DNA from: Kutzneria chonburiensis
Lineage (GTDB): Bacteria > Actinomycetota > Actinomycetes > Mycobacteriales > Pseudonocardiaceae
Direction of reading: 5' to 3'
NCBI RefSeq assembly: GCF_028622115.1
Contig: NZ_CP097263.1
Span: 4,092,001 to 4,156,000 of the forward strand
DNA: 64,000 nucleotides
Numbering within the stretch: position 1 is the stretch's first letter; every line of letters starts with the position of its first letter. A model generated the notes under the pieces. It was not told where the DNA came from, ran no database searches, and was given only the letters and a program-made list of their open reading frames with translations. Both the position numbers and the translations under genes were made by a program. Below, piece by piece: positions 1 through 64,000 of this stretch.

Positions 1-30
1 CGCATCAAGGTCACCCTGCCCGCCCTGTAA
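1..30 (+). CDS. C-terminal end of an unidentified gene (partial)
   Basis: Only ten codons are inside the window. They read RIKVTLPAL and end in TAA. The frame is inferred from the stop and the lack of a better alternative. The next gene starts 68 bases further on the same strand. Nothing can be said about function. Confidence 0.35.
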   Translation, partial: RIKVTLPAL

Positions 31-98
31 CCCCTCACTTCTCGTACCGTCCGCCCGCTCGGGTGCGACGGCGATACCACCTGCCCTGGAGTTGCTCG

Positions 99-1472
99 AT
101 GAGCTATGCGCCGATGAACGCCGTCCACACGAAGGTCGCCACGGCCCCGACCAACCCCACGCCGAAACCGTGGCCGGTGCTGATGGCCGGCGTGGTCACC
201 GCCGCACTCGTGCCGCTGGACAGACCGGGCGTTGGCTGGCTGATCGCCGCCCTGCTGCTGGTGGTCGTGGTCTGCACGCAGATCAAGCGCCCCAAGCTGA
301 TCAGCGTCGGATGGGCGGCGGTGACCGTGCTGCTGGTCGGCGTGGGCACGCTGCGGGCGGCGGAGTGGCTGTTCGTGCTGTGCCTGTTGACGGCCGTGGT
401 GACGGCGTCGCTGGCGGTCAGCGGCGGCCGCACGACGACGGCCCTGCTGTTCGGCTCGGTGATGGCCTTTCCCTCTCTGGGCAGGGGATTCGGCAAGATC
501 CGCGGCGGCGGGCGGATGACGGTGTCGGTCGGCGTCGGTGTGGGCATGGTGGCGATCTTCGGTGCGCTGTTCGCCACGGCCGATCGGGACTTCGCCACAT
601 TGCTCAGCGAAAGTACGCCCACAGTGGACAGTGGATCGGTTGCCCGGACGCTGTTCCTGTTCGTCGTGGGCGGTTTGATCGCGGCCGGGGCGCTGCGGCC
701 GATCGTGCGGAAGCGGCCGTACCGACCGAGTCAGACGGTGGTTCGCCGGTTGGAGTGGGGCGTGCCGGTCGGCATGCTGGTGGTGCTGTTCGCGACCTTT
801 GTCGCCGTGCAGATGGTGTCGTGGTTCGGTGGCAGCGCGTACGTGCAGCGGACGGCCGACCTGACGTACTCCCAGTTCGCCCGCACGGCCTTCTGGCAGC
901 TGACCGCCGTCACGGTGTTGACGTTGGCCGTCATCGGCGTCACGGCACGCATAGCGCCACGGGAGTCGGTCGCGGATCGCTTGTGGCTCAGGGGGATTCT
1001 CGGCGCGCTGTCGGTGCTCACGCTGATCGTCGTCGCTTCGGCGCTCAGCCGGATGTGGGCGTATCAGGAGGCGTACGGCTTCACCGTGTTGCGGCTCATG
1101 GTGGAAGCGTGCGAGATCTGGCTCGGTCTGGTGTACGTGATGATCATCGCGGCTGGGGTGAAGCTGAACGGTCGCTGGCTGCCCAAGGCGATGCTCAGCA
1201 CCGCGGTCGGGTCGCTGCTGGTGCTCGCGGCGGTGGATCCGGAGTATCTCGTTGCCCGGCAGGACGTCCAGCGCTGGCAGCAGACCCAGCAGCTGGACAC
1301 CCTCTACCTGTCCGGGCTGTCGGTTGACATCCTACCGGCGCTGGAAGGCTTGCCGGACAACGTGAAGTCGTGCGCCATGCCGTGGCGGACGCTGCCGCTG
1401 GACGACTTCCGCGAGTGGAACATCTCCCGCGCCGCGGCCCGGGATGCCCTTCGCCCGAACGCCTGCCGGTGA
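99..1472 (+). CDS. DUF4173/DUF4153-like multi-pass membrane protein
   Basis: A 457-residue integral membrane protein of unknown biochemical role. After a short N-terminal tail rich in Thr and Pro, about ten hydrophobic segments run to residue ~400. They are followed by a soluble C-terminal tail of about 60 residues with conserved-looking CAMPWRTLPLDDFREWN. This arrangement resembles actinobacterial DUF4173/DUF4153 proteins; the family assignment rests on overall look, not on a catalytic motif. I chose ATG at 99 because GGAG lies seven bases upstream; an upstream GTG at 63 has no ribosome site. It converges on the next gene with a one-base gap, so the two do not share an operon. Confidence 0.75.
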   Translation: MSYAPMNAVHTKVATAPTNPTPKPWPVLMAGVVTAALVPLDRPGVGWLIAALLLVVVVCTQIKRPKLISVGWAAVTVLLVGVGTLRAAEWLFVLCLLTAVVTASLAVSGGRTTTALLFGSVMAFPSLGRGFGKIRGGGRMTVSVGVGVGMVAIFGALFATADRDFATLLSESTPTVDSGSVARTLFLFVVGGLIAAGALRPIVRKRPYRPSQTVVRRLEWGVPVGMLVVLFATFVAVQMVSWFGGSAYVQRTADLTYSQFARTAFWQLTAVTVLTLAVIGVTARIAPRESVADRLWLRGILGALSVLTLIVVASALSRMWAYQEAYGFTVLRLMVEACEIWLGLVYVMIIAAGVKLNGRWLPKAMLSTAVGSLLVLAAVDPEYLVARQDVQRWQQTQQLDTLYLSGLSVDILPALEGLPDNVKSCAMPWRTLPLDDFREWNISRAAARDALRPNACR

Positions 1473-1473
1473 C

Positions 1474-2337
1474 TCAGTAGGCGAACCGCACGAAGAGAAT
1501 GCCGCCGAGCACGAAGAACACCAGCACGATCAACGTGGACGAGTAGTCGCCGTTGGAGCTCGTCACAGCCTGGTCCACGACGCCGGTGAGCTGCACGCCG
1601 CAGCTGGCGGTGACGGTGTGCCGGCCGGGCTCGATCTTGGTGAACTCCACGGGCGCGGTGAAGGCGCCGGCGCTGTCGGCCGTGGTCGCGCCGACCTGCT
1701 CGCCGCCCGAGGTGAGCACGACGGAATGGCCAGGCTCGCAACCGGTTCCGGACGCGGAGAGCGTGTCGCCGGGCTGGATGCTGGTGTGGTCCAGGGTCAG
1801 GCCGCCGTCGGTCTTCGGCTCGTCGGTCACCGACGGAACCGGTGTCGGAGCGTCGGTTGTCGTGGTGGCAACGGAAGTCGTGGTGGTCGTGTTCGGGGTG
1901 GTGCCGACGGTCGGCGGCGTTGTCGTTGTCACGCGGGGCGTTGTTGTCGTGACAACCGGTGGCGTCGTGGTGGTCGTCGGCACCGGTGTGGTGACTGTGG
2001 TTGTTGTCACCGTAACGGTGAAGCGGCTGCCGCCCTTTTGATCGCCGCACGTGGCCCCGATCGCGTACGTACCGGGCTTGGCGTCGGCCGGCGCGGTCGC
2101 CGCCACACTGCCCTGGGTGCCCGGCGACCCGGTGGCCAAAGCCGCCCCCGCCCAGGTGAAAGTGATGACGCGGCACTGGGTGAAGCCGCTCCAGTGGATG
2201 GTGAACTGGCTGCCGGCCGGTCCGCTCGTCGGCGACACGGTCACCTGCGGTGGGGCCACCTGGGCGAAGGCGGTCGCCGGCGCGAGCACGCCCACGCAGA
2301 GCGCCAGGAACGTCACTGTGCGAACAAGTAACCCCAT
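1474..2337 (-). CDS. Secreted, membrane-anchored Thr-rich surface protein with two Ig-like domains
   Basis: A 287-residue protein with a clear signal peptide (residues 1-26, ending ATAFAQ). A beta-rich Ig-like domain spans about 28-105 and contains Cys pairs. A low-complexity Thr/Pro linker spans about 106-165. A second Ig-like domain spans about 175-255, and a single C-terminal membrane span at 263-284 ends in FVRFAY. The two beta domains both contain the PG-T/H-x-V-T-A-x-C-G type signature of actinobacterial extracellular Ig-like repeats. It is probably displayed outside the membrane with the Thr-rich stalk as spacer or glycosylation target; that role is inferred. Two in-frame ATGs (2346 and 2337) are possible. 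I prefer 2337 because GGATGGGG precedes it. Confidence 0.75.
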   Translation of the reverse strand: MGLLVRTVTFLALCVGVLAPATAFAQVAPPQVTVSPTSGPAGSQFTIHWSGFTQCRVITFTWAGAALATGSPGTQGSVAATAPADAKPGTYAIGATCGDQKGGSRFTVTVTTTTVTTPVPTTTTTPPVVTTTTPRVTTTTPPTVGTTPNTTTTTSVATTTTDAPTPVPSVTDEPKTDGGLTLDHTSIQPGDTLSASGTGCEPGHSVVLTSGGEQVGATTADSAGAFTAPVEFTKIEPGRHTVTASCGVQLTGVVDQAVTSSNGDYSSTLIVLVFFVLGGILFVRFAY

Positions 2338-2430
2338 CGTCCCCATCCACTGTGGTTCGTTCGGCCCATGGCGAGCCGACCGGCGGTAGCATCTCCCGCC
2401 AGTCAAGCCCGGCTCAACTGGGAGTTCTCG

Positions 2431-3207
2431 ATGAGACGTCGCACCGGTGTCGTGGTTGCCTTGGCAGCCGGCATGTTGCTCGCCGGCACGACCCCCGCGC
2501 AGGCGTCGGATGATCCGCCGACGTTGGCCGTGTCCATGGACGGCCAGGACATCACCGGCCACACCATGGTGATCACGCCGCAGCGGCCGGTGCAGCTGTC
2601 GGTCACCGTCACCAACAACGGCGGCACGGCGGTCCACATCCGCAGCATTCGCCTGTCCGGCACGGCTTTGGCGCTGACGTTCTTCGCCTACGACACCACG
2701 CTGCCGTTCGACGTTGCCGCGCACGGGCGGGCCACCCGCACCTTCGGCCTCGACCTCGCCGACCTCGACGGGCAGGCGATCGGCCTGTTACCGGCGGCCG
2801 TGCAGCTGTTCGATTCGGACCGTGCCGAGCTCGTCGCGGTGGACACCACCAGCGACGTACGCGGCTCGATCCTGTCCGTGTATGGGGTTTTCGGCATCGC
2901 GGTGCTGCTTTTGACCATCGCCGCCTGGGCGGCGTGCCTGCTCGCCCTGGCCCGGCACCGACTTCCGGCCAACCGGCTGCGCCGCGCGCTGCGCTTCATG
3001 CCGGCCGGCTTCGGCACCGGACTTGTCGCCGTGGTGACGCTGTCGGTACTGCGCGTGATCCCGCCGGAGCCCAGCGTCGAGATCCCGATCGTCGTCGGCA
3101 CCACACTGATCGGGATGGTGCTCGGCTACCTGACACCGCATCCGATGCTGATGGACGTGCCGGTCGATTCCGAGACCATCGCGCTGACGAGCGAGGTGAC
3201 CGGGTGA
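2431..3207 (+). CDS. Signal-peptide-bearing membrane protein, partner of the adjacent kinase
   Basis: A 258-residue protein not assigned to a named family. A signal peptide (1-27, ending TTPAQA) leads into an extracytoplasmic beta-type domain of about 115 residues (VQLSVTVTNNGG, typical of an Ig-like fold). Three membrane spans follow at about 150-176, 190-213 and 218-236, with a short acidic tail. The start at 2431 has GGGAG six bases upstream. Its stop overlaps the start of the kinase gene (GTGA at 3204-3207), so the two are almost certainly translated together. The shared operon and the kinase's own membrane tail suggest a joint sensory complex; that is inference. Confidence 0.75.
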   Translation: MRRRTGVVVALAAGMLLAGTTPAQASDDPPTLAVSMDGQDITGHTMVITPQRPVQLSVTVTNNGGTAVHIRSIRLSGTALALTFFAYDTTLPFDVAAHGRATRTFGLDLADLDGQAIGLLPAAVQLFDSDRAELVAVDTTSDVRGSILSVYGVFGIAVLLLTIAAWAACLLALARHRLPANRLRRALRFMPAGFGTGLVAVVTLSVLRVIPPEPSVEIPIVVGTTLIGMVLGYLTPHPMLMDVPVDSETIALTSEVTG

Positions 3208-5021
3208 CCGCCCCCGCCAACGTGGTCAATGCCCTGCCGCAGTACGAGCTCGGTGCGATGATCGGGGCCGGCGGCATGGGTGTGGTGTACGCCGGCGTGC
3301 ACCGGTCGCTCGGCCGGCACGTGGCGATCAAGCAGCTGCCGGCCGACATGGTGCACAAGCCGGGCATGGGCAGCCGGTTCGACCGTGAGGCGAAAGTACT
3401 GGCCAGCCTGGACCATCCGCACATCGTGCCGGTCTACGACTACGTGCGTACCGCGCGGGACAGCCTGCTGGTGATGGAAAAGCTCGACGGCGGCACGGTT
3501 TTCGACCGGTCCCAGGGCCGCGGCATCACGCCGGACGCCGCCTGCGCGATCATCCTGGCCACGCTGGCCGGGCTGCACGCCGCCCACTCGGCCGGGGTGC
3601 TACACCTCGACGTGAAGCCGAAGAACCTGTTGTTCACCCGGCAGGGCGTGTTGAAGGTGGCCGACTTCGGCATCGCGCAGGTGATCAGCGAGGGCACGAC
3701 GCTCGTCACCCACGGCGGCGAAGTCCTTGGCACGCCGGCCTACATCTCGCCCGAGCAGGCCTCCGGCAATCCACTGACGCCGGCCGCCGACGTCTACTCC
3801 GCCGGCACCGTGCTGTACGAGATGTTGTCCGGCACGCTGCCCTTCGCCGACGACCGCGGCGCGCTGAGCATGATGCGGCAGCACATCTTCGGCGATCCCC
3901 GGCCGATCACCGGTGTGCCGGCGCCGCTGGCCGAGGTCGTGATGCGGTCCGTGGCCAGGGAAACCCACCAGCGCTACCGCGACGCCGAGGGTTTCGCCGC
4001 CGACCTCGCCGCCGCCGCCGACACCACCTTCGGGCCGGGATGGCTGCAACAGTCCCGAATTCCCGTACACCTGTCGCCCCGTGTGACCAGCGGCGGCTCG
4101 CAGCCCCGGCCTCGGCCGACGCTGCACGCCACGCAGGTCGAGGAGGGCACCCGGTCCGACTGGTTCACCGGCGAGCAGCCGAAAAGCGCGTGGCCGGAGG
4201 AAAACCGGACCGTACGGGAACACACCGCGCGGCTCGACGAGGAACCCGACACCCGCCGGCAGGCCGGTACGCTGCCGGTCAATGGCGCCTACCCCGGCCA
4301 GGCCGGGGCGCAGCCGACCGACCGGAGCCAATCCGGGCGGCTCGATGCCGCGCCGGCCGATCGCCGGCCGCGCGAAGCCACCCGCCGCTCGGCCCTGGTG
4401 CCGACGCTGGTCGCGGTGCTGGCCTTTGTGGCCCTTGTCGTCACGGCTTTCATCGCCCCCACGCCGGGTGCGCGCACAGCGGTCACGCAACTGGCGGTCA
4501 TGGGCTCGCCACCGGGGCAGCCGGCGAACATCGACCTGAGCCTGCCGGTGCCGATCACCGGCGGTGAAGCCACGATGTCCTTGTGGCTGGCCGGTTTCCA
4601 GGTGGCCAGCGCGTCCGGCAAGGACTCCGTGGCCTTCCCGGCGCTGACCCGCTGGCTGGTCGGCGGCGCGGTCACCGGACGCTTGCAGTCGGCGACCGGC
4701 ACTCAGGAGTTCCCGGCCATCCCGCAGCAGTTCCCACTGGCCAGCGCAATGGGCGCGGGCAGCCTGCTGGCCTGCCTGTTCGCCTTGGCCTACCTGGAGT
4801 CCACGCTCCGGACCGTCCGGCGTGGACGGACCGGCGCCGGCAAGTACGTGGCGGCGGTGCCGCTCGGGGCGCTGTTCGGTCTCGGTGGCTGGCTGCTGGT
4901 CGCGGTGCTGGCAGCGCACGAACCGGCGCTGCCGTTCGGCATCGGCTGCGCCGTGGCCGGCGCGCTGACCGCGGTCGCGACCGTGTGGGCCACTGCTGTC
5001 CGTGCACCGTCGAGGGCGTGA
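3204..5021 (+). CDS. Membrane-anchored serine/threonine protein kinase, non-RD type
   Basis: A 605-residue Pkn-family kinase. The glycine-rich loop GAGGMGVVYAG is at 21-31, the catalytic lysine is K43 (VAIKQL), the catalytic loop is HLDVKPKN at 134-141, DFG is at 154-156 and the activation segment ends GTPAYISPEQ. A Pro/Arg-rich linker of about 130 residues leads to a membrane span (~397-418), an extracytoplasmic stretch of about 90 residues, then three more spans (~511-598). The catalytic loop has Leu where RD kinases have Arg, so activation may not depend on activation-loop phosphorylation. There are no PASTA repeats, so it is not PknB. GTG start overlaps the upstream gene by four bases. 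Confidence 0.9.
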   Translation: MTAPANVVNALPQYELGAMIGAGGMGVVYAGVHRSLGRHVAIKQLPADMVHKPGMGSRFDREAKVLASLDHPHIVPVYDYVRTARDSLLVMEKLDGGTVFDRSQGRGITPDAACAIILATLAGLHAAHSAGVLHLDVKPKNLLFTRQGVLKVADFGIAQVISEGTTLVTHGGEVLGTPAYISPEQASGNPLTPAADVYSAGTVLYEMLSGTLPFADDRGALSMMRQHIFGDPRPITGVPAPLAEVVMRSVARETHQRYRDAEGFAADLAAAADTTFGPGWLQQSRIPVHLSPRVTSGGSQPRPRPTLHATQVEEGTRSDWFTGEQPKSAWPEENRTVREHTARLDEEPDTRRQAGTLPVNGAYPGQAGAQPTDRSQSGRLDAAPADRRPREATRRSALVPTLVAVLAFVALVVTAFIAPTPGARTAVTQLAVMGSPPGQPANIDLSLPVPITGGEATMSLWLAGFQVASASGKDSVAFPALTRWLVGGAVTGRLQSATGTQEFPAIPQQFPLASAMGAGSLLACLFALAYLESTLRTVRRGRTGAGKYVAAVPLGALFGLGGWLLVAVLAAHEPALPFGIGCAVAGALTAVATVWATAVRAPSRA

Positions 5022-6659
5022 TCACCGACAGTCGTAGAGGCGGTCGCGCACTTTGCGGCAGTGCTCGGCCGCCCAGTTGACGTTGGTCTCGGCCACTGTC
5101 CGGGCCGGTGTGTGGACGTCGCCCCGGACGTAGCGCAGTTCGCCGTTGTGGATCAGCGCGAGAAACTGAGCATTGGTCGGAAACGGGGTCCGGCCGGTGA
5201 ACCCGCCCATCGGCAGCACGCTGGCCCCGGTATGAGCGATGATCGCCGCCGCACTGCCGGCGCCGTCGACGGCCATCAGGTAACGGGTGCCGCTGTTGTT
5301 GGCCCGCAGCCACGACAACAGCTCCTCGTCGGCCACGGACACGCCGTGGGACTGGCGATGCTTGGCGCCGGCGGCCGGACTGGCCGCATCGGCCGTCACC
5401 ACCCGCACGTCCGTCGACAGCGTCCAGGCCGTCGGCGTGATCAGCACCGCCACCAGGCCGACCACGCCGCCGATCGCGGTCAGCCGAGAGTTCCTGGCCG
5501 CCAATAGGGCCAGCACGCCGAACACCGCGAGCACGGCCGCCGCCGGCGCGACCGGCTTCAGGATCGGCCGCGCCGGCAGCACGACCGTCCATACAGCGGT
5601 CAGCAGGATCGCGGTCGGCAACGCCCACCGATGCCGGTCGCGGACACGCCAGAGCAGGACGATGCCGCCGCCGGTCAACGCGGCGACCGCCGGCGCGAGC
5701 ACGAGAACGTAGTAGCTGTGCCGGAAATCCCCGACGCCGAAGGCGGTCACGTGGACGGCCAGCCACAGCCCCCACAGCACGAACCCGCTGCGCATCCGGC
5801 CACGAGTCCACAGTAGACCGAGCACGATCGACAACAGGCACAACGGAAGCAGCCAGCCGACCTGCGGCGCGGTCCGGCTGGTCAGCAACACCTGCACACC
5901 ATGACCGTGCAACCGGCTGGCGGCGTTGTAGCCGAAGACCATGCCCAGCGGATTGTTGTCAGCGGTGGCGTCCATGTACGGGCGAGCACCGGCCGGCGTC
6001 ACCAGCGCCACCACCAGCCAGATGGACGACACCGCCAGGCACGTCGCGCCGGCGGCGAGCAGGTGCCACCATCGCCGTACCGGCGCGGCGATCAGGTAGG
6101 CGGCGGCGAACACCGGCAGCACCACCCACGCTTGCAGCATCTTGACGTGGAACGCCACACCGACCCAGACACCGCAGACCAGCAGCGACCACGGCCGGTC
6201 GTCGGACACGGCCCGCTGCCAGGCGCCGGCGGCCAGCACGAGCAGCAGCGTCAGCGGCGTGTCCACGATCTGGGACTTGGCCAGTGCCGCGGCGACCGGT
6301 GTCAACGCCATCGTCAGGGCGGCGAGCAGCCCCGCGGTCTCACCGGCCCAGCGCGCCACCACCCGGTGCAGCACCAGCACGGTCAACACGGCCTCGACGA
6401 CCCCGGGCAGCGCCACCGACCAGTCGTGGAAACCGAAGAGCCGTACGGACAACGCCTGCGGCCAGAACCCGCCGGGGATCTTGTCCAGGGTGATCGACCC
6501 CTGCGGATCGAACGCGCCGAACACGAACGCCCGCCAGCTGCCGGCCATGCTGCGCACGGCGGCCGCATAGTAGTTGTGCACCGGGTGCACCGCCATGCCC
6601 CAGGCGTAGATCACCGCGGCCAGCCCGCCGACCGCCGCCGGCCGCCACCTGATGCTCAC
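5022..6659 (-). CDS. GT39-family (PMT/ArnT-like) membrane glycosyltransferase
   Basis: A 545-residue polytopic protein of the GT39/PMT_2 superfamily, which transfers sugars from polyprenyl-phosphate donors to outer-face acceptors. The N-terminal region has the typical HNYYAAAVRSM...FDPQG...LDKIPGGFWPQ block between the first two spans. About eleven further hydrophobic segments follow, and the C-terminal extracytoplasmic part contains a LAMVDGAGS-like stretch and paired Cys (EHCRK, YDCR). The usual VDKPP block is LDKIPG here. GTG start at 6659 overlaps the stop of the upstream gene (GTGA), making a two-gene operon with the secreted putative hydrolase. It abuts the kinase gene tail to tail with no gap. 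The acceptor is unknown. Confidence 0.85.
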   Translation of the reverse strand: MSIRWRPAAVGGLAAVIYAWGMAVHPVHNYYAAAVRSMAGSWRAFVFGAFDPQGSITLDKIPGGFWPQALSVRLFGFHDWSVALPGVVEAVLTVLVLHRVVARWAGETAGLLAALTMALTPVAAALAKSQIVDTPLTLLLVLAAGAWQRAVSDDRPWSLLVCGVWVGVAFHVKMLQAWVVLPVFAAAYLIAAPVRRWWHLLAAGATCLAVSSIWLVVALVTPAGARPYMDATADNNPLGMVFGYNAASRLHGHGVQVLLTSRTAPQVGWLLPLCLLSIVLGLLWTRGRMRSGFVLWGLWLAVHVTAFGVGDFRHSYYVLVLAPAVAALTGGGIVLLWRVRDRHRWALPTAILLTAVWTVVLPARPILKPVAPAAAVLAVFGVLALLAARNSRLTAIGGVVGLVAVLITPTAWTLSTDVRVVTADAASPAAGAKHRQSHGVSVADEELLSWLRANNSGTRYLMAVDGAGSAAAIIAHTGASVLPMGGFTGRTPFPTNAQFLALIHNGELRYVRGDVHTPARTVAETNVNWAAEHCRKVRDRLYDCR

Positions 6660-7609
6660 ACCATGCCCGCCAGGACATCGACCAGCCGTGCGCGCAGTTC
6701 CGGCCGCGAGCGGACCTCGCTGTCCGACTCGATGTGCGCGAAGACGCCACCCAGCCGGTCGCTGGCGGTCCCCTGCACGTTCAGGCGGCCTTCCAGGTTG
6801 CCGCACGGCTGAGCCCAGGCCCGGCACACGGCCAGGCCCCGGTCGGCGAGCCCGTCGGCGATGCCCTCGTGCACCGGCGTGTGCGGCGTCGCCCCCGAGG
6901 ACACGACGACGTCGCTGCCGGGCAGGCTGCTGTCGTCGAAGCCGTGCAGCTGCACCTGCGGCAGGCCGAGTCGGGCCAGCGCCATGGCGACCGCGTTGAA
7001 CAGCGAGTCCGCGTTGTGGGCGACGTCGGCGGTGCCGTCACCGGCCTTGCGGTGCGCGCCGGCGACCAGCACGGCCGAGCCCGGCAGCCGCCGGTACAGG
7101 TCGATGCCGACCTGCTCGGTGTTCAGGTCGAAGTGGGGATGCGGCACCTCGATCACCAGCCGCGCACGGGTGTCGTAGTCGGCGATGTACAGGCCCCAGC
7201 CGCGCACCGCGCCCGGCTGGGTGGTGGCCAGCACGAAGTGCCGTCCGGTCACCGTGTCGACGCCGTCGGAGACGGCGAACCCCAGTGGTGTCAACGCTTT
7301 CCTGGCCGGATCAAGGTTGGTGGTGCCGGTGAGCAGCGGCACCAGCCCGTCCAGCGCGCCGCCGCGCTCCTGGTCGTTCGGCGGGCGATAGGGGGCGTCG
7401 GGGCTGAGGTCGTCGGCGAACCCTGACACCTCGGCCGCGAGGTCGACCTTGCCGGCCTCACCCGAGGGCCGCAGCAGCACGATCACCACCACGCAGACCA
7501 GCAGCGTCGCGATGATCACCACCGTTCGCCCCACAGCTGACGGAGTGCGCGTCCGTCCCGGTGCCCGTTCGGGAATCATGAGTGATGCTTGCCTAGCCGG
7601 GCAATCCAT
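6656..7609 (-). CDS. Membrane-anchored extracytoplasmic protein with His/Glu-rich core, possible metallohydrolase
   Basis: A 317-residue protein with one N-terminal membrane span (~28-46) and a large outside domain. The core has PHPHFDLNTE (residues 156-165), AGAHRKAG (H186), DVAHNADS (H198) and VQLHGF (H222). Regularly spaced His and Glu of this kind resemble zinc amidohydrolases and carboxypeptidases, such as the N-formylglutamate amidohydrolase or polyglutamate hydrolase types, but I cannot name the family. It sits divergently beside the PgsB/PgsC-like operon, which makes trimming or release of that polymer a reasonable guess. An in-frame ATG at 7579 is an alternative start; neither start has a good ribosome site. 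It is translationally coupled to the GT39 gene downstream. Confidence 0.7.
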   Translation of the reverse strand: MDCPARQASLMIPERAPGRTRTPSAVGRTVVIIATLLVCVVVIVLLRPSGEAGKVDLAAEVSGFADDLSPDAPYRPPNDQERGGALDGLVPLLTGTTNLDPARKALTPLGFAVSDGVDTVTGRHFVLATTQPGAVRGWGLYIADYDTRARLVIEVPHPHFDLNTEQVGIDLYRRLPGSAVLVAGAHRKAGDGTADVAHNADSLFNAVAMALARLGLPQVQLHGFDDSSLPGSDVVVSSGATPHTPVHEGIADGLADRGLAVCRAWAQPCGNLEGRLNVQGTASDRLGGVFAHIESDSEVRSRPELRARLVDVLAGMV

Positions 7610-7780
7610 ACTCTAATGAGCGACGTGGCGGCCGCGGGAAGTGTCACGCAGACACCGTGGCGCTTAACAGTTACCGCGTCCACCCGACTTTCGTAGGTGT
7701 TGTCGGATCCGACCGGCTGGTGTCGTGGTCCTTGCCGTGAACGAGGCGTGAATGCGCTGCGACAAGACAGGGAGCGGGCA

Positions 7781-9832
7781 GTGCCGGCGAGAACTGGGGC
7801 GGAAACACCGGTGGAGAACGGGTTTCCGGACGGCGTGCGGGCTCCGCTGGCCGTCGTCGCGGCGGCGCTCGCGCTGCTGGTCGGCTGCTGTCTGGTGGTG
7901 GTGCCGGCGATCGGCGCCAGTGACGGCGCACACGTGCTGGCCCGGTCGCAGCAGCGGCTGGTCGACGATCTCGCGCACTCGACGGCCGACTCGCTCGGCG
8001 AGGTCGCGGTGGCGCTGAGCACGGCGGTCAAGCTGTACTCGATCAATCCAGATCGGACGCCGGCCGACGCCCTCGCGTCGTTTGCCCGCAGCTGCCAGCA
8101 GGCCCGTGGACTGGTGCTGCTGTCCAAGGGTTCGTCGAAGCCGTTGGCCCGACTGGGTGAGCCGGTGCCGGCAGGCTCCTTTTCGGGCAGGAACATCGAC
8201 CGCATCACGGTCCGTGTGGTACGCGACCCGGCCGGCCCGACGGTGGTGCTGACGGCCGCGCCGGTCACCGGCACCGACTGGATCGTCGTCGTGTCAACGG
8301 CAATTCAGGTTCCGGCCAAGCTGCCGATCACCGACTTCGCCGCCGCGATCCTGTTGACCACCGCCGACGGCCGGGTGGTCCACGCCCGCGGCACCCCCGA
8401 CCCGAGCACCCGAGGGCTGATCACATCGGGCAGCGCGGCGGCGGCCGACGGCGGCGGCGTGCAGGTGGGTGACGTGGGCAGCGGCCCGGTGGTCAACGAC
8501 ACCCGCACCACGCCGCTGGCCGTCTACGCCCCGGTCAAGACCGGCACACCGGCCGTCCCGGTCGGGTTGAACGTGCTGCTGGTCGCGGTGGCTCCGGAGG
8601 GGGTCGGCGCCACGGTTCCCGCGTCCACGGAGCGGGCGATCATGCTGGCCGTGCTGGTCGCCCTCGCGGCAGCGCTGGCCGGATTCGGTTTCGTGCGGCC
8701 GATCCGCCGCTTGCGGACCCGCGCCCTGGCCGGTCTTCCCGCCGGCCGGTACCGGTTGCGCGAGGCCGAGCGGGTCGCCGCGGCGCTCGACGGCCGGCCC
8801 CGCTCCACGCGGCGATTATCAGCACCGGCTTGGGTTGTGGTCCTGATCGCGGCGTTGCTGCCGCTGAGTTGGGCCGCGACGGTCGGCACGATTGCCTGGC
8901 AGACCACGCCGACCGTGCCGGATGTGGTGGTGCAAGGGCAACGCGCGCTGGCCGCCACTGCGGCGCAGGCGCTGCGGCAACAGCTGTCCGCCAGCCTCAC
9001 CACGTTGCAGGCCTTCACGGCCCGGGTAGGCAAGGACGTCCCGGCGCTGAAGCCGGCGTTGGCCGACCTGGTGTCGCAGAATCCCCGCTATCGCAGCGTC
9101 TACGTCACCGACGCCGCCGGTGCCGTGCAGCTCGGCGCCGGCCGGCCGGCGCTGCGCACCGAGGAGCCGCCGCCGCCCGGATCCGGTCTGCACCAACAGA
9201 ACACGGCCGGCCGGGTGCCGGTGCTGTTCGCCAGCACGCCGTTGCCCGACGGCACGCACACCCTCGTCGGCGAGCTCGACGTGGCCAAGCTGTCCTCGGT
9301 GCTGCGACGCACTGCCGGCAGTGCCCGGCTGGTCGACTCGGGCCTGCGCACACTGGCCGCGGCCGACGGCTATCGGGCGTTCGACGTGCTGGACGCGGCA
9401 CCGTTGCGGCAGGCGGTGGCCGACGCGCTCGGCGGTTCGGCCCGGCCCGGCATCGCCGAGATCGACGGCCGCCAGTACGTGATCGCGTCGGTGTCGCTGG
9501 CCGGCACGCCGCACACCGATCCGCTGCGCTGGACCGTGGTGCTGCAACAGCTGGTGACCGAACTTCCGTTGCCGGACAACGGCGTGCGCAACTTCTGGCT
9601 GTTCGCCGCGATGGCCGGCGGCGCGGCCGGGCTGCTGCTGCTCGGCTGGTACCTGCTGTGCTTCGCCGGTCCGCTGCGCCGCCTGGCCGCGACTGCGGAC
9701 CGGTTCTCCGGTGGCGACCTGAAGACCGTGATCTATCCGGAGCGGCTCAACGAGATCGGCACACTGGCGCAGTGTCTGGACGCCCGACGCAGGGCCACAC
9801 CGGTCGACGAGCCGCTGCCGGCGTTGGTCTGA
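7781..9832 (+). CDS. Double extracytoplasmic sensor protein with HAMP-like tail
   Basis: A 683-residue membrane protein with two copies of the layout span, ~200-residue outside domain, span. Copy one begins with a span at about 20-45 and closes with one near 290-310. Copy two begins near 355 and closes near 610-630, followed by a HAMP-like linker (GPLRRLAATADRFSGGDLKTVIYPERLNEIGTL is its core region, only partly quoted by family logic). No kinase, cyclase or methyl-accepting domain follows, so output must go through a partner. GTG at 7781 has AGGGAG six bases upstream, which is better than two upstream GTGs. Ten bases separate it from the PgsB-like gene, so it likely senses or regulates that synthase; this is inference. 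Confidence 0.75.
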   Translation: MPARTGAETPVENGFPDGVRAPLAVVAAALALLVGCCLVVVPAIGASDGAHVLARSQQRLVDDLAHSTADSLGEVAVALSTAVKLYSINPDRTPADALASFARSCQQARGLVLLSKGSSKPLARLGEPVPAGSFSGRNIDRITVRVVRDPAGPTVVLTAAPVTGTDWIVVVSTAIQVPAKLPITDFAAAILLTTADGRVVHARGTPDPSTRGLITSGSAAAADGGGVQVGDVGSGPVVNDTRTTPLAVYAPVKTGTPAVPVGLNVLLVAVAPEGVGATVPASTERAIMLAVLVALAAALAGFGFVRPIRRLRTRALAGLPAGRYRLREAERVAAALDGRPRSTRRLSAPAWVVVLIAALLPLSWAATVGTIAWQTTPTVPDVVVQGQRALAATAAQALRQQLSASLTTLQAFTARVGKDVPALKPALADLVSQNPRYRSVYVTDAAGAVQLGAGRPALRTEEPPPPGSGLHQQNTAGRVPVLFASTPLPDGTHTLVGELDVAKLSSVLRRTAGSARLVDSGLRTLAAADGYRAFDVLDAAPLRQAVADALGGSARPGIAEIDGRQYVIASVSLAGTPHTDPLRWTVVLQQLVTELPLPDNGVRNFWLFAAMAGGAAGLLLLGWYLLCFAGPLRRLAATADRFSGGDLKTVIYPERLNEIGTLAQCLDARRRATPVDEPLPALV

Positions 9833-9842
9833 GGGGGACGGA

Positions 9843-11018
9843 ATGCTGTTTCTCTACCTGGTGTATCTGGCTGCCTGTCTGCTGCTGTTGGTCGGCGGCG
9901 TGGTGGAACAGCGGCGGCACAACGCCAATCTCGACCGGATCAGGCATCGCGTGCTGGTCAACGGGATCCGCGGCAAGTCGTCGATCACCCGGCTGTGCGC
10001 GGGTGCGCTTCGGGGCGGCGGTCTGGTCACCGTGGCCAAGACCACCGGCACCGCCGCGCGGTTCATCCATCCCGATGCTCGTGAGGAGCCGGTGCACCGG
10101 AAGTTCAACATTGCCAACGTGGTCGAGCAGATCGCCATCGTGCGGCGGGCCGCCGGCTACGACCCGGACGTGCTGGTGATGGAGTGCATGGCCGTCGCGC
10201 CGCCGTTGCAGGAGATCAACCAGACCAAGCTGATCCGCTCGGACATCGGCGTGCTGTGCAACGTGCGCGAGGACCACCTGGCCGAGATGGGGCCGACGCT
10301 GGACGACGTGGCCCGCTCGCTGTGCCGGTCGATGCCGGTCGGCGGCGTGTGTGTCACGGCTGAACGCGAACGTTTACCCATCCTCCAGGAAGAGGCGGAC
10401 AAGCGGAACTGCCGGCTGATCGCCGTCGATCCCGAGGACGTGACCGACCAGGAGCTGGCGGCGTTCGACTGGATCACGTTCAAGGAGAACGTGGCCATCG
10501 CGCTGAAAGTGGCCGAGCTGCTGGACATCGACCGCGCCGCCGCGATGGAGGGCATGTGGGCCGCGCCGCCCGATCCCGGGGTGCTGCGGGTGGACCGCTA
10601 CGCCGCCGGCGGCAAGCGGCTGCACTTCGCGAACGTGTTCGCGGCCAACGATCCCGAGTCGACCGTGATGAACATCGAGCATCTGCTCGACCACGGCGCG
10701 ATCGGCCGGCCGCTGCACATCGTGATCAACTGCCGGCCGGACCGGATCGAGCGCAACGGGCAGATGGGCGCTTTGATTCCGCGGCTGCAACCGGATCGCG
10801 TGCTGCTGATCGGGGAGCCGACCCGCAGCGCGCTGACCGCCATCCCGTCCTCGTGGCGGCCGCGGGTGGTCGACCTCGGCGGCCGGCGCAGCGCCCCGGA
10901 GCTGTTGGACGCGCTCGTCGCCGGCATCGACGGTCAGGCATCACTGGCCGCGATCGGCAACATCCATGGCCAGGGCGAAGTCCTGCTGGCCGAACTGGAC
11001 ACCTTGGAGCGGTTATGA
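9843..11018 (+). CDS. pgsB: Poly-gamma-glutamate synthase subunit PgsB/CapB-like (Mur-ligase-type ATPase)
   Basis: A 391-residue protein, close to the ~393 residues of Bacillus PgsB. An N-terminal membrane span (1-20) is followed by RHRVLVNGIRGKSSITRL with the ATP-binding loop GIRGKSS at 41-47. Other family hallmarks are KTTGTAARFIHPD, VVEQIAIVRRAA, the VMECMAVAPPLQEINQ block, LIRSDIGVLCNVREDHL and the C-terminal ASLAAIGNIHGQGEVLL. PgsB is an amide ligase that adds glutamate to the growing chain with ATP, working with membrane protein PgsC. ATGA overlap with the PgsC-like gene supports the pair. The product could be a short polyglutamate or a related anionic polymer. No PgsA/CapA gene is in the window. 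Confidence 0.92.
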   Translation: MLFLYLVYLAACLLLLVGGVVEQRRHNANLDRIRHRVLVNGIRGKSSITRLCAGALRGGGLVTVAKTTGTAARFIHPDAREEPVHRKFNIANVVEQIAIVRRAAGYDPDVLVMECMAVAPPLQEINQTKLIRSDIGVLCNVREDHLAEMGPTLDDVARSLCRSMPVGGVCVTAERERLPILQEEADKRNCRLIAVDPEDVTDQELAAFDWITFKENVAIALKVAELLDIDRAAAMEGMWAAPPDPGVLRVDRYAAGGKRLHFANVFAANDPESTVMNIEHLLDHGAIGRPLHIVINCRPDRIERNGQMGALIPRLQPDRVLLIGEPTRSALTAIPSSWRPRVVDLGGRRSAPELLDALVAGIDGQASLAAIGNIHGQGEVLLAELDTLERL

Positions 11019-11497
11019 TCAGCCAGCAACTCGCGCCCGAGGTGGCCACCCTCGGGTTGGCCATCGGGTTGTTGTTCTCCCTGCTGTGCTACCTGACCAC
11101 GAACCTGTCGCCGGGCGGCATGATCACCCCCGGCTGGCTGGCCCTGACCCTGGTCGAGGACTACCGCCGGGCCGCACTCGTGGTGCTCACCACCGTGCTC
11201 ACATATCTGGCCACTCTCGGCCTGAGCAAAATCGTGATCCTGTACGGCAAACGGCAGTTCGCCGCCGTGGTGTTGCTCGGGGTTCTCTTGCAGACCACGG
11301 TTTTCCTGCTGATACAAGGCAATTACCCGCTGCTGTACGTGCACGAGACGCTGGGCTTCGTCGTACCCGGACTCATTGCCTACCAACTGGTTCGCCAGCC
11401 ACCCGCGGTGACCGTGCTGGCCACCGGGTCCGTCGCCCTCGCCTCGTACGGAGTGCTGGCCAGCGGTGTGCTGGTCGGCCTGATCCCGACCTCATAG
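11015..11497 (+). CDS. pgsC: Poly-gamma-glutamate synthase subunit PgsC/CapC-like
   Basis: A 160-residue membrane protein with about five spans. It matches PgsC/CapC in length (~149 in Bacillus) and in content: ATLGLAIGLLFSLLCYLTTNLSPGGMITPGWLAL at the N-terminus and the later LLYVHETLGFVVPGLIAYQLVRQ (quoted in parts). PgsC forms the membrane part of the synthase with PgsB. The start codon overlaps the pgsB stop as ATGA at 11015-11018. The stop is followed nine bases later by the NlpC/P60-like gene, whose ribosome site AGGAG begins in the last codon of pgsC. This is therefore one transcription unit from at least 7781 to 12397. Confidence 0.88.
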   Translation: MISQQLAPEVATLGLAIGLLFSLLCYLTTNLSPGGMITPGWLALTLVEDYRRAALVVLTTVLTYLATLGLSKIVILYGKRQFAAVVLLGVLLQTTVFLLIQGNYPLLYVHETLGFVVPGLIAYQLVRQPPAVTVLATGSVALASYGVLASGVLVGLIPTS

Positions 11498-11506
11498 GAG
11501 TCCGAC

Positions 11507-12397
11507 GTGCGCCACGTTCGCACCGCCGTGTTGCTGACCACGGTGGCCTTGTCCGGCACCGCGGTCGTAGGGCTCGCGCAGGCCACCGACGCGCCAGCCC
11601 GCGCCCGTGACAGCGGCGTGGTCGTCGCCACGCGGACCGCCCGCCCACCGGCCACCAGCTACAGCTATCTCCGGCTGGACAACCCACCGCGCACCGAGGT
11701 GCTGGACCAGAACGACGAACTCGTTGCCACGCTGACCGATGGTGCACGCTCGACCGTCCTCAGTGGACCGAGCCGGACCTTCACCGATCCGCGGACCACG
11801 GCGGTGGTGACCACCGACGCCTGGGTGCGGCTCACGCCGCAGCCCTGGCACGTCGGTGACGAGAAGGCCGACTGGTTTCGGCCGTGGCTGAACCAGGCCT
11901 TGGCCGACCGCGGCCCCGATGTACTCGCCATCGCCACCCAGTACGTCACGGGCGCGCACTTCGGTGCCGACGCGGACGTCGCCGACTTCCTCGGCCAGCC
12001 GTGGCAAGGGCGCACCCCGCGCAAGAACAAGCTGGGCACACTGGATTCCGCCGGCTATGCCCGCCTGGTCTACGGCTACCGTCTGGGCTTTCCGCTGGAA
12101 GCCCGCAACCCGTCGGAGATCGCCGCCGCGCGGCTCGGCGCCGTCGTCGCCGACACGACGCCCGGCGCCCGGTTCCGGGCGCAGCCCGGCGACCTGTTGC
12201 TGTTCGCCGTCGACGGCAAGGCGGCCGCCGTCGACCACGTCGGCATCTACCTCGGCGCGGACGACAGCGGCCGTCCCCGGTTCCTGGCCTGCCGCGGACC
12301 GTCGGACGGGCCGACGTTCGGCGACGTCGGCGGGGCGAGCGTGCTGGACGACAACGGGCCGTACGCGGCCGGGCTGCGTGGCGTCCGCCGCCTCTGA
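11507..12397 (+). CDS. Secreted NlpC/P60-fold protein lacking the catalytic triad
   Basis: A 296-residue secreted protein with a signal peptide (1-26) and an SH3-like N-terminal half (60-115). A C-terminal NlpC/P60 fold covers about 170-290. Active family members have D-C-S-G at the nucleophile; here the aligned stretch is LDSAGYARLVYG, with Ser181 in the Cys place. The middle His survives (DHVGIYLG, H244), but the third residue, normally His in F-I-H-A, is Ala (FLAC, A261). It is thus probably inactive as a peptidase and may bind polymer or peptidoglycan. The Bacillus pgs operon is followed by the NlpC/P60 hydrolase PgdS, so the position fits a polyglutamate-handling partner. GTG start with AGGAG five bases upstream. 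Confidence 0.8.
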   Translation: MRHVRTAVLLTTVALSGTAVVGLAQATDAPARARDSGVVVATRTARPPATSYSYLRLDNPPRTEVLDQNDELVATLTDGARSTVLSGPSRTFTDPRTTAVVTTDAWVRLTPQPWHVGDEKADWFRPWLNQALADRGPDVLAIATQYVTGAHFGADADVADFLGQPWQGRTPRKNKLGTLDSAGYARLVYGYRLGFPLEARNPSEIAAARLGAVVADTTPGARFRAQPGDLLLFAVDGKAAAVDHVGIYLGADDSGRPRFLACRGPSDGPTFGDVGGASVLDDNGPYAAGLRGVRRL

Positions 12398-12398
12398 C

Positions 12399-13106
12399 CT
12401 ACATCTTCCCGAACAGCAGCTTCCACGGCGCGATGGCCGACTCCAACTGCACGGCGAATGTCATCTTCGAGGCACCCTCGGCCCGCTCCTCGAACACGAT
12501 CGGCACCTCGAGGATGCGCAGGCCGCGCTTGACCGTGCGGTAGTTCATCTCGACCTGGAACGAGTAGCCGTTGCTCCTGATCGTCGGCAGGTCGATGGCC
12601 TTGAGCGTGGCCGCCCGCCACGCCTTGAAGCCGGCGGTGGCGTCCTTGACCTTGAGCCGCAGGATGGTGTTGACGTAGAAGTTGGCCCAGGCCGACAACG
12701 CCTTGCGGTGCCACGGCCACTCCGACGCGGTCCGCCCGCCCTCGACGTAGCGGGAGCCCAGCACCACGCCGGCGTCGGTGGAGTTCAGCTTGTCCAGCAT
12801 GGCCGGGATGCGGTCGACCGGGTGCGACAGGTCGGCGTCCATCTGGATCACCACGTCCGCGCCCTCGTCGAGGGCCCGCGTGATGCCGGCGATGTAGGCG
12901 CGGCCGAGGCCGTCCTTCTCGGTGCGGTGCAGCACGCCGAGGTCGTCGCCGGCCAGGCCGTCGGCGATGTCGCCGGTGCCGTCGGGCGAGTTGTCGTCGA
13001 CCACCAGCACGTGCAGGTCGGGATTCGCCAGTCCCCGGAGTTTGGCCACCAGCACGGGCAGGTTCTCGCGCTCGTTGTACGTGGGCACGACAACAACGAC
13101 CTTCAT
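12399..13106 (-). CDS. ppm1: Polyprenol monophosphomannose synthase (GT2)
   Basis: A 235-residue GT2 enzyme that transfers mannose from GDP-mannose to polyprenyl phosphate, giving the donor for lipomannan assembly and for GT39-type protein mannosylation. It has the N-terminal VVVPTYNERENLPVL, the nucleotide-binding VVDDNSPDGTGDIA, the metal-binding QMDADLSHPVDRIP, and the DPM-type block GFKAWRAATLKAID with RSNGYSFQVEMNYR. It lacks the N-terminal acyltransferase domain fused in mycobacterial Ppm1. ATG at 13106 has GAGG about six bases upstream; an upstream in-frame ATG at 13166 has none. One base separates it from the convergent NlpC/P60-like gene. Its donor could feed the GT39 enzyme at 5022-6659. 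Confidence 0.93.
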   Translation of the reverse strand: MKVVVVVPTYNERENLPVLVAKLRGLANPDLHVLVVDDNSPDGTGDIADGLAGDDLGVLHRTEKDGLGRAYIAGITRALDEGADVVIQMDADLSHPVDRIPAMLDKLNSTDAGVVLGSRYVEGGRTASEWPWHRKALSAWANFYVNTILRLKVKDATAGFKAWRAATLKAIDLPTIRSNGYSFQVEMNYRTVKRGLRILEVPIVFEERAEGASKMTFAVQLESAIAPWKLLFGKM

Positions 13107-13131
13107 GGTGATCCTCTGGATGAGTGGCGAT

Positions 13132-13169
13132 GGGATGAGGCCGGAGTCTACGGTGTCCGGCCCCATCCC
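13132..13169 (-). terminator. Long hairpin between the gamma-carbonic anhydrase and Ppm1 genes
   Basis: Arms of 14 bases (GGGATGAGGCCGGA and TCCGGCCCCATCCC) pair with one mismatch around a ten-base loop. It lies past the end of the carbonic anhydrase gene and just ahead of the Ppm1 start. It could end the first transcript or act in the Ppm1 leader. No T-tract is present. Confidence 0.55.
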
Positions 13170-13248
13170 GTCGATCTTGCCCGGGCGTGTCGCGGCCAGC
13201 CAATTCCCACGACAACAACAATTCGATTTCGAATACCGGAAAACGAGG

Positions 13249-13767
13249 TCAGAGCGGCCGGAGTTCGCCGCGGAATCGCTTGGCCCGATCCACGTAGTTG
13301 TCGACGACGAACCGGATCTTGTCGGGCCCGAAGGACACGTTCTCCCTGATCTTGGCGGGCACGCCGAGGGCGATGTGCCCGGACGGCACGGTCACGCCGT
13401 AGGAAAGCACCGCCCCCGCGCCGACCATGGCGCCGTCCTCGATGACGCAGCCGTTGAGCACGACCGAGCCCGAGGCGATGAGGCAGCCGGTGCCGATCCG
13501 CGCGCCTTCCACGTGCACAGCATGGCCGATCGCCGAGGACGGGCCGAGAATGGTCGGCGTGATCGACGTCGTGTGCAGCACGCAACCGTCCTGGACGTTC
13601 GAGTACTCGCCGATCTCGATGTATCCGTCATCACCACGCAGCACCGTCTGCGGCCACACCGAGGCGTACGCGCCGATCCGCACATCGCCGATGATCGTGG
13701 CGTCCGGGTGCACGAAGGCTTCCGGGTGGATCGTGGGCACGAGGTCGCCGAGCGCGTAGATCGCCAT
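13249..13767 (-). CDS. Gamma-class carbonic anhydrase-like hexapeptide-repeat protein
   Basis: A 172-residue left-handed beta-helix protein. The hexapeptide-repeat pattern runs through residues 15-140, and the zinc ligands of the gamma-carbonic anhydrase family are in place: H65 (CVLHTT), H82 and H85 (IGHAVHVEG). The RGDDGYIEIGEYSNVQDG block is the standard family signature. Known members hydrate carbon dioxide, although several are inactive or have other ligands, so activity is uncertain. The ATG at 13767 is preceded by GGGGAG. The hairpin at 13132-13169 and an ATTCGATTTCGAAT palindrome at 13221-13234 follow it, separating it from the mannose-transferase gene. Confidence 0.9.
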   Translation of the reverse strand: MAIYALGDLVPTIHPEAFVHPDATIIGDVRIGAYASVWPQTVLRGDDGYIEIGEYSNVQDGCVLHTTSITPTILGPSSAIGHAVHVEGARIGTGCLIASGSVVLNGCVIEDGAMVGAGAVLSYGVTVPSGHIALGVPAKIRENVSFGPDKIRFVVDNYVDRAKRFRGELRPL

Positions 13768-13828
13768 GTTTTCTCCCCGAGATCGGCCAATGGCGGCAAC
13801 GCTACCCGGGAATGCGGTTGGCCGAGAT

Positions 13829-14356
13829 CTAGCGGGCGATCTCCAGCCGGGTGTCGAGGGCGTCGACCAGTTCGGTCCGGGCGCGGAACACCCGGGACCG
13901 GATCGTGCCGACCGGGCAGTCGCAGACCTCGGCCGCCTCCGCGTAGGACAGGCCGACCACGCGGGTCAGCACGAACGCCTCTCGCCGCTCCGGGTCCAGG
14001 GCGTCGATCGCCGCCCGCAGCGCCACCAGGCCCTCCGGGCCCGCGACCTCGACGTCCAGCCAGCTGTCGGCGCTGGTCGTACGGGGTGAGCGCTGCGCCG
14101 TGCGGACGTGGTCGGCCGCCACGCGGCGGGCGATGGCCAGCAGCCACATGCGGGCCGGCGAGCGGCCCTCGTAGCGGGGCAGCGCCGCGAACGCCCTGAG
14201 GTAGGTCTCCTGCGCGAGGTCGTCGGCCTGGCCCGGGTCGCCGAGGTAGGCCATCAATCGGCGCAGCTGCCGCTGCGTCGAACGGACGAACTCGGCGGCA
14301 GCCGCCCGGTCGCCGCGCTGCGCGGCCAGGGCGAACTGGGTGATCTCGGCGTCCAC
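13829..14356 (-). CDS. ECF-type RNA polymerase sigma factor
   Basis: A 175-residue group 4 sigma factor. Region 2 covers about 10-75, with the core-binding/melting stretch QADDLAQETYLRAF and the -10 recognition portion SPARMWLLAIARRVAADHVR. Region 4 covers about 112-165, with the helix-turn-helix YAEAAEVCDCPVGTIRSRVFRAR in two parts. There is no long C-terminal extension. It is transcribed away from a ZAS anti-sigma gene next to YcnI and CopC-CopD genes, so copper response is the likely job. A matching ECF-type promoter (see 14365-14392) lies directly upstream, placing the predicted transcript start within a few bases of the GTG at 14356. This suggests autoregulation with a leaderless message. 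Confidence 0.92.
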   Translation of the reverse strand: MDAEITQFALAAQRGDRAAAAEFVRSTQRQLRRLMAYLGDPGQADDLAQETYLRAFAALPRYEGRSPARMWLLAIARRVAADHVRTAQRSPRTTSADSWLDVEVAGPEGLVALRAAIDALDPERREAFVLTRVVGLSYAEAAEVCDCPVGTIRSRVFRARTELVDALDTRLEIAR

Positions 14357-14364
14357 GTCCAGCA

Positions 14365-14392
14365 GATACGCCAGTGGTTACTGTCAGGTTCA
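14365..14392 (-). promoter_or_regulatory. ECF-type promoter for the sigma factor gene
   Basis: On the minus strand, TGAACC (14392-14387) is followed after exactly 16 bases by CGTATC (14370-14365). This matches the usual ECF layout of an AAC-type -35 and a CGT-type -10. The expected start of transcription, about seven bases past the -10, falls at 14356-14358, at the GTG start codon. Confidence 0.55.
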
Positions 14393-14430
14393 CGGGAACT
14401 TTCCCGCGCCGGCCGACGACCTGGCTGAAC

Positions 14431-15813
14431 GTGGACTGCGGCATCGCGCGCGAGGCGCTCTCGGCGGCCATGGACGGGGAGGCCGTCCCCGGCGTGGCCA
14501 TGACGGACGTGGACCGGCACGTGCAGGGCTGTCACGCCTGCGCGGGCTGGCAGGACCGGGCGGCCCGGATCAACCGGCTCACCGCGCTCTCGCCGGCCGG
14601 CGAGGAGCGGGATCTGGCCGACGAGGTGCTTCGGCGCGCGATCCTGCCGCCCACCGGCCTCTCCCCCGACCAGGTTGCTGCCCTCGGGCAGGCTGCGTTG
14701 TCGCCGGCGGAGGTGACAGCAGAGCCTGCTGGCCGGGCGCGGTTCTCTCTTCCTTATCTCTTGGTGCGCGTGGGGCTGGTGTTGGCGGCGGTGGCGCAAG
14801 CCGTCGTGGCGGTGGTGGAGCTGCTCGGTCGGGACGACCCGATGATGATGGCCGGCCACATGGACCACGAGACCTCGGCCTTCAACTTCGCGCTGGGGGT
14901 GGTGCTCGGGGTGGTGGCGGTGGATCCACGCCGGGCCCGGGCGCAGTTGCCGCTGTTGGGCAGCGTGGTGGGCGTGCTGGTGCTGGTGTCGACGTTCGAC
15001 CTCGGGGCGCACGCGGTGGGCTGGAGTCGGCTGGTGACGCACATCCCACTGGCGGTCGGCCTGATTCTGGTGGCACTGCTGGGAACTAATGCCGGCTCGG
15101 GAACGACCGGTAGGGCACAGGCCCGCAAGACATGGAGGTTCCCGATGAGGACAGCGAAGCGGCTCGGCGTGCTGGGCACGATCGTGGTCGGCGGACTGCT
15201 CGCGGCGACGGGCAGCGCGGCGGCGCACGTGACGGCGCAGCCGAACACCGCGACGCAGGGCAGCTACACGAAGATCGCCTTCCGGGTGCCCAACGAAGAG
15301 GACAAGGCCTCCACGACGAAGCTCGAGGTCACCTTCCCGGCCGACCATCCGGTGGCCTCGGTGGAGACGAAGGACGTGCCGGGCTGGACGGTCCAGGTCG
15401 ACAAGGCCAAGCCGGCCAAGCCGCTGAAGTCGGACGACGGCGAGGTGGCCGAGGTCGTCTCCAAGATCACCTGGACCGGCGGCAAGATCACGCCGGACAC
15501 CTTCGCCGAGTTCGAGGTGTCGCTCGGCCCGCTGCCGACCGACACGGATTCGCTGGTGTTCAAGGCGGTGCAGACCTACGACAACGGCGACGTGGTGCGG
15601 TGGATCGACACCGGCGCGGAGGCCGACCACCCGGCCCCGACGGTGAAGCTGTCGCCGAAGGCGACCACGGCGGCCGTGACCCCGACGGCGTCGAAGTCCA
15701 CTGAGGACAGTTCGTCGCTGCCGCTGGTGTTCGGCATCGCGGGCATCGTGATCGGCCTGGCCGCCGGGGCGCTGGCGGTGCTGGCGCTGCGCCGGGGGCG
15801 AACCGCCGAATGA
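14431..15813 (+). CDS. ZAS (zf-HC2) anti-sigma factor with Met/His loop, reading in frame into YcnI
   Basis: The N-terminal part (to about residue 220) is a membrane anti-sigma factor. The zinc anti-sigma motif is C3 plus H30-x3-C34-x2-C37. Four membrane spans follow, the first at about 104-130. The loop after span one is MMMAGHMDH (138-146), placed outside the membrane if the zinc domain is cytoplasmic, and it looks like a copper site. There is no stop codon before the YcnI gene, so the frame runs on to 15813 as a 460-residue fusion. Adding one G to GGG at 15081-15083 would produce ...LLGN and a TAA at 15087-15089, so a sequencing deletion is likely. GTG at 14431 is chosen because translation from it begins at the zinc motif. 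Confidence 0.7.
   Translation: MDCGIAREALSAAMDGEAVPGVAMTDVDRHVQGCHACAGWQDRAARINRLTALSPAGEERDLADEVLRRAILPPTGLSPDQVAALGQAALSPAEVTAEPAGRARFSLPYLLVRVGLVLAAVAQAVVAVVELLGRDDPMMMAGHMDHETSAFNFALGVVLGVVAVDPRRARAQLPLLGSVVGVLVLVSTFDLGAHAVGWSRLVTHIPLAVGLILVALLGTNAGSGTTGRAQARKTWRFPMRTAKRLGVLGTIVVGGLLAATGSAAAHVTAQPNTATQGSYTKIAFRVPNEEDKASTTKLEVTFPADHPVASVETKDVPGWTVQVDKAKPAKPLKSDDGEVAEVVSKITWTGGKITPDTFAEFEVSLGPLPTDTDSLVFKAVQTYDNGDVVRWIDTGAEADHPAPTVKLSPKATTAAVTPTASKSTEDSSSLPLVFGIAGIVIGLAAGALAVLALRRGRTAE
15145..15813 (+). CDS. ycnI: YcnI-family (DUF1775) copper-binding protein
   Basis: A 222-residue exported protein. The signal peptide ends SAAA and is followed directly by His in AHVTAQPNTA. That free N-terminal histidine is the copper ligand known in Bacillus YcnI, together with a nearby Trp (PGWTVQVDK). 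The DUF1775 beta-domain extends to about residue 165, then a Thr/Ser linker and one C-terminal membrane span (~190-212) followed by RRGR. ATG at 15145 has GGAGG six bases upstream, so it can start on its own even though the upstream reading frame is open into it. Its end overlaps the CopC-CopD start by four bases (ATGA at 15810), as expected for a copper uptake operon. Confidence 0.88.
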   Translation: MRTAKRLGVLGTIVVGGLLAATGSAAAHVTAQPNTATQGSYTKIAFRVPNEEDKASTTKLEVTFPADHPVASVETKDVPGWTVQVDKAKPAKPLKSDDGEVAEVVSKITWTGGKITPDTFAEFEVSLGPLPTDTDSLVFKAVQTYDNGDVVRWIDTGAEADHPAPTVKLSPKATTAAVTPTASKSTEDSSSLPLVFGIAGIVIGLAAGALAVLALRRGRTAE

Positions 15814-17441
15814 GGGCGTTCTTACTGATCCTGGCCGGTGTGTTCGCGGCGATGGCCGCGACCGCCGGCCAGGCGTCTGCGCACGCCGTGCTGGAATCGA
15901 CCACGCCGTCCAACGGATCGCTGGTGCAGTCCGCGCCGACCCGGGTGACGCTGACGTTCGGCGAGGCCGTGCAGATCGAGCCGGACGGCGTGCACGTGAT
16001 CGCGCCGGACGGCAAGTCGGCCGACGACGGCAAGGCCGACCACCTGGGCGGTGACGGCAACAACGTTGGCGTGTCGATGAATTCGACGGCCGAGGGCACG
16101 TACACGGTCTCCTGGCACGTGGTCTCGGCCGACTCGCACCCGATCTCCGGCGCCTTCACGTTCTCCGTCGGCCACGCCTCGGCCGCCGCACCGGTGGCCG
16201 CTCCCTCGTCGGGCAGCCTGACAGTGTCCATTGTGTACTGGACGGCCCGTGGCCTCGAATACGCCTCGTTCGCGCTGTTGATCGGGGCCGTTGCCTTCGT
16301 GTTCTGGTGCTGGCCGAGCGGTTCCACCCGACGCAGTGTTCGCCGGCTGATCGGCGGATCGTGGCTGACGTTGTTGCTGGCCACCGTGGCCGGCGCGCTG
16401 CTGCAAGGCCCTTACGGCGCCGGGGCCGGCCTTGACCGGCTGTTCGACGGTCAGCTGTTCTCGTCCACATTGGACATTGCGCTGGGCACGGGCGTGATCG
16501 TGCGGATCGTGTTGCTGGCCCTGGCCGCCCCGTACATCGGCGAGATCCTGGCCACGCAAGAGTGGACCCCGAACCGCCGGGCGGTGCTCGGCGGTCTCGG
16601 CGTGGTCCTGCTGAACGGCCTGGCCTGGACGTGGTCGATGTCCGGGCACGCGGCCGCCGGCTTGCAGTCCGAACTGGCACTGCCGGTCGACGTGCTGCAC
16701 CTGGACGCCATGGGCGTCTGGCTCGGCGGACTGGTCGTGTTGTGGCGGGCCAAGCCGCCGCAGGAGGCAGTGCAGCGGTTCTCTCAGGTCGCGTTCCTGT
16801 GCGTCGGTGTGCTGGTGGCGACCGGGACGTACCAGAGCTGGCGGCAGCTGGGCAGCTGGGCCGGCTTCGTGGACACCGAGTACGGCCGGCTGCTGCTGCT
16901 CAAGATCGCCGGTGTGCTGGCCGTGCTGGCCGCCGCGTACTTCTCCCGGCAGTGGGTCCGCACGCACATCGGCAAGCTGCGGCGGCCGGTGCTGATCGAG
17001 ACGGCCGGCGCGGTGATCGTGCTCGGGCTGACCGCGGCCCTGGTCAACGCCGAGCCGGCGCGTACGGCCGAAGCCGCGACCACGCCGGTCGTGCAGGCCA
17101 CGCCGGACGGCCAGACGCTGCCGTTCGACACCGGCGGCGCGGGCGGCAAGGGCAATCTCAAGGTCTACATCACGCCGGCCCGCACCGGCCCCAACCTGCT
17201 GGACGTCACGGTCGAGGACCAGGGCGGCACGGCCGAGGATGTGCCGGAGCTGACCGTCGCGCTGACGCTGAAGGAGCGCAACGTCGGCCCGCTGAAGATC
17301 GACATGAAGCATGTCGGCCGGGGCCGCTACCGGGCGGCCGAAGCGCAGATCCCGCTGCCCGGCGTGTGGCAGGTCGCGCTGACCGTGCGCACCTCCGACA
17401 TCGACGAGACGACCTCGGTCGGCATGTGGCAGGTCGGCTGA
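15810..17441 (+). CDS. CopC-CopD fusion with C-terminal FixH/YtkA-like domain (copper transport)
   Basis: A 543-residue protein. A signal peptide (1-24) exposes His25 (AHAVLESTTPSNG), the CopC copper ligand; the second His cluster is WHVVSADSHPISGAFTF near residue 110. A CopD membrane domain of about eight spans covers 150-415, including the WSMSGHAA and LHLDAMGVWLGGL motifs. The last ~110 residues form a beta domain (NLLDVTVEDQGG, GVWQVALTVRTSD) like FixH/YtkA or the tail of YcnJ. CopC binds copper outside and CopD carries it across the membrane. Overlap with ycnI and the sigma/anti-sigma pair next door point to a copper-responsive regulon. Confidence 0.92.
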   Translation: MRAFLLILAGVFAAMAATAGQASAHAVLESTTPSNGSLVQSAPTRVTLTFGEAVQIEPDGVHVIAPDGKSADDGKADHLGGDGNNVGVSMNSTAEGTYTVSWHVVSADSHPISGAFTFSVGHASAAAPVAAPSSGSLTVSIVYWTARGLEYASFALLIGAVAFVFWCWPSGSTRRSVRRLIGGSWLTLLLATVAGALLQGPYGAGAGLDRLFDGQLFSSTLDIALGTGVIVRIVLLALAAPYIGEILATQEWTPNRRAVLGGLGVVLLNGLAWTWSMSGHAAAGLQSELALPVDVLHLDAMGVWLGGLVVLWRAKPPQEAVQRFSQVAFLCVGVLVATGTYQSWRQLGSWAGFVDTEYGRLLLLKIAGVLAVLAAAYFSRQWVRTHIGKLRRPVLIETAGAVIVLGLTAALVNAEPARTAEAATTPVVQATPDGQTLPFDTGGAGGKGNLKVYITPARTGPNLLDVTVEDQGGTAEDVPELTVALTLKERNVGPLKIDMKHVGRGRYRAAEAQIPLPGVWQVALTVRTSDIDETTSVGMWQVG

Positions 17442-17510
17442 CCAGATCGTTCCGCCCGACGACGAGTCCGTGCCTGTCGGCCGGGCCGGCCGGCGGGCAC
17501 GATCGACGTC

Positions 17511-18059
17511 GTGACCAAGGCATTGCTCGTCATCGACGTCCAGGAATCGTTCCGCCGGCGGGAGAACTGGGCCCGGGTGTCTACTCCGGACATCGTGGCC
17601 AAGTCCGCCACGCTGGTCGACATCGCGCGCCGGGCCGGCGACCTGGTGGTGTGGGTGCTGCACAGCGAGCCCGGCACCGGCAACCCGTTCGACCCGGCGA
17701 GCGGCCACGTGCGGCTCATGGACGGGCTCGAGCCGGCGGCCGGTGAGCCGACGCTGACCAAGACCTCCCGCAACGCGTTCACCACCACCAACCTCCAGCA
17801 GATCCTTACCGAGCAAGGCATTCGCGAGCTGGTGATCTGCGGCATCCAGACCGAGCAGTGCTGCGAGACCACCGCCCGCGTCGCCGCCGACCTCGGCTTC
17901 GACGTCACGTACGTGACCGAGGCGACGGCCACCTTCCCCATCGCGCACCGCAGCGGCGTCGGCGAGCTCGGCGTGGAGGACATCATCGAGCGCACCGAAT
18001 ACGCGCTGGCCGGCCGGTTCGCCACCATCAGCACCATCGCGGAGCTGGCCGTAGGCTGA
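17511..18059 (+). CDS. Cysteine hydrolase of the isochorismatase family
   Basis: A 182-residue isochorismatase-fold hydrolase. The catalytic set is visible: Asp9 in LLVIDVQ, Lys in LTKTSRNAF (about residue 85), and the nucleophile Cys in ICGIQTEQCCETTARVAADLG (shown in part, about residue 120), where two adjacent Cys occur. Substrates in this family include nicotinamide, isochorismate, N-carbamoylsarcosine and ureidoacrylate; none is indicated here. GTG at 17511. Seven bases separate it from a GlxA-type regulator on the same strand, a common pairing in actinomycetes, so the regulator probably controls it. Confidence 0.9.
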   Translation: MTKALLVIDVQESFRRRENWARVSTPDIVAKSATLVDIARRAGDLVVWVLHSEPGTGNPFDPASGHVRLMDGLEPAAGEPTLTKTSRNAFTTTNLQQILTEQGIRELVICGIQTEQCCETTARVAADLGFDVTYVTEATATFPIAHRSGVGELGVEDIIERTEYALAGRFATISTIAELAVG

Positions 18060-18066
18060 CCGGATC

Positions 18067-18963
18067 ATGCCGATCGTCGCCTTCCTGCTCACGCGGAACC
18101 TGCACCTGCTCGACCTGGCCGGGCCGGCGCAGGTGTTCGGCTCGGCGGCCAAGCACGGCCTGGACTACCGGCTGTGCTACCTCGCCGACACCGACACCGT
18201 GCGGACCGCGCAGGGCCTGACCGTGCAGGCGGCGACCGAGATCCCGGCGCTCGGCCCGGACGACCTGGTCGTGGTGCCCGGCTGCGCCGGCGACCGGCTG
18301 AGCCGGGCCCCACGGCTCGGGCCGGCGCTGATGGCCCTGCTGCGGGAGTTCCCCGGCACCGTGGCCAGTGTCTGTTCCGGGGCCGAGCACCTCGGCCGGG
18401 CCGGGCTGCTCGACGGCCGGCGCTGCACCACCCATCACGAGCTCCAGCACGAGCTCGCGCAGCGGTATCCGCAGGCCCAGGTCGTGCACGATGTGCTGTA
18501 CGTGATCGACGGCCGGATCGTCACCTCGGCCGGCATCGCCTCCGGCATCGACCTCGCGCTGCACCTGGTGGCCAGCGCCCACGGGCCGGCCATCGCCGCC
18601 CGCATCGCCCGCGAGATGGTCGTCTACGCCCGCCGCAACGGCGATGACCACCAGGCCAGCGCCATGCTGCGGCATCGTTCGCACGTGAACGACACCGTGC
18701 ACCGGCTCCAGGACCACATCGACGGCCACTACACCGCCCGCTTGCCGCTGGCCGAGCTGGCCCGGGCCGTCGGGTGCAGCGAGCGGACCGTGACGCGCCT
18801 GTTCACTCGGGCCACCGGGCTCACGCCGCTGCGCTACCAGCAACTGCTGCGCGTGGAGCGCGCCGAGCACCTCATCGGCTTGGGCGCGACCATGGAAACC
18901 GCCGCCCACACCGTCGGCTTCGAGGACGCCCGCATGCTCCGCCGCCTCCGCGCCCGCCCCTAG
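18067..18963 (+). CDS. GlxA-type transcriptional regulator (DJ-1/PfpI domain plus AraC helix-turn-helix)
   Basis: A 298-residue regulator. The N-terminal DJ-1/PfpI-like domain (~1-175) has the elbow Cys in ASVCSGAEHLGRAGLL and the family sequence LDLAGPAQVFG. The C-terminal AraC DNA-binding domain (~200-298) has ELARAVGCSERTVTRLFTRATG as its first helix-turn-helix and ETAAHTVGFEDARMLRRLR as the second; the protein ends soon after. The amidase-like domain usually senses a ligand rather than catalysing. It follows the isochorismatase-fold gene by seven bases. Four bases past its stop begins a copy of the 53-bp palindromic repeat. Confidence 0.9.
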   Translation: MPIVAFLLTRNLHLLDLAGPAQVFGSAAKHGLDYRLCYLADTDTVRTAQGLTVQAATEIPALGPDDLVVVPGCAGDRLSRAPRLGPALMALLREFPGTVASVCSGAEHLGRAGLLDGRRCTTHHELQHELAQRYPQAQVVHDVLYVIDGRIVTSAGIASGIDLALHLVASAHGPAIAARIAREMVVYARRNGDDHQASAMLRHRSHVNDTVHRLQDHIDGHYTARLPLAELARAVGCSERTVTRLFTRATGLTPLRYQQLLRVERAEHLIGLGATMETAAHTVGFEDARMLRRLRARP

Positions 18964-18967
18964 TTTC

Positions 18968-19020
18968 GTCACATGCGGTCCGGATGTGCCTCAGGGAGGC
19001 AAGTATGACGCGCATGTGAC
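18968..19020. repeat. 53-bp palindromic repeat, copy A1
   Basis: Ends are GTCACATGCG and CGCATGTGAC, a perfect ten-base inverted repeat. The centre contains GAGGCAAGT. It starts four bases past the stop of the GlxA-type gene. The same 53-bp layout recurs at 20110, 49376, 52029 and 52106. Confidence 0.85.
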
Positions 19021-19027
19021 ATTTGGG

Positions 19028-19036
19028 TTGTCCACA
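19028..19036 (+). promoter_or_regulatory. DnaA-box-like TTGTCCACA, first copy
   Basis: A perfect match to the actinomycete DnaA box TTGTCCACA, eight bases after repeat copy A1 and upstream of the nuclease-fold gene. A second copy in the same direction lies exactly 40 bases on. Confidence 0.5.
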
Positions 19037-19067
19037 GGGGATGGGACGGGACGGTGGGTTGAGGGAG

Positions 19068-19076
19068 TTGTCCACA
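19068..19076 (+). promoter_or_regulatory. DnaA-box-like TTGTCCACA, second copy
   Basis: Identical nine-base sequence to the copy at 19028, in the same orientation. Both sit in a longer shared context GTTGTCCACAGGGG. Two sites do not make an origin; a regulatory or DnaA-titrating role for the downstream gene is possible. Confidence 0.5.
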
Positions 19077-19110
19077 GGGGCGAGGGGGGATGGTTGCGGC
19101 GAGGGCCGGT

Positions 19111-20094
19111 ATGCCGACCATGGAGTGGGTGACCCGACTTTCCAAGACCGACTTCGCATTGCTCGCCGAAAGGTTCCCCGACGCTGTCGCCACGTGGCGA
19201 GATCTCGTCAAGCTCGGCGTCGGCGAGGCCGTGCCCTCTCGCCGGTGTCGCCCGGGCGGCGGTTGGACGAGACTGTTGACCGGCACATATCTGCTGACCG
19301 GAGGCGCGCCGTCCAGACGACAACTCGTCCGAGCTGCCCTGCTTCGCGCCGGACCGCTTGCGGTCGTCACAGGAGTCGAAGGCGCGCGGCGGCACGGCGT
19401 CCGAAGGCTCCCCGACGAGCTCCGCGTCCATGTGTTGGTGCCCGGTGGCCAACACGTCAGCAGCCAGTCGTTTCTCCTGGTCGAACGAACCGAGCGGCCA
19501 TGGCGTCAGAGCATGGTCGACGGCTTTCCCATTGCCCAGCCCGCTCGGTGCCTCGTCGACGCTGCCCGTCGCGAACAACGAATCGACACCGTTCGCGCCA
19601 TGATCGCGGACGCGGTGCAACGGGACGCCTGTTGCGTCCAGTCGCTGGCCACAGAGCTCAGGCATTTGCGGCTGCGTGGCACCGCAGTTCCTCGATCAGT
19701 GCTGGATGAGGTGAATGCCGGTGTGCGTTCAGCAGCCGAGGCATGGGCGCGGCGGCTCGTACGTCGTACCTCGCTACCCGAACCGGAGTGGAACGTCGAA
19801 CTCCGCTCAGCCACAGGTCACAGGCTCGCCATTGTCGACGCGTGGTGGGAGGACGTCGGTCTGGCCTGGGAGATCGACTCGAAGGAGTTCCACTTGGCTC
19901 CTTCGGACTACGAACGAACGATGACCAGGCACTCCGCGTTGGCGGCCGCGGGTGTGATGGTCGTGCACACCTTGCCGTCACAACTGAAGAAGGATCCCTC
20001 CGGCGTCGTACGTGATCTCGTCGCCGCCCATGAATGGGCCAACCGATCGCCCCACCCCGCCGTCACCACCGCCCTCTACCGCCCCACCGCCTAA
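19111..20094 (+). CDS. AbiEi/DUF559-like protein with PD-(D/E)XK nuclease-type C-terminus
   Basis: A 327-residue protein. The N-terminal half resembles AbiEi-type winged-helix antitoxin/regulator proteins of actinobacteria (a helical region, then SRRCRPGGGWTRLLTGTYLLTG and VTGVEGARRHGVR, shown in parts). The C-terminal ~110 residues carry a DUF559/VSR-like nuclease core: VDAWWEDVGLAWEIDSKEFH supplies the D...E-x-D-x-K arrangement with the following His. It may be a DNA nuclease or a toxin-antitoxin relative; activity is unproven and no partner gene is adjacent. ATG at 19111 has GAGGG five bases ahead; the ATG at 19090 is an alternative. It is bracketed by inverted copies of the 53-bp repeat and preceded by two DnaA boxes. 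Confidence 0.75.
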   Translation: MPTMEWVTRLSKTDFALLAERFPDAVATWRDLVKLGVGEAVPSRRCRPGGGWTRLLTGTYLLTGGAPSRRQLVRAALLRAGPLAVVTGVEGARRHGVRRLPDELRVHVLVPGGQHVSSQSFLLVERTERPWRQSMVDGFPIAQPARCLVDAARREQRIDTVRAMIADAVQRDACCVQSLATELRHLRLRGTAVPRSVLDEVNAGVRSAAEAWARRLVRRTSLPEPEWNVELRSATGHRLAIVDAWWEDVGLAWEIDSKEFHLAPSDYERTMTRHSALAAAGVMVVHTLPSQLKKDPSGVVRDLVAAHEWANRSPHPAVTTALYRPTA

Positions 20095-20109
20095 CCCCCA
20101 CCCCCAAAC

Positions 20110-20162
20110 GTCACATGAGCGTCGTACTTGCCTCTATACGTCACATCCGGACCGCATGTGAC
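20110..20162. repeat. 53-bp palindromic repeat, copy A2 (inverted relative to A1)
   Basis: The reverse complement of this copy matches A1 closely, including the GTCACATGCGGTCCGGATGT start and the GAGGCAAGTA core. It begins 15 bases after the stop of the nuclease-fold gene, so A1 and A2 form an inverted pair around that gene. Confidence 0.85.
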
Positions 20163-20210
20163 GTATGGGGGGTGCGGTTGGGGGTGGGTGGTGTACGCGT
20201 GGTGAGGTGG

Positions 20211-20231
20211 GTTGACACCGGGCGTGTCAAC
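20211..20231. promoter_or_regulatory. Perfect inverted repeat GTTGACAC-N5-GTGTCAAC
   Basis: Eight-base arms with a five-base centre, about 200 bases before the YcaO start. It has the size of a dimeric regulator site. TTGACA inside the left arm could also serve as a -35 element, but no fitting -10 follows. Confidence 0.5.
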
Positions 20232-20279
20232 CACTGGTTGTGGCCGTGACCTGGTGATGTGCGACGCGATCTCATTGTC

Positions 20280-20297
20280 TGACCAACCAGTTGGTCA
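20280..20297. promoter_or_regulatory. Operator-like palindrome TGACCAAC-CA-GTTGGTCA
   Basis: Eight-base perfect arms with a two-base centre, typical of TetR-type operators. It lies 135 bases before the YcaO start. No TetR gene is adjacent; the LAL regulator of the facing operon is the only regulator nearby. Confidence 0.55.
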
Positions 20298-20432
20298 ACA
20301 TCCGAGGTGTGTCCGCGCGGCCCGTCAACCACTGCCCGTTCGACCCGAAAGCTGAGCAGCGCTTACTACATCACTTGGTAAAAGTCGGGACCGATGTCAG
20401 CGTTGTCGTATGCGGGCAGGACGGAGTCGACG

Positions 20433-21599
20433 GTGCACGTGATGCCGGTACCGGCCGAGAGGGGCCTGCCGCTCGACACCGCGCTCGCGCGCGGCCTGGC
20501 GGCGGCCGGGGAGCTCGGCCTCACCCCGAGGTTCACGCCGCTGCTCGACGCCGACCCGGGCAGCTGGCGGTGCTCGCTCGGCTCGCCGGCCGGCTGCCGG
20601 CCGGCGGCCGACGGCCACGGCCGCGGTGACCGGGCGTCCGCGCGGGTCGGCGCCCTGTTCGAGGCGCTGGAGCACTACCTGAGCGGGCTGGACGGCCTGC
20701 GCAATCGGCAGGTGCGGCTGCGTGATGCGCACGAGGTCGCGCACGGCCCGCTGGCGTCGGATCCGCTCATCGCCAAGCTGGCCGACGGCCCGGCCCGTGA
20801 GCTGGGCTGCGTGCGCTACCAGGCGCTCGACGGCAGCGCCGAGGTGGACGTGCCGGTGTTCCTGACCATTCCGGAGTACCGCCGCGAGCCCGGCGAGTCG
20901 GCCCGGCTGACCGTGGAGGACTTCTACGACTACTCGGCCGCCGGTCCCTGTGTCGAGGCCACCGGCTGGGCCGCCGGTTCCTACGCGGCCGAGGCGCTGG
21001 TGCACGCGGTCAACGAAGCCGTCGAGCGGGATGCGCTGGCCCAACTCGTGGCCGACCAGCTGACCGGCGAGCACATGCGGCCGCTCCGGATGGTCGACCC
21101 GGCCACGCTGCCCGACGACCTCGCCGACCTGATGACCGCCGCGTCGGACCGCTGCGGACGGCCGGTGCACTTGATCGACATGACCTCCGACCTGGACGTT
21201 CCGGCCTTCTACGCGGTCCAGGCGCCGGAGCCCGGCGGGCGGCCGGCGGGCGGCAGTGCGGCGGCGCTGTCCAGCCGGGTCGCGGCCGGTCGCGCGCTGA
21301 CCGAGCTGATCCAGGTCCAGACCACGACCGACGACCGCGCCCTACCCAACCTCGCGTGTCGGTTGGGTGACGCTGTGACGGTCGGCTTCGTGTCGAGCTG
21401 CGGCCCGTCGACGCCACGCCAGCACCTCGACGTGCTGGTGGAGCTGTTACACGGCAAGGGTTTCACGCCGTACGCACGGGAGCAGTACACAACGCGGAAC
21501 CTGGCCGTGGTCAACGTGTTCGTGCCGGGGCTGGACCGGTCCATCGATTGCCGGCGGCTGCGGGTCAGTCGCCGTCGTGCTCAAGCGCCCACCGGGTGA
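20433..21599 (+). CDS. YcaO-family ATP-dependent backbone-activating enzyme
   Basis: A 388-residue YcaO protein. The ATP-site signatures are present in family order: DGHGRGDRASARVGALFEALEHY (shown as the SGKG-type loop plus E-x3-E helix), then VHAVNEAVERDALAQ, and later GRALTELIQVQ. YcaO enzymes activate peptide amides with ATP to make azolines, thioamides or amidines in ribosomal peptides, or thioamidate proteins. No docking protein, dehydrogenase or obvious precursor is adjacent, so the substrate is unknown. GTG at 20433 has GGAG six bases upstream; ATG at 20394 would add 13 residues. The 3' end overlaps the facing LAL regulator gene by 35 bases. Confidence 0.85.
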   Translation: MHVMPVPAERGLPLDTALARGLAAAGELGLTPRFTPLLDADPGSWRCSLGSPAGCRPAADGHGRGDRASARVGALFEALEHYLSGLDGLRNRQVRLRDAHEVAHGPLASDPLIAKLADGPARELGCVRYQALDGSAEVDVPVFLTIPEYRREPGESARLTVEDFYDYSAAGPCVEATGWAAGSYAAEALVHAVNEAVERDALAQLVADQLTGEHMRPLRMVDPATLPDDLADLMTAASDRCGRPVHLIDMTSDLDVPAFYAVQAPEPGGRPAGGSAAALSSRVAAGRALTELIQVQTTTDDRALPNLACRLGDAVTVGFVSSCGPSTPRQHLDVLVELLHGKGFTPYAREQYTTRNLAVVNVFVPGLDRSIDCRRLRVSRRRAQAPTG

Positions 21600-24163
21600 G
21601 CGCCGGCCGCGTGCTCAGCCGCAGCTTCTTGTAGCTGTTGTGCAGGTGGGTCTCGATGGTCCGCTCGCTCAGGAACAGCTGCTCGGCGATCTGCCCGTTG
21701 GTCAGGCCCTGGCCGACCAGCCGCACGATCTCCCGCTCGCGCCGGCTCAACGGCTGCGTGCCGCGATTCGGCACGGACAGCGTGGCCCCCATGGCACCAA
21801 GCCGCTCGCCGGCCCGGTCGTCCTCGCCGGCCATCAGCTCTTCCTGCCGCTGGGCCAACGCGTCCAGGAACGGCGACGTCCGACCGCCGGCCTTGAGGTA
21901 GCCCAGAACCTGGAGGGCCGCGGCGTTATCCTTGCGTGCCACGGCCAGGTACCCGGCGAACGCGACCCGTAGCGTATCGACGAGGTGATCGCCGAGTGGG
22001 CGCAGCGGCATGAACACAGTGTCGTCGACCTTGGCCCCGGTCCGCAGCGCGTACGCCGTCTCGGCCAGGTCGGTGACCATGACGAGGTCGTCGTGGCTGG
22101 CGTCGTAGCACTCCCGGACGACCTTCAGGTCCTGCTCGGCCCGGGCCAGATTCCCGTTCTCCGCCAACAGGAACGCCCGCGCCGCGCGGGCCCGGCCGAC
22201 CAGCCGGTCCTGCCCCGTCCGCTCGGCCTCGGCCACGCTCTCGTCGGCATTCTCCAGCGCTGCCGGCAGGTCGCCGGCGATGTAGAGGACCCAGCTGCGG
22301 ATCTGGATCACGTACTGCACGGCGCCGGGCAGGTAGAACTGGACCTGGTGCGCGCCCGGATTGCCGGTCGCCCGCAGCGCCGCCGGCACGTCGCCGCGCA
22401 GCACCAGCAGGCCGGGCTGCTGGAGTTTCACCGCGTAGCCGTACTGTTCCCGCGACTCGACGTCGATCTGCTCGGCCGCCTCGACGGCGATCTGGTTCTG
22501 CGTGTGGGCGGCCGTGTAGTCGCCGCCGACCCGGGCCGCGATACTGGCCCCGAAGTGCGCGACCACCCGGGCCTCGGGCGTGTCCTGGTACTCGGTCAGG
22601 CCGATCATGCGGTCCAGCACCGACCACACCCGGTCCAGGTCGTTGGCCCGCACGGCGAGCAGCCAGTGCACCATCAGCCCGATCGGCGGGTCCTCGGACT
22701 CGAACTGCACCGGCTGCATCGGCGTGCGCACGTTGCCGCGCTCGGCCTCCAGCATCGACCGGTAGTAGCCGAGAACGCGTTGCCGCAGCAGGTTTCCTCG
22801 CTCAGGGCCATGGCCTCGGCGTGATCCCAGATCGACGCGGCATCGTCGAGGCGTCCGCTGGCCTGCAAGGCACGGGCCAGGCCGTCCATCAGGTCCGGGA
22901 TCATCTCGGCGTGGTCGAGCGATTCAGCATGGTGCAGCGCGACGCTGAGGTAGTTCACGGCCTCGCGCGCGTCATGCACGTCCAGGGCCCGCTTTCCTGC
23001 CGCGCCAAGGACTTCACACGCTCGTACCGGGTCGACGAGATCGCCGGCGTCGCGGTAGTGCGGGGCCGCCTTGAGCACATCGGTACGGTCCAGCGCGGCG
23101 GCGATGGTGGCGTGCAGCGAACGTCGTTGTCCCACAGTGAGTTCCGCGTACGACACCTCGGCGTACAGCGGATGCGACACGCGGTAGCTCAGGGTCGGGC
23201 CGTCCACCAGCTCTTCGATCAGGCCCTGCTGGAACAGTTGGCGCAGCACGGTGTCGAAGCCGTCCTCCGTCCACAGTGAACGGAGTAGACGCGGCGATCC
23301 GGTGCCGGCCACGGCGATCAGCTCCAGCAGCCGCCGAGCCTGATCGTCCAGGCGCTGCAAGCGATCCAGCACCACGTCACGGATGATCACCGGCAGACCG
23401 GCCGGGATCTCGCCGCCGCCGACCAACGCCGTCACGAACAGCGGGACACCCTGGGCCCGGGCGGTGACCCGGCTCAGCACCTCGGCCCGTGGCGGCGTGC
23501 CGAGCAGGTCGCCGACGAGCTCGCCGACCGCCTTGTCCGACAACGGTTCCAGCGCCAGTTCGACTCCTTCCTCCCGCCGCACGGTCATGGCCAGCGCGGC
23601 CAGCGGACCGCCCGGCTCGGCGCTGCGGTAGCCACACCACAACAGCAGGCGGCGCCGCCTGCTCCCCGGCCCAGGTAGTGCAGCAGTTCGATGGTGCCAC
23701 GGTCGGCCCAGTGCAGGTCGTCCACCACGATAAACGCGGGCCGCTCGGCCGTGATCCGCTCGACCAGGCGCAGCACGGCCTCGAACATCCGGGTGCGTTC
23801 CAGGTCCGGATCACCGGTCGGCGGGGCCGGCGACAGCCGGGAGTCGGCGATCAGGCCGGCGATGTCGTGCAGGCCGGCCAGCAGCTCGGCCGACTCGGTC
23901 TCGGGCAGCGTGCCGAGGTGGCGGCGCAGCGCCTCGACCACCGGGGCGTAGGCCAGGCCGGCCTGCAGCGGGCTGGCCGAGCCCATCAGCACGGTGAAGC
24001 CGCGCTCCTTGGCCAGCCGCAGCGAGCTGATCGCCAGCCGCGACTTGCCGATGCCGGCCTGGCCGGAGACCAGCAGCATGCGACCGTTGTTCGCGGCGAC
24101 CGCGTCGATCGCCGCGGTGATGATCCCCAGCTCGCGTTCCCGGCCGACCAGCCTCGACTCCAC
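21565..24163 (-). pseudogene. LAL-family (MalT-like) LuxR regulator split by two single-base deletions
   Basis: The locus encodes one ~866-residue regulator in three frames. The first part (24163 to ~23665) has the P-loop [10 protein letters not shown] and Walker [12 protein letters not shown]. The middle part (~23665 to ~22795) begins [13 protein letters not shown] and continues the ATPase/winged-helix region. The last part (~22795 to 21565) is a TPR-like region and ends with a LuxR helix-turn-helix (LSRREREIVRLVGQGLTNGQ). Restoring one base in CCCC at 23664-23667 and one in TTT at 22793-22795 rejoins everything as [13 protein letters not shown] and LSEENLLRQRV. All domains remain conserved, so a sequencing error is more likely than decay. 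It is the last gene of a three-gene operon facing YcaO. Confidence 0.85.
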
Positions 24164-24187
24164 GCGCCAGAGTATGCCTCACTCGGC

Positions 24188-25063
24188 CTAAGGTTTGAGC
24201 CCGGTCAGCACGGTCAGCGCCGGCTGTCGGCCTACATCCACCCGGCGCAGCGCGGTCAGGCCGGCGTCGGCCAGCCAGCGGCGGTAGTCGGCCGGGTCGT
24301 GGATGACGCCGCCGCGGGTACGGAGCAGCAGCGACAGCTCATGCGTGGCCGCGCCCTGCGAGCCGGCCAGCGTGTCGATCACGGCCAGCGTGCCGCCGGC
24401 CCGCAGGGCCGGCGCGTAGCGGCGGATCAGCTCGGCCGCGCAGTCGGCGTCCACCAGGTGGCAGACGCCGGACAGCACGACCAGGTCGTACTCGCCGGGG
24501 CCGGGCTGGGCGTCGAACAGGCCGCCGGGCAGGAAGTCGAACTGCCGGCAGCTGGTGCGGCGGTTGGCCGGCACGTCCAGCACGCTGACCCGGGCCTGCG
24601 GGTCGCGGGCCGCCAGCGTGGTGCCGCACGGCGCCCCGTCCACGCTGACGTCCAGGATGCGCTTGGCCGCCGGCAGTTCGGCGACGACATCGGTCCGCAT
24701 GCCGTGCAGCAGAACCGTGATCACGTCACGCTCGGCCTCGCGGGCCGGTAATCCGGTACGGACCGTGTCGGTGACCTGGTCGCGCCAGGGCAGCATCGAA
24801 TGCACCGAGGCCAGGCCGGCGGTCGCCGGCTCGTAGCGGCCGTCGGCCCGCAGCTGCACGAGGCCGCTGTCGGCCAGCGTCGCGAGCACCACTCGAACCC
24901 CGCGAACGCTTGCGCCGCAGGCCATCGCCAGCTCGTCGACGGTGGCCGGCGTGCGGTCGATGTGGTCGACCAGGCCCAGCTGGACCGCCGCCGAGTAGGC
25001 CGACAGCGTGGCCGCCGCCCGGTGCAGGCCCAGCAGTGCCCCCGTGTTCTGGGCGGCCGTCAT
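24188..25063 (-). CDS. O-methyltransferase-fold protein with altered SAM motif
   Basis: A 291-residue relative of the acetylserotonin/small-molecule O-methyltransferases. The N-terminal dimerisation winged-helix domain (~10-95) is typical (AAVQLGLVDHIDRTPATVDELA in parts). In the SAM domain, motif I, normally DVGGGxG, reads ILDVSVDGAPCGTT, and the stretch after VLDVPANRR is about ten residues shorter than usual. Later parts (YDLVVLSGVCHLV, LRAGGTLAVIDTL) are normal. It may bind SAM weakly or do something else. ATG overlaps the stop of the upstream TPR gene (ATGA at 25060-25063) and 24 bases separate it from the LAL regulator, so the three form one operon. Confidence 0.82.
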   Translation of the reverse strand: MTAAQNTGALLGLHRAAATLSAYSAAVQLGLVDHIDRTPATVDELAMACGASVRGVRVVLATLADSGLVQLRADGRYEPATAGLASVHSMLPWRDQVTDTVRTGLPAREAERDVITVLLHGMRTDVVAELPAAKRILDVSVDGAPCGTTLAARDPQARVSVLDVPANRRTSCRQFDFLPGGLFDAQPGPGEYDLVVLSGVCHLVDADCAAELIRRYAPALRAGGTLAVIDTLAGSQGAATHELSLLLRTRGGVIHDPADYRRWLADAGLTALRRVDVGRQPALTVLTGLKP

Positions 25064-25332
25064 CGGGCCAGCGCCCTGCGCATGATCGCCACGCTCTCCA
25101 GCGCCACCTGGTCGGCCCGGGCCAGTTCGCGCCGGGCCGACAGCAGCTGGGCCAGGTTGATCAGCGCCCACGACAGCTGCTGGCTGTGGTCGGCGTTGTC
25201 CGGCTCCCGGGCCGCGCGGTCCTTGAGCTCGGCCACCGCCTGCTCGGTGAGCGTGACGGCGTCCTCGTGGTGCTCGCCGTGGGGAATGCCCCAGCAGCTC
25301 TCCGCCCGTGCGATCACGTCCATGCCACTCAT
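25060..25332 (-). CDS. Small TPR-like protein
   Basis: A 90-residue protein with no export signal. Two helical hairpins are visible: DAVTLTEQAVAELKDRAAREPDN and ALINLAQLLSARRELARADQ (each shown in part), which fit one and a half to two TPR repeats, ending SVAIMRRALAR. ATG at 25332 has GAGG twelve bases upstream; ATG at 25323 is an alternative. Upstream, on both sides of the start region, lies the inverted pair GTACGTAA/TTACGTAC (25359-25393). It is the first gene of the operon with the methyltransferase relative and the LAL regulator and may act as an adaptor. No function can be assigned. Confidence 0.65.
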   Translation of the reverse strand: MSGMDVIARAESCWGIPHGEHHEDAVTLTEQAVAELKDRAAREPDNADHSQQLSWALINLAQLLSARRELARADQVALESVAIMRRALAR

Positions 25333-25358
25333 GGTGGGGTCGAACCTCGCCGCGACCG

Positions 25359-25393
25359 GTACGTAATCGGGTCCGGGCGGCGAAGTTACGTAC
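25359..25393. promoter_or_regulatory. Inverted repeat GTACGTAA-N19-TTACGTAC
   Basis: Eight-base perfect arms separated by 19 bases in the short gap before the TPR/methyltransferase/LAL operon. The right arm overlaps the lipase stop codon. It could be a regulator site or a weak hairpin. Confidence 0.4.
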
Positions 25394-26621
25394 CCGCCGT
25401 CCAGGCCGTGGCCTGCCGGCCGATGAGCTCGTCGAGGTCGCCGGCGGTGAGGTTGAAGTCCAGCGCGTGCAGGCCGTAGAAGTTGGACTGCGGCGGGCCG
25501 ACCAGGTTGTCGCCGCCGGTGATGTCCAGCCAGGACACCGTGGTCTGGCCGTCCATGGCCTGCTTGCACTGGCCGGTCAGCGTGCCGTGGTAGCGGGCGA
25601 AGCCGGTCGGGTAGTTCGGCACCGTCAGCGACTGGCCGAGGCCGCTGATCCGGCCGTACTGGTTGAGGTCGTTGCCGCCGACCAGCTTGCGGGTGTAGAT
25701 CACCGAGTCCAGTGGCGTGCTGGCGGAGCCGGTGAGCAGCGTCGCCGGGTTCACGCACAGCACCTGGTGCTGAGGGTCGTTCGGCACACGCGCGATGTCG
25801 GCGTCGGCCGGCACCTTGCCGCCAGGCTTGAAACTGGAGTACGCCACCACGCAGGCCGTCTGGGTCGCCGTCGCGCAGGCCGGGATGTGTTGGAACGTCG
25901 CCTTCGGGTCGGTGCCGCCCCCGTCCGGCTGGCCGGTCGGGACCACCACTCGGCCGCCGAGCAACACAGCCGAGACAAGGTATTTCCGCATCTCCGAGTT
26001 GTTGTCGAACTTGTGCTGGAGTAGGGCCTCCAGCACCGCCGCGCCCTGGGAGTGCCCCAGCAGCACCACGCCCCGGCGCTTGCCAGTGGTCGGGTCAATG
26101 TTGTCGTGGTCCCAGTAGCTCTGGAACGCCTGCTCCACGTCGCCGATGCCGACCGAGTAGTCCGGCGGGATCTTCGTGATCATCGACAGCGCCAGCTCCG
26201 GCAGCGTCTTCTGCCGGTACGTCGGCGCGAACATCCGGCACCGCGCGCCGAACATCCCCATCTGCGCGATCGACTGCGCGAACTCCTCGTCCGACGGCGC
26301 CGGCACCACGTTCGGCAGGTTGTCCACCGTCGGATAGACGTAGAAGCAGTCCACCTTCGGCGACTGCGTGGTGCCTGGTCCCCCGGTGACATCCGTGGTG
26401 TCGAGGGGTACTTGGTCGTGGCTTGCCGGGTACGTAGCCTGCGTCGGCCCGCACGTGTCGTGACACATCCACACCGGCGCCGGCAGGGCATCGGCCGGCG
26501 CGGCGAGGCCGGCCGTGAGCACCGCCGCAGCGGCAAGGGTTCCCCAGGTCATGAGGGCAAGTGAACCAGGCCCTCGGCCCACCGGACCCCACCTGGTCAC
26601 CCGATCGAGGTAGCCGAACAC
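25386..26621 (-). CDS. Secreted DUF3089 alpha/beta-hydrolase (lipase-like)
   Basis: A 411-residue exported hydrolase. From the likely initiator region a signal peptide (MTWGTLAAAAVLTAGLAAPA, ending ADALPA) precedes the mature enzyme. The DUF3089 signatures are VDCFYVYPTVDN, the MFAPTYRQ block and the nucleophile elbow VVLLGHSQGAAV. A late GLHALDFNLTAGDLDELI contains the probable catalytic His. Several Cys (CHDTCG, PACATATQTAC) suggest disulfides outside the cell. GTG at 26621 gives the longest protein; ATG at 26552 gives a more ordinary signal peptide; neither has a clear ribosome site. It is divergent from the TMEM175 gene. Confidence 0.85.
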   Translation of the reverse strand: MFGYLDRVTRWGPVGRGPGSLALMTWGTLAAAAVLTAGLAAPADALPAPVWMCHDTCGPTQATYPASHDQVPLDTTDVTGGPGTTQSPKVDCFYVYPTVDNLPNVVPAPSDEEFAQSIAQMGMFGARCRMFAPTYRQKTLPELALSMITKIPPDYSVGIGDVEQAFQSYWDHDNIDPTTGKRRGVVLLGHSQGAAVLEALLQHKFDNNSEMRKYLVSAVLLGGRVVVPTGQPDGGGTDPKATFQHIPACATATQTACVVAYSSFKPGGKVPADADIARVPNDPQHQVLCVNPATLLTGSASTPLDSVIYTRKLVGGNDLNQYGRISGLGQSLTVPNYPTGFARYHGTLTGQCKQAMDGQTTVSWLDITGGDNLVGPPQSNFYGLHALDFNLTAGDLDELIGRQATAWTAGT

Positions 26622-26636
26622 CGGCCGTCGCGCATC

Positions 26637-26665
26637 TTGACGGTCGCCGCCAGACGGTCTATCTT
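26637..26665 (+). promoter_or_regulatory. Housekeeping-type promoter TTGACG-N17-TATCTT
   Basis: The -35 element is at 26637-26642 and the -10 at 26660-26665, with the optimal 17-base spacing. It would start transcription near 26672, ahead of the TMEM175-type gene. Four operator half-sites overlap it. Confidence 0.65.
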
Positions 26666-26691
26666 CGGACCGTCCAGTTATGGACCGTCAA
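26637..26691. promoter_or_regulatory. Four-half-site palindromic operator array
   Basis: GACGGTC occurs at 26639 and 26653, and its complement GACCGTC at 26668 and 26683. The outer pair extends to TTGACGGTC/GACCGTCAA. Half-sites are 14-15 bases apart and nearly symmetrical around 26664. They cover both promoter elements, as expected for repression by two dimers. The regulator gene is not evident in the window. Confidence 0.7.
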
Positions 26692-26709
26692 TCCGAAGGG
26701 AAACCCTCC

Positions 26710-27341
26710 ATGTCCGAGACCGCCGCACGCATGCCGGCGCCGGCCGAGGCCGCCGGCCCGGAACGGCTGATCTACTTCTCGGATGCGGTGATCGCCATCG
26801 CCATCACGCTGCTGGCCCTGGAGTTGCCGACGCCGAGCGGGGCGTGCACGGCAACGCGGGGGTGCTGGGGTTCCTGGGCGAGCACGCGGCCGAGTACGTG
26901 GCGTTCCTGATCAGCTTCGCGGCGGTGGCCATGCACTGGCTGATCCACCAACGGCTGTTCCGGTACGTCACCGGGCTGGACGGGCGGATGATCCGCTGGA
27001 ACCTGCTGTGGCTGCTGATGATCGTGCTGATGCCGTTCACGACCAAGCTGCTGACCAGCGAGGTCGACGCGTTCCAGGTGCAGTTCACGGTGTACGCCGC
27101 CGATCAGGCGTTGGCCGGGCTGTTCCTGGTGCTGGCCCTGTCCGACCTGCGTCGGCACGGGTTGCTCAAGCCGAACACGCCGATCGAAGCGATCGACAAC
27201 GGCACCGAGTTCGTGACAGCGGTGGTGGTGATGTTCACGCTGTCCATCCCGGTCGCCTTCGTGACGAACTGGGCGGCACTGTGCTGGCTGCTGCTTCCCT
27301 TGCTACGCAAGGGAGTGCAACTGGTCCGGCGCCTGGGTTGA
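26710..27341 (+). pseudogene. TMEM175-family potassium channel, broken by one missing base
   Basis: The family signature RLIYFSDAVIAIAITLLALELP starts the protein (shown in part: FSDAVIAIAITLLALEL). After LPTPSG the frame changes: the continuation VHGNAGVLGFLGEHAAEYVAFLISF lies one frame over and runs through five more membrane spans to LLPLLRKGVQLVRRLG. Adding one G to GGGG at 26839-26842 restores a ~210-residue, six-span protein. Bacterial TMEM175 proteins are tetrameric potassium-selective channels. With the rest intact, a sequencing deletion is likely. ATG at 26710 has AAGGG nine bases upstream. Promoter and operators lie directly ahead. Confidence 0.82.
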
Positions 27342-27342
27342 T

Positions 27343-27374
27343 CCGGGTGCGGCGGCCGCCACCACCGCACCCGG
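27343..27374. terminator. Hairpin terminator between convergent genes
   Basis: Arms CCGGGTGCGG and CCGCACCCGG pair perfectly around a 12-base loop, directly past the TMEM175 stop. With the next hairpin it can stop transcripts from both sides. Confidence 0.7.
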
Positions 27375-27378
27375 CCCA

Positions 27379-27404
27379 CTGGCTACGCGCCGCCGCGCAG
27401 CCAG
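27379..27404. terminator. Second hairpin between convergent genes
   Basis: Arms CTGGCT-A-CGCG and CGCG-C-AGCCAG pair with one mismatch around a four-base loop, four bases before the stop of the beta-glucosidase gene on the opposite strand. Confidence 0.65.
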
Positions 27405-27407
27405 AGA

Positions 27408-28805
<1,398 letters not shown>

Positions 28806-28834
28806 CGTGTTCTCCTCCAGTGTCGGTACGGGGG

Positions 28835-29829
28835 TCAGCGGACGGGATGCAGCCAGCAGGCCACCTCCCTGTCCGAACCGCCGGTCACGTCGGGCACGCC
28901 GAGCACCGGAAGGTCCGTGGCGCAGGGCTCGAAGGATTTCGGGCACCGCGGGTGGAAAGCGCACCCGGTCGGCATCGCCCGCAGGTCCGGCGGCGACCCC
29001 GGAATGCCCGTCAGCTCCCGCTTGGGCCCGCGCAGCGCGGGGAAGGAGCCGAGCAGTCCGGCACTGTAGGGGTGGTACGAGTCGGTGTAGATCTCCTTGG
29101 CCGGCGCCTGTTCCACGATCCGGCCGCCGTACATGATGGCGATCCGGTCGGAGAACTCGACCAGCAGCGACAGGTCGTGGGTGATGAACAGCACCGAGAA
29201 GCCCAGTCGCTCCCGCAGCTGCACCAGCTCGCCCAGGATCTGCCGCTGCATCACCACGTCCAGCGCGGTGGTCGGCTCGTCCATGATGACGACCTTGGGC
29301 TCCAGCGCCAGCGCCATGCCGATCATCACGCGCTGCCGCATGCCGCCGGACAGCTGGTGCGGGTAGCTGTCCATCCGGTCGGACGGGATGCCGACCAGGG
29401 TGAGCAGCTCGCGGGCCCGGGCGGCCCTGGCCTGCTTGCTGCTGCGGGGATCGTGCGCCTTGATCACGTCGGTGAGCTGGCTGCCGATGCGGTGCACCGG
29501 GTTCAGCGAGTTCATCGCGCCCTGGAACACGATCGAGGTCTCGGCCCAGCGGAACTCACGCAGCTCGGTGTTGGTCAGCGACAGCACGTCGTACGGGCCG
29601 CGCTCGGGGTCGTGGTAGATCACCTCGCCGCCGGCGACGACACCGGGCGGCGGCAGCAGCCGGGTCATGCCGTAGGCCAGCGTGGACTTGCCGCTGCCGC
29701 TCTCGCCGGCCAGGCCCAGCACCTCGCCGCGGTTCAGGGTCAGCGTGACGTCGCTGACCGCGTGCACCGCCTCGTCGCCGAGACCGTAGTCGACGTTGAG
29801 GTTCTTGATCTCGATCAGCGGCTCGGCCA

Positions 29830-29830
<1 letters not shown>
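28835..29830 (-). CDS. Opp/Dpp-type ABC importer ATP-binding protein (OppD-like)
   Basis: A 331-residue ATPase. Walker A is [13 protein letters not shown] (about 42-54), the Q-loop SIVFQGAMNSLNPVHRIG, the ABC signature YPHQLSGGMRQRVMIGMALA and Walker B KVVIMDEPTTALD, followed by the switch His in FITHDLSLL. The C-terminal oligopeptide-transporter domain has the Cys-rich GCAFHPRCPKSFEPCAT that often holds an iron-sulfur or metal site. ATG at 29830 overlaps the stop of the permease upstream (TAATG). Despite the peptide-importer family, a beta-glucosidase in the operon and a ROK regulator opposite suggest oligosaccharide cargo. Confidence 0.94.
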
Positions 29831-30801
<971 letters not shown>

Positions 30802-30804
30802 GGC

Positions 30805-31785
30805 TCAGCCCTCCTTGCGGGTGCGCGGGTCGAGCACCAGGTAGGCCAGGTCGGCGATGAAGTTGGCGGCCAGCACGGACAGCGTGATGATCAGGAAGAT
30901 GCCCTGCATCAGCGGGTAGTCCTTGGCCCCGACCGCCTGGAACAGCTGGAAGCCGACGCCCGGGTAGGAGAACACGATCTCCACCAGCAGCGTGCCGCCG
31001 ACGATGAGGCCGAGCGACAGCGCGAAGCCGGACACGTTGGGCAGCAGCGCGTTGCGCGCGGCATAACCGAGCATCACTCGGCGATCGGTCAGTCCCTTGG
31101 CGTGCGCGACGGTGATGTAGTCCTCGGAGGACACCGTCACCATCATGTTGCGCATGCTCAGGATCCAGCCGCTCATCGACGAGATGAGGATGGTCAGCGC
31201 CGGCAGCAGGCTGTGCTGCACCGCGCTGCCGATGAAGTCGATGTCCCAGCCGGGCACGACACCGGGGTCGTAGCCGCCGGAGGACGGGAAGAAGCTGTTC
31301 GGCCCGGCCAGCAGCTCGATCATGATCAGACCGAACCAGAAGTACGGCACCGAGGAGATGAAGGTCGTCACCGGCAGCACCAGGTCGACCCAGCTGCCGC
31401 GGCGCCAGCCGGCCAGCACGCCGAGGCCGGTGCCGAGCAGGAAGCTGCACACCGTGGTCACGCCGACCAGGGCCAGCGTCCACGGCAGGCTGGTGCTGAT
31501 CACCTCGGACACCGGCGACGGGAAGAAGGTGAACGACAGGCCGAGGTCGCCTCGCAGCAGCTGGCCGAGGTACTCGACGTACTGGTGCCACAGCGGATCC
31601 TGCTTGTCCAGTCCGAACAGGACGTACAGGGAGTGGATGGCGTCGGCGTTGAGCTGGCCGCGCTGCTTGGAGATCAGCGCCTGCACCGGGTCGCCGGGGA
31701 TCAGCCGCGGCACGAAGAAGTTGATGGTGATCGCGGCCCACGCCGTGAGGACATAGAACGCGATACGCCGCAGGAGATAGCTCAT
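30805..31785 (-). CDS. Opp/Dpp-type ABC importer permease (OppB-like)
   Basis: A 326-residue membrane permease. It starts with the classic [20 protein letters not shown] span and [14 protein letters not shown], then five more spans. The EAA loop is [31 protein letters not shown] (in parts) and the protein ends [15 protein letters not shown], as in OppB/DppB. ATG at 31785 overlaps the stop of the ATPase gene upstream (ATGA). It pairs with the OppC-like protein to form the transmembrane channel of the importer. Confidence 0.93.
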
Positions 31786-32822
31786 CCGGCGACCTCCGCA
31801 CTGCCGACGGCCGCCGGCTTCTCGACGTCGTCGGCGTAGAGCCAGCACGCGGCCCAGTGGCCGGGCTCGTCGCCGATCTCCAGCCGGGGCGGCAGTTCCG
31901 TCTTGCACCGCGCCATCACGTGCGGGCAGCGCGGGTTGAACCGGCAGCCCTGCGGCGGCCGGATCAGGCTGGGCGGCTCGCCCCCGACCTCGTCGGCCCT
32001 CGGGGGCCGGTCGGGGTCGGGGGCGGAGTCGATCAGCAGCTGCGTGTACGGGTGGGCCGGCTTCTGGGTGACGGTCTCGCTGTCGCCGCCCTCCACCATC
32101 CAGCCCGCGTACATGACCACCGTGTCGTCGGCGAAGTAGCGGGCCGACGCGATGTCGTGCGTGATGTACAGGATCGCCAGATTGAGGCGTTCCTTCAGGT
32201 CCCGCAACAGGTTCAGCACGCCGAGCCGGATGGAGACGTCCAGCATGGACACCGGCTCGTCGGCCAGCAGCGCCTCCGGGTTGGCGCCGAGCGCGCGGGC
32301 GATGGCCACGCGCTGGCGCTGCCCGCCGGACAGCTCGTGCGGGAACTTGTCGATGTAGCGCTCCGGCGGCGTGAGCTGCACCCGGGTCAGCAGCTCACGC
32401 AGCGCCTCCTCGAGATTCCCGTTGGCATTGCCGTGGATGCGCAGCGACCTGGTCAGGTGGTAGCGCACCGTGTGCACGGGGTTCAAGGAGCCGAAGGGGT
32501 CCTGGAAGATCATCTGCACCTGCCGGACGTACTCCCGGAACCGGCGCCCGCCTCTGACGTTGACCCGCTTGCCGTGCAAGCGGATCTCGCCCGAGGTGGG
32601 GTGGTGCAGCTGGGCCAGCAGTCTGGCCACGGTGGACTTGCCCGAACCGGACTCGCCCACCATCGCCGTCACGTGGCCGCGGCGCAGCGTGAAGCTGACG
32701 TCGTCGACCGCGTGCACACTGCGTGCCTTGCGGGTCAGCAGCTCCCGGCCCTTGCGGCGAACCGGGAAGTGCTTGCTGAGACCGTCTACTTCCAGGACGA
32801 CCTCGCCGGTCTTGTCAGTCAT
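31782..32822 (-). CDS. Opp/Dpp-type ABC importer ATP-binding protein (OppF-like)
   Basis: A 346-residue ATPase, partner of the OppD-like subunit. Walker A is [13 protein letters not shown], the Q-loop [16 protein letters not shown], the signature [20 protein letters not shown] and Walker [14 protein letters not shown] with the switch His in [12 protein letters not shown]. The C-terminal block [17 protein letters not shown] is the OppF/DppF Cys cluster. ATG at 32822 follows the binding-protein gene by one base. Unusually, both ATPase genes flank the two permeases rather than following them, giving the order binding protein, F, B, C, D. Confidence 0.94.
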
Positions 32823-32823
32823 G

Positions 32824-34494
32824 TCAGGCGGCCGGCTTCAGGTTCAGGATGACGTCGAGGGCGCCGGGCAGGGTCGGGTGGGCGTCGGCGTACGGGTTGT
32901 CGTTGGTCGGCCACCCGGTCCAGTTCTTGGTGCTGTACTCGCCGCCGAGGTTGGACGCGCTGGTCAGGGCGACCGGCATGTTGTCCACGAAGATCTTCTG
33001 CAACTTGTTCATGGCGGCGGTGCGGCCGGCGTCGTCGGCCGCGCTGGCGTAGGCCTTGAGCGCGGCGGTGGCGTCGGCGTTCTGGAAGCGGCCGTAGTTG
33101 CCGTTCACGCCCGGGGTCCCGACCGGCTTGTACAGGTCGCCGTCCATGATCGACTTGTACAGCTGGTACGGGGTGGCGCCGCCGTCGGTCCAGTGCAGCA
33201 CGGCGTCGAAGTTGCCCGTGTCCACGTTCTTGGTCCACGCGTCCTGGTTGGCCTTGTCGACCGTGGCGGTGATGCCGATCTTGGACACGTTGTCCTTGAT
33301 GATCTCCAGGTCGGTCTGGTAGTCGGACCAGCCGGCCGGGTCGCTCAGGGTCATCGTGACCGGCTTGCCGGTCGGGTCCTTCAGCGTGTTGCCGTCGAAG
33401 GTGAAGCCGGCCCCGGTCAGCTTGGCCTTGGCCCCGGCCACGTCGACCTTGACGTCCTGGCTCTTGTACTCCGGCGCCAGGAAGGAGTTGCCGGCCGGGG
33501 TGGGGATGCCGGTGATGTTGGTGATCGGCGGGTAGAAGTAGCCGGACTCACCCTGGTTGAAGATGTCGTCGCGGTTGATCACCATGTTGATCGCCTGGCG
33601 CAGCGCGGGGTTGTCGAACGGCGCCTTGGTGGTGTTGAACCACAGGCCGTGCCCGGCCAGGTCCGGCGGGAAGTACAGCTGGTTGTGCGCCGGGTCCTTG
33701 CTCACGAAGACCTGCTTGGCGTTCGGGATGAACGCGAAGGCCCACTCACACGCGCCGGTGGCCAGCGCGGTGGCCTGGGCGTTGTTGTCGGTGTAGGAGG
33801 TGTAGCGCAGCTCCTTGACCTTGGGCGCGTCCTTCCAGTAGTCGCTGCGCACGTCCAGCGTCACCGTCTGCGGCGTGAACGTCTTGAGCTTGAACGGGCC
33901 GGTGCCCACCGGGTCCTTGACCGGGTCCGTCGCCGGGTCCTTGAACGTGGACCACTGGTGCTTCGGCACGATCGGGGTGTCGGTGAGGATCTTGTACTCG
34001 TTGACGAACTGCGGGCTGGTGAACGTCGCGGTCACCGTGCTGCCCGACACCGTGGTGTCGCCGAACGGGATCGCGTTGTGGTTCAGGCCCGCCGTCGCCT
34101 TGAGCAGGTCGAAGGTGAACTTGACGTCGTCGGCCGAGAACGCCTGGCCGTCCGACCACTTGACGTTGTCCCGGACCGTCAACGTCAGGGTCTGGTAGTT
34201 GTTCGACCAGTCCCACTTGGTGGCCAGCCACGGCTTGGCGTCATCGGTCGGCTTGACCTTGTTGAACAGGGCCAGCGGCTCGAAGATCACGTTCTTGTAG
34301 CCGAGCGAGTTGGCCGCCGAGCTGGACAGGTACGGGTTGTTGTTGTCCGTCTGGGGGCCGTTGGGCATGCCGACGTTCAGCACGCCGTCCGCATTGCCCT
34401 TCGCGGTCGAACCGCCGCCACCGCACGCGGTGAGGGCGGTGGCCGCCATGAGACTGCCGGCTACGGCGAAGACCACTCTGCGACTGACGCGCAT
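32824..34494 (-). CDS. Solute-binding lipoprotein of the Opp-type importer (SBP family 5)
   Basis: A 556-residue substrate-binding lipoprotein. The signal peptide has the lipobox LTAC with the lipidated Cys at residue 24, followed by GGGGSTAKG. The mature part follows the DppA/OppA fold: [27 protein letters not shown] (in parts), [19 protein letters not shown], and a C-terminal FLAPEYKSQ and [12 protein letters not shown]. Family 5 proteins bind peptides, nickel or oligosaccharides. The adjoining GH1 enzyme and ROK regulator favour beta-glucosides or cello-oligosaccharides. ATG at 34494 has AGGAGGA right upstream. It is the first gene of a six-gene operon. Confidence 0.93.
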
Positions 34495-34983
34495 GGGTCC
34501 TCCTTGTCGTCTGCGAGGAGGGTGGGACCGTGTGCGCCGCCCGCGCGGCGCGTGTTGCGGCAGAGTCAACCTGCGTGTCACAGCTCACGTCAATAACGGA
34601 GCGGTCACAAAATTAACCCTAAATTTAAGCCTTGAACAAAACGGCAGGCTAGGACGGTCGCCGCCTGCGGCCGCGGCACTGACACGCGGCAGCCTAGTCG
34701 CACCGAGTGCGATGGTGTAGACACACAGAGTGCTGATTTTTCGGTCCGTTCGGTCACGTGAACCGCTGCGCCCGCGCCGACGAACGGCGTAAACGGCCGG
34801 ATCGGCCGGATTCAAACGTCCACGGTTGTGAACGTCGGCTAACCTCTCGGGGCCGGGACACTTCAGGGTGATCCGCACCGACGCGTTGGGCCGCCAGGGT
34901 TTCTTACGGTGTTAAATTATGGCGCTAACTTAGTCGGTCCGGCATCCTGTCACGCAGACGTTCCCACCGTCGATGGGCACCCC
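34495..34983. other. Divergent control region between importer operon and ROK regulator
   Basis: This 489-base gap has unusually AT-rich islands for this genome, at about 34605-34640 and 34905-34930. The first holds a good promoter for the importer operon and a TAAATTTA palindrome. The second has GTTA-N11-TAAC just before the ROK gene, a candidate autoregulatory site. I see no gene in it. Confidence 0.6.
34611..34639 (-). promoter_or_regulatory. Promoter of the Opp-type importer operon
   Basis: On the minus strand, TTGTTC (34639-34634) and TTAATT (34616-34611) are 17 bases apart, about 120 bases before the binding-protein gene. The spacer contains TAAATTTA, a likely site for the ROK repressor. 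Confidence 0.55.
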
Positions 34984-36210
34984 ATGGAACCAAAGCGCAC
35001 CACGGTTCGCGATCTTCGCCGCCACAACAGGTCAACGCTGCTGTCGAAGCTGTTCTTCGACGGGCCGCTGAGCCGGCACGAGCTGAGCCAGCTCACCGGC
35101 CTGTCCGCGGCCACCGTCAGCAATGTGACCGCCGAGCTGGTCGAGGATCGGCTGATCGTGGAAGCGGGCCTGGTGGAGTCGGACGGCGGACGGCCCCGGG
35201 TGCTGCTGCGCGTCGACCCGAAGTACGCCCACGTCGTCGGCATCGACGTCGGCGAGACCGGCGTCAAGGTGGAGCTGTTCGACCTGGCCATGACCCGGCT
35301 GGCCGCGGCCGACCTGCCGCTGACCTCGATCGAGCCCGATCCGGCCGAGGTCGTCGCCCGCACCGCCGAGGGCCTGCGCCAGGTGATCGAGGCGGCCGAC
35401 GTGACCGAGAGCAGCGTGCTCGGCGTCGGCATCGGCGTGCCCGGCACGGTGGAGAAGGGCACCAGGACCCTGGTGCACGCCCAGACCATCGGCTGGGACG
35501 CGGTTCCGCTGCCGTCCATGCTGCGCGACCAGGGCATCCGGCTGCCGCTGTTCCTGGACAACGGGGCCAAGACGCAGGGACAGGCCGAGATGTGGTTCGG
35601 CGCCGGCCGGGGCGCGCGGCACGCGGTGATCGTGCTCGTCGGGTCCGGGGTGGGCGCGGCGGTGATCACCGACGGCCAGACCTACGCCGGCTACAGCAGC
35701 AGCGCCGGCGAATGGGGGCACACCACCATCGTCTACGGCGGTCGGCAGTGCCGCTGCGGGGCGCGCGGCTGCCTTGAGGCGTACGTCGGCGCGGAGGGCA
35801 TCCTCGACCGGTACCGCAAGGCGCGCGGCGGTCGCGGCACGGTCGACACCGACGAGCAGGCGGCGCTGGCCGCGCTGGTCGCCGCGGCCGACAGCTCCAA
35901 GATCGCGGCCAAGGTGCTGGACGACACCGCGGGCTACGTGGGCGCGGGCATCGCCAACCTGATCAACCTGTTCAACCCGGAGCGCATCGTGATGGGCGGC
36001 TGGGCCGGGCTGGCCATGGGCGATCAGTGGCTGGAGGGCGTGAAGAAGGCGACCGCCGAGCACGCGCTGCGGCACCCGTATGAGCAGACCTCGATCGAAC
36101 TGTGCCGGTTGGGCCCGGACGCCGTCGCCGTCGGCGCCGCCACCCTGCCGGTGGCCGCGCTGCTCGACGCCGGCGGCGATCCCCGTGAGAGCACCCGCAG
36201 CGTTGCCTGA
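34984..36210 (+). CDS. ROK-family transcriptional regulator (NagC/XylR type)
   Basis: A 408-residue regulator. The winged helix-turn-helix is at about 10-65 (LSRHELSQLTGLSAATVSNV). The ROK sugar-kinase-like domain begins VVGIDVGETGVKVELFD and has the ROK signature with the zinc site: HTTIVYGGRQCRCGARGCLEAYVG (in parts, C-x-C-x4-C). DNGAKTQGQAEMWFGAGRG contains the sugar-contact region. Such proteins release operators on binding a sugar. Divergent placement beside the importer operon makes it the probable repressor. ATG at 34984 starts just before the DNA-binding domain; a GTG at 34909 would add 25 residues without a ribosome site. Confidence 0.92.
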   Translation: MEPKRTTVRDLRRHNRSTLLSKLFFDGPLSRHELSQLTGLSAATVSNVTAELVEDRLIVEAGLVESDGGRPRVLLRVDPKYAHVVGIDVGETGVKVELFDLAMTRLAAADLPLTSIEPDPAEVVARTAEGLRQVIEAADVTESSVLGVGIGVPGTVEKGTRTLVHAQTIGWDAVPLPSMLRDQGIRLPLFLDNGAKTQGQAEMWFGAGRGARHAVIVLVGSGVGAAVITDGQTYAGYSSSAGEWGHTTIVYGGRQCRCGARGCLEAYVGAEGILDRYRKARGGRGTVDTDEQAALAALVAAADSSKIAAKVLDDTAGYVGAGIANLINLFNPERIVMGGWAGLAMGDQWLEGVKKATAEHALRHPYEQTSIELCRLGPDAVAVGAATLPVAALLDAGGDPRESTRSVA

Positions 36211-36255
36211 TTATTGGGTCGACCGGGGCTGAGGCCTCTGGCACAGTGGCCGGCC

Positions 36256-37176
36256 ATGGACCTCCTCACCGCGGCGGACGTCCGGCTGATGCAGGGCCTG
36301 GCCCAGCGCATCGTGGCCACCCGCCTCGACCTGGTGAACTCGGACGCCTCGGTCGGCGAGCTGGCCTGGAACTGGGGCCGCAACCACCGGCTGTACAACG
36401 CGACCTGGCCGCGGCGGCTGTGGTTCGCCGGTGACGACCTGGTGGCGTGGGGCTGGGCCCAGCTGCCGCGGCAGGTTCGGCTGCGGGACGGGTCGGCCAG
36501 GGAGGTCACCGACGCCGCGCTGACGCACCAGGTGCATCCCGATCACGCCGGTCTGGTCGACGAAGTGATCGACTGGTTCGAGGACGTGACGCCAGGTCTC
36601 GTGCGCACGATGATCCTCCAGGACGCCGACGAGTTCGCGCTCCAGCGGTGGACGGCCCGTGGCTACGTGGTCGAGTCCGCCTCGGACTCGTGGACCCAGC
36701 TCAACGTCCGAGAGTTACACGAGATCGATAAACCCTTGCTGCCACAGGGTTTCCGGTTCCGCAACGCGGACGAGGCCGGGACGGCGGCGGTGGTTCAGGC
36801 CCATGTGGACGCTTGGCCGGTGACGACGTACAACGCCGACGCCTACGCGGATCTGCGCGCGACGCCGCCGTATCGCGGCGATCTGCACGTACTCGTCGAG
36901 GCGCCGGACGGCACGATGGCGTGCTCGGCGGTGATGTGGCTGGACGAGGTCAACAAGACCGCCGAGTTCGAGCCGGTCGGCACGCATCCGGACTTCCGGC
37001 GGCGTGGCCTGGGCCGAGCGTTGCTACTGCACGGTATGCACGTGGCCCGTGACGCCGGAGCCACGCAGATGACCGTCGCCTGCCTCGGTGCCGCCGAACA
37101 CCCCAACGCCCGCGGCCTGTACTACAGCGTCGGCTTCCGCTACTTCAGCCACGACATCGCCCTCCACCACCCCTAA
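36256..37176 (+). CDS. GNAT-family N-acetyltransferase
   Basis: A 306-residue protein with two GNAT-like halves. The C-terminal half has the acetyl-CoA loop HPDFRRRGLGRALLLHGMHVARDAG (in parts, R/Q-x-x-G-x-G/A form) followed by NARGLYYSVGFRYF, the usual beta5-alpha4 end. The N-terminal half is a degenerate repeat (LVAWGWAQLPRQ, HPDHAGLVDEVIDW). Substrate unknown; small molecules or peptides are typical. ATG at 36256 has no strong ribosome site. The stop TAA is immediately followed by the 118-bp palindromic element B1. Confidence 0.85.
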   Translation: MDLLTAADVRLMQGLAQRIVATRLDLVNSDASVGELAWNWGRNHRLYNATWPRRLWFAGDDLVAWGWAQLPRQVRLRDGSAREVTDAALTHQVHPDHAGLVDEVIDWFEDVTPGLVRTMILQDADEFALQRWTARGYVVESASDSWTQLNVRELHEIDKPLLPQGFRFRNADEAGTAAVVQAHVDAWPVTTYNADAYADLRATPPYRGDLHVLVEAPDGTMACSAVMWLDEVNKTAEFEPVGTHPDFRRRGLGRALLLHGMHVARDAGATQMTVACLGAAEHPNARGLYYSVGFRYFSHDIALHHP

Positions 37177-37294
37177 CCCCTGCGAGTCCCGCCCAGCGTC
37201 ACACCGAAATGCGGTTTCGGGCAGAAGCAAGGTCCGAGGCTCAGTTCTGCACGAGACCGTGTTTCGCTGTGACGGAGAGCGGGACTCGCGGGGG
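37177..37294. repeat. 118-bp long palindrome, family B copy B1
   Basis: Two 50-base arms pair with about nine mismatches around an 18-base loop (37227-37244). The arm edges are GCGAGTCCCGC and GCGGGACTCGC. It begins at the base after the acetyltransferase stop codon. A second copy with an insertion in its loop is at 49321-49484. It can form a long hairpin in DNA or RNA. Confidence 0.85.
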
Positions 37295-37439
37295 TGGGGA
37301 TTTGTCGCGCCTTACATCTAGCCGTGAAGTATGTCCGTTGCTACCGTGGAGCCCCCTGCACGACTCGTCGTGGGCCGCTCACATACGGTGAGCGCTGCCG
37401 CCTCCCGCGACGCGTCGTTGGTTCGACCTGGAGGCGACA

Positions 37440-38276
37440 ATGACGTCACTTGCCCGTTCCCGCCGGGCCGCGGTCGCCGTCGCGGCCGCCGCCGCGGCGG
37501 TGTTGGCCTGCGTGACCCCGGGCTCCGCCGGCGCGCAGCCGCAGCTGACCGCGACGTTCACCGAGGACTTCAACGGGGCGGCCGGCAGCGCCGCCAACGG
37601 CAGCCGGTGGAACTACGAGACCGGCGACAACGTCAACAACCACGAGCGTGAGTGGTACACGTCCGGCGCGGCCAACGGGGCGCTGGACGGCAACGGCCAC
37701 CTGGTCATCACGGCCAAGAAGGAGGGCGGCCACACCTGCTGGTACGGCCCGTGCCAGTACACCTCGGCCCGCCTGACCACGGCCAACAAGTTCAGCGCCC
37801 AGTACGGCCATGTCGAGGCGCGCATGCAGATCCCGCGCGGCCAGGGCATGTGGCCGGCGTTCTGGATGCTGGGCGCGAACATCGGGCAGTCCGGGGTCGG
37901 CTGGCCCAAGTGCGGCGAGATCGACATCATGGAGAACATCGGCAAGGAGCCGAACACCGTGCACGGCACCATCCACGGGCCCGGCTACTCCGGCTCCGGC
38001 GGCATCGGCGCGGCCTACAACGGCCCGGTCTTCGCCGACGGCTTCCACACCTACGCGGTGGACTGGTCGCCCAACAAGATCGTGTGGTCGGTCGACGGCC
38101 ACGCGTACGAGACGCGCACCCCGGCCGATGTGCACGGCAACGCGTGGGCGTTCAACCACCCCTTCTACATCATTCTCAACCTGGCCGTCGGCGGCTACTG
38201 GCCGGGTGACCCCAACGGCAGCACGCCGTTCCCGGCCAAGCTCGTCGTCGACTATGTTCATGTCACTACTGCCTGA
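37440..38276 (+). CDS. Secreted GH16 endo-beta-1,3-glucanase (laminarinase type)
   Basis: A 278-residue exported enzyme. The signal peptide (1-32) has the twin basic start and Ala-rich core ending AGAQ. The GH16 catalytic motif E-x-D-x-x-E is GEIDIMENIG at about 159-164. Other hallmarks are the substrate-cleft RMQIPRGQGMWPAFWMLG and ILNLAVGGYWPGDPNG. It cleaves beta-1,3 (or 1,3-1,4) glucans such as fungal wall laminarin. There is no accessory binding domain, unlike its paralogue 300 bases downstream. GGAGG precedes the ATG at 37440. A strong hairpin follows the stop. Confidence 0.93.
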   Translation: MTSLARSRRAAVAVAAAAAAVLACVTPGSAGAQPQLTATFTEDFNGAAGSAANGSRWNYETGDNVNNHEREWYTSGAANGALDGNGHLVITAKKEGGHTCWYGPCQYTSARLTTANKFSAQYGHVEARMQIPRGQGMWPAFWMLGANIGQSGVGWPKCGEIDIMENIGKEPNTVHGTIHGPGYSGSGGIGAAYNGPVFADGFHTYAVDWSPNKIVWSVDGHAYETRTPADVHGNAWAFNHPFYIILNLAVGGYWPGDPNGSTPFPAKLVVDYVHVTTA

Positions 38277-38294
38277 CATGTAAGCGTTTCTCGG

Positions 38295-38327
38295 TTCCCG
38301 CCCGGAGCGCGAAGCACCGGGCGGGAA
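38295..38327 (+). terminator. Strong hairpin terminator after the GH16 gene
   Basis: Eleven-base perfect arms TTCCCGCCCGG/CCGGGCGGGAA around an eleven-base loop, 18 bases past the stop. No T-tract, as is common in actinomycetes. Confidence 0.75.
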
Positions 38328-38349
38328 CTGTCGCGCGTCCTAGTTGATC

Positions 38350-38377
38350 TTGACGTGGCGGGACTTGTTCCTAGTCT
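38350..38377 (+). promoter_or_regulatory. Promoter TTGACG-N16-TAGTCT
   Basis: The -35 is at 38350-38355 and the -10 at 38372-38377, about 215 bases ahead of the GH16-lectin gene. The long leader may carry further control such as the GTATGAA/TTCATAC pair. Confidence 0.5.
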
Positions 38378-38592
38378 TGTATGAAGTGTCCGCGCAGGCA
38401 TTGCCAAATGTGGTTCATACCTCTGATACTCGTCGCACCGACGGGTCACATCCCTGCGCCCGTTGGACTTCGACCCCTGCCGTAGACCGATTTCGCGACC
38501 CTGCAAGGAAAACCGCCGCACTCTGCCGAGATCCGCCCTCGGTCGGTGCCTCCTGCGGTGCGAACACAACGTTCCCCGAGAGGCGAAAGCTC

Positions 38593-39837
38593 ATGCGCAG
38601 ACACAGACATCTCCTGCTCGCCGCGGTGCTCGCGGCGACAACCGTCGTCCCGTTGGGACTGACCGCATCGGCGGCCCCCGCCGCGCCCGCGGCCACCACC
38701 ACCTTCAGCGACGACTTCGACGGCCCGGCCGGCAGCCCGGCCGACGGCGGCAAGTGGTCCTACGAGACCGGCGACAACGTCAACAACCACGAACTCGAGT
38801 GGTACACGGCCGGGTCGAACAACGCCGCGCTGGACGGCCAGGGCCACCTGGTGATCACGGCCAAGCGCGAGAACCCGGGCAACAACAACTGCTGGTACGG
38901 CTACTGCCAGTACACCTCGGCCCGGCTCAACACCGCGCAGCGCTTCACCCAGGCCTACGGCCACTTCGAGACCCGCATGCAGATCCCGCGCGGCCAGGGC
39001 ATGTGGCCGGCGTTCTGGATGCTGGGCGACAACATCGGCGACCCGAACGTGGGCTGGCCCAACAGCGGCGAGATCGACGTCATGGAGAACGTCGGCAACG
39101 AGCCCGGCACCGTGCACGGCACCATCCACGGCCCCGGCTACTCCGGCTCCGGCGGCGTCGGCGCCGGCTACTCGCTGCCCGGCGGGCAGGCCTTCGCCGA
39201 CGGCTTCCACACCTTCGCGATCGACTGGTCGCCCAACCGGATCACCTGGTCCGTGGACGGAAACGCCTACGAGACAAGGACTCCGGCCGACATCAACGGC
39301 AACCGGTGGGTGTTCGACCACCCGTTCTTCATCATCATGAACCTGGCCGTCGGCGGCTACTGGCCGGGCAATCCCGATGGCAGCACGCCGTTCCCGGGCA
39401 AGCTGGTGGTGGACTACGTGCACGTGACCACCGGCGACAGCGGCCCGCCGCCGGGCGGCGGCGGCACGATCACCGGCATCGGCGGCAAGTGCATCGACGT
39501 GGCCGGGGCCAACTCCGCCAACGGAACCGCCGTCCAGCTCTACGACTGCAACGGCACCGCCGCGCAGCAGTGGTCCGTCGGCAACGGCCAGATCAAGGCG
39601 CTGGGCAAGTGCCTCGACGTCTCCGGCGGCGGCACCGCCAACGGAACCGTCGTGCAACTGTGGGACTGCAACGGATCCGGCGCGCAGAACTGGACCGTCA
39701 GCGGGGCCAACGACATCGTCAACATCCAGGCCAACAAGTGCCTCGACGCCTCGAACAACAGCTCCGCCAACGGGACCAGGTTGCAGATCTGGGACTGCTC
39801 CGGCAACGCCAACCAGAAGTGGACGGTGAACAGCTGA
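38593..39837 (+). CDS. Secreted GH16 beta-1,3-glucanase with ricin-type lectin domain
   Basis: A 414-residue exported enzyme. A signal peptide (1-27) leads to a GH16 domain (~30-275) highly similar to the upstream GH16 protein. It has GEIDVMENVG as catalytic motif. A Gly/Pro linker (DSGPPPGGGG) joins it to a ricin-B-type (CBM13) lectin of about 125 residues in three repeats, each ending in a Q/N-x-W site (AQQW, AQNW, NQKW) and with paired Cys. The lectin would hold the enzyme on glucan or other wall sugar. Its stop overlaps the next start (ATGA-type TGATG at 39835-39839), making the first gene of a three-gene operon. Confidence 0.93.
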   Translation: MRRHRHLLLAAVLAATTVVPLGLTASAAPAAPAATTTFSDDFDGPAGSPADGGKWSYETGDNVNNHELEWYTAGSNNAALDGQGHLVITAKRENPGNNNCWYGYCQYTSARLNTAQRFTQAYGHFETRMQIPRGQGMWPAFWMLGDNIGDPNVGWPNSGEIDVMENVGNEPGTVHGTIHGPGYSGSGGVGAGYSLPGGQAFADGFHTFAIDWSPNRITWSVDGNAYETRTPADINGNRWVFDHPFFIIMNLAVGGYWPGNPDGSTPFPGKLVVDYVHVTTGDSGPPPGGGGTITGIGGKCIDVAGANSANGTAVQLYDCNGTAAQQWSVGNGQIKALGKCLDVSGGGTANGTVVQLWDCNGSGAQNWTVSGANDIVNIQANKCLDASNNSSANGTRLQIWDCSGNANQKWTVNS

Positions 39838-40901
39838 TGCGCCGGCGAATCCTCACCCTCCTGGCCGGATTGCTGTTGGCCCTGCCCCTGTTCGGGCTCA
39901 GCTCGGCGCCGGCCATGGCGTCCGACCCCGGCGGCCCGTCGGCCAGCCAGCTGCTGGCCAAGGTGACCAACTGCCAGCAGATCTCGCACGGCAGCTACGC
40001 CACCGACGAGGGCCAGCCCGGCACGGTTCCGGTGTGCCAGGCCAATGGCGCGGTGTTCTTCAAGGCCGACATGGACGTCGACTGCGACGGCCAGCGCACC
40101 ACGCAGTGCAACGAGCAGACCGACTGCTGCTTCTACCCGGACACCGCTTTCCACACCTCCAACGACCAGCCGCTCAACGCCGCTCAGCTGCCGTACATCG
40201 TGCTGCCGAGCCCGTCGGGCATCTGGGACTACCGCACGGCCGGCATCGACGGCGGCGCGGTGGTGGCGGTGATCTACAACAACCAGGTGACCTACGCGGT
40301 CGTCGGCGATACCGGACCCACCGGCATCATCGGCGAGTCCTCCTACGCCACCGCGCAGTCGCTGGGGATCAACCCTGACCCGAAGAACGGCGGCACCGAC
40401 AGCGGCGTGACCTACATCGTGTTCCCGCACTCCAAGGTGAACCCGATCGAGAGCCACAGCAGCGCCGTCTCGCTGGGCCAGCAGCTGGCCACCACCTTCG
40501 TCGGTGGCGGCGGCAACCCGCCGCCGCCCACCGGCGGCACGATCACCGGCATCGGCGGCAAGTGCATCGACGTGGCCGGGGCCAACTCCGCCAACGGATC
40601 CGCCGTTCAGCTCTATGACTGCAACGGCACCGCCGCGCAGCAGTGGTCGGTGAGCAACGGCCAGATCAAGGCGCTGGGCAAGTGCCTTGACGTCTCCGGG
40701 GCCAACTCGGCCAACGGGACCGTGGTCCAGCTGTGGGACTGCAACGGCAGCGCCGCGCAGAACTGGTCCCGTCCGGGCGACGGCTCGATCCGGGCGTTGG
40801 GCAAGTGCCTCGACGCCTCCAACAACAGCTCCGCCAACGGAACCCGGTTGCAGATCTGGGACTGCGCCGGCTCCGCCAACCAGAAGTGGACGGTCGCATG
40901 A
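39837..40901 (+). CDS. Secreted GH75 chitosanase with ricin-type lectin domain
   Basis: A 354-residue exported enzyme. After a signal peptide (1-28) comes a GH75-type chitosanase domain (~35-225) with DMDVDCDGQRTTQCNEQTDCCFYPDT (in parts) and YAVVGDTGPTGIIGESSYATAQSLG (in parts), the Asp/Glu-bearing blocks of fungal and actinobacterial chitosanases. A Gly/Pro linker precedes a three-repeat ricin-B lectin nearly identical in DNA to that of the upstream gene. It cuts chitosan, a partly deacetylated fungal wall polymer. Start overlaps the upstream stop; its own stop overlaps the next start (ATGA at 40898-40901). Confidence 0.9.
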   Translation: MRRRILTLLAGLLLALPLFGLSSAPAMASDPGGPSASQLLAKVTNCQQISHGSYATDEGQPGTVPVCQANGAVFFKADMDVDCDGQRTTQCNEQTDCCFYPDTAFHTSNDQPLNAAQLPYIVLPSPSGIWDYRTAGIDGGAVVAVIYNNQVTYAVVGDTGPTGIIGESSYATAQSLGINPDPKNGGTDSGVTYIVFPHSKVNPIESHSSAVSLGQQLATTFVGGGGNPPPPTGGTITGIGGKCIDVAGANSANGSAVQLYDCNGTAAQQWSVSNGQIKALGKCLDVSGANSANGTVVQLWDCNGSAAQNWSRPGDGSIRALGKCLDASNNSSANGTRLQIWDCAGSANQKWTVA

Positions 40902-42264
40902 TCAGGAAGTCCGTCACCCTGCTGGCCGGGGTGGCCGCGCTGGCGACCGTGCTGCTGCCGGGCACGGCGTCCGCGGCGACCGGCACGATCACCGGCATCG
41001 GCGGCAAGTGCGTCGACATCGCCGGGGCCAACTCCGCCAACGGAACCGCGGTCCAGCTCTACGACTGCAACGGCACCGGGGCCCAGCAGTGGACCACCGG
41101 CTCCGACGGCAGCATCCAGGCGCTGGGCAAGTGTCTCGACGTGGCCGGGGCCAACGCGGCCAACGGCACCAAGGTGCAGATCTGGGACTGCAACGGCACC
41201 GCCGCGCAGCAGTGGACCATCGGCTCCAACGGCGCGATCCAGGCGCTGGGCAAGTGCTTGGACGCCACCAACAACAGCTCGGCCAACGGGACCCTGCTCC
41301 AGATCTGGGACTGCGCCGGCTCGCCCAACCAGACCTGGACGGCGCCCGGCGGCGGCACCACTCCCCGCCGCCGCCCCCGCCGCCGAACGGGGCGATGGCC
41401 GTCGCGCCGTACTACTTCAACGGCTGGGGCAACCCGCCGGACCCGCGCACGGTCATGAGCGCCACCGGCGTCAAGTGGTTCACCATGGCGTTCGTGCTCA
41501 ACAACGGGTACTGCACCCCGATGTGGGACGGCGGCCGGCCGCTGACCGGCGGCGTCGACCAGAACACCATCAACACGATTCGGTCGGCCGGCGGTGACGT
41601 GGTGCCGTCGTTCGGCGGGGCCAACGGCAACAAGCTGGAAGCCTCCTGCAACAACGCCAACGACCTGGCCGGGGCCTACCAGAAGGTGATCAACACCTAC
41701 GGCCTCAAGGCCATCGACCTCGACTTCGAGGGCGACGTCTACGGCAACGGCACCATCCAGCAGCGGCTGGTCGACGCACTGAAGATCATCCGGGCCAACA
41801 ACGCCGGGCTGGCCGTCTACGTCACCATCGGCAGCGGGCAGAACGGCCCGGGCAACGACCTGATCACCCGCGCGGCCAACTCCGGGCTGACCGTGGACGT
41901 GTGGACGATCATGCCGTTCGACTTCGGCGGCGCCGGCCAGGACATGGCCCGGCTGACCGCGCAGGCCACCGACGGCCTGGAGCGGGCGGTCCGCGACGCG
42001 TACCACTACACCGACGACGTCGCCTACCGGCACAGCGGCCTGTCGTCGATGAACGGCATCACCGACAACAACGAGCGGGTGACGGTGGCCAACGCCCAGA
42101 CCATGGTGGGCTACGCCAACCAGCACCACCTCGGCCGGTTCACCTACTGGGCGACCAACCGGGACCGGCCGTGCCCCGGCGCCTACCCGAACGACGACAC
42201 CTGCTCGGGTGTCGCCCAGAACGCGTGGGACTTCACCCGGACGTTCGCGCAATACAAGGGCTAA
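40898..42264 (+). pseudogene. Secreted lectin-GH18 chitinase, frame broken by one missing base
   Basis: A signal peptide (MIRKSVTLLAG..., ending ASA) and a three-repeat ricin-B lectin lie in one frame up to GGGTTP. The proline linker and the GH18 domain lie in the next frame: APYYFNGWG, GGDVVPSFGGANG, and the catalytic D-x-D-x-E in KAIDLDFEGD. Adding one C to CCCC at 41363-41366 joins them as a ~455-residue enzyme. The linker is a run of CCG/CCC codons, where a miscall is easy. The domain order is reversed compared with the two upstream genes. It likely degrades chitin. It is the last gene of the operon and a terminator follows. Confidence 0.88.
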
Positions 42265-42286
42265 GGACCCTTGAAGTGACCTGACA

Positions 42287-42314
42287 GGACGGCGCGGGGC
42301 GACCCGCGCCGTCC
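42287..42314 (+). terminator. Terminator after the glycosidase operon
   Basis: Twelve-base perfect arms GGACGGCGCGGG/CCCGCGCCGTCC around a four-base loop, 22 bases past the GH18 stop and directly ahead of the serine hydrolase gene. Confidence 0.8.
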
Positions 42315-42316
42315 GT

Positions 42317-43693
42317 ATGCTCCGTGCGGTGCAGCGTATGGAGCACTGGCAGAGCAGGCTCGACGAACTGGCCCGGCGGCACGGTGTGCCGGGCGCCGTA
42401 CTGGGGATCTCCACCCCCGGCTCGACCGGGGTCGCCGCGACCGGCGTGCTGAACGTGCGGACGGAGGCGCCGGTTCGGCCGGATTCCGTGTTCCACCTGG
42501 GATCCATCACCAAGGTCTTCGTCACCACGGCGGTCATGCGGCTGGTCCAGGACGGCCGGCTGGACCTCGACAAGCCGGTCTCGGCCGTGCTGCCCGAGCT
42601 CGACCTCGGCGACATAACCGATCGGGTGAGCCTTCGTCACCTGCTCACCCACACGAGTGGCATCGACGGCGATGTCATCGTCGACACCGGGCGCGGCGAC
42701 GACTGCCTGACCCGCTATGTCGCCCAGTTGGCCGATGTGGCACAGAACTCGCCGCTCGGCGCGACCTGGTCGTACTGCAACTCCGGTTTCAGCCTGGCCG
42801 GCCGGGTCCTCGAGCAGGTCACCGGGAAGGTGTGGGACGACGCCATGCGGGAGCTGGTGTTCGAGCCACTGGGCCTTTCGGACACCGTCACCCTTCCGGA
42901 GGATGCGCTGCTGCGTTCGGCCGCCGTGGGGCACATGGTTGAGGATGACCGGACGATTCCCGTGCGGCAGTGGCAACTTCCGCGCGCCATCGGTCCCGCC
43001 GGCACCATCGCGTCGACGGTCTCCGACCTGCTGACGTTCGCTCGCCTCCACCTCGACGGCGGCCCGTTGCTGACCGCGTCGTCGCTGGCCCAGATGCAGG
43101 CTTTACAGGTTCGCGTCGAGGCCAAGTACTCGCTGGCCGAGACCTGGGGCCTGGGCTGGCAGCGTTTCGTGTGGGACGGTCAGCCGCTCATCGGACACGA
43201 TGGTTCGACCATCGGGCAGCAGTCCCATCTCGTGCTGCTGCCGTCGCAGGGATTGGCCGTCGCGCTGCTGACCAACCGGCGTACTCCTCACTTGTACGAG
43301 GACCTGTTCCGGGAGATCTTCGCCAAACTGGCCGGCATCGAGATGGCCCACCAGCCCGTGCCGCCCGCTACGCCGCTGGGGCTGTTGCCGGTCGACTACG
43401 TCGGCACGTACGAGCGGGCCGGTCAGCGCATCGAGGTGCTGATCTCCGACGGCCGGCCCGTGCTCCGCGTGACCACCCTCGGCAAGCTCGCCGAGTACGT
43501 CGCCGATCCGGTGGAGGAACTCCCCATGGTCGCCTTGGAGCCCGACGTGTATCTGGTGCCTCTCACCGGCAGCGACCACTGGCTCCCGGTCAGCTTCTAC
43601 TCGCTGGCCGACGGCTCCCCGTACCTCCACTTCTGCGGCCGGGCAAGCGCTCTCCGCCACTACTCCCACCCCCACGTCCAGTCAAGCCCTTGA
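42317..43693 (+). CDS. Serine hydrolase of the beta-lactamase class C / penicillin-binding protein family
   Basis: A 458-residue protein. The S-x-x-K nucleophile motif is GSITKVFVT (about residue 64), the Y-x-N motif is WSYCNSGFSLAG, and the third motif is HDGSTIG. No signal peptide is visible, so it may act in the cytoplasm, as many esterase-type members do. The C-terminal ~110 residues form a lipocalin-like beta domain (VDYVGTYERAGQRIEVLISDG in parts). Members include D-aminopeptidases and esterases; the substrate is not evident. ATG at 42317 or 42338 are both possible and neither has a clear ribosome site. Confidence 0.87.
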   Translation: MLRAVQRMEHWQSRLDELARRHGVPGAVLGISTPGSTGVAATGVLNVRTEAPVRPDSVFHLGSITKVFVTTAVMRLVQDGRLDLDKPVSAVLPELDLGDITDRVSLRHLLTHTSGIDGDVIVDTGRGDDCLTRYVAQLADVAQNSPLGATWSYCNSGFSLAGRVLEQVTGKVWDDAMRELVFEPLGLSDTVTLPEDALLRSAAVGHMVEDDRTIPVRQWQLPRAIGPAGTIASTVSDLLTFARLHLDGGPLLTASSLAQMQALQVRVEAKYSLAETWGLGWQRFVWDGQPLIGHDGSTIGQQSHLVLLPSQGLAVALLTNRRTPHLYEDLFREIFAKLAGIEMAHQPVPPATPLGLLPVDYVGTYERAGQRIEVLISDGRPVLRVTTLGKLAEYVADPVEELPMVALEPDVYLVPLTGSDHWLPVSFYSLADGSPYLHFCGRASALRHYSHPHVQSSP

Positions 43694-43783
43694 TGCTTGG
43701 AAGGGGGCATTCCAGCACTCGGAGTGGAGGAATTGCGCGTTGATCAAGGAGGGTGAGGCGGCGGCGGGGCAGACTCTGGGCCC

Positions 43784-44449
43784 ATGGAGGTCATCACCGC
43801 CAAGACGTTGCGGCTGATCGTGCTGCTCGGCATTGCCGGTGGCTACCTGGACGCGTTCACCTTCGTGGCCCACGGTGGCGTGTTCGCCAACGCGCAGACG
43901 GGCAACGTGGTGCTGCTGGGCGTGGACGCGGCCCGGGGCGACGTGGCCGGGGCGCTGGCCCATGTGCCGCCGCTGATCGCCTTCGTGCTGGGCGTGGCGG
44001 CGGCGGAGACGCTGACCCATCCCCGTATCGCGCCGGTGGTGCGCCGGCCGGTGCGGGTGGTGCTGCTGATCGAGATCGCCGTCCTGCTGGTCGTGGGGGC
44101 GATCCCGACCTGGTTCGCCAGCAGCGCGGTGGTGCTGGCGGTGGCGTTCGTGGCGGCGCTGCAGAACGCCACCTTCGGCACGGTCCGGGAGTGGTCGGTG
44201 AACACGACCATGACCACCGGCAACCTGCGCACGGCGGCCCGGGCGACGTACCGGGCGGTGTTTCGGCGGGATCAGGACGCGGCCGTTCAGGCTCGGACGT
44301 TCGGCCTGGTGGTGCTGTGTTTCCTCCTCGGCGCGGCGGTGGGCGCACTGATCACGGAGCGCATCGGGAACATGGCTGTCTGGGGTGCGAATTTGTTGAT
44401 CGTGACCGGATTGGCGCTTTTCTTCCTTGACGAGCGGGTGCCAGGTTAG
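43784..44449 (+). CDS. DUF1275 (YoaK-like) membrane protein
   Basis: A 221-residue, six-span membrane protein. The DUF1275 signatures are present: IAGGYLDAFTFVAHGGVFANAQTGNVVLLG (in parts) near the N-terminus and AALQNATFGTV...TTMTTGNLRTAA in the middle, with DERVPG at the end. The family's function is not established. ATG at 43784 lacks a strong ribosome site. A BNR-repeat protein gene follows 31 bases later on the same strand, but joint function is not implied. Confidence 0.9.
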   Translation: MEVITAKTLRLIVLLGIAGGYLDAFTFVAHGGVFANAQTGNVVLLGVDAARGDVAGALAHVPPLIAFVLGVAAAETLTHPRIAPVVRRPVRVVLLIEIAVLLVVGAIPTWFASSAVVLAVAFVAALQNATFGTVREWSVNTTMTTGNLRTAARATYRAVFRRDQDAAVQARTFGLVVLCFLLGAAVGALITERIGNMAVWGANLLIVTGLALFFLDERVPG

Positions 44450-44480
44450 GGTCCTGCCGCCACCGAGCAGGGGGAACCAC

Positions 44481-45854
44481 ATGAAAAAGTACCTGGTCAC
44501 GGCCATGGCCGGCTTGCTGCTGCTGGCCCCGACGGCCTACGCCGACGCCACGTCGTCAGTCACGAAGATCTCGCAGGCCAGCCCCTTCCCGGCGGGCTGC
44601 GACCACAAGGACCCGGTCGGCACCAACTACCCGAACGCCGAGGTGCAGCCGGACATCGCGGTCGACCCGCACAACCCGGCGCACATGGTCAGCGCCTTCC
44701 AGACCGACCGCTGGTCGGGCGTCGGCGGCCACGGCCTGATCACGGCGGCGACCTTCGACGGCGGCCGCACCTGGACGTACGCGACGCCGCCCGCGGTGTC
44801 GACGTGCGCCGGCGGCGGCTTCGACCGGGCCACGGACACCCAGGTCAGCATCGGCAACAACGGCCAGGTGTTCCTGACGTCGCTGAGCATGAACACCACC
44901 ACGCCGCACGGTGATCACGCGATCCTGGTGGTCAGGTCCGGCGACGGCGGCCGCAGCTGGGGCCCGCCGACCACGATCACCCGTGAGGGCACCGGCGACA
45001 CGGACAACATCTGGAACGACCTGCCGACGGTCTACGCCAACGGCAAGGACGTCTACGTGGCGTGGGACCGGATCGACCTGAACGACGGCACCGCCCCGAT
45101 CTACCTGGCCCACAGCGGCGACGGCGGCACCACGTGGGGCGAGGCCCGCAAGGTCGTCGGCTTCGACGCCACCAAGGGCGTCTCCGGCATCCGGCTGGCC
45201 GCGGTGCAGGGCAAGCTGGTCGCCTTCTTCGCCTACTACGAGCCGATTCCCGGCACCAGCGACTACGCGACGTCGTGGCGGTCGGCCACCTCGGCCGACC
45301 GCGGCGAGACCTGGTCGGCCCCGACGGTCATCGCCCCGGCGACGGCCGTCGGCACCAAGGAGCCGGGCGGCAAGAACGTCCGCGACGGGCACGCCATCTT
45401 CGGCCAGCTCGCGGCCGGACCGAACGGCGAGCTCCGGGCCGTGTGGCAGGGTTCGCAGTTCACCGGCGACCACGACGGCATCGTGCTGGCCACCTCCACC
45501 GACGCCGGGGCCACCTGGTCCGCGCCGGTGCCGGTGGGCTCGTCGCCGGCCAAGCAGTTCATGCCGGCCGTCGCGGTCAACTCGGACGGCGTCGTCGGCG
45601 TGACCTACTACCAGCTCGACAGCACCGGCACCACGTACTGGCAGGCCACCTCGGCCACCGGAACCTCGTGGCGGGCCAACAAGTTGGCCGGCCCGTTCGA
45701 CATCACGTCGGCGCCGGTGGTGACCGACGGCTCGTACTACGTCGGCGACTACCACGGCATGGCCGCCGCCGGCGGGTGTTTCGTCTCCGTGTTCGCCAAG
45801 ACCAACAGTGGGCAGCCCGACAACCGAACGGATGTCTTCGTCACCGTATCGTAG
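44481..45854 (+). CDS. Secreted BNR/Asp-box repeat protein (sialidase-like beta-propeller)
   Basis: A 457-residue exported protein. After a signal peptide (1-21, ending AYA) at least five Asp-box repeats are visible: FDGGRTW, GDGGRSW, GDGGTTW, ADRGETW and TDAGATW, spaced 55-90 residues, as in six-bladed sialidase propellers. The Arg triad of true sialidases is not obvious, so it may be an exo-glycosidase of another kind or a binding protein. GGGGAA precedes the ATG at 44481. Four bases separate its stop from the LLM oxidoreductase gene, so it may be cotranscribed with the lux-like trio. Confidence 0.85.
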   Translation: MKKYLVTAMAGLLLLAPTAYADATSSVTKISQASPFPAGCDHKDPVGTNYPNAEVQPDIAVDPHNPAHMVSAFQTDRWSGVGGHGLITAATFDGGRTWTYATPPAVSTCAGGGFDRATDTQVSIGNNGQVFLTSLSMNTTTPHGDHAILVVRSGDGGRSWGPPTTITREGTGDTDNIWNDLPTVYANGKDVYVAWDRIDLNDGTAPIYLAHSGDGGTTWGEARKVVGFDATKGVSGIRLAAVQGKLVAFFAYYEPIPGTSDYATSWRSATSADRGETWSAPTVIAPATAVGTKEPGGKNVRDGHAIFGQLAAGPNGELRAVWQGSQFTGDHDGIVLATSTDAGATWSAPVPVGSSPAKQFMPAVAVNSDGVVGVTYYQLDSTGTTYWQATSATGTSWRANKLAGPFDITSAPVVTDGSYYVGDYHGMAAAGGCFVSVFAKTNSGQPDNRTDVFVTVS

Positions 45855-45858
45855 GACC

Positions 45859-46887
45859 ATGATCCCACTGTCCGTACTGGACTTGTCGCCGATCGTGTCC
45901 GGCGGCAGCGCGGCCGAGTCGCTGCGCAACAGCGTCGACCTCGCCCGGCGGGCGGAGGAGCTGGGCTACCACCGTTTCTGGGTGGCCCAGCACCACCTCA
46001 CGCCGGGCGTGGCCGCGGCGGCCCCGTCCGTGCTCGCCACCGCCATCGCCGAAGCCACGTCACGGATCCGCGTCGGCCCGGCCGCGGTGCTGATGGGCTA
46101 CATCTCGCCGGTGGTCGCGGCCGAGCAGTTCGGCACTCTCGCGCACCTGCATCCCGACCGCGTCGACCTCGGCCTCGGTCGGTCCGGGACGACCAAGCTG
46201 GCCGAGGTGGTCGGCCAGGTTCCGGACGCGCAGCTGACGGTGTGGGAGCAGCTGAACCGGATCCTCATCCCGGTGGACGCCGGCTCGTATTTCGAGCAGG
46301 TGCAAGCGATCCTGGATTTCGTAGACGGCACGGGGCCGTATCACGCCGTCGCGGCGGAGCACGCGCGCTTGCAGGTGTGGATCCACGGCTCCACGCCGGG
46401 CGAGAGCGCCCGCGTCGCCGGGGCGCTGGGCCTGCCGTTCGGCGCGGCCTACCACTTCGCCCCGGACGCGGCGTTCGACGCGATTGCCGCCTACCGCGCG
46501 GCTTTCGTGCCGTCGCAGCGGCTGGCCGAGCCGTACGTGGCGGTGTCGGCCGACGTGGTCGTGGCCGAAACCACTGCGGCGGCAAGGGAACTGGCCAGCG
46601 GCTACGGCCAGTGGGTGCTCGGCGTGCGGTCCAGCACCGGCGCGCCGCCCTATCCCTCACCGGCCGAGGTGGCGGCATTCCCCTGGACCGAACGGCAGCG
46701 CGCCTCGGTGGCCGACCGGGTGGCCGCCCAGTTCGTCGGCGCACCCGAGGAAGTGGCCGCCGGCCTGGCGGAACTGCGGGACAAGGCCGGTGCGGACGAG
46801 GTCGTCGTCACCACGATCACCCACGACCACGACGCCCGCGTTCGCTCGTACGAGTTGTTGGCCGCAGCCTGGGGTACACCCGGATGA
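45859..46887 (+). CDS. LLM-class flavin-dependent oxidoreductase (luciferase-like)
   Basis: A 342-residue TIM-barrel flavoenzyme of the bacterial luciferase superfamily. The subgroup signature LSVLDLSPIVSGG at the N-terminus, ARRAEELGYHRFWVAQHH, and the GPAAVLMGYISP/RVDLGLGRSG blocks match LLM proteins that use reduced flavin and oxygen. The usual role is monooxygenation of an organic substrate. It is followed by an adenylating enzyme and a LuxC-like reductase, so an aldehyde made by those two could be its substrate, as in lux operons. ATG at 45859. Confidence 0.9.
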   Translation: MIPLSVLDLSPIVSGGSAAESLRNSVDLARRAEELGYHRFWVAQHHLTPGVAAAAPSVLATAIAEATSRIRVGPAAVLMGYISPVVAAEQFGTLAHLHPDRVDLGLGRSGTTKLAEVVGQVPDAQLTVWEQLNRILIPVDAGSYFEQVQAILDFVDGTGPYHAVAAEHARLQVWIHGSTPGESARVAGALGLPFGAAYHFAPDAAFDAIAAYRAAFVPSQRLAEPYVAVSADVVVAETTAAARELASGYGQWVLGVRSSTGAPPYPSPAEVAAFPWTERQRASVADRVAAQFVGAPEEVAAGLAELRDKAGADEVVVTTITHDHDARVRSYELLAAAWGTPG

Positions 46888-46915
46888 TGTACTCCACGCG
46901 GGATGGCGCCGGGTT

Positions 46916-48016
46916 ATGTTCGACCACGTGTGGGACAGTGCTGATTCATCCGGGCCTGATTCGGCCGGCGACGATGCCGACGAGTACATCCGCGCGGCCA
47001 TGCGGTGGCACTTCGATCCCGCGACGGGATCGCCGTTCTGGCTCGCGCAGGCCGACTCGCTCGGCTTCGATCCGCGCGAGCGGGTCCGGTCGGTGGCCGA
47101 CCTGCGGCTGTTCCCCAACGTGGTCGACCAACTCCGGGACGTGCGCCCGGAACAGCTGATCCCGCGTGGCTACGGCGATTCCGCCGAGATCGTCGGCGTG
47201 TACGACAGCGGCGGCACCACCGGCGCACCCAAGCGGGTGGTGTTCCTCAACGACTGGCTCCAGCGGATGATCACGCACATGCTGGAGCCGCTCGACCGGC
47301 TCGGCGTCCCGCTCGGCCTGAACTGGCTGGGCATCCTGCCGACCGGGCCGCACGCCGTCGGGCACTTCATCGGCCTGGTGGCGCGGGCCCGGCGCGGGTT
47401 CCTGTACACAGTGGACCTGGATCCGCGCTGGGTCCGCAAGCTCATGGCCTCCGGCCAGACCGCGCAGGCCGACGCGTACATCGAACACCTGGTCGAGCAG
47501 TCCTCGCATATCCTGCTCAGCCAAGACATCGGCGTGATCGTGACCACGCCGCCCCTGCTGGAACGCCTGGCCCGCCGCGAGGATCTGCTCGAGATCATCA
47601 ACCGCGACGTGCGGCTGATCATGTGGGCCGGCGCGCACCTGGACGCCGACACGCACGACCTGTTCCGCACCGAGGTCTTCCCCGGCATCGCGCTGCACGG
47701 CGTGTACGGCAGCACCATGATCATGGGCGGCGCCAACCAGCGGCTCGGCGACACCGAGTTCCCGGTGTTCGACGGCTTCGGGCCGCACATCACCTTCCAG
47801 GTGGTGGATCCGGTGACGCTGGAACCCGTGCCCTACGGCCGGCGCGGCCAGGTCGTCACCAATCACGTGAGCCGATCCATGTTGCTGCCCAACAACCTTG
47901 AGCGTGACACCGCCATCCGCGTACCCGCTCTTCCCGGCCAGCCCGGCGATTCGCTGGCCGACCTCGCGCCCGTGCAGCTGTTCGGGGCCAAGCCGGTCAT
48001 CGAGGGCGTGTACTAG
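46916..48016 (+). CDS. LuxE/PaaK/EhpF-like acyl-adenylating enzyme
   Basis: A 366-residue adenylate-forming enzyme, shorter than typical ANL ligases. The P-loop-like YDSGGTTGAPKRVVF is near residue 100. LHGVYGSTMIMGG supplies the acyl-AMP site, and PVPYGRRGQVVTNHVSRSMLLPN and LPGQPGDSLADLAP make up the hinge region. This compact form resembles LuxE acyl-protein synthetase and EhpF of griseoluteate biosynthesis. It would activate a carboxylic acid with ATP and hand it to the reductase encoded two bases downstream. The ATG at 46916 lies 28 bases after the LLM stop. Confidence 0.82.
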   Translation: MFDHVWDSADSSGPDSAGDDADEYIRAAMRWHFDPATGSPFWLAQADSLGFDPRERVRSVADLRLFPNVVDQLRDVRPEQLIPRGYGDSAEIVGVYDSGGTTGAPKRVVFLNDWLQRMITHMLEPLDRLGVPLGLNWLGILPTGPHAVGHFIGLVARARRGFLYTVDLDPRWVRKLMASGQTAQADAYIEHLVEQSSHILLSQDIGVIVTTPPLLERLARREDLLEIINRDVRLIMWAGAHLDADTHDLFRTEVFPGIALHGVYGSTMIMGGANQRLGDTEFPVFDGFGPHITFQVVDPVTLEPVPYGRRGQVVTNHVSRSMLLPNNLERDTAIRVPALPGQPGDSLADLAPVQLFGAKPVIEGVY

Positions 48017-48018
48017 CC

Positions 48019-49338
48019 GTGTTGGCGGTCGACGCCCTCGGCCCCGCCGGGCCTTACCGCGCACGTAAGCAGTTGCCGATCACCGACGTCACCGGCTCCC
48101 CAGTCGCTTCCGTCACCTTGGTACCGCGCCTTTTCGTCACGCGCACCATGGCTGCGTTGAACCGGTCGACGCCGCTGCCGCTGGCCGACCGACTCAAGGC
48201 CTTGACACTCGCCGGTTCCTTGTTCGCCAAGGACTCCGAGTCCTATGTGGACGTGGTCACCCGCGTTTCCGGGCTGCCCCGGGACGACATCCGCAGCGCC
48301 GTCGAGACCCTCGCCGAAGCCTGTTGCACGGCCTACACTGCCGCTCAGCAGGGCCGGCCCATCGGGGCTTCGGAGTCCCTTGTGGACGAAGGCGGCGTGT
48401 GGGTCCGCCGCGGCACCGTCTTCACCGTGTTGGCCGCCGGCAACCACCCCGCCGTGCATTCCCTGTGGCTGCAAGCACTTGCCCTCGGCTACCGCGTCGC
48501 CGTCCGCCCCTCCCGGCGGGAGCCTTTCACCCCGCACCGACTCATCTCCGCCCTCCGCGCCGCCGGCTTCCCACCCGATCACGTTGCCCTGCTTCCGTGC
48601 GAGCACGACGTCGCCGACGAGCTGCTCCGCTGCGCCGACCTCGGCCTGGTCTACGGCGGCGACGACGTCATCGCCAAGTACGCCGACAATCCCAAGGTCC
48701 TCCCCCAGGGCCCCGGCCGCAGCAAGATCCTGCTCACCGCCGAGTGGGCTCCCTCCCTCGACACCATCGTTTCCTCGATCGCCCACCACGGCGGCGTCGG
48801 CTGCATCAACGCGACCGGCATCCTCGTCGAAGGCGATCCCACTCCCCTGGCCACTGCCCTCGCCGCCAAACTGGCCGCCCTCCCGAATTCCGTGCTCCCG
48901 CGCTATCCCCTCGCCGCGGCCCTGACCCTGCGCGACCACCTCGCCCACCGCACCGCCGGCACTCACCCCTTGCTCGGTGTCGATCAACTCGTCACCGACC
49001 TCGGTGACGGATCCGCCGTGCTCCGCCCGGCCCTGCACCTCCTGCCGTCGGCCACTGCCCCGCAGCTAGGCGCCGAACTGCCCTTCCCGTGCGCCTGGAT
49101 CGCCCCCTGGTCCCGCGCCGACGGCATGCAGCCCCTGCGCAACACCCTCGTCCTCACGGCCATGACCAACGACCAGTCCCTCATCGCCGAACTGCTGGCC
49201 GAACCGACCATCGCCAACCTCTACGTCGGCGACCGCCCGACCCACTACTTCCACCCGCATCTCCCCCACGACAGCTACCTCACCGACTTCCTCATGCGCA
49301 CCAAGGCCGTAACCCAAACCCCCGCGAGTCCCGCCTAG
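48019..49338 (+). CDS. LuxC-like acyl-CoA/acyl-enzyme reductase
   Basis: A 439-residue aldehyde-dehydrogenase-fold reductase. FTVLAAGNHPAVHSLWLQALALGYRVAVRPSRREP (in parts) fits the nucleotide-binding fold, and the nucleophilic Cys is in HHGGVGCINATGILV. LuxC and EhpG reduce an activated acid to the aldehyde with NADPH. GTG at 48019 follows the adenylating enzyme by two bases. The last five codons and the TAG stop at 49336-49338 lie inside the left arm of repeat element B2, so the C-terminus TPASPA is partly repeat-encoded. The true ancestral end may have been elsewhere. Confidence 0.85.
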   Translation: MLAVDALGPAGPYRARKQLPITDVTGSPVASVTLVPRLFVTRTMAALNRSTPLPLADRLKALTLAGSLFAKDSESYVDVVTRVSGLPRDDIRSAVETLAEACCTAYTAAQQGRPIGASESLVDEGGVWVRRGTVFTVLAAGNHPAVHSLWLQALALGYRVAVRPSRREPFTPHRLISALRAAGFPPDHVALLPCEHDVADELLRCADLGLVYGGDDVIAKYADNPKVLPQGPGRSKILLTAEWAPSLDTIVSSIAHHGGVGCINATGILVEGDPTPLATALAAKLAALPNSVLPRYPLAAALTLRDHLAHRTAGTHPLLGVDQLVTDLGDGSAVLRPALHLLPSATAPQLGAELPFPCAWIAPWSRADGMQPLRNTLVLTAMTNDQSLIAELLAEPTIANLYVGDRPTHYFHPHLPHDSYLTDFLMRTKAVTQTPASPA

Positions 49339-49484
49339 CGGCACACCGAATGTAGGTTTCGAGCAGAAGGCTCCAGTCACATGCGGTCCGCACGTGCCTC
49401 TGGGAGGCAACAACGACGCGCATGTGACATCCGAGTGTGCGCGAAACCGCATTTCGGTGTGACGGAGAGCGGGACTCACGGAGG
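49321..49484. repeat. Long palindrome family B copy B2, with a 53-bp repeat nested in its loop
   Basis: The left arm (49321-49368) and right arm (49435-49484) match those of B1 at 37177-37294. The loop between them is 66 bases and holds a complete family A copy at 49376-49428. The left arm contains the stop codon of the LuxC-like gene and the right arm ends in the GGAGG ribosome site of the sugar kinase gene. Confidence 0.85.
49376..49428. repeat. 53-bp palindromic repeat, copy A5 (nested in B2)
   Basis: Ends GTCACATGCG and CGCATGTGAC are perfect. The core is GAGGCAACA. It lies wholly in the loop of palindrome B2, with no clear target duplication. Confidence 0.85.
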
Positions 49485-49491
49485 TCAGGGC

Positions 49492-50877
49492 GTGCGGGAA
49501 GTCATGCTCGGAATCGACGTCGGCACCACGGCGGCGAAGGTCGCGGCGTTCGGCCTCGACGGGGAACCCCTCGAAACCCGCACGGTCGGCTACCCGATCC
49601 ACCGCCCGCGACTGGGCTGGGCCGAGCAGGACGCGAACGACTGGTGGCGGGCGGTCGACGAAGGCGTGACCGCGATGACGGCCCGCTACCGGATCCGCGC
49701 GGCCGGGATCGTCAGCCAGGTCAACACGCATCTACTGGTGGACGCCGACCTGAACCCGTTGACGACGGCGATCATCTGGCAGGACCAGCGCTGCGCGGCG
49801 ATCGCCAAGGAGCTCGACGGCCGGTACACGGAAGCCGACAAACAGCGCATCTGGGGCGGGCCGATCGTGCTGGACGCCTCGTTCGTCGGCGCGCGGGCGG
49901 AGTGGTTCGCCCGCAACGAGCCCGAGGCCTGGCGCAAAGCCCGCTGGATCCTGAGCCCGAAGGACTTCATCGGCGCCAAGCTGACCGGCCGGGTGGCCAC
50001 TGACCTGCTGTCCGGCGTCCGGATCGCCAACGCCGACGGCTATCTCGCCGAGGCCATGACCGACGGCCTCCAGGAACGGCTGCCGGAGATCCTCGCGCCG
50101 GAAACCATCCTCGGAAACGGCCTGGTCGTCGGCACGATGGACGCGTACGGAGCGGTCTTCGGCACGGCCACCACGGAACCCGGCCGGGGCATGATCTCGT
50201 GCGGAACGTCGCTGGTGGTGGCCGGCGCGTCGACGGAGAACGTCCCGACCGCCGGGATCGTCACCTTCCCGCCCCGCAACGGACTCTACGTGCACGCCGG
50301 CCCGACGCAGGCCGCCGGCGACGCCGTGCGATGGTGGAGCGAGACCAGCGGCCTGAGCATCCCCGAGGTGTTCGCCGACGCCGCCAACGGCAGGTCACAG
50401 GTGATCTTCACGCCCTATCTGTCCGGCGAACGGGCCCCGCTCTGGGATTCCTCGCTGCGGGCGAGCTTCCTGAACGTGAGCGCCGCGACCACACGAGCCG
50501 ACCTGTCCCGAGCGGTGCTCGAAGGCGTCGCGATGTCGGCCCGGCACGTGCTCGACTTCGTCGAACAGGCCGCCGGCCGGCCGATGAAAGCGCTTGCCTT
50601 CGTCGGCGGCGGGGCGCGCAGCGACTTCTGGGCCCAGTTGCATGCGGACGTCCTGCAACGCCCGGTCCGGCAGCTCCGCGTGCACGACAGCGCGGCGCTG
50701 GGCGCGGCCCTGCTCGGCTCGGTCGGCGCCGGCCTGCATCCCGACGTCGAAACCGCAGGTGAGGCCGCTGTCGCCGTCCGGGCGACGGTCGAGCCGTCAG
50801 AATCCAACCACCTGTATGAGGTTTATGTGGGAATTCACCAAGCGCTGCATGACATCCATCACCGGTTGAATCCGTAG
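49492..50877 (+). CDS. FGGY-family carbohydrate kinase
   Basis: A 461-residue sugar kinase. The N-terminal phosphate loop is MLGIDVGTTAAKVAAF, followed by GWAEQDANDWWRAV and IIWQDQRC, typical of xylulokinase-type members. The C-terminal FGGY signature region is ALAFVGGGARSDFWAQLHADVLQRPV (in parts) with TPYLSGERAPLWDSS before it. It phosphorylates a pentulose, hexulose or similar polyol; the sugar cannot be read from sequence. GTG at 49492 has GGAGG seven bases upstream, and that site is the edge of repeat B2. An ATG at 49504 is an alternative. Confidence 0.9.
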   Translation: MREVMLGIDVGTTAAKVAAFGLDGEPLETRTVGYPIHRPRLGWAEQDANDWWRAVDEGVTAMTARYRIRAAGIVSQVNTHLLVDADLNPLTTAIIWQDQRCAAIAKELDGRYTEADKQRIWGGPIVLDASFVGARAEWFARNEPEAWRKARWILSPKDFIGAKLTGRVATDLLSGVRIANADGYLAEAMTDGLQERLPEILAPETILGNGLVVGTMDAYGAVFGTATTEPGRGMISCGTSLVVAGASTENVPTAGIVTFPPRNGLYVHAGPTQAAGDAVRWWSETSGLSIPEVFADAANGRSQVIFTPYLSGERAPLWDSSLRASFLNVSAATTRADLSRAVLEGVAMSARHVLDFVEQAAGRPMKALAFVGGGARSDFWAQLHADVLQRPVRQLRVHDSAALGAALLGSVGAGLHPDVETAGEAAVAVRATVEPSESNHLYEVYVGIHQALHDIHHRLNP

Positions 50878-50952
50878 TTCTGGCGTTCGGAGGATTGAGA
50901 TCAACCGGACCGGGTAATCCCAGTTCTTGATGGAGATCGGGAGGGAGGACCG

Positions 50953-51438
50953 ATGAGCGAGCGCAAGGACGGCATGGTGCGCCTGCTGGTGCGCACCGCG
51001 GTGGACCGGATGCAGGCCTCGGACCCCGACGGGGCGCTGGACGCGTTGACGTCGCTGTACCGCGGCGCCGACCACAGCCCGAGAGAGGCCGCCGACGTGC
51101 TGGCCGACGCCTCGGCCGACATGCTGAAGTCTCTGTGTGTGCAGGTCGGGGATGGTGCACCGATCAAGATGCAGCTGGGCGACACCGAGGGCAACGAGAT
51201 CCCGATCGACGACATCGACCCGCCGCTGCGGGCCAGCTTCCGCGCGGTGATGGCGCTGGTCAACGCCGACGAGCAGTCCGCGGACGTGCAGCTGGGCCTG
51301 GTCTTCGACCGGCACGATCCGGAAGAGGACACCGTCGCGCTGATGCACCTGCTGCTGTGGACCACCGACCTGCTGACGGCGTGTCGCGAGGGCGGCGCCC
51401 GGGCGCCGGACTGGCTGGTCGACTCCTCGGCCGGCTAG
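50953..51438 (+). CDS. Conserved-looking hypothetical protein
   Basis: A 161-residue soluble protein that I do not recognise. It is acidic and largely helical in its first half (DRMQASDPDGALDALTSLYR, then SPREAADVLADASADMLKSL). A short beta-like middle (KMQLGDTEGNEIPIDDIDPP) follows, then a helical end with LMHLLLWTTDLLTACREGG. GGGAGGA precedes the ATG at 50953. It starts a run of three small same-strand genes (50953, 51461, 51850) between the sugar kinase and the M20 hydrolase. Confidence 0.7.
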   Translation: MSERKDGMVRLLVRTAVDRMQASDPDGALDALTSLYRGADHSPREAADVLADASADMLKSLCVQVGDGAPIKMQLGDTEGNEIPIDDIDPPLRASFRAVMALVNADEQSADVQLGLVFDRHDPEEDTVALMHLLLWTTDLLTACREGGARAPDWLVDSSAG

Positions 51439-51460
51439 AACGACAAGGAAAGCACCCCAC

Positions 51461-51760
51461 ATGAACTCCTTCGAGGAGACGGTCGAGCTCGCGGTGCCCC
51501 TGCGCACCGCGTACGAGCAATGGGACAGCCACAGCTCCTCGCCGCGCCCCGTGACCGCGCACCGCCGGAACGAGCTCATCGCCTGGCCCGGCGGACGGGT
51601 CACTTTCGAGTACATCGACACCCACACCACCCGACTCGTGCTGCGCGCGGACCCGGACACCACGCCGGCCGGCATCCTGCTGCGCTTCAAGGAGTTCGTG
51701 GAGTCGGCCCCGGTGACCTCGCCGGCCACCCGGCAGTACTGGCGAGTGGAAAGAGCCTGA
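51461..51760 (+). CDS. Short SRPBCC/polyketide-cyclase-like protein
   Basis: A 99-residue protein. The start NSFEETVELAVPLRTAYEQWD is the typical first strand and helix of START/SRPBCC proteins of the cyclase-dehydrase type. The following RVTFEYIDTHTTRLVLRADPD matches late strands of that fold. About 50 residues of the middle, including the F-P-x-F helix, are absent compared with the usual 145-residue domain, so it is a compact or degraded form. AAGGAAAG precedes the ATG. It sits 22 bases after the previous small gene. Confidence 0.65.
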   Translation: MNSFEETVELAVPLRTAYEQWDSHSSSPRPVTAHRRNELIAWPGGRVTFEYIDTHTTRLVLRADPDTTPAGILLRFKEFVESAPVTSPATRQYWRVERA

Positions 51761-51849
51761 TCGGGTTACCCCCGTGGGGGTAGTTTCACCCTCGGGCGGC
51801 GGCGGACCCTGGTAGGCAGGCATCAGCACCTGGGGAGGGAGTTTTGCTG

Positions 51850-52011
51850 ATGTCGCCAGGCACTCCGATCTTCGACCAACTGGCCGCGGCCAGCGGCCTG
51901 CACTGGGTGACCCTGCCGGACGGCCGCATCAAGGTCGCGCTGGGCGAGCCGCGCAAGAAGGACACGGCAACCGAGCCGGCCAGACCCGGCCACCGCGCCC
52001 CCGTCTCCTGA
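51850..52011 (+). CDS. Small 53-residue hypothetical protein
   Basis: The frame reads SPGTPIFDQLAAASGLHW, then VTLPDGRIKVALGEPRKKD and a Pro/Ala-rich end. GGGAGGGAG lies ten bases before the ATG, or four before an in-frame TTG at 51844. Codon third positions are strongly G/C, supporting real coding. I do not recognise it. It ends 17 bases before repeat copy A3. Confidence 0.6.
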   Translation: MSPGTPIFDQLAAASGLHWVTLPDGRIKVALGEPRKKDTATEPARPGHRAPVS

Positions 52012-52028
52012 CGCCCCACCCGCCCAAT

Positions 52029-52081
52029 GTCACATGCGCTCCTCACTTGACGCCCAGCGGCAAGTACGGAGCGCATGTGAC
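52029..52081. repeat. 53-bp palindromic repeat, copy A3
   Basis: The arms extend to 14 perfect bases (GTCACATGCGCTCC/GGAGCGCATGTGAC). The inner part pairs further as ACTTG/CAAGT. With A4 it forms a direct tandem pair of period 77 bases, each preceded by CCGCCCAAT. Confidence 0.87.
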
Positions 52082-52105
52082 ATCCGAACCGCCATACCGC
52101 CCAAT

Positions 52106-52158
52106 GCCACATGCGCTCCTCATGTGACGCCTGGAGGCAAGTGCGGAGCGCATGTGAC
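52106..52158. repeat. 53-bp palindromic repeat, copy A4
   Basis: Same length and ends as A3 with one base changed in the left end (GCCACATGCG). It contains GAGGCAAGT. It finishes two bases before the stop codon of the M20 hydrolase on the opposite strand. Confidence 0.87.
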
Positions 52159-52160
52159 GT

Positions 52161-53393
52161 TCAGGCCGGCGGGGCGAGCCAGGCGAGTGCGGCGGTGACG
52201 AGGGCGGTGACGCCGCCGTCGAGGGTGGGCTGGAGCAGGGGCGCGAACTTGGGCGAGTGGTTGGACGGGATGTCCCGCTCGAACGTGCCGCCGGTGTAGG
52301 CCGTCACGAAGCGCTCCTGGTCCTCGCCGCCGAACAGCCAGTAGCAGGTGGGCACGCCGGCGGCCGCGCCGAAGTGGCCGAAGTCCTCGCTGCCGGTCAC
52401 CGGCCCGGGGTCGATGACCATGGGAAACACGGCGTCGAACGCGGCCTTGGTGCGGGCCATCGCGGCCTCGTCGTTGACCAGCACCGGAAAGGCGTTGGAC
52501 CGGACGATCTCCGGCTCCTTGGGCGCGCCGGCGGCGGCCGCCTCGGCCCGCACGATGCGTTCGATTGCGGCCAAGACCCGGGTCCGCACCTGGTCGTCGA
52601 AGGTCCGCACGTTGACGCCCAGGTCGACGTGGTCGGGAATGATGTTGTCCTTGGTCCCCCCGTGAATGGTCCCGACGGTGACCACGGCCGAGTCCTTGGC
52701 CGCGACCTCGCGGGCGACGATGGTTTGCAGCCGCAGCACGACGGCGGCAGCGAGCACTACCGGGTCGACGGTGGTCTCCGGCCGCGAACCGTGCCCGCCC
52801 TTGCCGTGCAGCCGCACGTCGAGGGTGTCGGTGGCGGCGAACGCGGGCCCGGCGTGGCAGCCGACCCAGCCGGCCGGGATGGGCGCGAGGTGCTGGCCCA
52901 GCGTGACGTCCGGCCGGCCGAAGCGCTCGTAGAGATCATCGTCGACCATGGCCTCGGCCCCGGTGGCCAGCTCCTCGGCCGGCTGGAACACGGCGAGCAC
53001 CGTCCCGGCCCACTGGTCACGGCCGCGGGCCAGCAGGTCGAGCGCCCCGAGCAGACACACGGTGTGCATGTCGTGCCCGCACGCGTGCATCACGCCGTCG
53101 ACCGTCGACGAATACGGCAGGTCAGTCTGCTCCTGCACCGGCAGCGCGTCCATGTCGGCCCGCAGCAGCACGGTCGGCCCGTTTCCATTGCGCAGCACGG
53201 CAACCACGCCGGTTCGGCCGACTCCGGTGGCGACCTCGTAGCCGGCCGCCGCCGCCCGTCGCGCGACCTCGGCGGCGGTGCGATGCTCCTCGAAAGCCAG
53301 CTCCGGGTGGGCGTGCAGGTCCCGGTAGAGGTCTTCGAGGGCGACCCGGACATCGTCCAGGCCCGCCATCACGTGATCATGCGCCGAGGTCAT
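52161..53393 (-). CDS. M20D-family amidohydrolase (hippurate hydrolase/aminoacylase type)
   Basis: A 410-residue zinc amidohydrolase acting on N-acyl amino acids or similar amides. Metal and catalytic motifs are in place: LRADMDALPVQE, GVMHACGHDMHTVCLLGA, FQPAEELATGA (the general-base Glu region), and the late TGSEDFGHFG. The lid domain contains HGKGGHGSRPETTVDP. No signal peptide is present, so it is cytoplasmic. ATG at 53393. It stands alone: repeats A3-A4 lie past its end and the DUF1348 gene lies nine bases upstream on the same strand, so the two could be cotranscribed. Confidence 0.93.
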   Translation of the reverse strand: MTSAHDHVMAGLDDVRVALEDLYRDLHAHPELAFEEHRTAAEVARRAAAAGYEVATGVGRTGVVAVLRNGNGPTVLLRADMDALPVQEQTDLPYSSTVDGVMHACGHDMHTVCLLGALDLLARGRDQWAGTVLAVFQPAEELATGAEAMVDDDLYERFGRPDVTLGQHLAPIPAGWVGCHAGPAFAATDTLDVRLHGKGGHGSRPETTVDPVVLAAAVVLRLQTIVAREVAAKDSAVVTVGTIHGGTKDNIIPDHVDLGVNVRTFDDQVRTRVLAAIERIVRAEAAAAGAPKEPEIVRSNAFPVLVNDEAAMARTKAAFDAVFPMVIDPGPVTGSEDFGHFGAAAGVPTCYWLFGGEDQERFVTAYTGGTFERDIPSNHSPKFAPLLQPTLDGGVTALVTAALAWLAPPA

Positions 53394-53402
53394 GCCCCGA
53401 CC

Positions 53403-53834
53403 CTACAGAGCGAGCCTGCGCTCATCCGCGGTGATCTTGAGGTCGTTGATGCTGGCGTAGCGCCGGGCCATCAGGCCGTTCTCGTCGAACTCCCACATCT
53501 CGTTGCCGTAGCTGCGCCACCACTGCCCGTCCACGTCGCGGCACTCGTACTCGAAGCGCACCGCGATGCGGTTGCCGGTGAAGGCCCAGAGTTCCTTGCG
53601 CAGCTTGTAGTCCAGCTCCCGGTCCCACTTGCCGCGCAGGAACTCGCGGATCTCGTCACGGCCCTTGACGAAGGTGTCCCGATTGCGCCACTCCGAGTCC
53701 TCGGTGTAGGCGAGCGCCACCCGAGCCGGGTCGCGCGTGTTCCACGCGTCCTCGGCCGCCTGCACTTTGGCGCGGGCGGTCTCCTCGGTGAACGGCGGCA
53801 GTGGTGGACGCTGGGGCGGACGCTGCTCGGACAT
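53403..53834 (-). CDS. DUF1348 / NTF2-like protein
   Basis: A 143-residue protein of the NTF2-like fold. The DUF1348 signature runs [36 protein letters not shown] (in parts), then [19 protein letters not shown] and RVFEYECRD-like strands with [19 protein letters not shown]. Function is unknown; members are small cone-shaped proteins that may bind or hydrolyse small molecules. The ATG at 53834 gives a Pro-rich N-terminus before the fold. Two TetR operators lie between it and the divergent TetR gene, so that repressor probably controls it. Confidence 0.9.
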
Positions 53835-53852
53835 GATCGGCTCCGATCGGTA

Positions 53853-53868
53853 GAGAACGAGCGTTCTC
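53853..53868. promoter_or_regulatory. TetR operator 1, GAGAACG-AG-CGTTCTC
   Basis: Seven-base perfect arms with a two-base centre in the gap between the DUF1348 and TetR genes. It shares GAGAAC/GTTCTC with operator 2. Confidence 0.7.
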
Positions 53869-53880
53869 CGAGCTACCCTA

Positions 53881-53898
53881 GGAGAACGTTGGTTCTCC
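53881..53898. promoter_or_regulatory. TetR operator 2, GGAGAAC-GTTG-GTTCTCC
   Basis: Seven-base perfect arms with a four-base centre, 15 bases before the TetR start codon. Together with operator 1 it supports autorepression and control of the divergent gene. Confidence 0.7.
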
Positions 53899-53913
53899 AC
53901 GCAAGGGGCGGAC

Positions 53914-54444
53914 ATGATCGAGGAAGCCGAGGTGCTGGCCGCGGCCGAAGCGCTGTTCTACGAGCGCGGCGTGCAGCAGGTCGGCATGGACCAGGTGCGG
54001 GCGGCCGCCGGCGTGTCGCTCAAGCGGCTCTACCAGCTGTTTCCGTCCAAGGACCAGCTCGTGCTCGGTTACCTCGCCGCCCGCGACGAGCGCTGGCTGG
54101 CCTCCGTCCGTGCCTACGCCACCGACGTGCCGGCCGTGTTCGACTGGCTGGCCGCGTGGTTCGCCGAGCCCGACTTCCGCGGCTGCGCCTTCGTGAACTC
54201 CTTCGGCGAGCTCGGCGGGACCTCCACGGCCGTGGCCGACATCGCCCGCCGGCACAAGGAGGCGTTCCGCCGGCTCATCCGCGACCTGGCCGGCGACGAC
54301 GAACTGGGCGACCAGCTCACGCTGCTGGCCGAGGGGGCCATCACCATGGCGGCCATCTGCGGCACCGTCGAGCCCGCCCACCAGGCCAAACGCGCGGCGC
54401 TAGCCCTGCTTGACCGTGCGCATCAACACCGCGGTCTCCAGTGA
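53914..54444 (+). CDS. TetR-family transcriptional regulator
   Basis: A 176-residue repressor, slightly short for the family. The helix-turn-helix is near the N-terminus ([26 protein letters not shown] in parts). The ligand domain has [28 protein letters not shown] (in parts), typical of the YxaF/LmrA-like C-terminal group. It is divergent from the DUF1348 gene with two palindromic operators between. Its last 45 bases overlap the 3' end of the convergent Lrp-type gene. Confidence 0.9.
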
Positions 54445-55341
54445 CGTGATCTCCCGCAGCGCCCCGACCTTCTCGGTCAGATACCGGTACAGCCCACCGG
54501 AATCCCGACACGCCACGACCGCGACAAGGTTGGTCGGGCCGGTCGTCGCGGCGACGAACGACGTCGCGGCGTGCTCGGCGAGCCGGCGGCCGACGTCGGT
54601 CAACGCGTGCGGCGGCACGGTCATCCACAGCCGCGCCTGGATGCCGTAACCCAGCACCGAAGGCGGAACGTCCACTTGGTACGACACAACCCCGTTGTGC
54701 CGCAGGATATCCAGCCTCCGCCGAACGGTGGACTCGGACAGCGCGGCGCGCCCGGCCAGCTCCGCGTACGACATGCGGCCGTCGACCGCCAGCAGCTCCA
54801 GCAACGCCTCGTCGGTATCATCGACCTCGACCTGAGCAACACTCGGTTCGACAGGTCGCAGCCCTGAAACCTGTACGGGGTCGAGCCAGTGCAAGCCGGA
54901 CCAGTCGGACGGCAACGTGAAGGCGGCCAACACGGAGTGCGCGCTGACGCCCAGAACCCGCCCGGCCCGCGGCAACTTCTCCAGCAGCAACGTCTCCTCG
55001 CCGGGCGGCAGCTGAGCGTGGCAGGAGATCTCCGCGCCACCGGACATCACGTGCACCCAAGACACATCGGGACGTTTCGCCAGCGCCCGGGCCAACGGCA
55101 GAGCCACATCGGGCGTACAGCGCAGGCGTAGCGTCCAGGCGCTCCGACCGAACAGCACGCCGTTGACCGCGCCGACCACCCGCAGCCCGGCGACCGACCG
55201 CAGCCGCTTGTACCGGCGCGCGACAGTCGTCTCCGCGACGCCGAGGACCTCGGCCACGCGGGCGAACGGAATCCGGCCATCGAGCTGCAAAGCGTGCAGG
55301 AGTCCGCGATCGACATCGTCCAACACGACAGATTCCGTCAC
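54400..55341 (-). CDS. Lrp/AsnC-family regulator with two tandem modules
   Basis: A 313-residue protein made of two full Lrp modules. Each has an N-terminal helix-turn-helix (first: LQLDGRIPFARVAEVLGVAE; second: LAVDGRMSYAELAGRAALSE) followed by an AsnC ligand domain of about 80 residues. Single-module Lrp proteins are about 150 residues, so this is a covalent dimer. Amino acids are the usual ligands. GTG at 55341 is chosen as the first start before module one; no ribosome site is visible, so leaderless translation is possible. It is divergent from a methyltransferase gene 72 bases away, a likely target. Confidence 0.9.
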   Translation of the reverse strand: MTESVVLDDVDRGLLHALQLDGRIPFARVAEVLGVAETTVARRYKRLRSVAGLRVVGAVNGVLFGRSAWTLRLRCTPDVALPLARALAKRPDVSWVHVMSGGAEISCHAQLPPGEETLLLEKLPRAGRVLGVSAHSVLAAFTLPSDWSGLHWLDPVQVSGLRPVEPSVAQVEVDDTDEALLELLAVDGRMSYAELAGRAALSESTVRRRLDILRHNGVVSYQVDVPPSVLGYGIQARLWMTVPPHALTDVGRRLAEHAATSFVAATTGPTNLVAVVACRDSGGLYRYLTEKVGALREITSLETAVLMRTVKQG

Positions 55342-55413
55342 ATCGGGCAGCGTAGCGCCGGAATACGCCACCACGGTAGGCGAGCCCACCGGCGGCGTCG
55401 CAGACTGGGACCC

Positions 55414-56058
55414 ATGAGCCACGACTTCGACGCCTTCTACCAGGGCGAACCGCTCGCCCCCGGCCTCAGGCACAACGGCATCCCCTGGGACATCGGCCGG
55501 CCGCAGCCGGTGCTGGCCGGCCTCGACTTCCACGGCGAGGTGCTCGACGTCGGCTGCGGGCTGGGCGACAACGCGGCGTTCGTGGCCGGCCAGGGGCACG
55601 AAGTGACCGCCATCGACAGCAGCCCGACCGTGATCGCCCAGGCCGCCCAACGCTTTCCGGACAACGGCGTGCATTTCGCCGTGGCCGACGCGACCGATCT
55701 CGCCGGTTACGCTGCCCGTTTCGACACCGTGCTGAGCTGTGCTCTCTTTCACTGTCTGGACGGCACCGACCGAATCCGCCATCTGCACGCACTGCGCCGC
55801 GCCACCAGACCGGGCGCGATCCTGCACCTGCTGACGTTCTCCGACCAGGTCCGCGACGGCCTGCCGGCGCCGTTCCCCCAGTCCGAACAGGATGTTCGGA
55901 AGCCGTTGTCCGACAACGGGTGGACCATCACCGACTTCACCGAGGGCACGTTGATCGCGAACGGCGCGACCATGGTTGCCTTCTTCGACGCGGTCGGCCG
56001 TTCTGCCACTCAGTGGCCGGAATTGCCGTGCTGGCTGGTGCGCGCGGCAAGGGAGTGA
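55414..56058 (+). CDS. Class I SAM-dependent methyltransferase
   Basis: A 214-residue methyltransferase. Motif I is VLDVGCGLGDNAAFVAG, motif post-I ends VTAIDSSP, and motif II is VADATDLAGYAARFDTVLSCALFH (in parts). The remaining region contains LHALRRATRPGAILHLLTF, the usual motif III. The substrate is unknown; the size suits small molecules. GGGA lies close before the ATG at 55414. It is divergent from the tandem Lrp regulator. Confidence 0.9.
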   Translation: MSHDFDAFYQGEPLAPGLRHNGIPWDIGRPQPVLAGLDFHGEVLDVGCGLGDNAAFVAGQGHEVTAIDSSPTVIAQAAQRFPDNGVHFAVADATDLAGYAARFDTVLSCALFHCLDGTDRIRHLHALRRATRPGAILHLLTFSDQVRDGLPAPFPQSEQDVRKPLSDNGWTITDFTEGTLIANGATMVAFFDAVGRSATQWPELPCWLVRAARE

Positions 56059-56131
56059 CCTGGAATACCGAAACTTTCCGAATGGGTTCATGTCGAGATG
56101 CGACTGGCACCGGTCCTGATTCAACGGTGAA

Positions 56132-56695
56132 ATGGACACTGTGAGCGATCTGAACATCCTGGCGATCTCCGGCAGCCTGCGCGCCGGCTCGTTCAACACG
56201 GCCCTGGTGCGCAACGCCCAGAAGCACGCGCCGGCCGGCCTCGACATCACCCTGTACGAGGGCATGAACGACCTGCCGCTGTACAACGGCGACCTGGACA
56301 CCGACGAGAACCTGCCCGAGTCGGTCGCCCGGCTGCGGCTGGCCATCGCCGACGCGGACGGCCTGCTCATCGCCACCCCGGAGTACAACTACTCCATCCC
56401 CGGCGGGCTGAAGAACCTGCTGGACTGGGCCTCCCGCCCGGCGGCGAGCTCGGTGCTGCGGCACAAGCACATCGCCATCATGGGCGCGTCGCCGAGCCAG
56501 TTCGGCACGGTGCGCGCGCAGCTGGCGCTGCGCCAGGTGTTCCTGTGGACGCACTCACACGTGGTCGTGAAGCCGGAGCTGATGCTGTTCGGCGCGGCGC
56601 AGCGGTTCGACGACGGCGGCAACATCACCGACGAGATGACCATCAACCTGCTGCGCGAGCTGCTGACCGCGCTGCACGACCAGATCCGAGGCTGA
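56132..56695 (+). CDS. NADPH-dependent FMN reductase (quinone reductase type)
   Basis: A 187-residue flavodoxin-like reductase. The FMN phosphate loop is ISGSLRAGSFNTALVRNA and the second FMN-contact block is LLIATPEYNYSIPGGLKNLLDW, both standard for this family (ArsH/ChrR/YieF type). It could supply reduced flavin to a monooxygenase or keep quinones reduced. The next gene, three bases on, encodes the hydroxyquinol-degrading fusion, which suggests a role in reducing hydroxybenzoquinone; that is inference. ATG at 56132; an in-frame GTG at 56141 is an alternative. Confidence 0.9.
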   Translation: MDTVSDLNILAISGSLRAGSFNTALVRNAQKHAPAGLDITLYEGMNDLPLYNGDLDTDENLPESVARLRLAIADADGLLIATPEYNYSIPGGLKNLLDWASRPAASSVLRHKHIAIMGASPSQFGTVRAQLALRQVFLWTHSHVVVKPELMLFGAAQRFDDGGNITDEMTINLLRELLTALHDQIRG

Positions 56696-56698
56696 GCC

Positions 56699-58549
56699 AT
56701 GACGCGCGGTTTCGTGCACTCCCCCAGCCCCACCCGGGTCGTCTTCGGCGCCGGCACGGTGGCGCAGGCCGCCGAGGAGGTGCGGCGGCTGGGCGGTTCC
56801 CGGGTGCTGCTGCTGGCCCGGCCGCGGCACGGTGAGAAGGTCGCCGCGGCGCTGGGTGATCTGGTCGTCGCACGGTTCGACGGGGCGCGCATGCACACTC
56901 CCGTCGAGGTGACCGCGCAGGCGCTGGACGTGTTGACGTCGGCCGCCGCGGACTGCGTGGTCGCGGTCGGCGGCGGCTCGGCCACCGGGCTGGCCAAGGC
57001 CCTGGCGGCGCGAACCGGTGTGCCGCAGGTGATCCTGCCCACCACGTACTCCGGTTCCGAGGTGACGCCGATCCTGGGCGAGACCGAGAACGGCCAGAAG
57101 ACCACCCGCCGTTCGCCGGACGTCCTGCCGGAGACCGTGATCTACGACGTGGACCTGACGCTGGACCTGCCGGTGCCGACCACGGTGACCAGCTCGATCA
57201 ACGCCATGGCCCACGCGGTCGAGGCGCTGTACGCACCGGAGGCCAACCCGGTCGTCGATGCCATTGCCGTACAGGCGATCCGTGGCATCACACACTCGCT
57301 GCCCCTGATCGTGGCCGATCCGTCCGATGTGGACGCACGGGCCGAGCTGCTGGAATCGGCCTGGCTGGCCGGCAGCTGCCTGGCCTCGGTCAGCATGGGC
57401 CTGCACCACAAGCTGTGCCACCAGCTCGGCGGCCAGTTCGACCTGCCGCACGCCGAGACCCACACGGTGATGCTGCCGCAGGTCATGGCGTACAAGGAAA
57501 AGGAGTCGCCGGAGGCACTGGCGAAGGTTGCCGAGGCGCTGGATGTGCCGGACGCCGCGGCGGCCGTGTTCGACCTGGTGACCGAGCTCGGCGGCCCGAC
57601 CTCGCTCCGCGAGCTGGGCCTGCCTGAGTCCTCTTTGGACGGTATTGAGCCGGCGTCGGTGCTGCACGCGGCGTGGGCCGGCACCCGGCCGGACGGCGCG
57701 CCCACTCTGAGCGCGCTGACCGCGCAGGTGTTGGCCAGCTTCGACAACACCCCCGACCCGCGGCTCAAGCAGCTGATCACCGACCTGGTCCAGCACCTGC
57801 ACCACTTCGCCGTGCACAACGACCTGACCGAGGACGAGTGGCTGTTCGCCATCGACTTCCTCACCAGGACCGGGCAGATCAGCGATGACAAGCGCAAGGA
57901 GTTCGTGCTGCTGTCGGACACGCTCGGCGTGTCCAGCATCGTCGACGCGCTGACCAACTCGCGCAGCCCGCTGACCACGCCGTCCGCGGTGCTCGGACCG
58001 TTCTATGTGGAGGGTCCGCCGGCCATGGAGCACGGCGCCGACATCTCCGGCGGACTGGACGGCGAGCCGCTGTGGGTGTCCACCGAGATCATCGACACCG
58101 AGGGCAAGCCGGTGCCGGGCGCGGTGGTGGATGTGTGGCAGGCCAACAAGGACGGCTTCTACGACGTGCAACTGGCCGAAGTGGACGGTCCGGTGCTGCG
58201 GGCCCGGTTCGTCGCCGACGACGAGGGCAGGCTGACGTTCTGGACGACGCTGCCGCACGAGTACCCGGTGCCGGAGGACGGCCCGGTCGGGCAGATGCTG
58301 GGCGGCACCGCACGGCATCCCTACCGGGCCCCGCACGTGCACTTCATGATCATGGCCCCGCACTACCACACGCTGGTCACCCAGCTGTTCGTGAAGGGCG
58401 GCGCGTACATGGACTCCGACACGGTGTTCGGCGTCAAGAACGGGCTGATCGTGGACTTCCCGAAGGCCGAGGGCGAGCCGCCCGCCGGCCGTGAGGTGAC
58501 GGCGGACGGCTGGCACCGGCTGGACTACACGTTCCGCATCGGCCGCTGA
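56699..58549 (+). CDS. Maleylacetate reductase-hydroxyquinol 1,2-dioxygenase fusion
   Basis: A 616-residue fusion of two consecutive pathway enzymes. Residues 1-~335 are an iron-type alcohol dehydrogenase fold, maleylacetate reductase: VVFGAGT, VVAVGGGSATGLAKALA, PTTYSGSEVTPI and HHKLCHQLGGQFDLPHAETH (in parts). From ~345 comes an intradiol dioxygenase: VLASFDNTPDPRLKQLITDL, LGPFYVEGPP with an iron-ligand Tyr, and HPYRAPHVHFMIMAP with Tyr and two His ligands. The second half opens the ring of hydroxyquinol to maleylacetate and the first reduces that to 3-oxoadipate. The reductase tail is shortened by about 25 residues at the join. It follows the FMN reductase by three bases. Confidence 0.93.
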   Translation: MTRGFVHSPSPTRVVFGAGTVAQAAEEVRRLGGSRVLLLARPRHGEKVAAALGDLVVARFDGARMHTPVEVTAQALDVLTSAAADCVVAVGGGSATGLAKALAARTGVPQVILPTTYSGSEVTPILGETENGQKTTRRSPDVLPETVIYDVDLTLDLPVPTTVTSSINAMAHAVEALYAPEANPVVDAIAVQAIRGITHSLPLIVADPSDVDARAELLESAWLAGSCLASVSMGLHHKLCHQLGGQFDLPHAETHTVMLPQVMAYKEKESPEALAKVAEALDVPDAAAAVFDLVTELGGPTSLRELGLPESSLDGIEPASVLHAAWAGTRPDGAPTLSALTAQVLASFDNTPDPRLKQLITDLVQHLHHFAVHNDLTEDEWLFAIDFLTRTGQISDDKRKEFVLLSDTLGVSSIVDALTNSRSPLTTPSAVLGPFYVEGPPAMEHGADISGGLDGEPLWVSTEIIDTEGKPVPGAVVDVWQANKDGFYDVQLAEVDGPVLRARFVADDEGRLTFWTTLPHEYPVPEDGPVGQMLGGTARHPYRAPHVHFMIMAPHYHTLVTQLFVKGGAYMDSDTVFGVKNGLIVDFPKAEGEPPAGREVTADGWHRLDYTFRIGR

Positions 58550-59718
58550 CCGACGAGTTCGCTGTCCTCACGGGGATTGAGCGCGGAGGCGAACACCACG
58601 GTCAGCACGCACAGCACGATCGGCACGGCGAAGGCCACGTTGAGCGGCATGAACCGGGTCAGGCCGCCGATGACGGCCGGCCCGGCCAGCAGACCGACGT
58701 AGCCGAGGCCGACGACCCTGGCCATCAGGGCGCCGGCCGAGCGGTGGTCGAGGTTGCCGGCGGCGGTGAACAGCTGCGGCACGCCGCCGGCCAACCCGAT
58801 GCCGAACAGCGCGTACCCCACCAGCGCCAACCAGATCCACGGCGACACCGTCACGATCGTCAGGCCGATCGCGGCGATTGCCGCGCCGTAGCGGACGATC
58901 CGGGTCGCGCCGATCTTCGCCGCGACCCGGTCGGTGGCGAACCGGCCGACGGTCATGGCCACCGCGAACGCGCCGTAGCCGAGCGGGGCCACGCCGGCCG
59001 AGGCGTTGAGGATGCCCTTGAGCTCCAGCGTCGCCCAGTCGTTGGCCACGCCCTCGGACAGCATCAGCGCCAGCGCCAGGAAACCGAGGATCCAGACCAG
59101 CCCCTTCGGGGCCGGCTTCGCCTCCGTGACAAAGCTTTCCTCGTGCTGTTGCTGGTGGTGGTCGGCGTCGATGGTGAACCGCCCGGCGACCAGGGACAGC
59201 GCGGCGACGAACAGGCCGACGGCGGTCAGCGTGATGCCGGTCGGCACGGCGGCGTTGAGCACGACCGAGCCGATCCCGGCCGCGAAAGCGCCGCCGATCG
59301 ACCACATGGCGTGGAACGCGGCCATGATCGGTCGCGGGTAACCCCGTTCCACCACCACGGCATGGGCGTTCATGGCCACGTCGAGGCCGCCGTTGGCGAA
59401 ACCCATCACGATCAGCATCAGGCCGAGCGACCACCACGAGGGCAGCCAGCCGACCACGGTCAGCGACAGGCCGAACGCCGCGGCGGCGGCCGGGGTCAGC
59501 CGGCGGGGACCGACCCTGTCCACCAACGGACCCAGGACCTGCATGCCGATCAGGGCGGAACCGCCCAGCACCAGCAGCAGCAGGCCCAGCACGCTGTGCG
59601 GGACGCCGATGTCCCGCTCGACGTTCGGCAGGTGCACCAGCCACATGCCGAGGCCGAAGCCGTTCAGGCCGAAGATCAGGAAGGTCGCGGCCCGGGCGGC
59701 CCTCGGGGGCGAGGTCAT
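58525..59718 (-). CDS. MFS transporter
   Basis: A 397-residue, twelve-span major facilitator. The first loop motif is LVDRVGPRRLTP and the second half begins after a His/Gln-rich cytoplasmic loop (DADHHQQQHEESF). The fourth-span region FANGGLDVAMNAHAVVVERG resembles the YbjJ/fucose-permease-like group. The substrate is unknown; aromatic or sugar compounds fit the neighbours. The 3' end overlaps that of the dioxygenase fusion by 25 bases (convergent). Twelve bases separate it from the DeoR gene upstream on the same strand, so they are likely one operon. Confidence 0.92.
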   Translation of the reverse strand: MTSPPRAARAATFLIFGLNGFGLGMWLVHLPNVERDIGVPHSVLGLLLLVLGGSALIGMQVLGPLVDRVGPRRLTPAAAAAFGLSLTVVGWLPSWWSLGLMLIVMGFANGGLDVAMNAHAVVVERGYPRPIMAAFHAMWSIGGAFAAGIGSVVLNAAVPTGITLTAVGLFVAALSLVAGRFTIDADHHQQQHEESFVTEAKPAPKGLVWILGFLALALMLSEGVANDWATLELKGILNASAGVAPLGYGAFAVAMTVGRFATDRVAAKIGATRIVRYGAAIAAIGLTIVTVSPWIWLALVGYALFGIGLAGGVPQLFTAAGNLDHRSAGALMARVVGLGYVGLLAGPAVIGGLTRFMPLNVAFAVPIVLCVLTVVFASALNPREDSELVGQRPMRNV

Positions 59719-59730
59719 GCGTTCTCCTCG

Positions 59731-60501
59731 TCAATCAAAATCGGGGCTAACGTGCACCAGCACGCCGCGGTCAGCCAGCGCCTGGCGCTGGTCCTCGGGT
59801 GCGGTCGGGTCGGTGACGACGACGTCGGGGCGATCGGCGGCACAGACGTGGGCCAGTGCGGCGCGATCCCATTTCGCGCCGTCGACCAGCGCGAGCGTGC
59901 GCCCGGACACCGCGATGGCCTGCTGCTTGACCTCCGCGTCGTCCAGGTCGAACGCGGTGAGCCCGGAGTCGAGGCTGAACGCGCAGGGGCTCACCACGGC
60001 GACGTCGAATCGCAGCTGTTTCAACGAGTTCAGGGTCAGCGGACCGACCATGGCCAGCTCGCCCCGGCGCGGCTCTCCGCCCGGGATCAGCAGCCGAACC
60101 CTTGGGGCGTCAAGGAGTTCGGTCACGGCATGCAGCGAGAGCGGCAGCACCGTCACCGCCCGGTCGCGCAGCCGGCGGGCCACTTCCAGCGCCGTGGTGC
60201 CGCTGTCCAGCACGACCGTCTCGCCGTCGCGGATCAACTCCACCGTGGCCTCGGCGATCGCCTGCTTGGCCTGGATGGCCGACACCGCGCGCGCCGCGAA
60301 CGGCGGCTCCACTCCGGACGGCGTCGCCGGCACCGCGCCGCCGTGCACCCGGCGCAGCACGCCGTGCGCCGCCAGGACGTCGAGGTCGCGCCGTACCGTC
60401 ATCTCCGACGCGCCCGTCACCATGGCGAGCTCGGCCACCGTCACCTGAGCGGTGCTCTTCAGCCGCTCGACGATCACCCGCTGCCGCTCTGCTCCACGCA
60501 C
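59731..60501 (-). CDS. DeoR/GlpR-family transcriptional regulator
   Basis: A 256-residue regulator. The N-terminal DeoR helix-turn-helix is VTVAELAMVTGASEMTVRRDLDVL (in parts), followed by the family HGVLRRVHGGAV. The sugar-phosphate-binding DeoRC domain has VVLDSGTTALEVARRL and ALVDGAKWDRAALAHVC. Such proteins usually respond to a phosphorylated sugar. GTG at 60501 is the only start in a good position. A perfect ten-base inverted repeat (60533-60570) lies directly upstream, between this gene and the divergent TetR gene. Confidence 0.92.
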   Translation of the reverse strand: MRGAERQRVIVERLKSTAQVTVAELAMVTGASEMTVRRDLDVLAAHGVLRRVHGGAVPATPSGVEPPFAARAVSAIQAKQAIAEATVELIRDGETVVLDSGTTALEVARRLRDRAVTVLPLSLHAVTELLDAPRVRLLIPGGEPRRGELAMVGPLTLNSLKQLRFDVAVVSPCAFSLDSGLTAFDLDDAEVKQQAIAVSGRTLALVDGAKWDRAALAHVCAADRPDVVVTDPTAPEDQRQALADRGVLVHVSPDFD

Positions 60502-60532
60502 CCATAGGATGTTTCCACCTTGCCGTGCGTTC

Positions 60533-60570
60533 GCACAAGCGGTATGTTCGTTCTATCACGCCGCTTGTGC
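60533..60570. promoter_or_regulatory. Inverted repeat GCACAAGCGG-N18-CCGCTTGTGC
   Basis: Ten-base perfect arms separated by 18 bases in the shared control region of the DeoR and TetR genes. The spacing is right for a DeoR-type or TetR-type operator with two separate half-sites. Confidence 0.65.
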
Positions 60571-60596
60571 TTTTGCCGCTGCGGCATGATGGATTC

Positions 60597-61199
60597 ATGC
60601 GCGCCGTCGACACCGGGGGCTACCTGAAGGGCCGGATCCGCCGGGAGGACATCATCTCGGCGGCGGCCGTCGTGTACGGCGAGGTCGGCTACCACGGGGC
60701 GTCGCTGCGGGAGATCGCCAAGCGCGTCGGCATCTCCCACGCCGGCCTGCTGTACTACTTCCCCACCAAGGAGGCCCTTTTGGCGGCCGTCCTCGAGCGC
60801 CGCGACGCCGAGGACGCCGAGCGTGAGCAGCTCGCCTCCCCGCCCGGCCTCGAGGTCCTGCGCCACTACCTGGCGCTGGCCTCGCACAACGTCCGCCACC
60901 CCGGCATCGTCGACCTCTACACGCGCCTGGCCGCCGAGGCCGTCGCCCCCGACCACCCGGCCCACAACTACTTCCGCAAGCACTACGACGAGGCCCGGGC
61001 CGGCGTGCGGGACTCCTTCCGGGTGTTGTCCGAGCGTGGCGACCTGCGAACCGGCGTCGACCCCGAGCAGGCCACCGTCGCCTTCATCGCCCTGATGGAC
61101 GGCCTCCAGGTGCAGTGGCTCACCACCCCCGACCAGATCGACCTGGTCGGCTCCCTGCGGTTCTACCTCCAGTCGCTGCTCACGGTGCCGCTGGACTGA
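60597..61199 (+). CDS. TetR-family transcriptional regulator
   Basis: A 200-residue repressor. The helix-turn-helix is SLREIAKRVGISHAGLLYYFPTKEALL (in parts), near residue 45. The ligand domain is of the TetR_C_6/BetI-like type with LARLAAEAVAPDHPAHNYFRKHY-like helices and a final FIALMDGLQVQWL. This subgroup often sits beside sugar-acting genes in actinomycetes. ATG at 60597. It is divergent from the DeoR gene, and its 3' end overlaps that of the carboxylesterase by 20 bases. Confidence 0.9.
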   Translation: MRAVDTGGYLKGRIRREDIISAAAVVYGEVGYHGASLREIAKRVGISHAGLLYYFPTKEALLAAVLERRDAEDAEREQLASPPGLEVLRHYLALASHNVRHPGIVDLYTRLAAEAVAPDHPAHNYFRKHYDEARAGVRDSFRVLSERGDLRTGVDPEQATVAFIALMDGLQVQWLTTPDQIDLVGSLRFYLQSLLTVPLD

Positions 61200-62673
61200 G
61201 CAATTCGACCGGCGGGTAGTCGACGCCGGCCCACACGGCGCGGCGGCCGACGGCCGGGCCGGGGTCGGTGATCAGGCGGTCGGTGCGGTCCCAGATCCGC
61301 ACCGGCGTAGAAGCCGCGGTAACCGGCGGCCAGCCGGGGTCGCCGTTGGCGGCGAACGAGGCCCACGCGTCGACCATGCGGCCGGCCAGGGCCCAGTCCT
61401 CGGCGGTGGCGGTGCCGCCGATCAGCAGGTCCTGGAAGGGGCCGCCGGGCTTGAGGTCGCCGAAGGTGAACGGCAGGTCGGCGGCGTGGCACGCGCCCAG
61501 CGCGCCGCCGAAAGCCGGGCTGCGCCAGGCGAAGCGGGCCAGAAAGGCGCGGCCACCGGCGGCCTCGGCCAGGCGTATGGCGTACTCGCCGAAGAAGAAG
61601 TCGGTCAGCAGCATCGCGTGCAGGTCCGGGACGGACGCCCCGGGCGCGGTCGCCTTGAAGTGGGCGAGGTCGTTCGGGGTCAGTCCGACGTCGGCGGCGA
61701 GGGCGGCCAGCTCGGCGTCGGTGCTGACGGCCGGCACGCCGCCGGTCACGCTGAACAGCCGGAACTCGTCGATGGTGTGGCACAGCAACAGATCGACGTT
61801 GCCGACGGCGTCGAGCGGCGTCGTGGGCAGCATGTCACCGTCGACCACGGGGCTGAACAGGGTCGGGACCTGCCGGCGCAGACCGGGCTTGTCGCGGTAG
61901 CTGCCGAGCACGGCGTTGGCGGCGTCGATCATACGGGCGGGGTCGGTGTTGGCCAGGGCGTCGATGTCGTACGGGACGCCCGCGGCCTCGGCGACCTGGC
62001 GGCCGAAGACCTCGGCCATGCTCGGGGCGAAGTACTCGCTGGGCACGCTGTGGGCGATGCCGCGGCGGAACAGGCCGTCGGCGGCGGGCATCGCCGCCAG
62101 CGTGACGACCGAGCCGCCGCCCGAGGACTGCCCGGCGACCGTGACGTTGCCGGGATCGCCGCCGAACGCGGAGATGTTGTCCCGCACCCATTCCAGCGCG
62201 GCGATCTGGTCAAGCAGCCCGCGGTTGTCCGGCGCGCCGGGCACGTGGCCGAAGCCGTCGAAGCCGACGCGGTAGTTGAACGTCACGACGACCAGGCCAG
62301 CCCGGACCAGGGCGGCCGGGTCGTACATGTCGGCACAGCCGTTGGTGTAGCTGCCGCCGTAGATCCAGACCAGCACCGGCAGCCCGGTGTTCGGTTGCTC
62401 GGGCCTGGCCACGTCGACCGTGAGGATGTCGTCGCCGTCGCCCGGACGCCAGGTCGGGATGCCGGGAAACGGCGTGTCCGGCTGCGGCGGGATCGGCCCG
62501 AACGCCGTCGCGTCACGCACGCCGTCCCATGCTCGTGGCGGTTGTGGCGCTTGGAACCTACCGAGGCCGGTCGGGGCCAGGGCGTACGGGATGCCGCGGA
62601 ACGAGAGGACACCGTCGGCCGTGCGCGCCCCGCCGACCTGGCCGCCGGCGACCGAAACCACGTGCTGGGTCAT
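61180..62673 (-). CDS. Type-B carboxylesterase
   Basis: A 497-residue alpha/beta-hydrolase of the carboxylesterase family. The early FRGIPYALAP, the oxyanion block VLVWIYGGSYTNG, the nucleophile elbow TVAGQSSGGGSV (about residue 185) and a late catalytic His region fit para-nitrobenzyl esterase relatives. No signal peptide is present. It would hydrolyse esters or carbamates of small compounds. ATG at 62673 is the first start fitting the family N-terminus. It lies 59 bases after the oxidoreductase gene on the same strand. Confidence 0.92.
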   Translation of the reverse strand: MTQHVVSVAGGQVGGARTADGVLSFRGIPYALAPTGLGRFQAPQPPRAWDGVRDATAFGPIPPQPDTPFPGIPTWRPGDGDDILTVDVARPEQPNTGLPVLVWIYGGSYTNGCADMYDPAALVRAGLVVVTFNYRVGFDGFGHVPGAPDNRGLLDQIAALEWVRDNISAFGGDPGNVTVAGQSSGGGSVVTLAAMPAADGLFRRGIAHSVPSEYFAPSMAEVFGRQVAEAAGVPYDIDALANTDPARMIDAANAVLGSYRDKPGLRRQVPTLFSPVVDGDMLPTTPLDAVGNVDLLLCHTIDEFRLFSVTGGVPAVSTDAELAALAADVGLTPNDLAHFKATAPGASVPDLHAMLLTDFFFGEYAIRLAEAAGGRAFLARFAWRSPAFGGALGACHAADLPFTFGDLKPGGPFQDLLIGGTATAEDWALAGRMVDAWASFAANGDPGWPPVTAASTPVRIWDRTDRLITDPGPAVGRRAVWAGVDYPPVELLSPAAP

Positions 62674-62732
62674 GCTTCGACCGTACTCGGCGACCGTCCA
62701 CAGCAGACCGAACGGGCAGCGGACGCGGTCCG

Positions 62733-63827
62733 TCAGAACGTCGCGGCGTGCGGATCCCAGTCCTCGGGCAGGGCCGGCGGAATCTCCACCGTGCTGGCCA
62801 CTTCGACGGCATGCCCGAGGGTGATCGACTCCTCGGCGGCGAGCAGCGCGTCGAGGACGTGATAGGCCAGCTCGCCCGAGGCCCGTTCCGGCACGCCGGC
62901 CCGGATCGCGCGGGCCAGCTCGAGCGCCCCCGTGCCGCGCTCGGCCGAATGTCCTTGCGCGGCAAGCTCTTGCGGCTCGTCCCCGAGATGGAGCGTGGTG
63001 CTGCCGACGAACGTGTTGGGATCGGGCAGCACCGCCGTGCCGCTGCTGCCGGTGATCTCCAGCTGCCCGCGGCGGACCAGCTGCGAATCGAAGCTGAACA
63101 CCGCCTGGGCCGAGCCGCCGCGTTCGAACTCGATCAGCGTCGTCACGTTGGTCGGCACGCCGACCGGGAACTCCGTGCCCGCCTTGGGACCGCTGGCGAT
63201 CACCCGCCGGTCGCGGGACCGGGTGCCGGCCGCCGTGACCCGGCGGATCGGGCCGAAGAGGTTGATCAACGTGGTCAGGTAGTACGGGCCCATGTCCAGC
63301 AGCGGGCCCGCGCCGGGCTGGTAGAGGAATTCCGGCGAGGGATGCCAGATCTCGGGTCCCGGCATCTGGAACAGGGCCAGCGCCGACAGCGGCGTGCCGA
63401 TCATGCCCGCGTCGACCGCCCGGCGGGCCGTCTGCAGGCCGGCCCCGAGCACCGTGTCCGGCGCACTGGCCACCCGCAGACCGCGTTCGCGCGCCCGGTC
63501 GAGGAGCTTGCGGCCGGTCTGGCGGTCCATGGCCAGCGGCTTCTCGGCCCACACGTGCTTGCCGGACTCCAGCGCCGCCAGGCCGACGTCGACGTGCGCC
63601 GTGGGCACCGTCAGGTTGACGACCAGCTCGATCTCGGGGTCGGCCAGCAGTTCCGTGACCGTGCCCGAGCGCGGGACGTTGAACTTGCCGGCCTGGGCGG
63701 CGGCACGGGCCGTGTCGATGTCGGCGACGAACCGCACTTGCAGGTCGGGGAAGCTGGTGAGGTTGGTCAGGTAGGTGTCGCTGATGACGCCGGCCCCGAT
63801 CAGGCCGACGCCCATCGGGCCCGTCAC
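62733..63827 (-). CDS. Gfo/Idh/MocA-family oxidoreductase
   Basis: A 364-residue NAD(P)-dependent dehydrogenase. The Rossmann nucleotide motif is GVGLIGAGVISDTYL at the N-terminus, the catalytic Lys region is HVWAEKPLAMD, and GPLLDMGPYYLTTLINLFGP (in parts) fits the C-terminal sugar-binding domain. Substrates are typically sugars or inositols. GTG at 63827 overlaps the stop of the upstream isomerase gene (GTGA), so the two are translationally coupled, a common pairing for sugar oxidation in actinomycetes. Confidence 0.93.
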   Translation of the reverse strand: MTGPMGVGLIGAGVISDTYLTNLTSFPDLQVRFVADIDTARAAAQAGKFNVPRSGTVTELLADPEIELVVNLTVPTAHVDVGLAALESGKHVWAEKPLAMDRQTGRKLLDRARERGLRVASAPDTVLGAGLQTARRAVDAGMIGTPLSALALFQMPGPEIWHPSPEFLYQPGAGPLLDMGPYYLTTLINLFGPIRRVTAAGTRSRDRRVIASGPKAGTEFPVGVPTNVTTLIEFERGGSAQAVFSFDSQLVRRGQLEITGSSGTAVLPDPNTFVGSTTLHLGDEPQELAAQGHSAERGTGALELARAIRAGVPERASGELAYHVLDALLAAEESITLGHAVEVASTVEIPPALPEDWDPHAATF

Positions 63828-64000
63828 GGCTCCAGTCCGAGCACGAAGGCGCGGCTGGCCGTGATCCCCTCGTAGATGTCGCCGTCGTACTGGTCGAACT
63901 CCACCACCCTCAGCGCCTGCGGCGCCGCCGCCAGCACCTCCGCCACCGGCACCTCGCCTTGACCCGCCGGCACCTGGCCCGTCGCGTCGGTGTTGAGGCC
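63824..64000 (-). CDS. Sugar phosphate isomerase/epimerase-like protein, C-terminal part (partial)
   Basis: The last 58 residues of a gene that continues beyond the window. They read LNTDATGQVPAGQGEVPVAE and later VVEFDQYDGDIYEGITASRA, the ending of AP-endonuclease-2-type TIM-barrel isomerases (the G-x-G-E and V-E-x-D motifs carry a metal ligand and the final strand). It overlaps the oxidoreductase start by four bases, supporting a joint sugar-conversion role. Confidence 0.8.
   Translation of the reverse strand, partial: GLNTDATGQVPAGQGEVPVAEVLAAAPQALRVVEFDQYDGDIYEGITASRAFVLGLEP

What the first reader, a model, noticed from the sequence alone, without database searches (positions are those of the whole stretch)
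18968..52158. Five copies of an exactly 53-bp palindromic repeat, always just past a gene end
Copies at 18968, 20110 (inverted), 49376, 52029 and 52106 are all 53 bases long with ends GTCACATGCG/CGCATGTGAC (one base off in two copies) and a GAGGCAAGT-like core. Four begin or end 2-17 bases from a stop codon; the fifth lies in the loop of another palindrome. Fixed length, variable middle and 3'-flank placement suggest a REP-like mobile or RNA-hairpin element. I know of no named family with this sequence.
Basis: seen in the sequence. Interest (0 to 1): 0.8.

Follow-up and report, generated by a model that had tools for sequence, protein, structure and literature searches.

The report
Nuclease-linked mobile hairpins at gene ends
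The five repeats belong to a large population of tiny 53-base palindromes scattered mostly just after genes in a soil actinobacterium, and two of them bracket a nuclease-like gene whose relatives in several other genera are bracketed by palindromes of their own, which suggests an unrecognised kind of mobile DNA with its own enzyme.

Summary
All five copies exist, each 53 nt. The strict pattern occurs 36 times in the genome, always 53 nt, reversed-pattern control 0; with up to 2 mismatches 139 times, control 1. The genus is Kutzneria. Further, sequence-unrelated families of 53-bp near-perfect palindromes occur in the genus. They lie after stop codons (median 13 nt), often between convergent genes, and gaps that hold one seldom hold an ordinary hairpin.

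Window copies 18968 and 20110 bracket an ORF (19090-20094) with an AbiEi-like region and a weak match to a Vsr-fold nuclease family. Of 40 further homolog loci fetched, 13 have palindromes on both sides and 9 on one; by a strict rule 10 of 46 homologs against 1 of 800 control genes have both. Gene subclades go with element families. Six catalytic-type residues are complete in 25 of 28 flanked and 1 of 18 unflanked homologs. This resembles a REPtron with a nuclease in place of the Y1 transposase. Cutting, copying and transcript-end function are inferred.

The parts
18968..19020 (+). 53-bp palindrome, asymmetric subtype A, left flank of the nuclease-like gene; 4 nt after the stop of 18067-18963
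19090..20094 (+). ORF of 334 aa between two palindromes: AbiEi-like region (residues 60-192), C-terminal weak MTES_1575 (Vsr-type) match with E217, D250, E261, D263, S264, H268; candidate cognate enzyme
20110..20162 (-). 53-bp palindrome, subtype A in inverted orientation, right flank of the nuclease-like gene, 15 nt after its stop
49342..49461 (.). longer palindrome of another repeat family (CACACCGAA.. arms) whose centre holds the 49376 copy; ends placed by eye
49376..49428 (+). 53-bp palindrome, subtype A, nested in the centre of the longer palindrome
52029..52081 (+). 53-bp palindrome, near-perfect subtype (CGCTCC arms)
52106..52158 (+). 53-bp palindrome, same subtype, one end base changed; 2 nt from the stop of the minus-strand gene 52161-53393

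Best explanation
The repeats are short non-autonomous mobile palindromes of a REPtron-like system. Palindrome families have cognate genes for an AbiEi-like/Vsr-type nuclease that sit between, or right beside, copies of the palindrome; the window holds one such unit (18968 / ORF 19090-20094 / 20110) and three solo copies. Proposed working: the nuclease recognises its palindrome through the AbiEi-like region, cuts DNA with the C-terminal domain, and repair of the break copies the 53-bp unit to new places, mostly gene 3' ends and the inside of existing palindromes. There the copy serves as the two-way hairpin that ends or protects transcripts, so it is tolerated or kept. Shown: dispersal, boundaries, placement, scarcity of ordinary hairpins in the same gaps, linkage to the gene, clade-wise match in clade A, loss of catalytic-type residues in most homologs without palindromes. 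Inferred: that it is a nuclease at all, binding, cleavage, copying by repair, transcript-end function.
For: Dispersal: 36 strict and 139 relaxed places; near-identical same-genome copies agree inside 53 bp and fall to 0.57-0.62 at the first outside base and 0.31 far out (263 pairs). Placement: 0 of 85 in called genes, 38 convergent, 45 tandem, 2 divergent, while convergent gaps offer 14% and divergent 26% of the room. Hairpin scarcity, matched by leftover length: 0 of 21 and 2 of 11 element gaps hold a second hairpin against 8 of 19 and 43 of 58 elementless gaps. Turnover: one orthologous gap holds different families in different species. Linkage: all 6 homologs in the DNA held have an element within 200 bp; of 40 further loci 13 have palindromes on both sides and 9 on one; strict rule, both sides, 10 of 46 against 1 of 800 control genes. 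Cognate match: four labels on the tree need 6 changes, shuffled mean 22.9; within clade A the G001+G002 genes lie beside CACATG elements, the G000+G003+G006 genes beside GTGAGTGG. The palindrome flanking the gene in G039, of another family, is high-copy there: half-site 162 forward/167 reverse, reversed-pattern control 1/1, against 4/0 in a congener and 0-1 in four others. Residues E-D-E-D-S-H complete in 25 of 28 flanked, 1 of 18 unflanked. Outside the genus the number of GAAGG-element matches tracks the number of homologs, Spearman 0.70, 29 genomes.
Against: No clean insertion signature: gap-length differences are broad, only 3 alignments passed as empty sites, net 51, 57 and 51 bp, no consistent target duplication seen. 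Few independent contrasts for residues against flanks: 4 pairs, about 3 the same way, p 0.25. Exceptions: L205 (59% identical to the window protein) and L221 have no palindrome; L213, L216, L220 have one but altered residues. G015 and G035 have 41 and 48 GAAGG matches though the one homolog fetched from each lacks palindromes and residues. Subtype F1 is common in the window's genome, where none of the 5 homologs falls with the F1-linked genes. The palindromes at paralogue B are closest to elements of their own genome in only 2 of 6 (L188, L199); L192 is closer to G002 elements, L196 and L202 to one of G001, and L194 to none of its own block, although L194's has the same model score as 14 other places of its genome (letters not compared). 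Nuclease assignment is weak: MTES_1575 under its cut-off and in 4 of 24 members, no PDB relative, fold prediction failed at pLDDT 37. No activity is shown.
Confidence: 0.58

Rival explanations
1. The palindromes are two-way transcript-end hairpins spread and evened out by ordinary recombination; the nuclease-like gene is merely insulated by them and does not move them.
For: Placement after stops and between convergent genes, scarcity of ordinary hairpins beside them, two-sided changes with few G-U steps, paralogue B staying at one locus in 5 genomes while its palindromes are not consistently those of its own genome.
Against: Palindromes lie upstream as well as downstream of the gene (20 of 46 upstream against 19 of 800 controls); family-to-clade match in clade A; residue loss in most unflanked homologs; fixed unit without shared flanks.
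Confidence: 0.24
2. A defence or toxin-antitoxin-like locus: the protein is an AbiEi-type regulator/nuclease and the palindromes are its operators or self-marks.
For: A PADLOC AbiEi profile matches 24 of 24 aligned members.
Against: 139 relaxed places against 5 homologs in the window's genome; in the window the two neighbouring genes are a DJ-1/AraC-type regulator and a YcaO protein, not a toxin partner.
Confidence: 0.1
3. Classical REP elements moved by a Y1 (HUH) RAYT transposase, or copies moved by an insertion-sequence transposase acting on them.
For: REP-like placement and palindromy; PF01797 occurs in 14 of 120 genomes searched, one of them the window's congener G003 at the cut-off; one GAAGG-type palindrome in G000 is split by a gene with an rve transposase domain.
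Against: No PF01797 in G000, G001, G002, G005, G006, in each of which elements were found; no conserved GTAG end.
Confidence: 0.04
4. Chance palindromes or ordinary terminators that look alike.
For: Ordinary hairpins are common in the same kind of gap.
Against: Reversed-pattern controls 0 and 1; four identical 53-mers far apart in one chromosome.
Confidence: 0.02

Closest known systems
REP/REPIN with RAYT (TnpA-REP), the 'REPtron' (passages of PMC3733652; abstract of PMC8266576)
   Same: Short high-copy palindromes mostly after genes, several families per genome, linked to a gene that they flank.
   Different: 53 bp here, near-perfect arms in two of the families, no GTAG tag, and a Vsr/MTES_1575-like protein with an AbiEi-like part instead of a HUH tyrosine transposase; actinobacteria.
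CGTC-tagged REPs (PMC3733652)
   Same: Palindromic repeats without a RAYT.
   Different: That paper finds no dedicated transposase for them; here a gene is linked.
Vsr-fold/EDxHD homing endonucleases (recalled; the family name is seen in the abstract of PMC6083498)
   Same: A possible fold and the idea of copying by break repair.
   Different: The dispersed unit is a 53-bp palindrome that usually lies without the gene; introns or inteins were not looked for.
TRIT and other hairpin terminators of actinobacteria (recalled; one search listed no paper on it)
   Same: Repeated hairpins downstream of genes.
   Different: No linked enzyme that I know of.
MITEs (recalled)
   Same: Short non-autonomous repeats with inverted symmetry.
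   Different: No consistent target duplication or parent transposon ends seen here.

Membership tests
REP/RAYT REPtron | High-copy short palindromes mostly downstream of genes | tested here: met
REP/RAYT REPtron | GTAG (or CGTC) tag at one end | tested here: not met
   alignments of 30 and 34 elements and flank profiles show no such conserved end
REP/RAYT REPtron | Length 20-40 bp | tested here: not met
   53 nt in 36 of 36 strict places
REP/RAYT REPtron | Cognate Y1 (HUH) tyrosine transposase | tested here: not met
   PF01797: none in G000; 14 of 120 genomes
REP/RAYT REPtron | Enzyme gene flanked by its own repeats | tested here: met
   met with a different protein; identity of flanking and dispersed copies only partly shown
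Intrinsic (rho-independent) terminator | U tract after the hairpin | tested here: not met
   TTTT in 0 of 74 element arm ends against 12% of 172 ordinary ones; no consensus terminator at window 48800-53600
Intrinsic (rho-independent) terminator | Ends transcription | not testable with these tools
   needs 3'-end mapping or a reporter
MITE | Target-site duplication | tested here: inconclusive
   flanks show an R-Y preference but no consistent duplication; 3 empty-site alignments
Vsr-fold (MTES_1575) nuclease | Profile match over the family cut-off | tested here: not met
   E 2.3e-4, 21.6 bits against cut-off 38.2; 4 of 24 members at E<=0.01
Vsr-fold (MTES_1575) nuclease | Conserved acidic and histidine residues | tested here: inconclusive
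   E217, D250, E261, D263, S264, H268 complete in 25 of 28 palindrome-flanked homologs; that they are catalytic is inferred, no fold available
AbiE toxin-antitoxin system | AbiEii toxin gene beside AbiEi | tested here: inconclusive
   only the window's two flanking genes were scanned: DJ-1/AraC-type and YcaO; other loci not scanned

The most novel reading that the evidence does not exclude
A separate class of bacterial mobile DNA in which a Vsr-type nuclease joined to an AbiEi-like DNA-binding region, not a transposase, spreads 45-60-bp palindromes by cutting and repair-copying. Nuclease lineages evolve their own palindrome families, and the palindromes take over transcript-end hairpins of their hosts, so that a parasite rewrites the 3' ends of genes in Pseudonocardiaceae and neighbouring families.
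Probability: 0.43. Interest if true: 0.92.

Novelty: new variant of a known kind. Interest (0 to 1): 0.82.

Why it matters
The spread of short palindromic repeats has been tied to one enzyme class (RAYT), and some repeat families have no known enzyme (PMC3733652, passages). A nuclease-based counterpart would be a second solution to the same problem, would explain a large population of gene-end hairpins in these actinobacteria, and gives defined protein-DNA pairs that can be tested in a tube.

Tried and rejected
Rejected: chance (controls); known RNA family in the window; RAYT mobilisation; canonical terminator with U tract, though ordinary hairpins in the same genomes also seldom carry TTTT (12%). 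Led nowhere: single-sequence fold prediction; PDB profile search (one match, E 0.1, unrelated); NCBIfam; plasmid and phage searches (1 Rhodococcus ruber plasmid hit at 37% identity, no phage hit); G097 outside the family has mainly 54-nt relatives and was not followed; sub-palindromes inside the arms are only weakly above shuffles; the pairing-based length histogram was blurred by chance extension; passages of PMC3610266 concern long inverted repeats, not these.

Rows dropped: one search uses hits of 48 nt or more (85 of 98). One search kept 88 hits, 75 of them CACATG (72 with usable context: 33 convergent, 33 tandem, 5 divergent, 1 in a gene; 3 at fragment ends left out); its 40 extra loci were picked from the model-ranked list, so they favour good matches. 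In some searches palindromes inside genes or more than 250 bp off the gene were not counted (for example L189 at 1846-1892, L208 at 2055-2101). The 800 control genes come from six genomes of the window's genus only, while 23 of the 46 homologs are from other genera. Of the homologs in the genus, 23 loci were used and the two of G004 were not fetched; 23 of the remaining matches from other genomes were fetched, the rest not. Model searches score at most 48-150 candidates a genome and count both strands, so numbers are neither full nor plain copy counts.
Full report
CHECK. In the window the strict pattern occurs 4 times (the fifth copy is one base off), never in 100 shuffles. In the whole genome it occurs at 36 places, always 53 nt although 46-61 nt was allowed; reversed-pattern control 0. 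With up to two mismatches there are 139 places, control 1. A covariance model built from 30 copies matches 149 of the 150 candidates that the tool scored, both strands counted, so the list is not full. Of 60 genomes searched with a wider spacing, three held the strict pattern: the window's own, G002 (9 places) and G003 (1 place, 54 nt), all in one genus. A scan of named genomes gave 12 stretches, 8 of them in Kutzneria sp. 744 and the other four single hits of other lengths. That contig's length, 11,646,492, equals that of G002. The genus is therefore Kutzneria.

A LARGER CLASS. Besides scattered ordinary hairpins, sequence-unrelated families appear with the same odd centre and a length of 53 bp: CACATG types and a GAAGG superfamily, and a smaller GTGAGTGG type whose edges are less clear (51 columns match in most copies). 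nhmmer with these three seed sets gives 98 hits in the blocks and window. The GAAGG alignment of 34 elements has 53 columns and no gap; 91.6% of cells pair, with 189 two-sided changes against 61 in shuffles. The CACATG alignment also exceeds its shuffles but pairs less (79.6%). Of 120 genomes searched, 54, in 35 of 74 genera, have the GAAGG type at E<=1e-4 (up to 48 candidates scored per genome). In G002 fifteen and in G005 twelve listed places share one model score, which speaks for recent spread, though their letters were not compared; four identical CACATG 53-mers lie far apart in the window's genome. For same-genome pairs with at most 4 differences (263 pairs) identity drops at the edge of the 53 bp, from about 1.0 (0.77-0.80 at the second base from each end) to 0.57-0.62 outside and then towards the background of 0.31. 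The two outside bases prefer purine-pyrimidine.

WHERE THEY SIT. Of 85 hits of at least 48 nt, none is in a called gene, 38 are between convergent genes, 45 between tandem and 2 between divergent genes; convergent gaps make up 14% and divergent 26% of the available room. The median distance to a stop is 13 nt (n=83). Random placement in the same gaps gives a median of 28 nt. For CACATG copies of the window's genome (40 further loci, block, window): 33 convergent, 33 tandem, 5 divergent, 1 in a gene, 3 at fragment ends left out; median 17.5 nt to a stop. In convergent gaps of matched leftover length a second hairpin is found in 0 of 21 and 2 of 11 element gaps against 8 of 19 and 43 of 58 elementless gaps (p 0.001 and 0.0008); the two longer bins hold only 4 element gaps, none with a second hairpin. 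36 of 180 convergent gaps hold an element. The element thus seems to stand in for the ordinary hairpin. It is no classical terminator: the 12 bases after it are purine-rich (59%) and no arm end carries TTTT (0 of 74). The stretch between stop and element is C-rich (43% against 35% after other stops), which would fit Rho-dependent ending followed by trimming to the hairpin; this is inference.

TURNOVER. With 277-330 orthologues per genome pair the same gene gap can be read in several species. In 25 orthologous slots there were 69 species-slots without element, 55 with the family of the seed element and 6 with another only. One slot (G000 139558) holds CACATG forms in four species and a GTGAGTGG form in a fifth; another (G003 275005) holds 53-mers in two species and an ordinary hairpin in the other four. 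The length differences are not a clean 53 bp, and only three alignments passed as empty sites: net 57 bp between two abutting convergent stops of G001, and 51 bp twice at one slot. Copies also nest: flanks complementary to each other at score 14 or more occur 9 times among 151 against 1.7 expected; five CACATG copies of the window's genome lie inside another palindrome family, three of them (window 49376 among these) at its centre and two off-centre, and GTGAGTGG copies lie within each other.

THE GENE. Window copies 18968 and 20110 are subtype A in opposite orientations and enclose ORF 19090-20094 (334 aa). Searched against six-frame ORFs of the blocks, the window and 40 loci, this protein had six hits including itself, and all six have elements within 200 bp, CACATG for three and GTGAGTGG for three. 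At E<=1e-8, 38 of 60 genomes have matches, 1-6 each. I fetched 40 more loci with 600 bp on each side: the remaining ones of the genus except two in G004, and 23 from other genera taken mostly in order of similarity; flanks played no part in the choice. Thirteen have palindromes on both sides, nine on one, eighteen on none. Six of the thirteen are one group (B, one per Kutzneria genome with elements; tree support only 53), each with GAAGG palindromes on both sides, the downstream one of L194 partial. The other seven are in other genera, with palindromes of 41-61 bp and their own sequence, four of them weakly GAAGG-like (L208, L215, L217, L218). By one strict rule 46 homologs have a palindrome upstream in 20, downstream in 15 and on both sides in 10, and 800 genes of the Kutzneria blocks in 19, 80 and 1. 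In G039, of another family, half of the palindrome beside the gene occurs 162 times forward and 167 reverse (reversed-pattern control 1 and 1), but 4 and 0 times in its congener G102 (74% complete) and 0-1 times in four other genomes. So there at least the flanking palindrome is a dispersed one.

ENZYME AND FLANKS. On a tree of the 46 proteins the four labels need 6 changes against a shuffled mean of 22.9. Within clade A the G001+G002 genes go with CACATG elements, the G000+G003+G006 genes with GTGAGTGG elements, and the window gene with subtype A. The three GTGAGTGG-linked genes carry stop codons within the match. In the loci held, subtype A of the window's genome is less diverged than F1, whose linked gene lineage is not among the genome's five homologs: mean 6.4 (39 copies) against 9.9 differences (35 copies). 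Six residues (E217, D250, E261, D263, S264, H268) are all kept in 25 of 28 flanked and 1 of 18 unflanked proteins. Because the unflanked ones fall into few clades, only 4 independent pairs exist, about 3 agreeing, p 0.25, so this is suggestive, not proven. Paralogue B sits at one locus in five genomes, with flanks 84-92% identical: the gene stays while its palindromes change. Against a simple cognate rule, the full-length B palindrome tested per locus is closest to elements of its own genome's 400-kb sample in only 2 of 6 cases; L194's shares its model score with 14 other places of its genome. Over 36 genomes of the family, all 17 with ten or more GAAGG matches have a homolog against 12 of 19 others (p 0.008; 11 of 11 against 11 of 18 outside the genus, p 0.026); outside the genus Spearman 0.70 in 29 genomes.

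WHAT THE PROTEIN IS. Pfam gives MTES_1575 below its cut-off (E 2.3e-4), and in 4 of 24 aligned members at E<=0.01. The paper that named that domain describes it as a Vsr REase fold (two passages of PMC3710099 seen). A PADLOC AbiEi profile matches 24 of 24 members, residues 60-192 in the window protein. No PDB relative was found, and a single-sequence fold was useless. The nuclease call therefore rests on a weak profile match plus a conserved motif. That such folds include EDxHD homing endonucleases such as I-Bth0305I is recalled; the family name EDxHD appears in the abstract of PMC6083498 (listing). The window neighbours are a DJ-1/AraC-type regulator and a YcaO protein.

COMPARISON. REPtrons pair palindromes with a HUH tyrosine transposase; CGTC REPs are said to lack a dedicated transposase (passages of PMC3733652; abstract and outline of PMC8266576). 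Here the arrangement and placement agree, the tag, length and enzyme do not (membership table). I therefore call it REPtron-like, not a REPtron. I found no paper describing it, all in an open-licence library that lacks most subscription journals.

VERDICT. The palindromes are real, dispersed, of fixed length and placed at transcript ends: strong. Their link to a specific gene family in several genera: strong by position, moderate by residues, mixed by sequence of the flanking copies. That the protein is a nuclease that moves them by cutting and repair: likely but unshown.

Noticed in passing
window about 49342-49461; also G000 block position 21389 (L029) and G002 block position 379379: Another palindrome family with arms like GCGAGTCCCGC..CACACCGAAATGCGG, inside which five 53-bp elements of the window's genome lie. 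It may have its own enzyme.
   Followed up: partly
L047 1873-1896 and 3219-3242, ORF 1916-3178: A GAAGG-type palindrome in the window's genome whose two arms stand 1.3 kb apart around an ORF with HTH and rve transposase domains: an insertion sequence (IS30-like by recall) inside a palindrome. Its arm equals that of the palindrome at the G002 gene (L194).
   Followed up: partly
G001 block 94779, 223875, 259085, 293374, 373458 and one or two copies each in the G002, G003, G005, G006 blocks: A further hairpin family with fixed ends (TCCCTTG / CGCGGT), a fixed loop region (CGATCGATGGA.AGACTCGATCG) and a variable but paired stem; 11 seeds in five genomes.
   Followed up: no
L189, L191, L197, L200, L203 and L190, L193, L195, L198, L201, L204: Two clades of the same protein family without flanking palindromes, at conserved loci in most of the genus (some downstream flanks up to 98% identical), with the EIDS..H motif lost: possibly domesticated relatives.
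   Followed up: partly
slot genes of G000, G003, G006 beside GTGAGTGG elements: All three carry stop codons within the match, and GTGAGTGG hits are few (3, 5 and 4 in 400 kb): a possibly dying element-enzyme pair.
   Followed up: no
subtype A copies, e.g. L150 7896-7946, L169 8077-8129: A shared tail ATTCGAATGTG(C) beyond the 53 bp in some subtype A copies; CACATTCGAATGTG is itself palindromic and resembles inner parts of the CACATGTGG subtype.
   Followed up: no
window 37548-41342: Direct repeats of 114-264 nt with 2-9 diverged copies, probably repeated domains of coding sequence.
   Followed up: no
G097 (another family of the order): Matches to the GAAGG model that are mostly 54 nt long, 57 matches against 2 and 9 in two congeners, both strands counted: a possible recent burst.
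   Followed up: no
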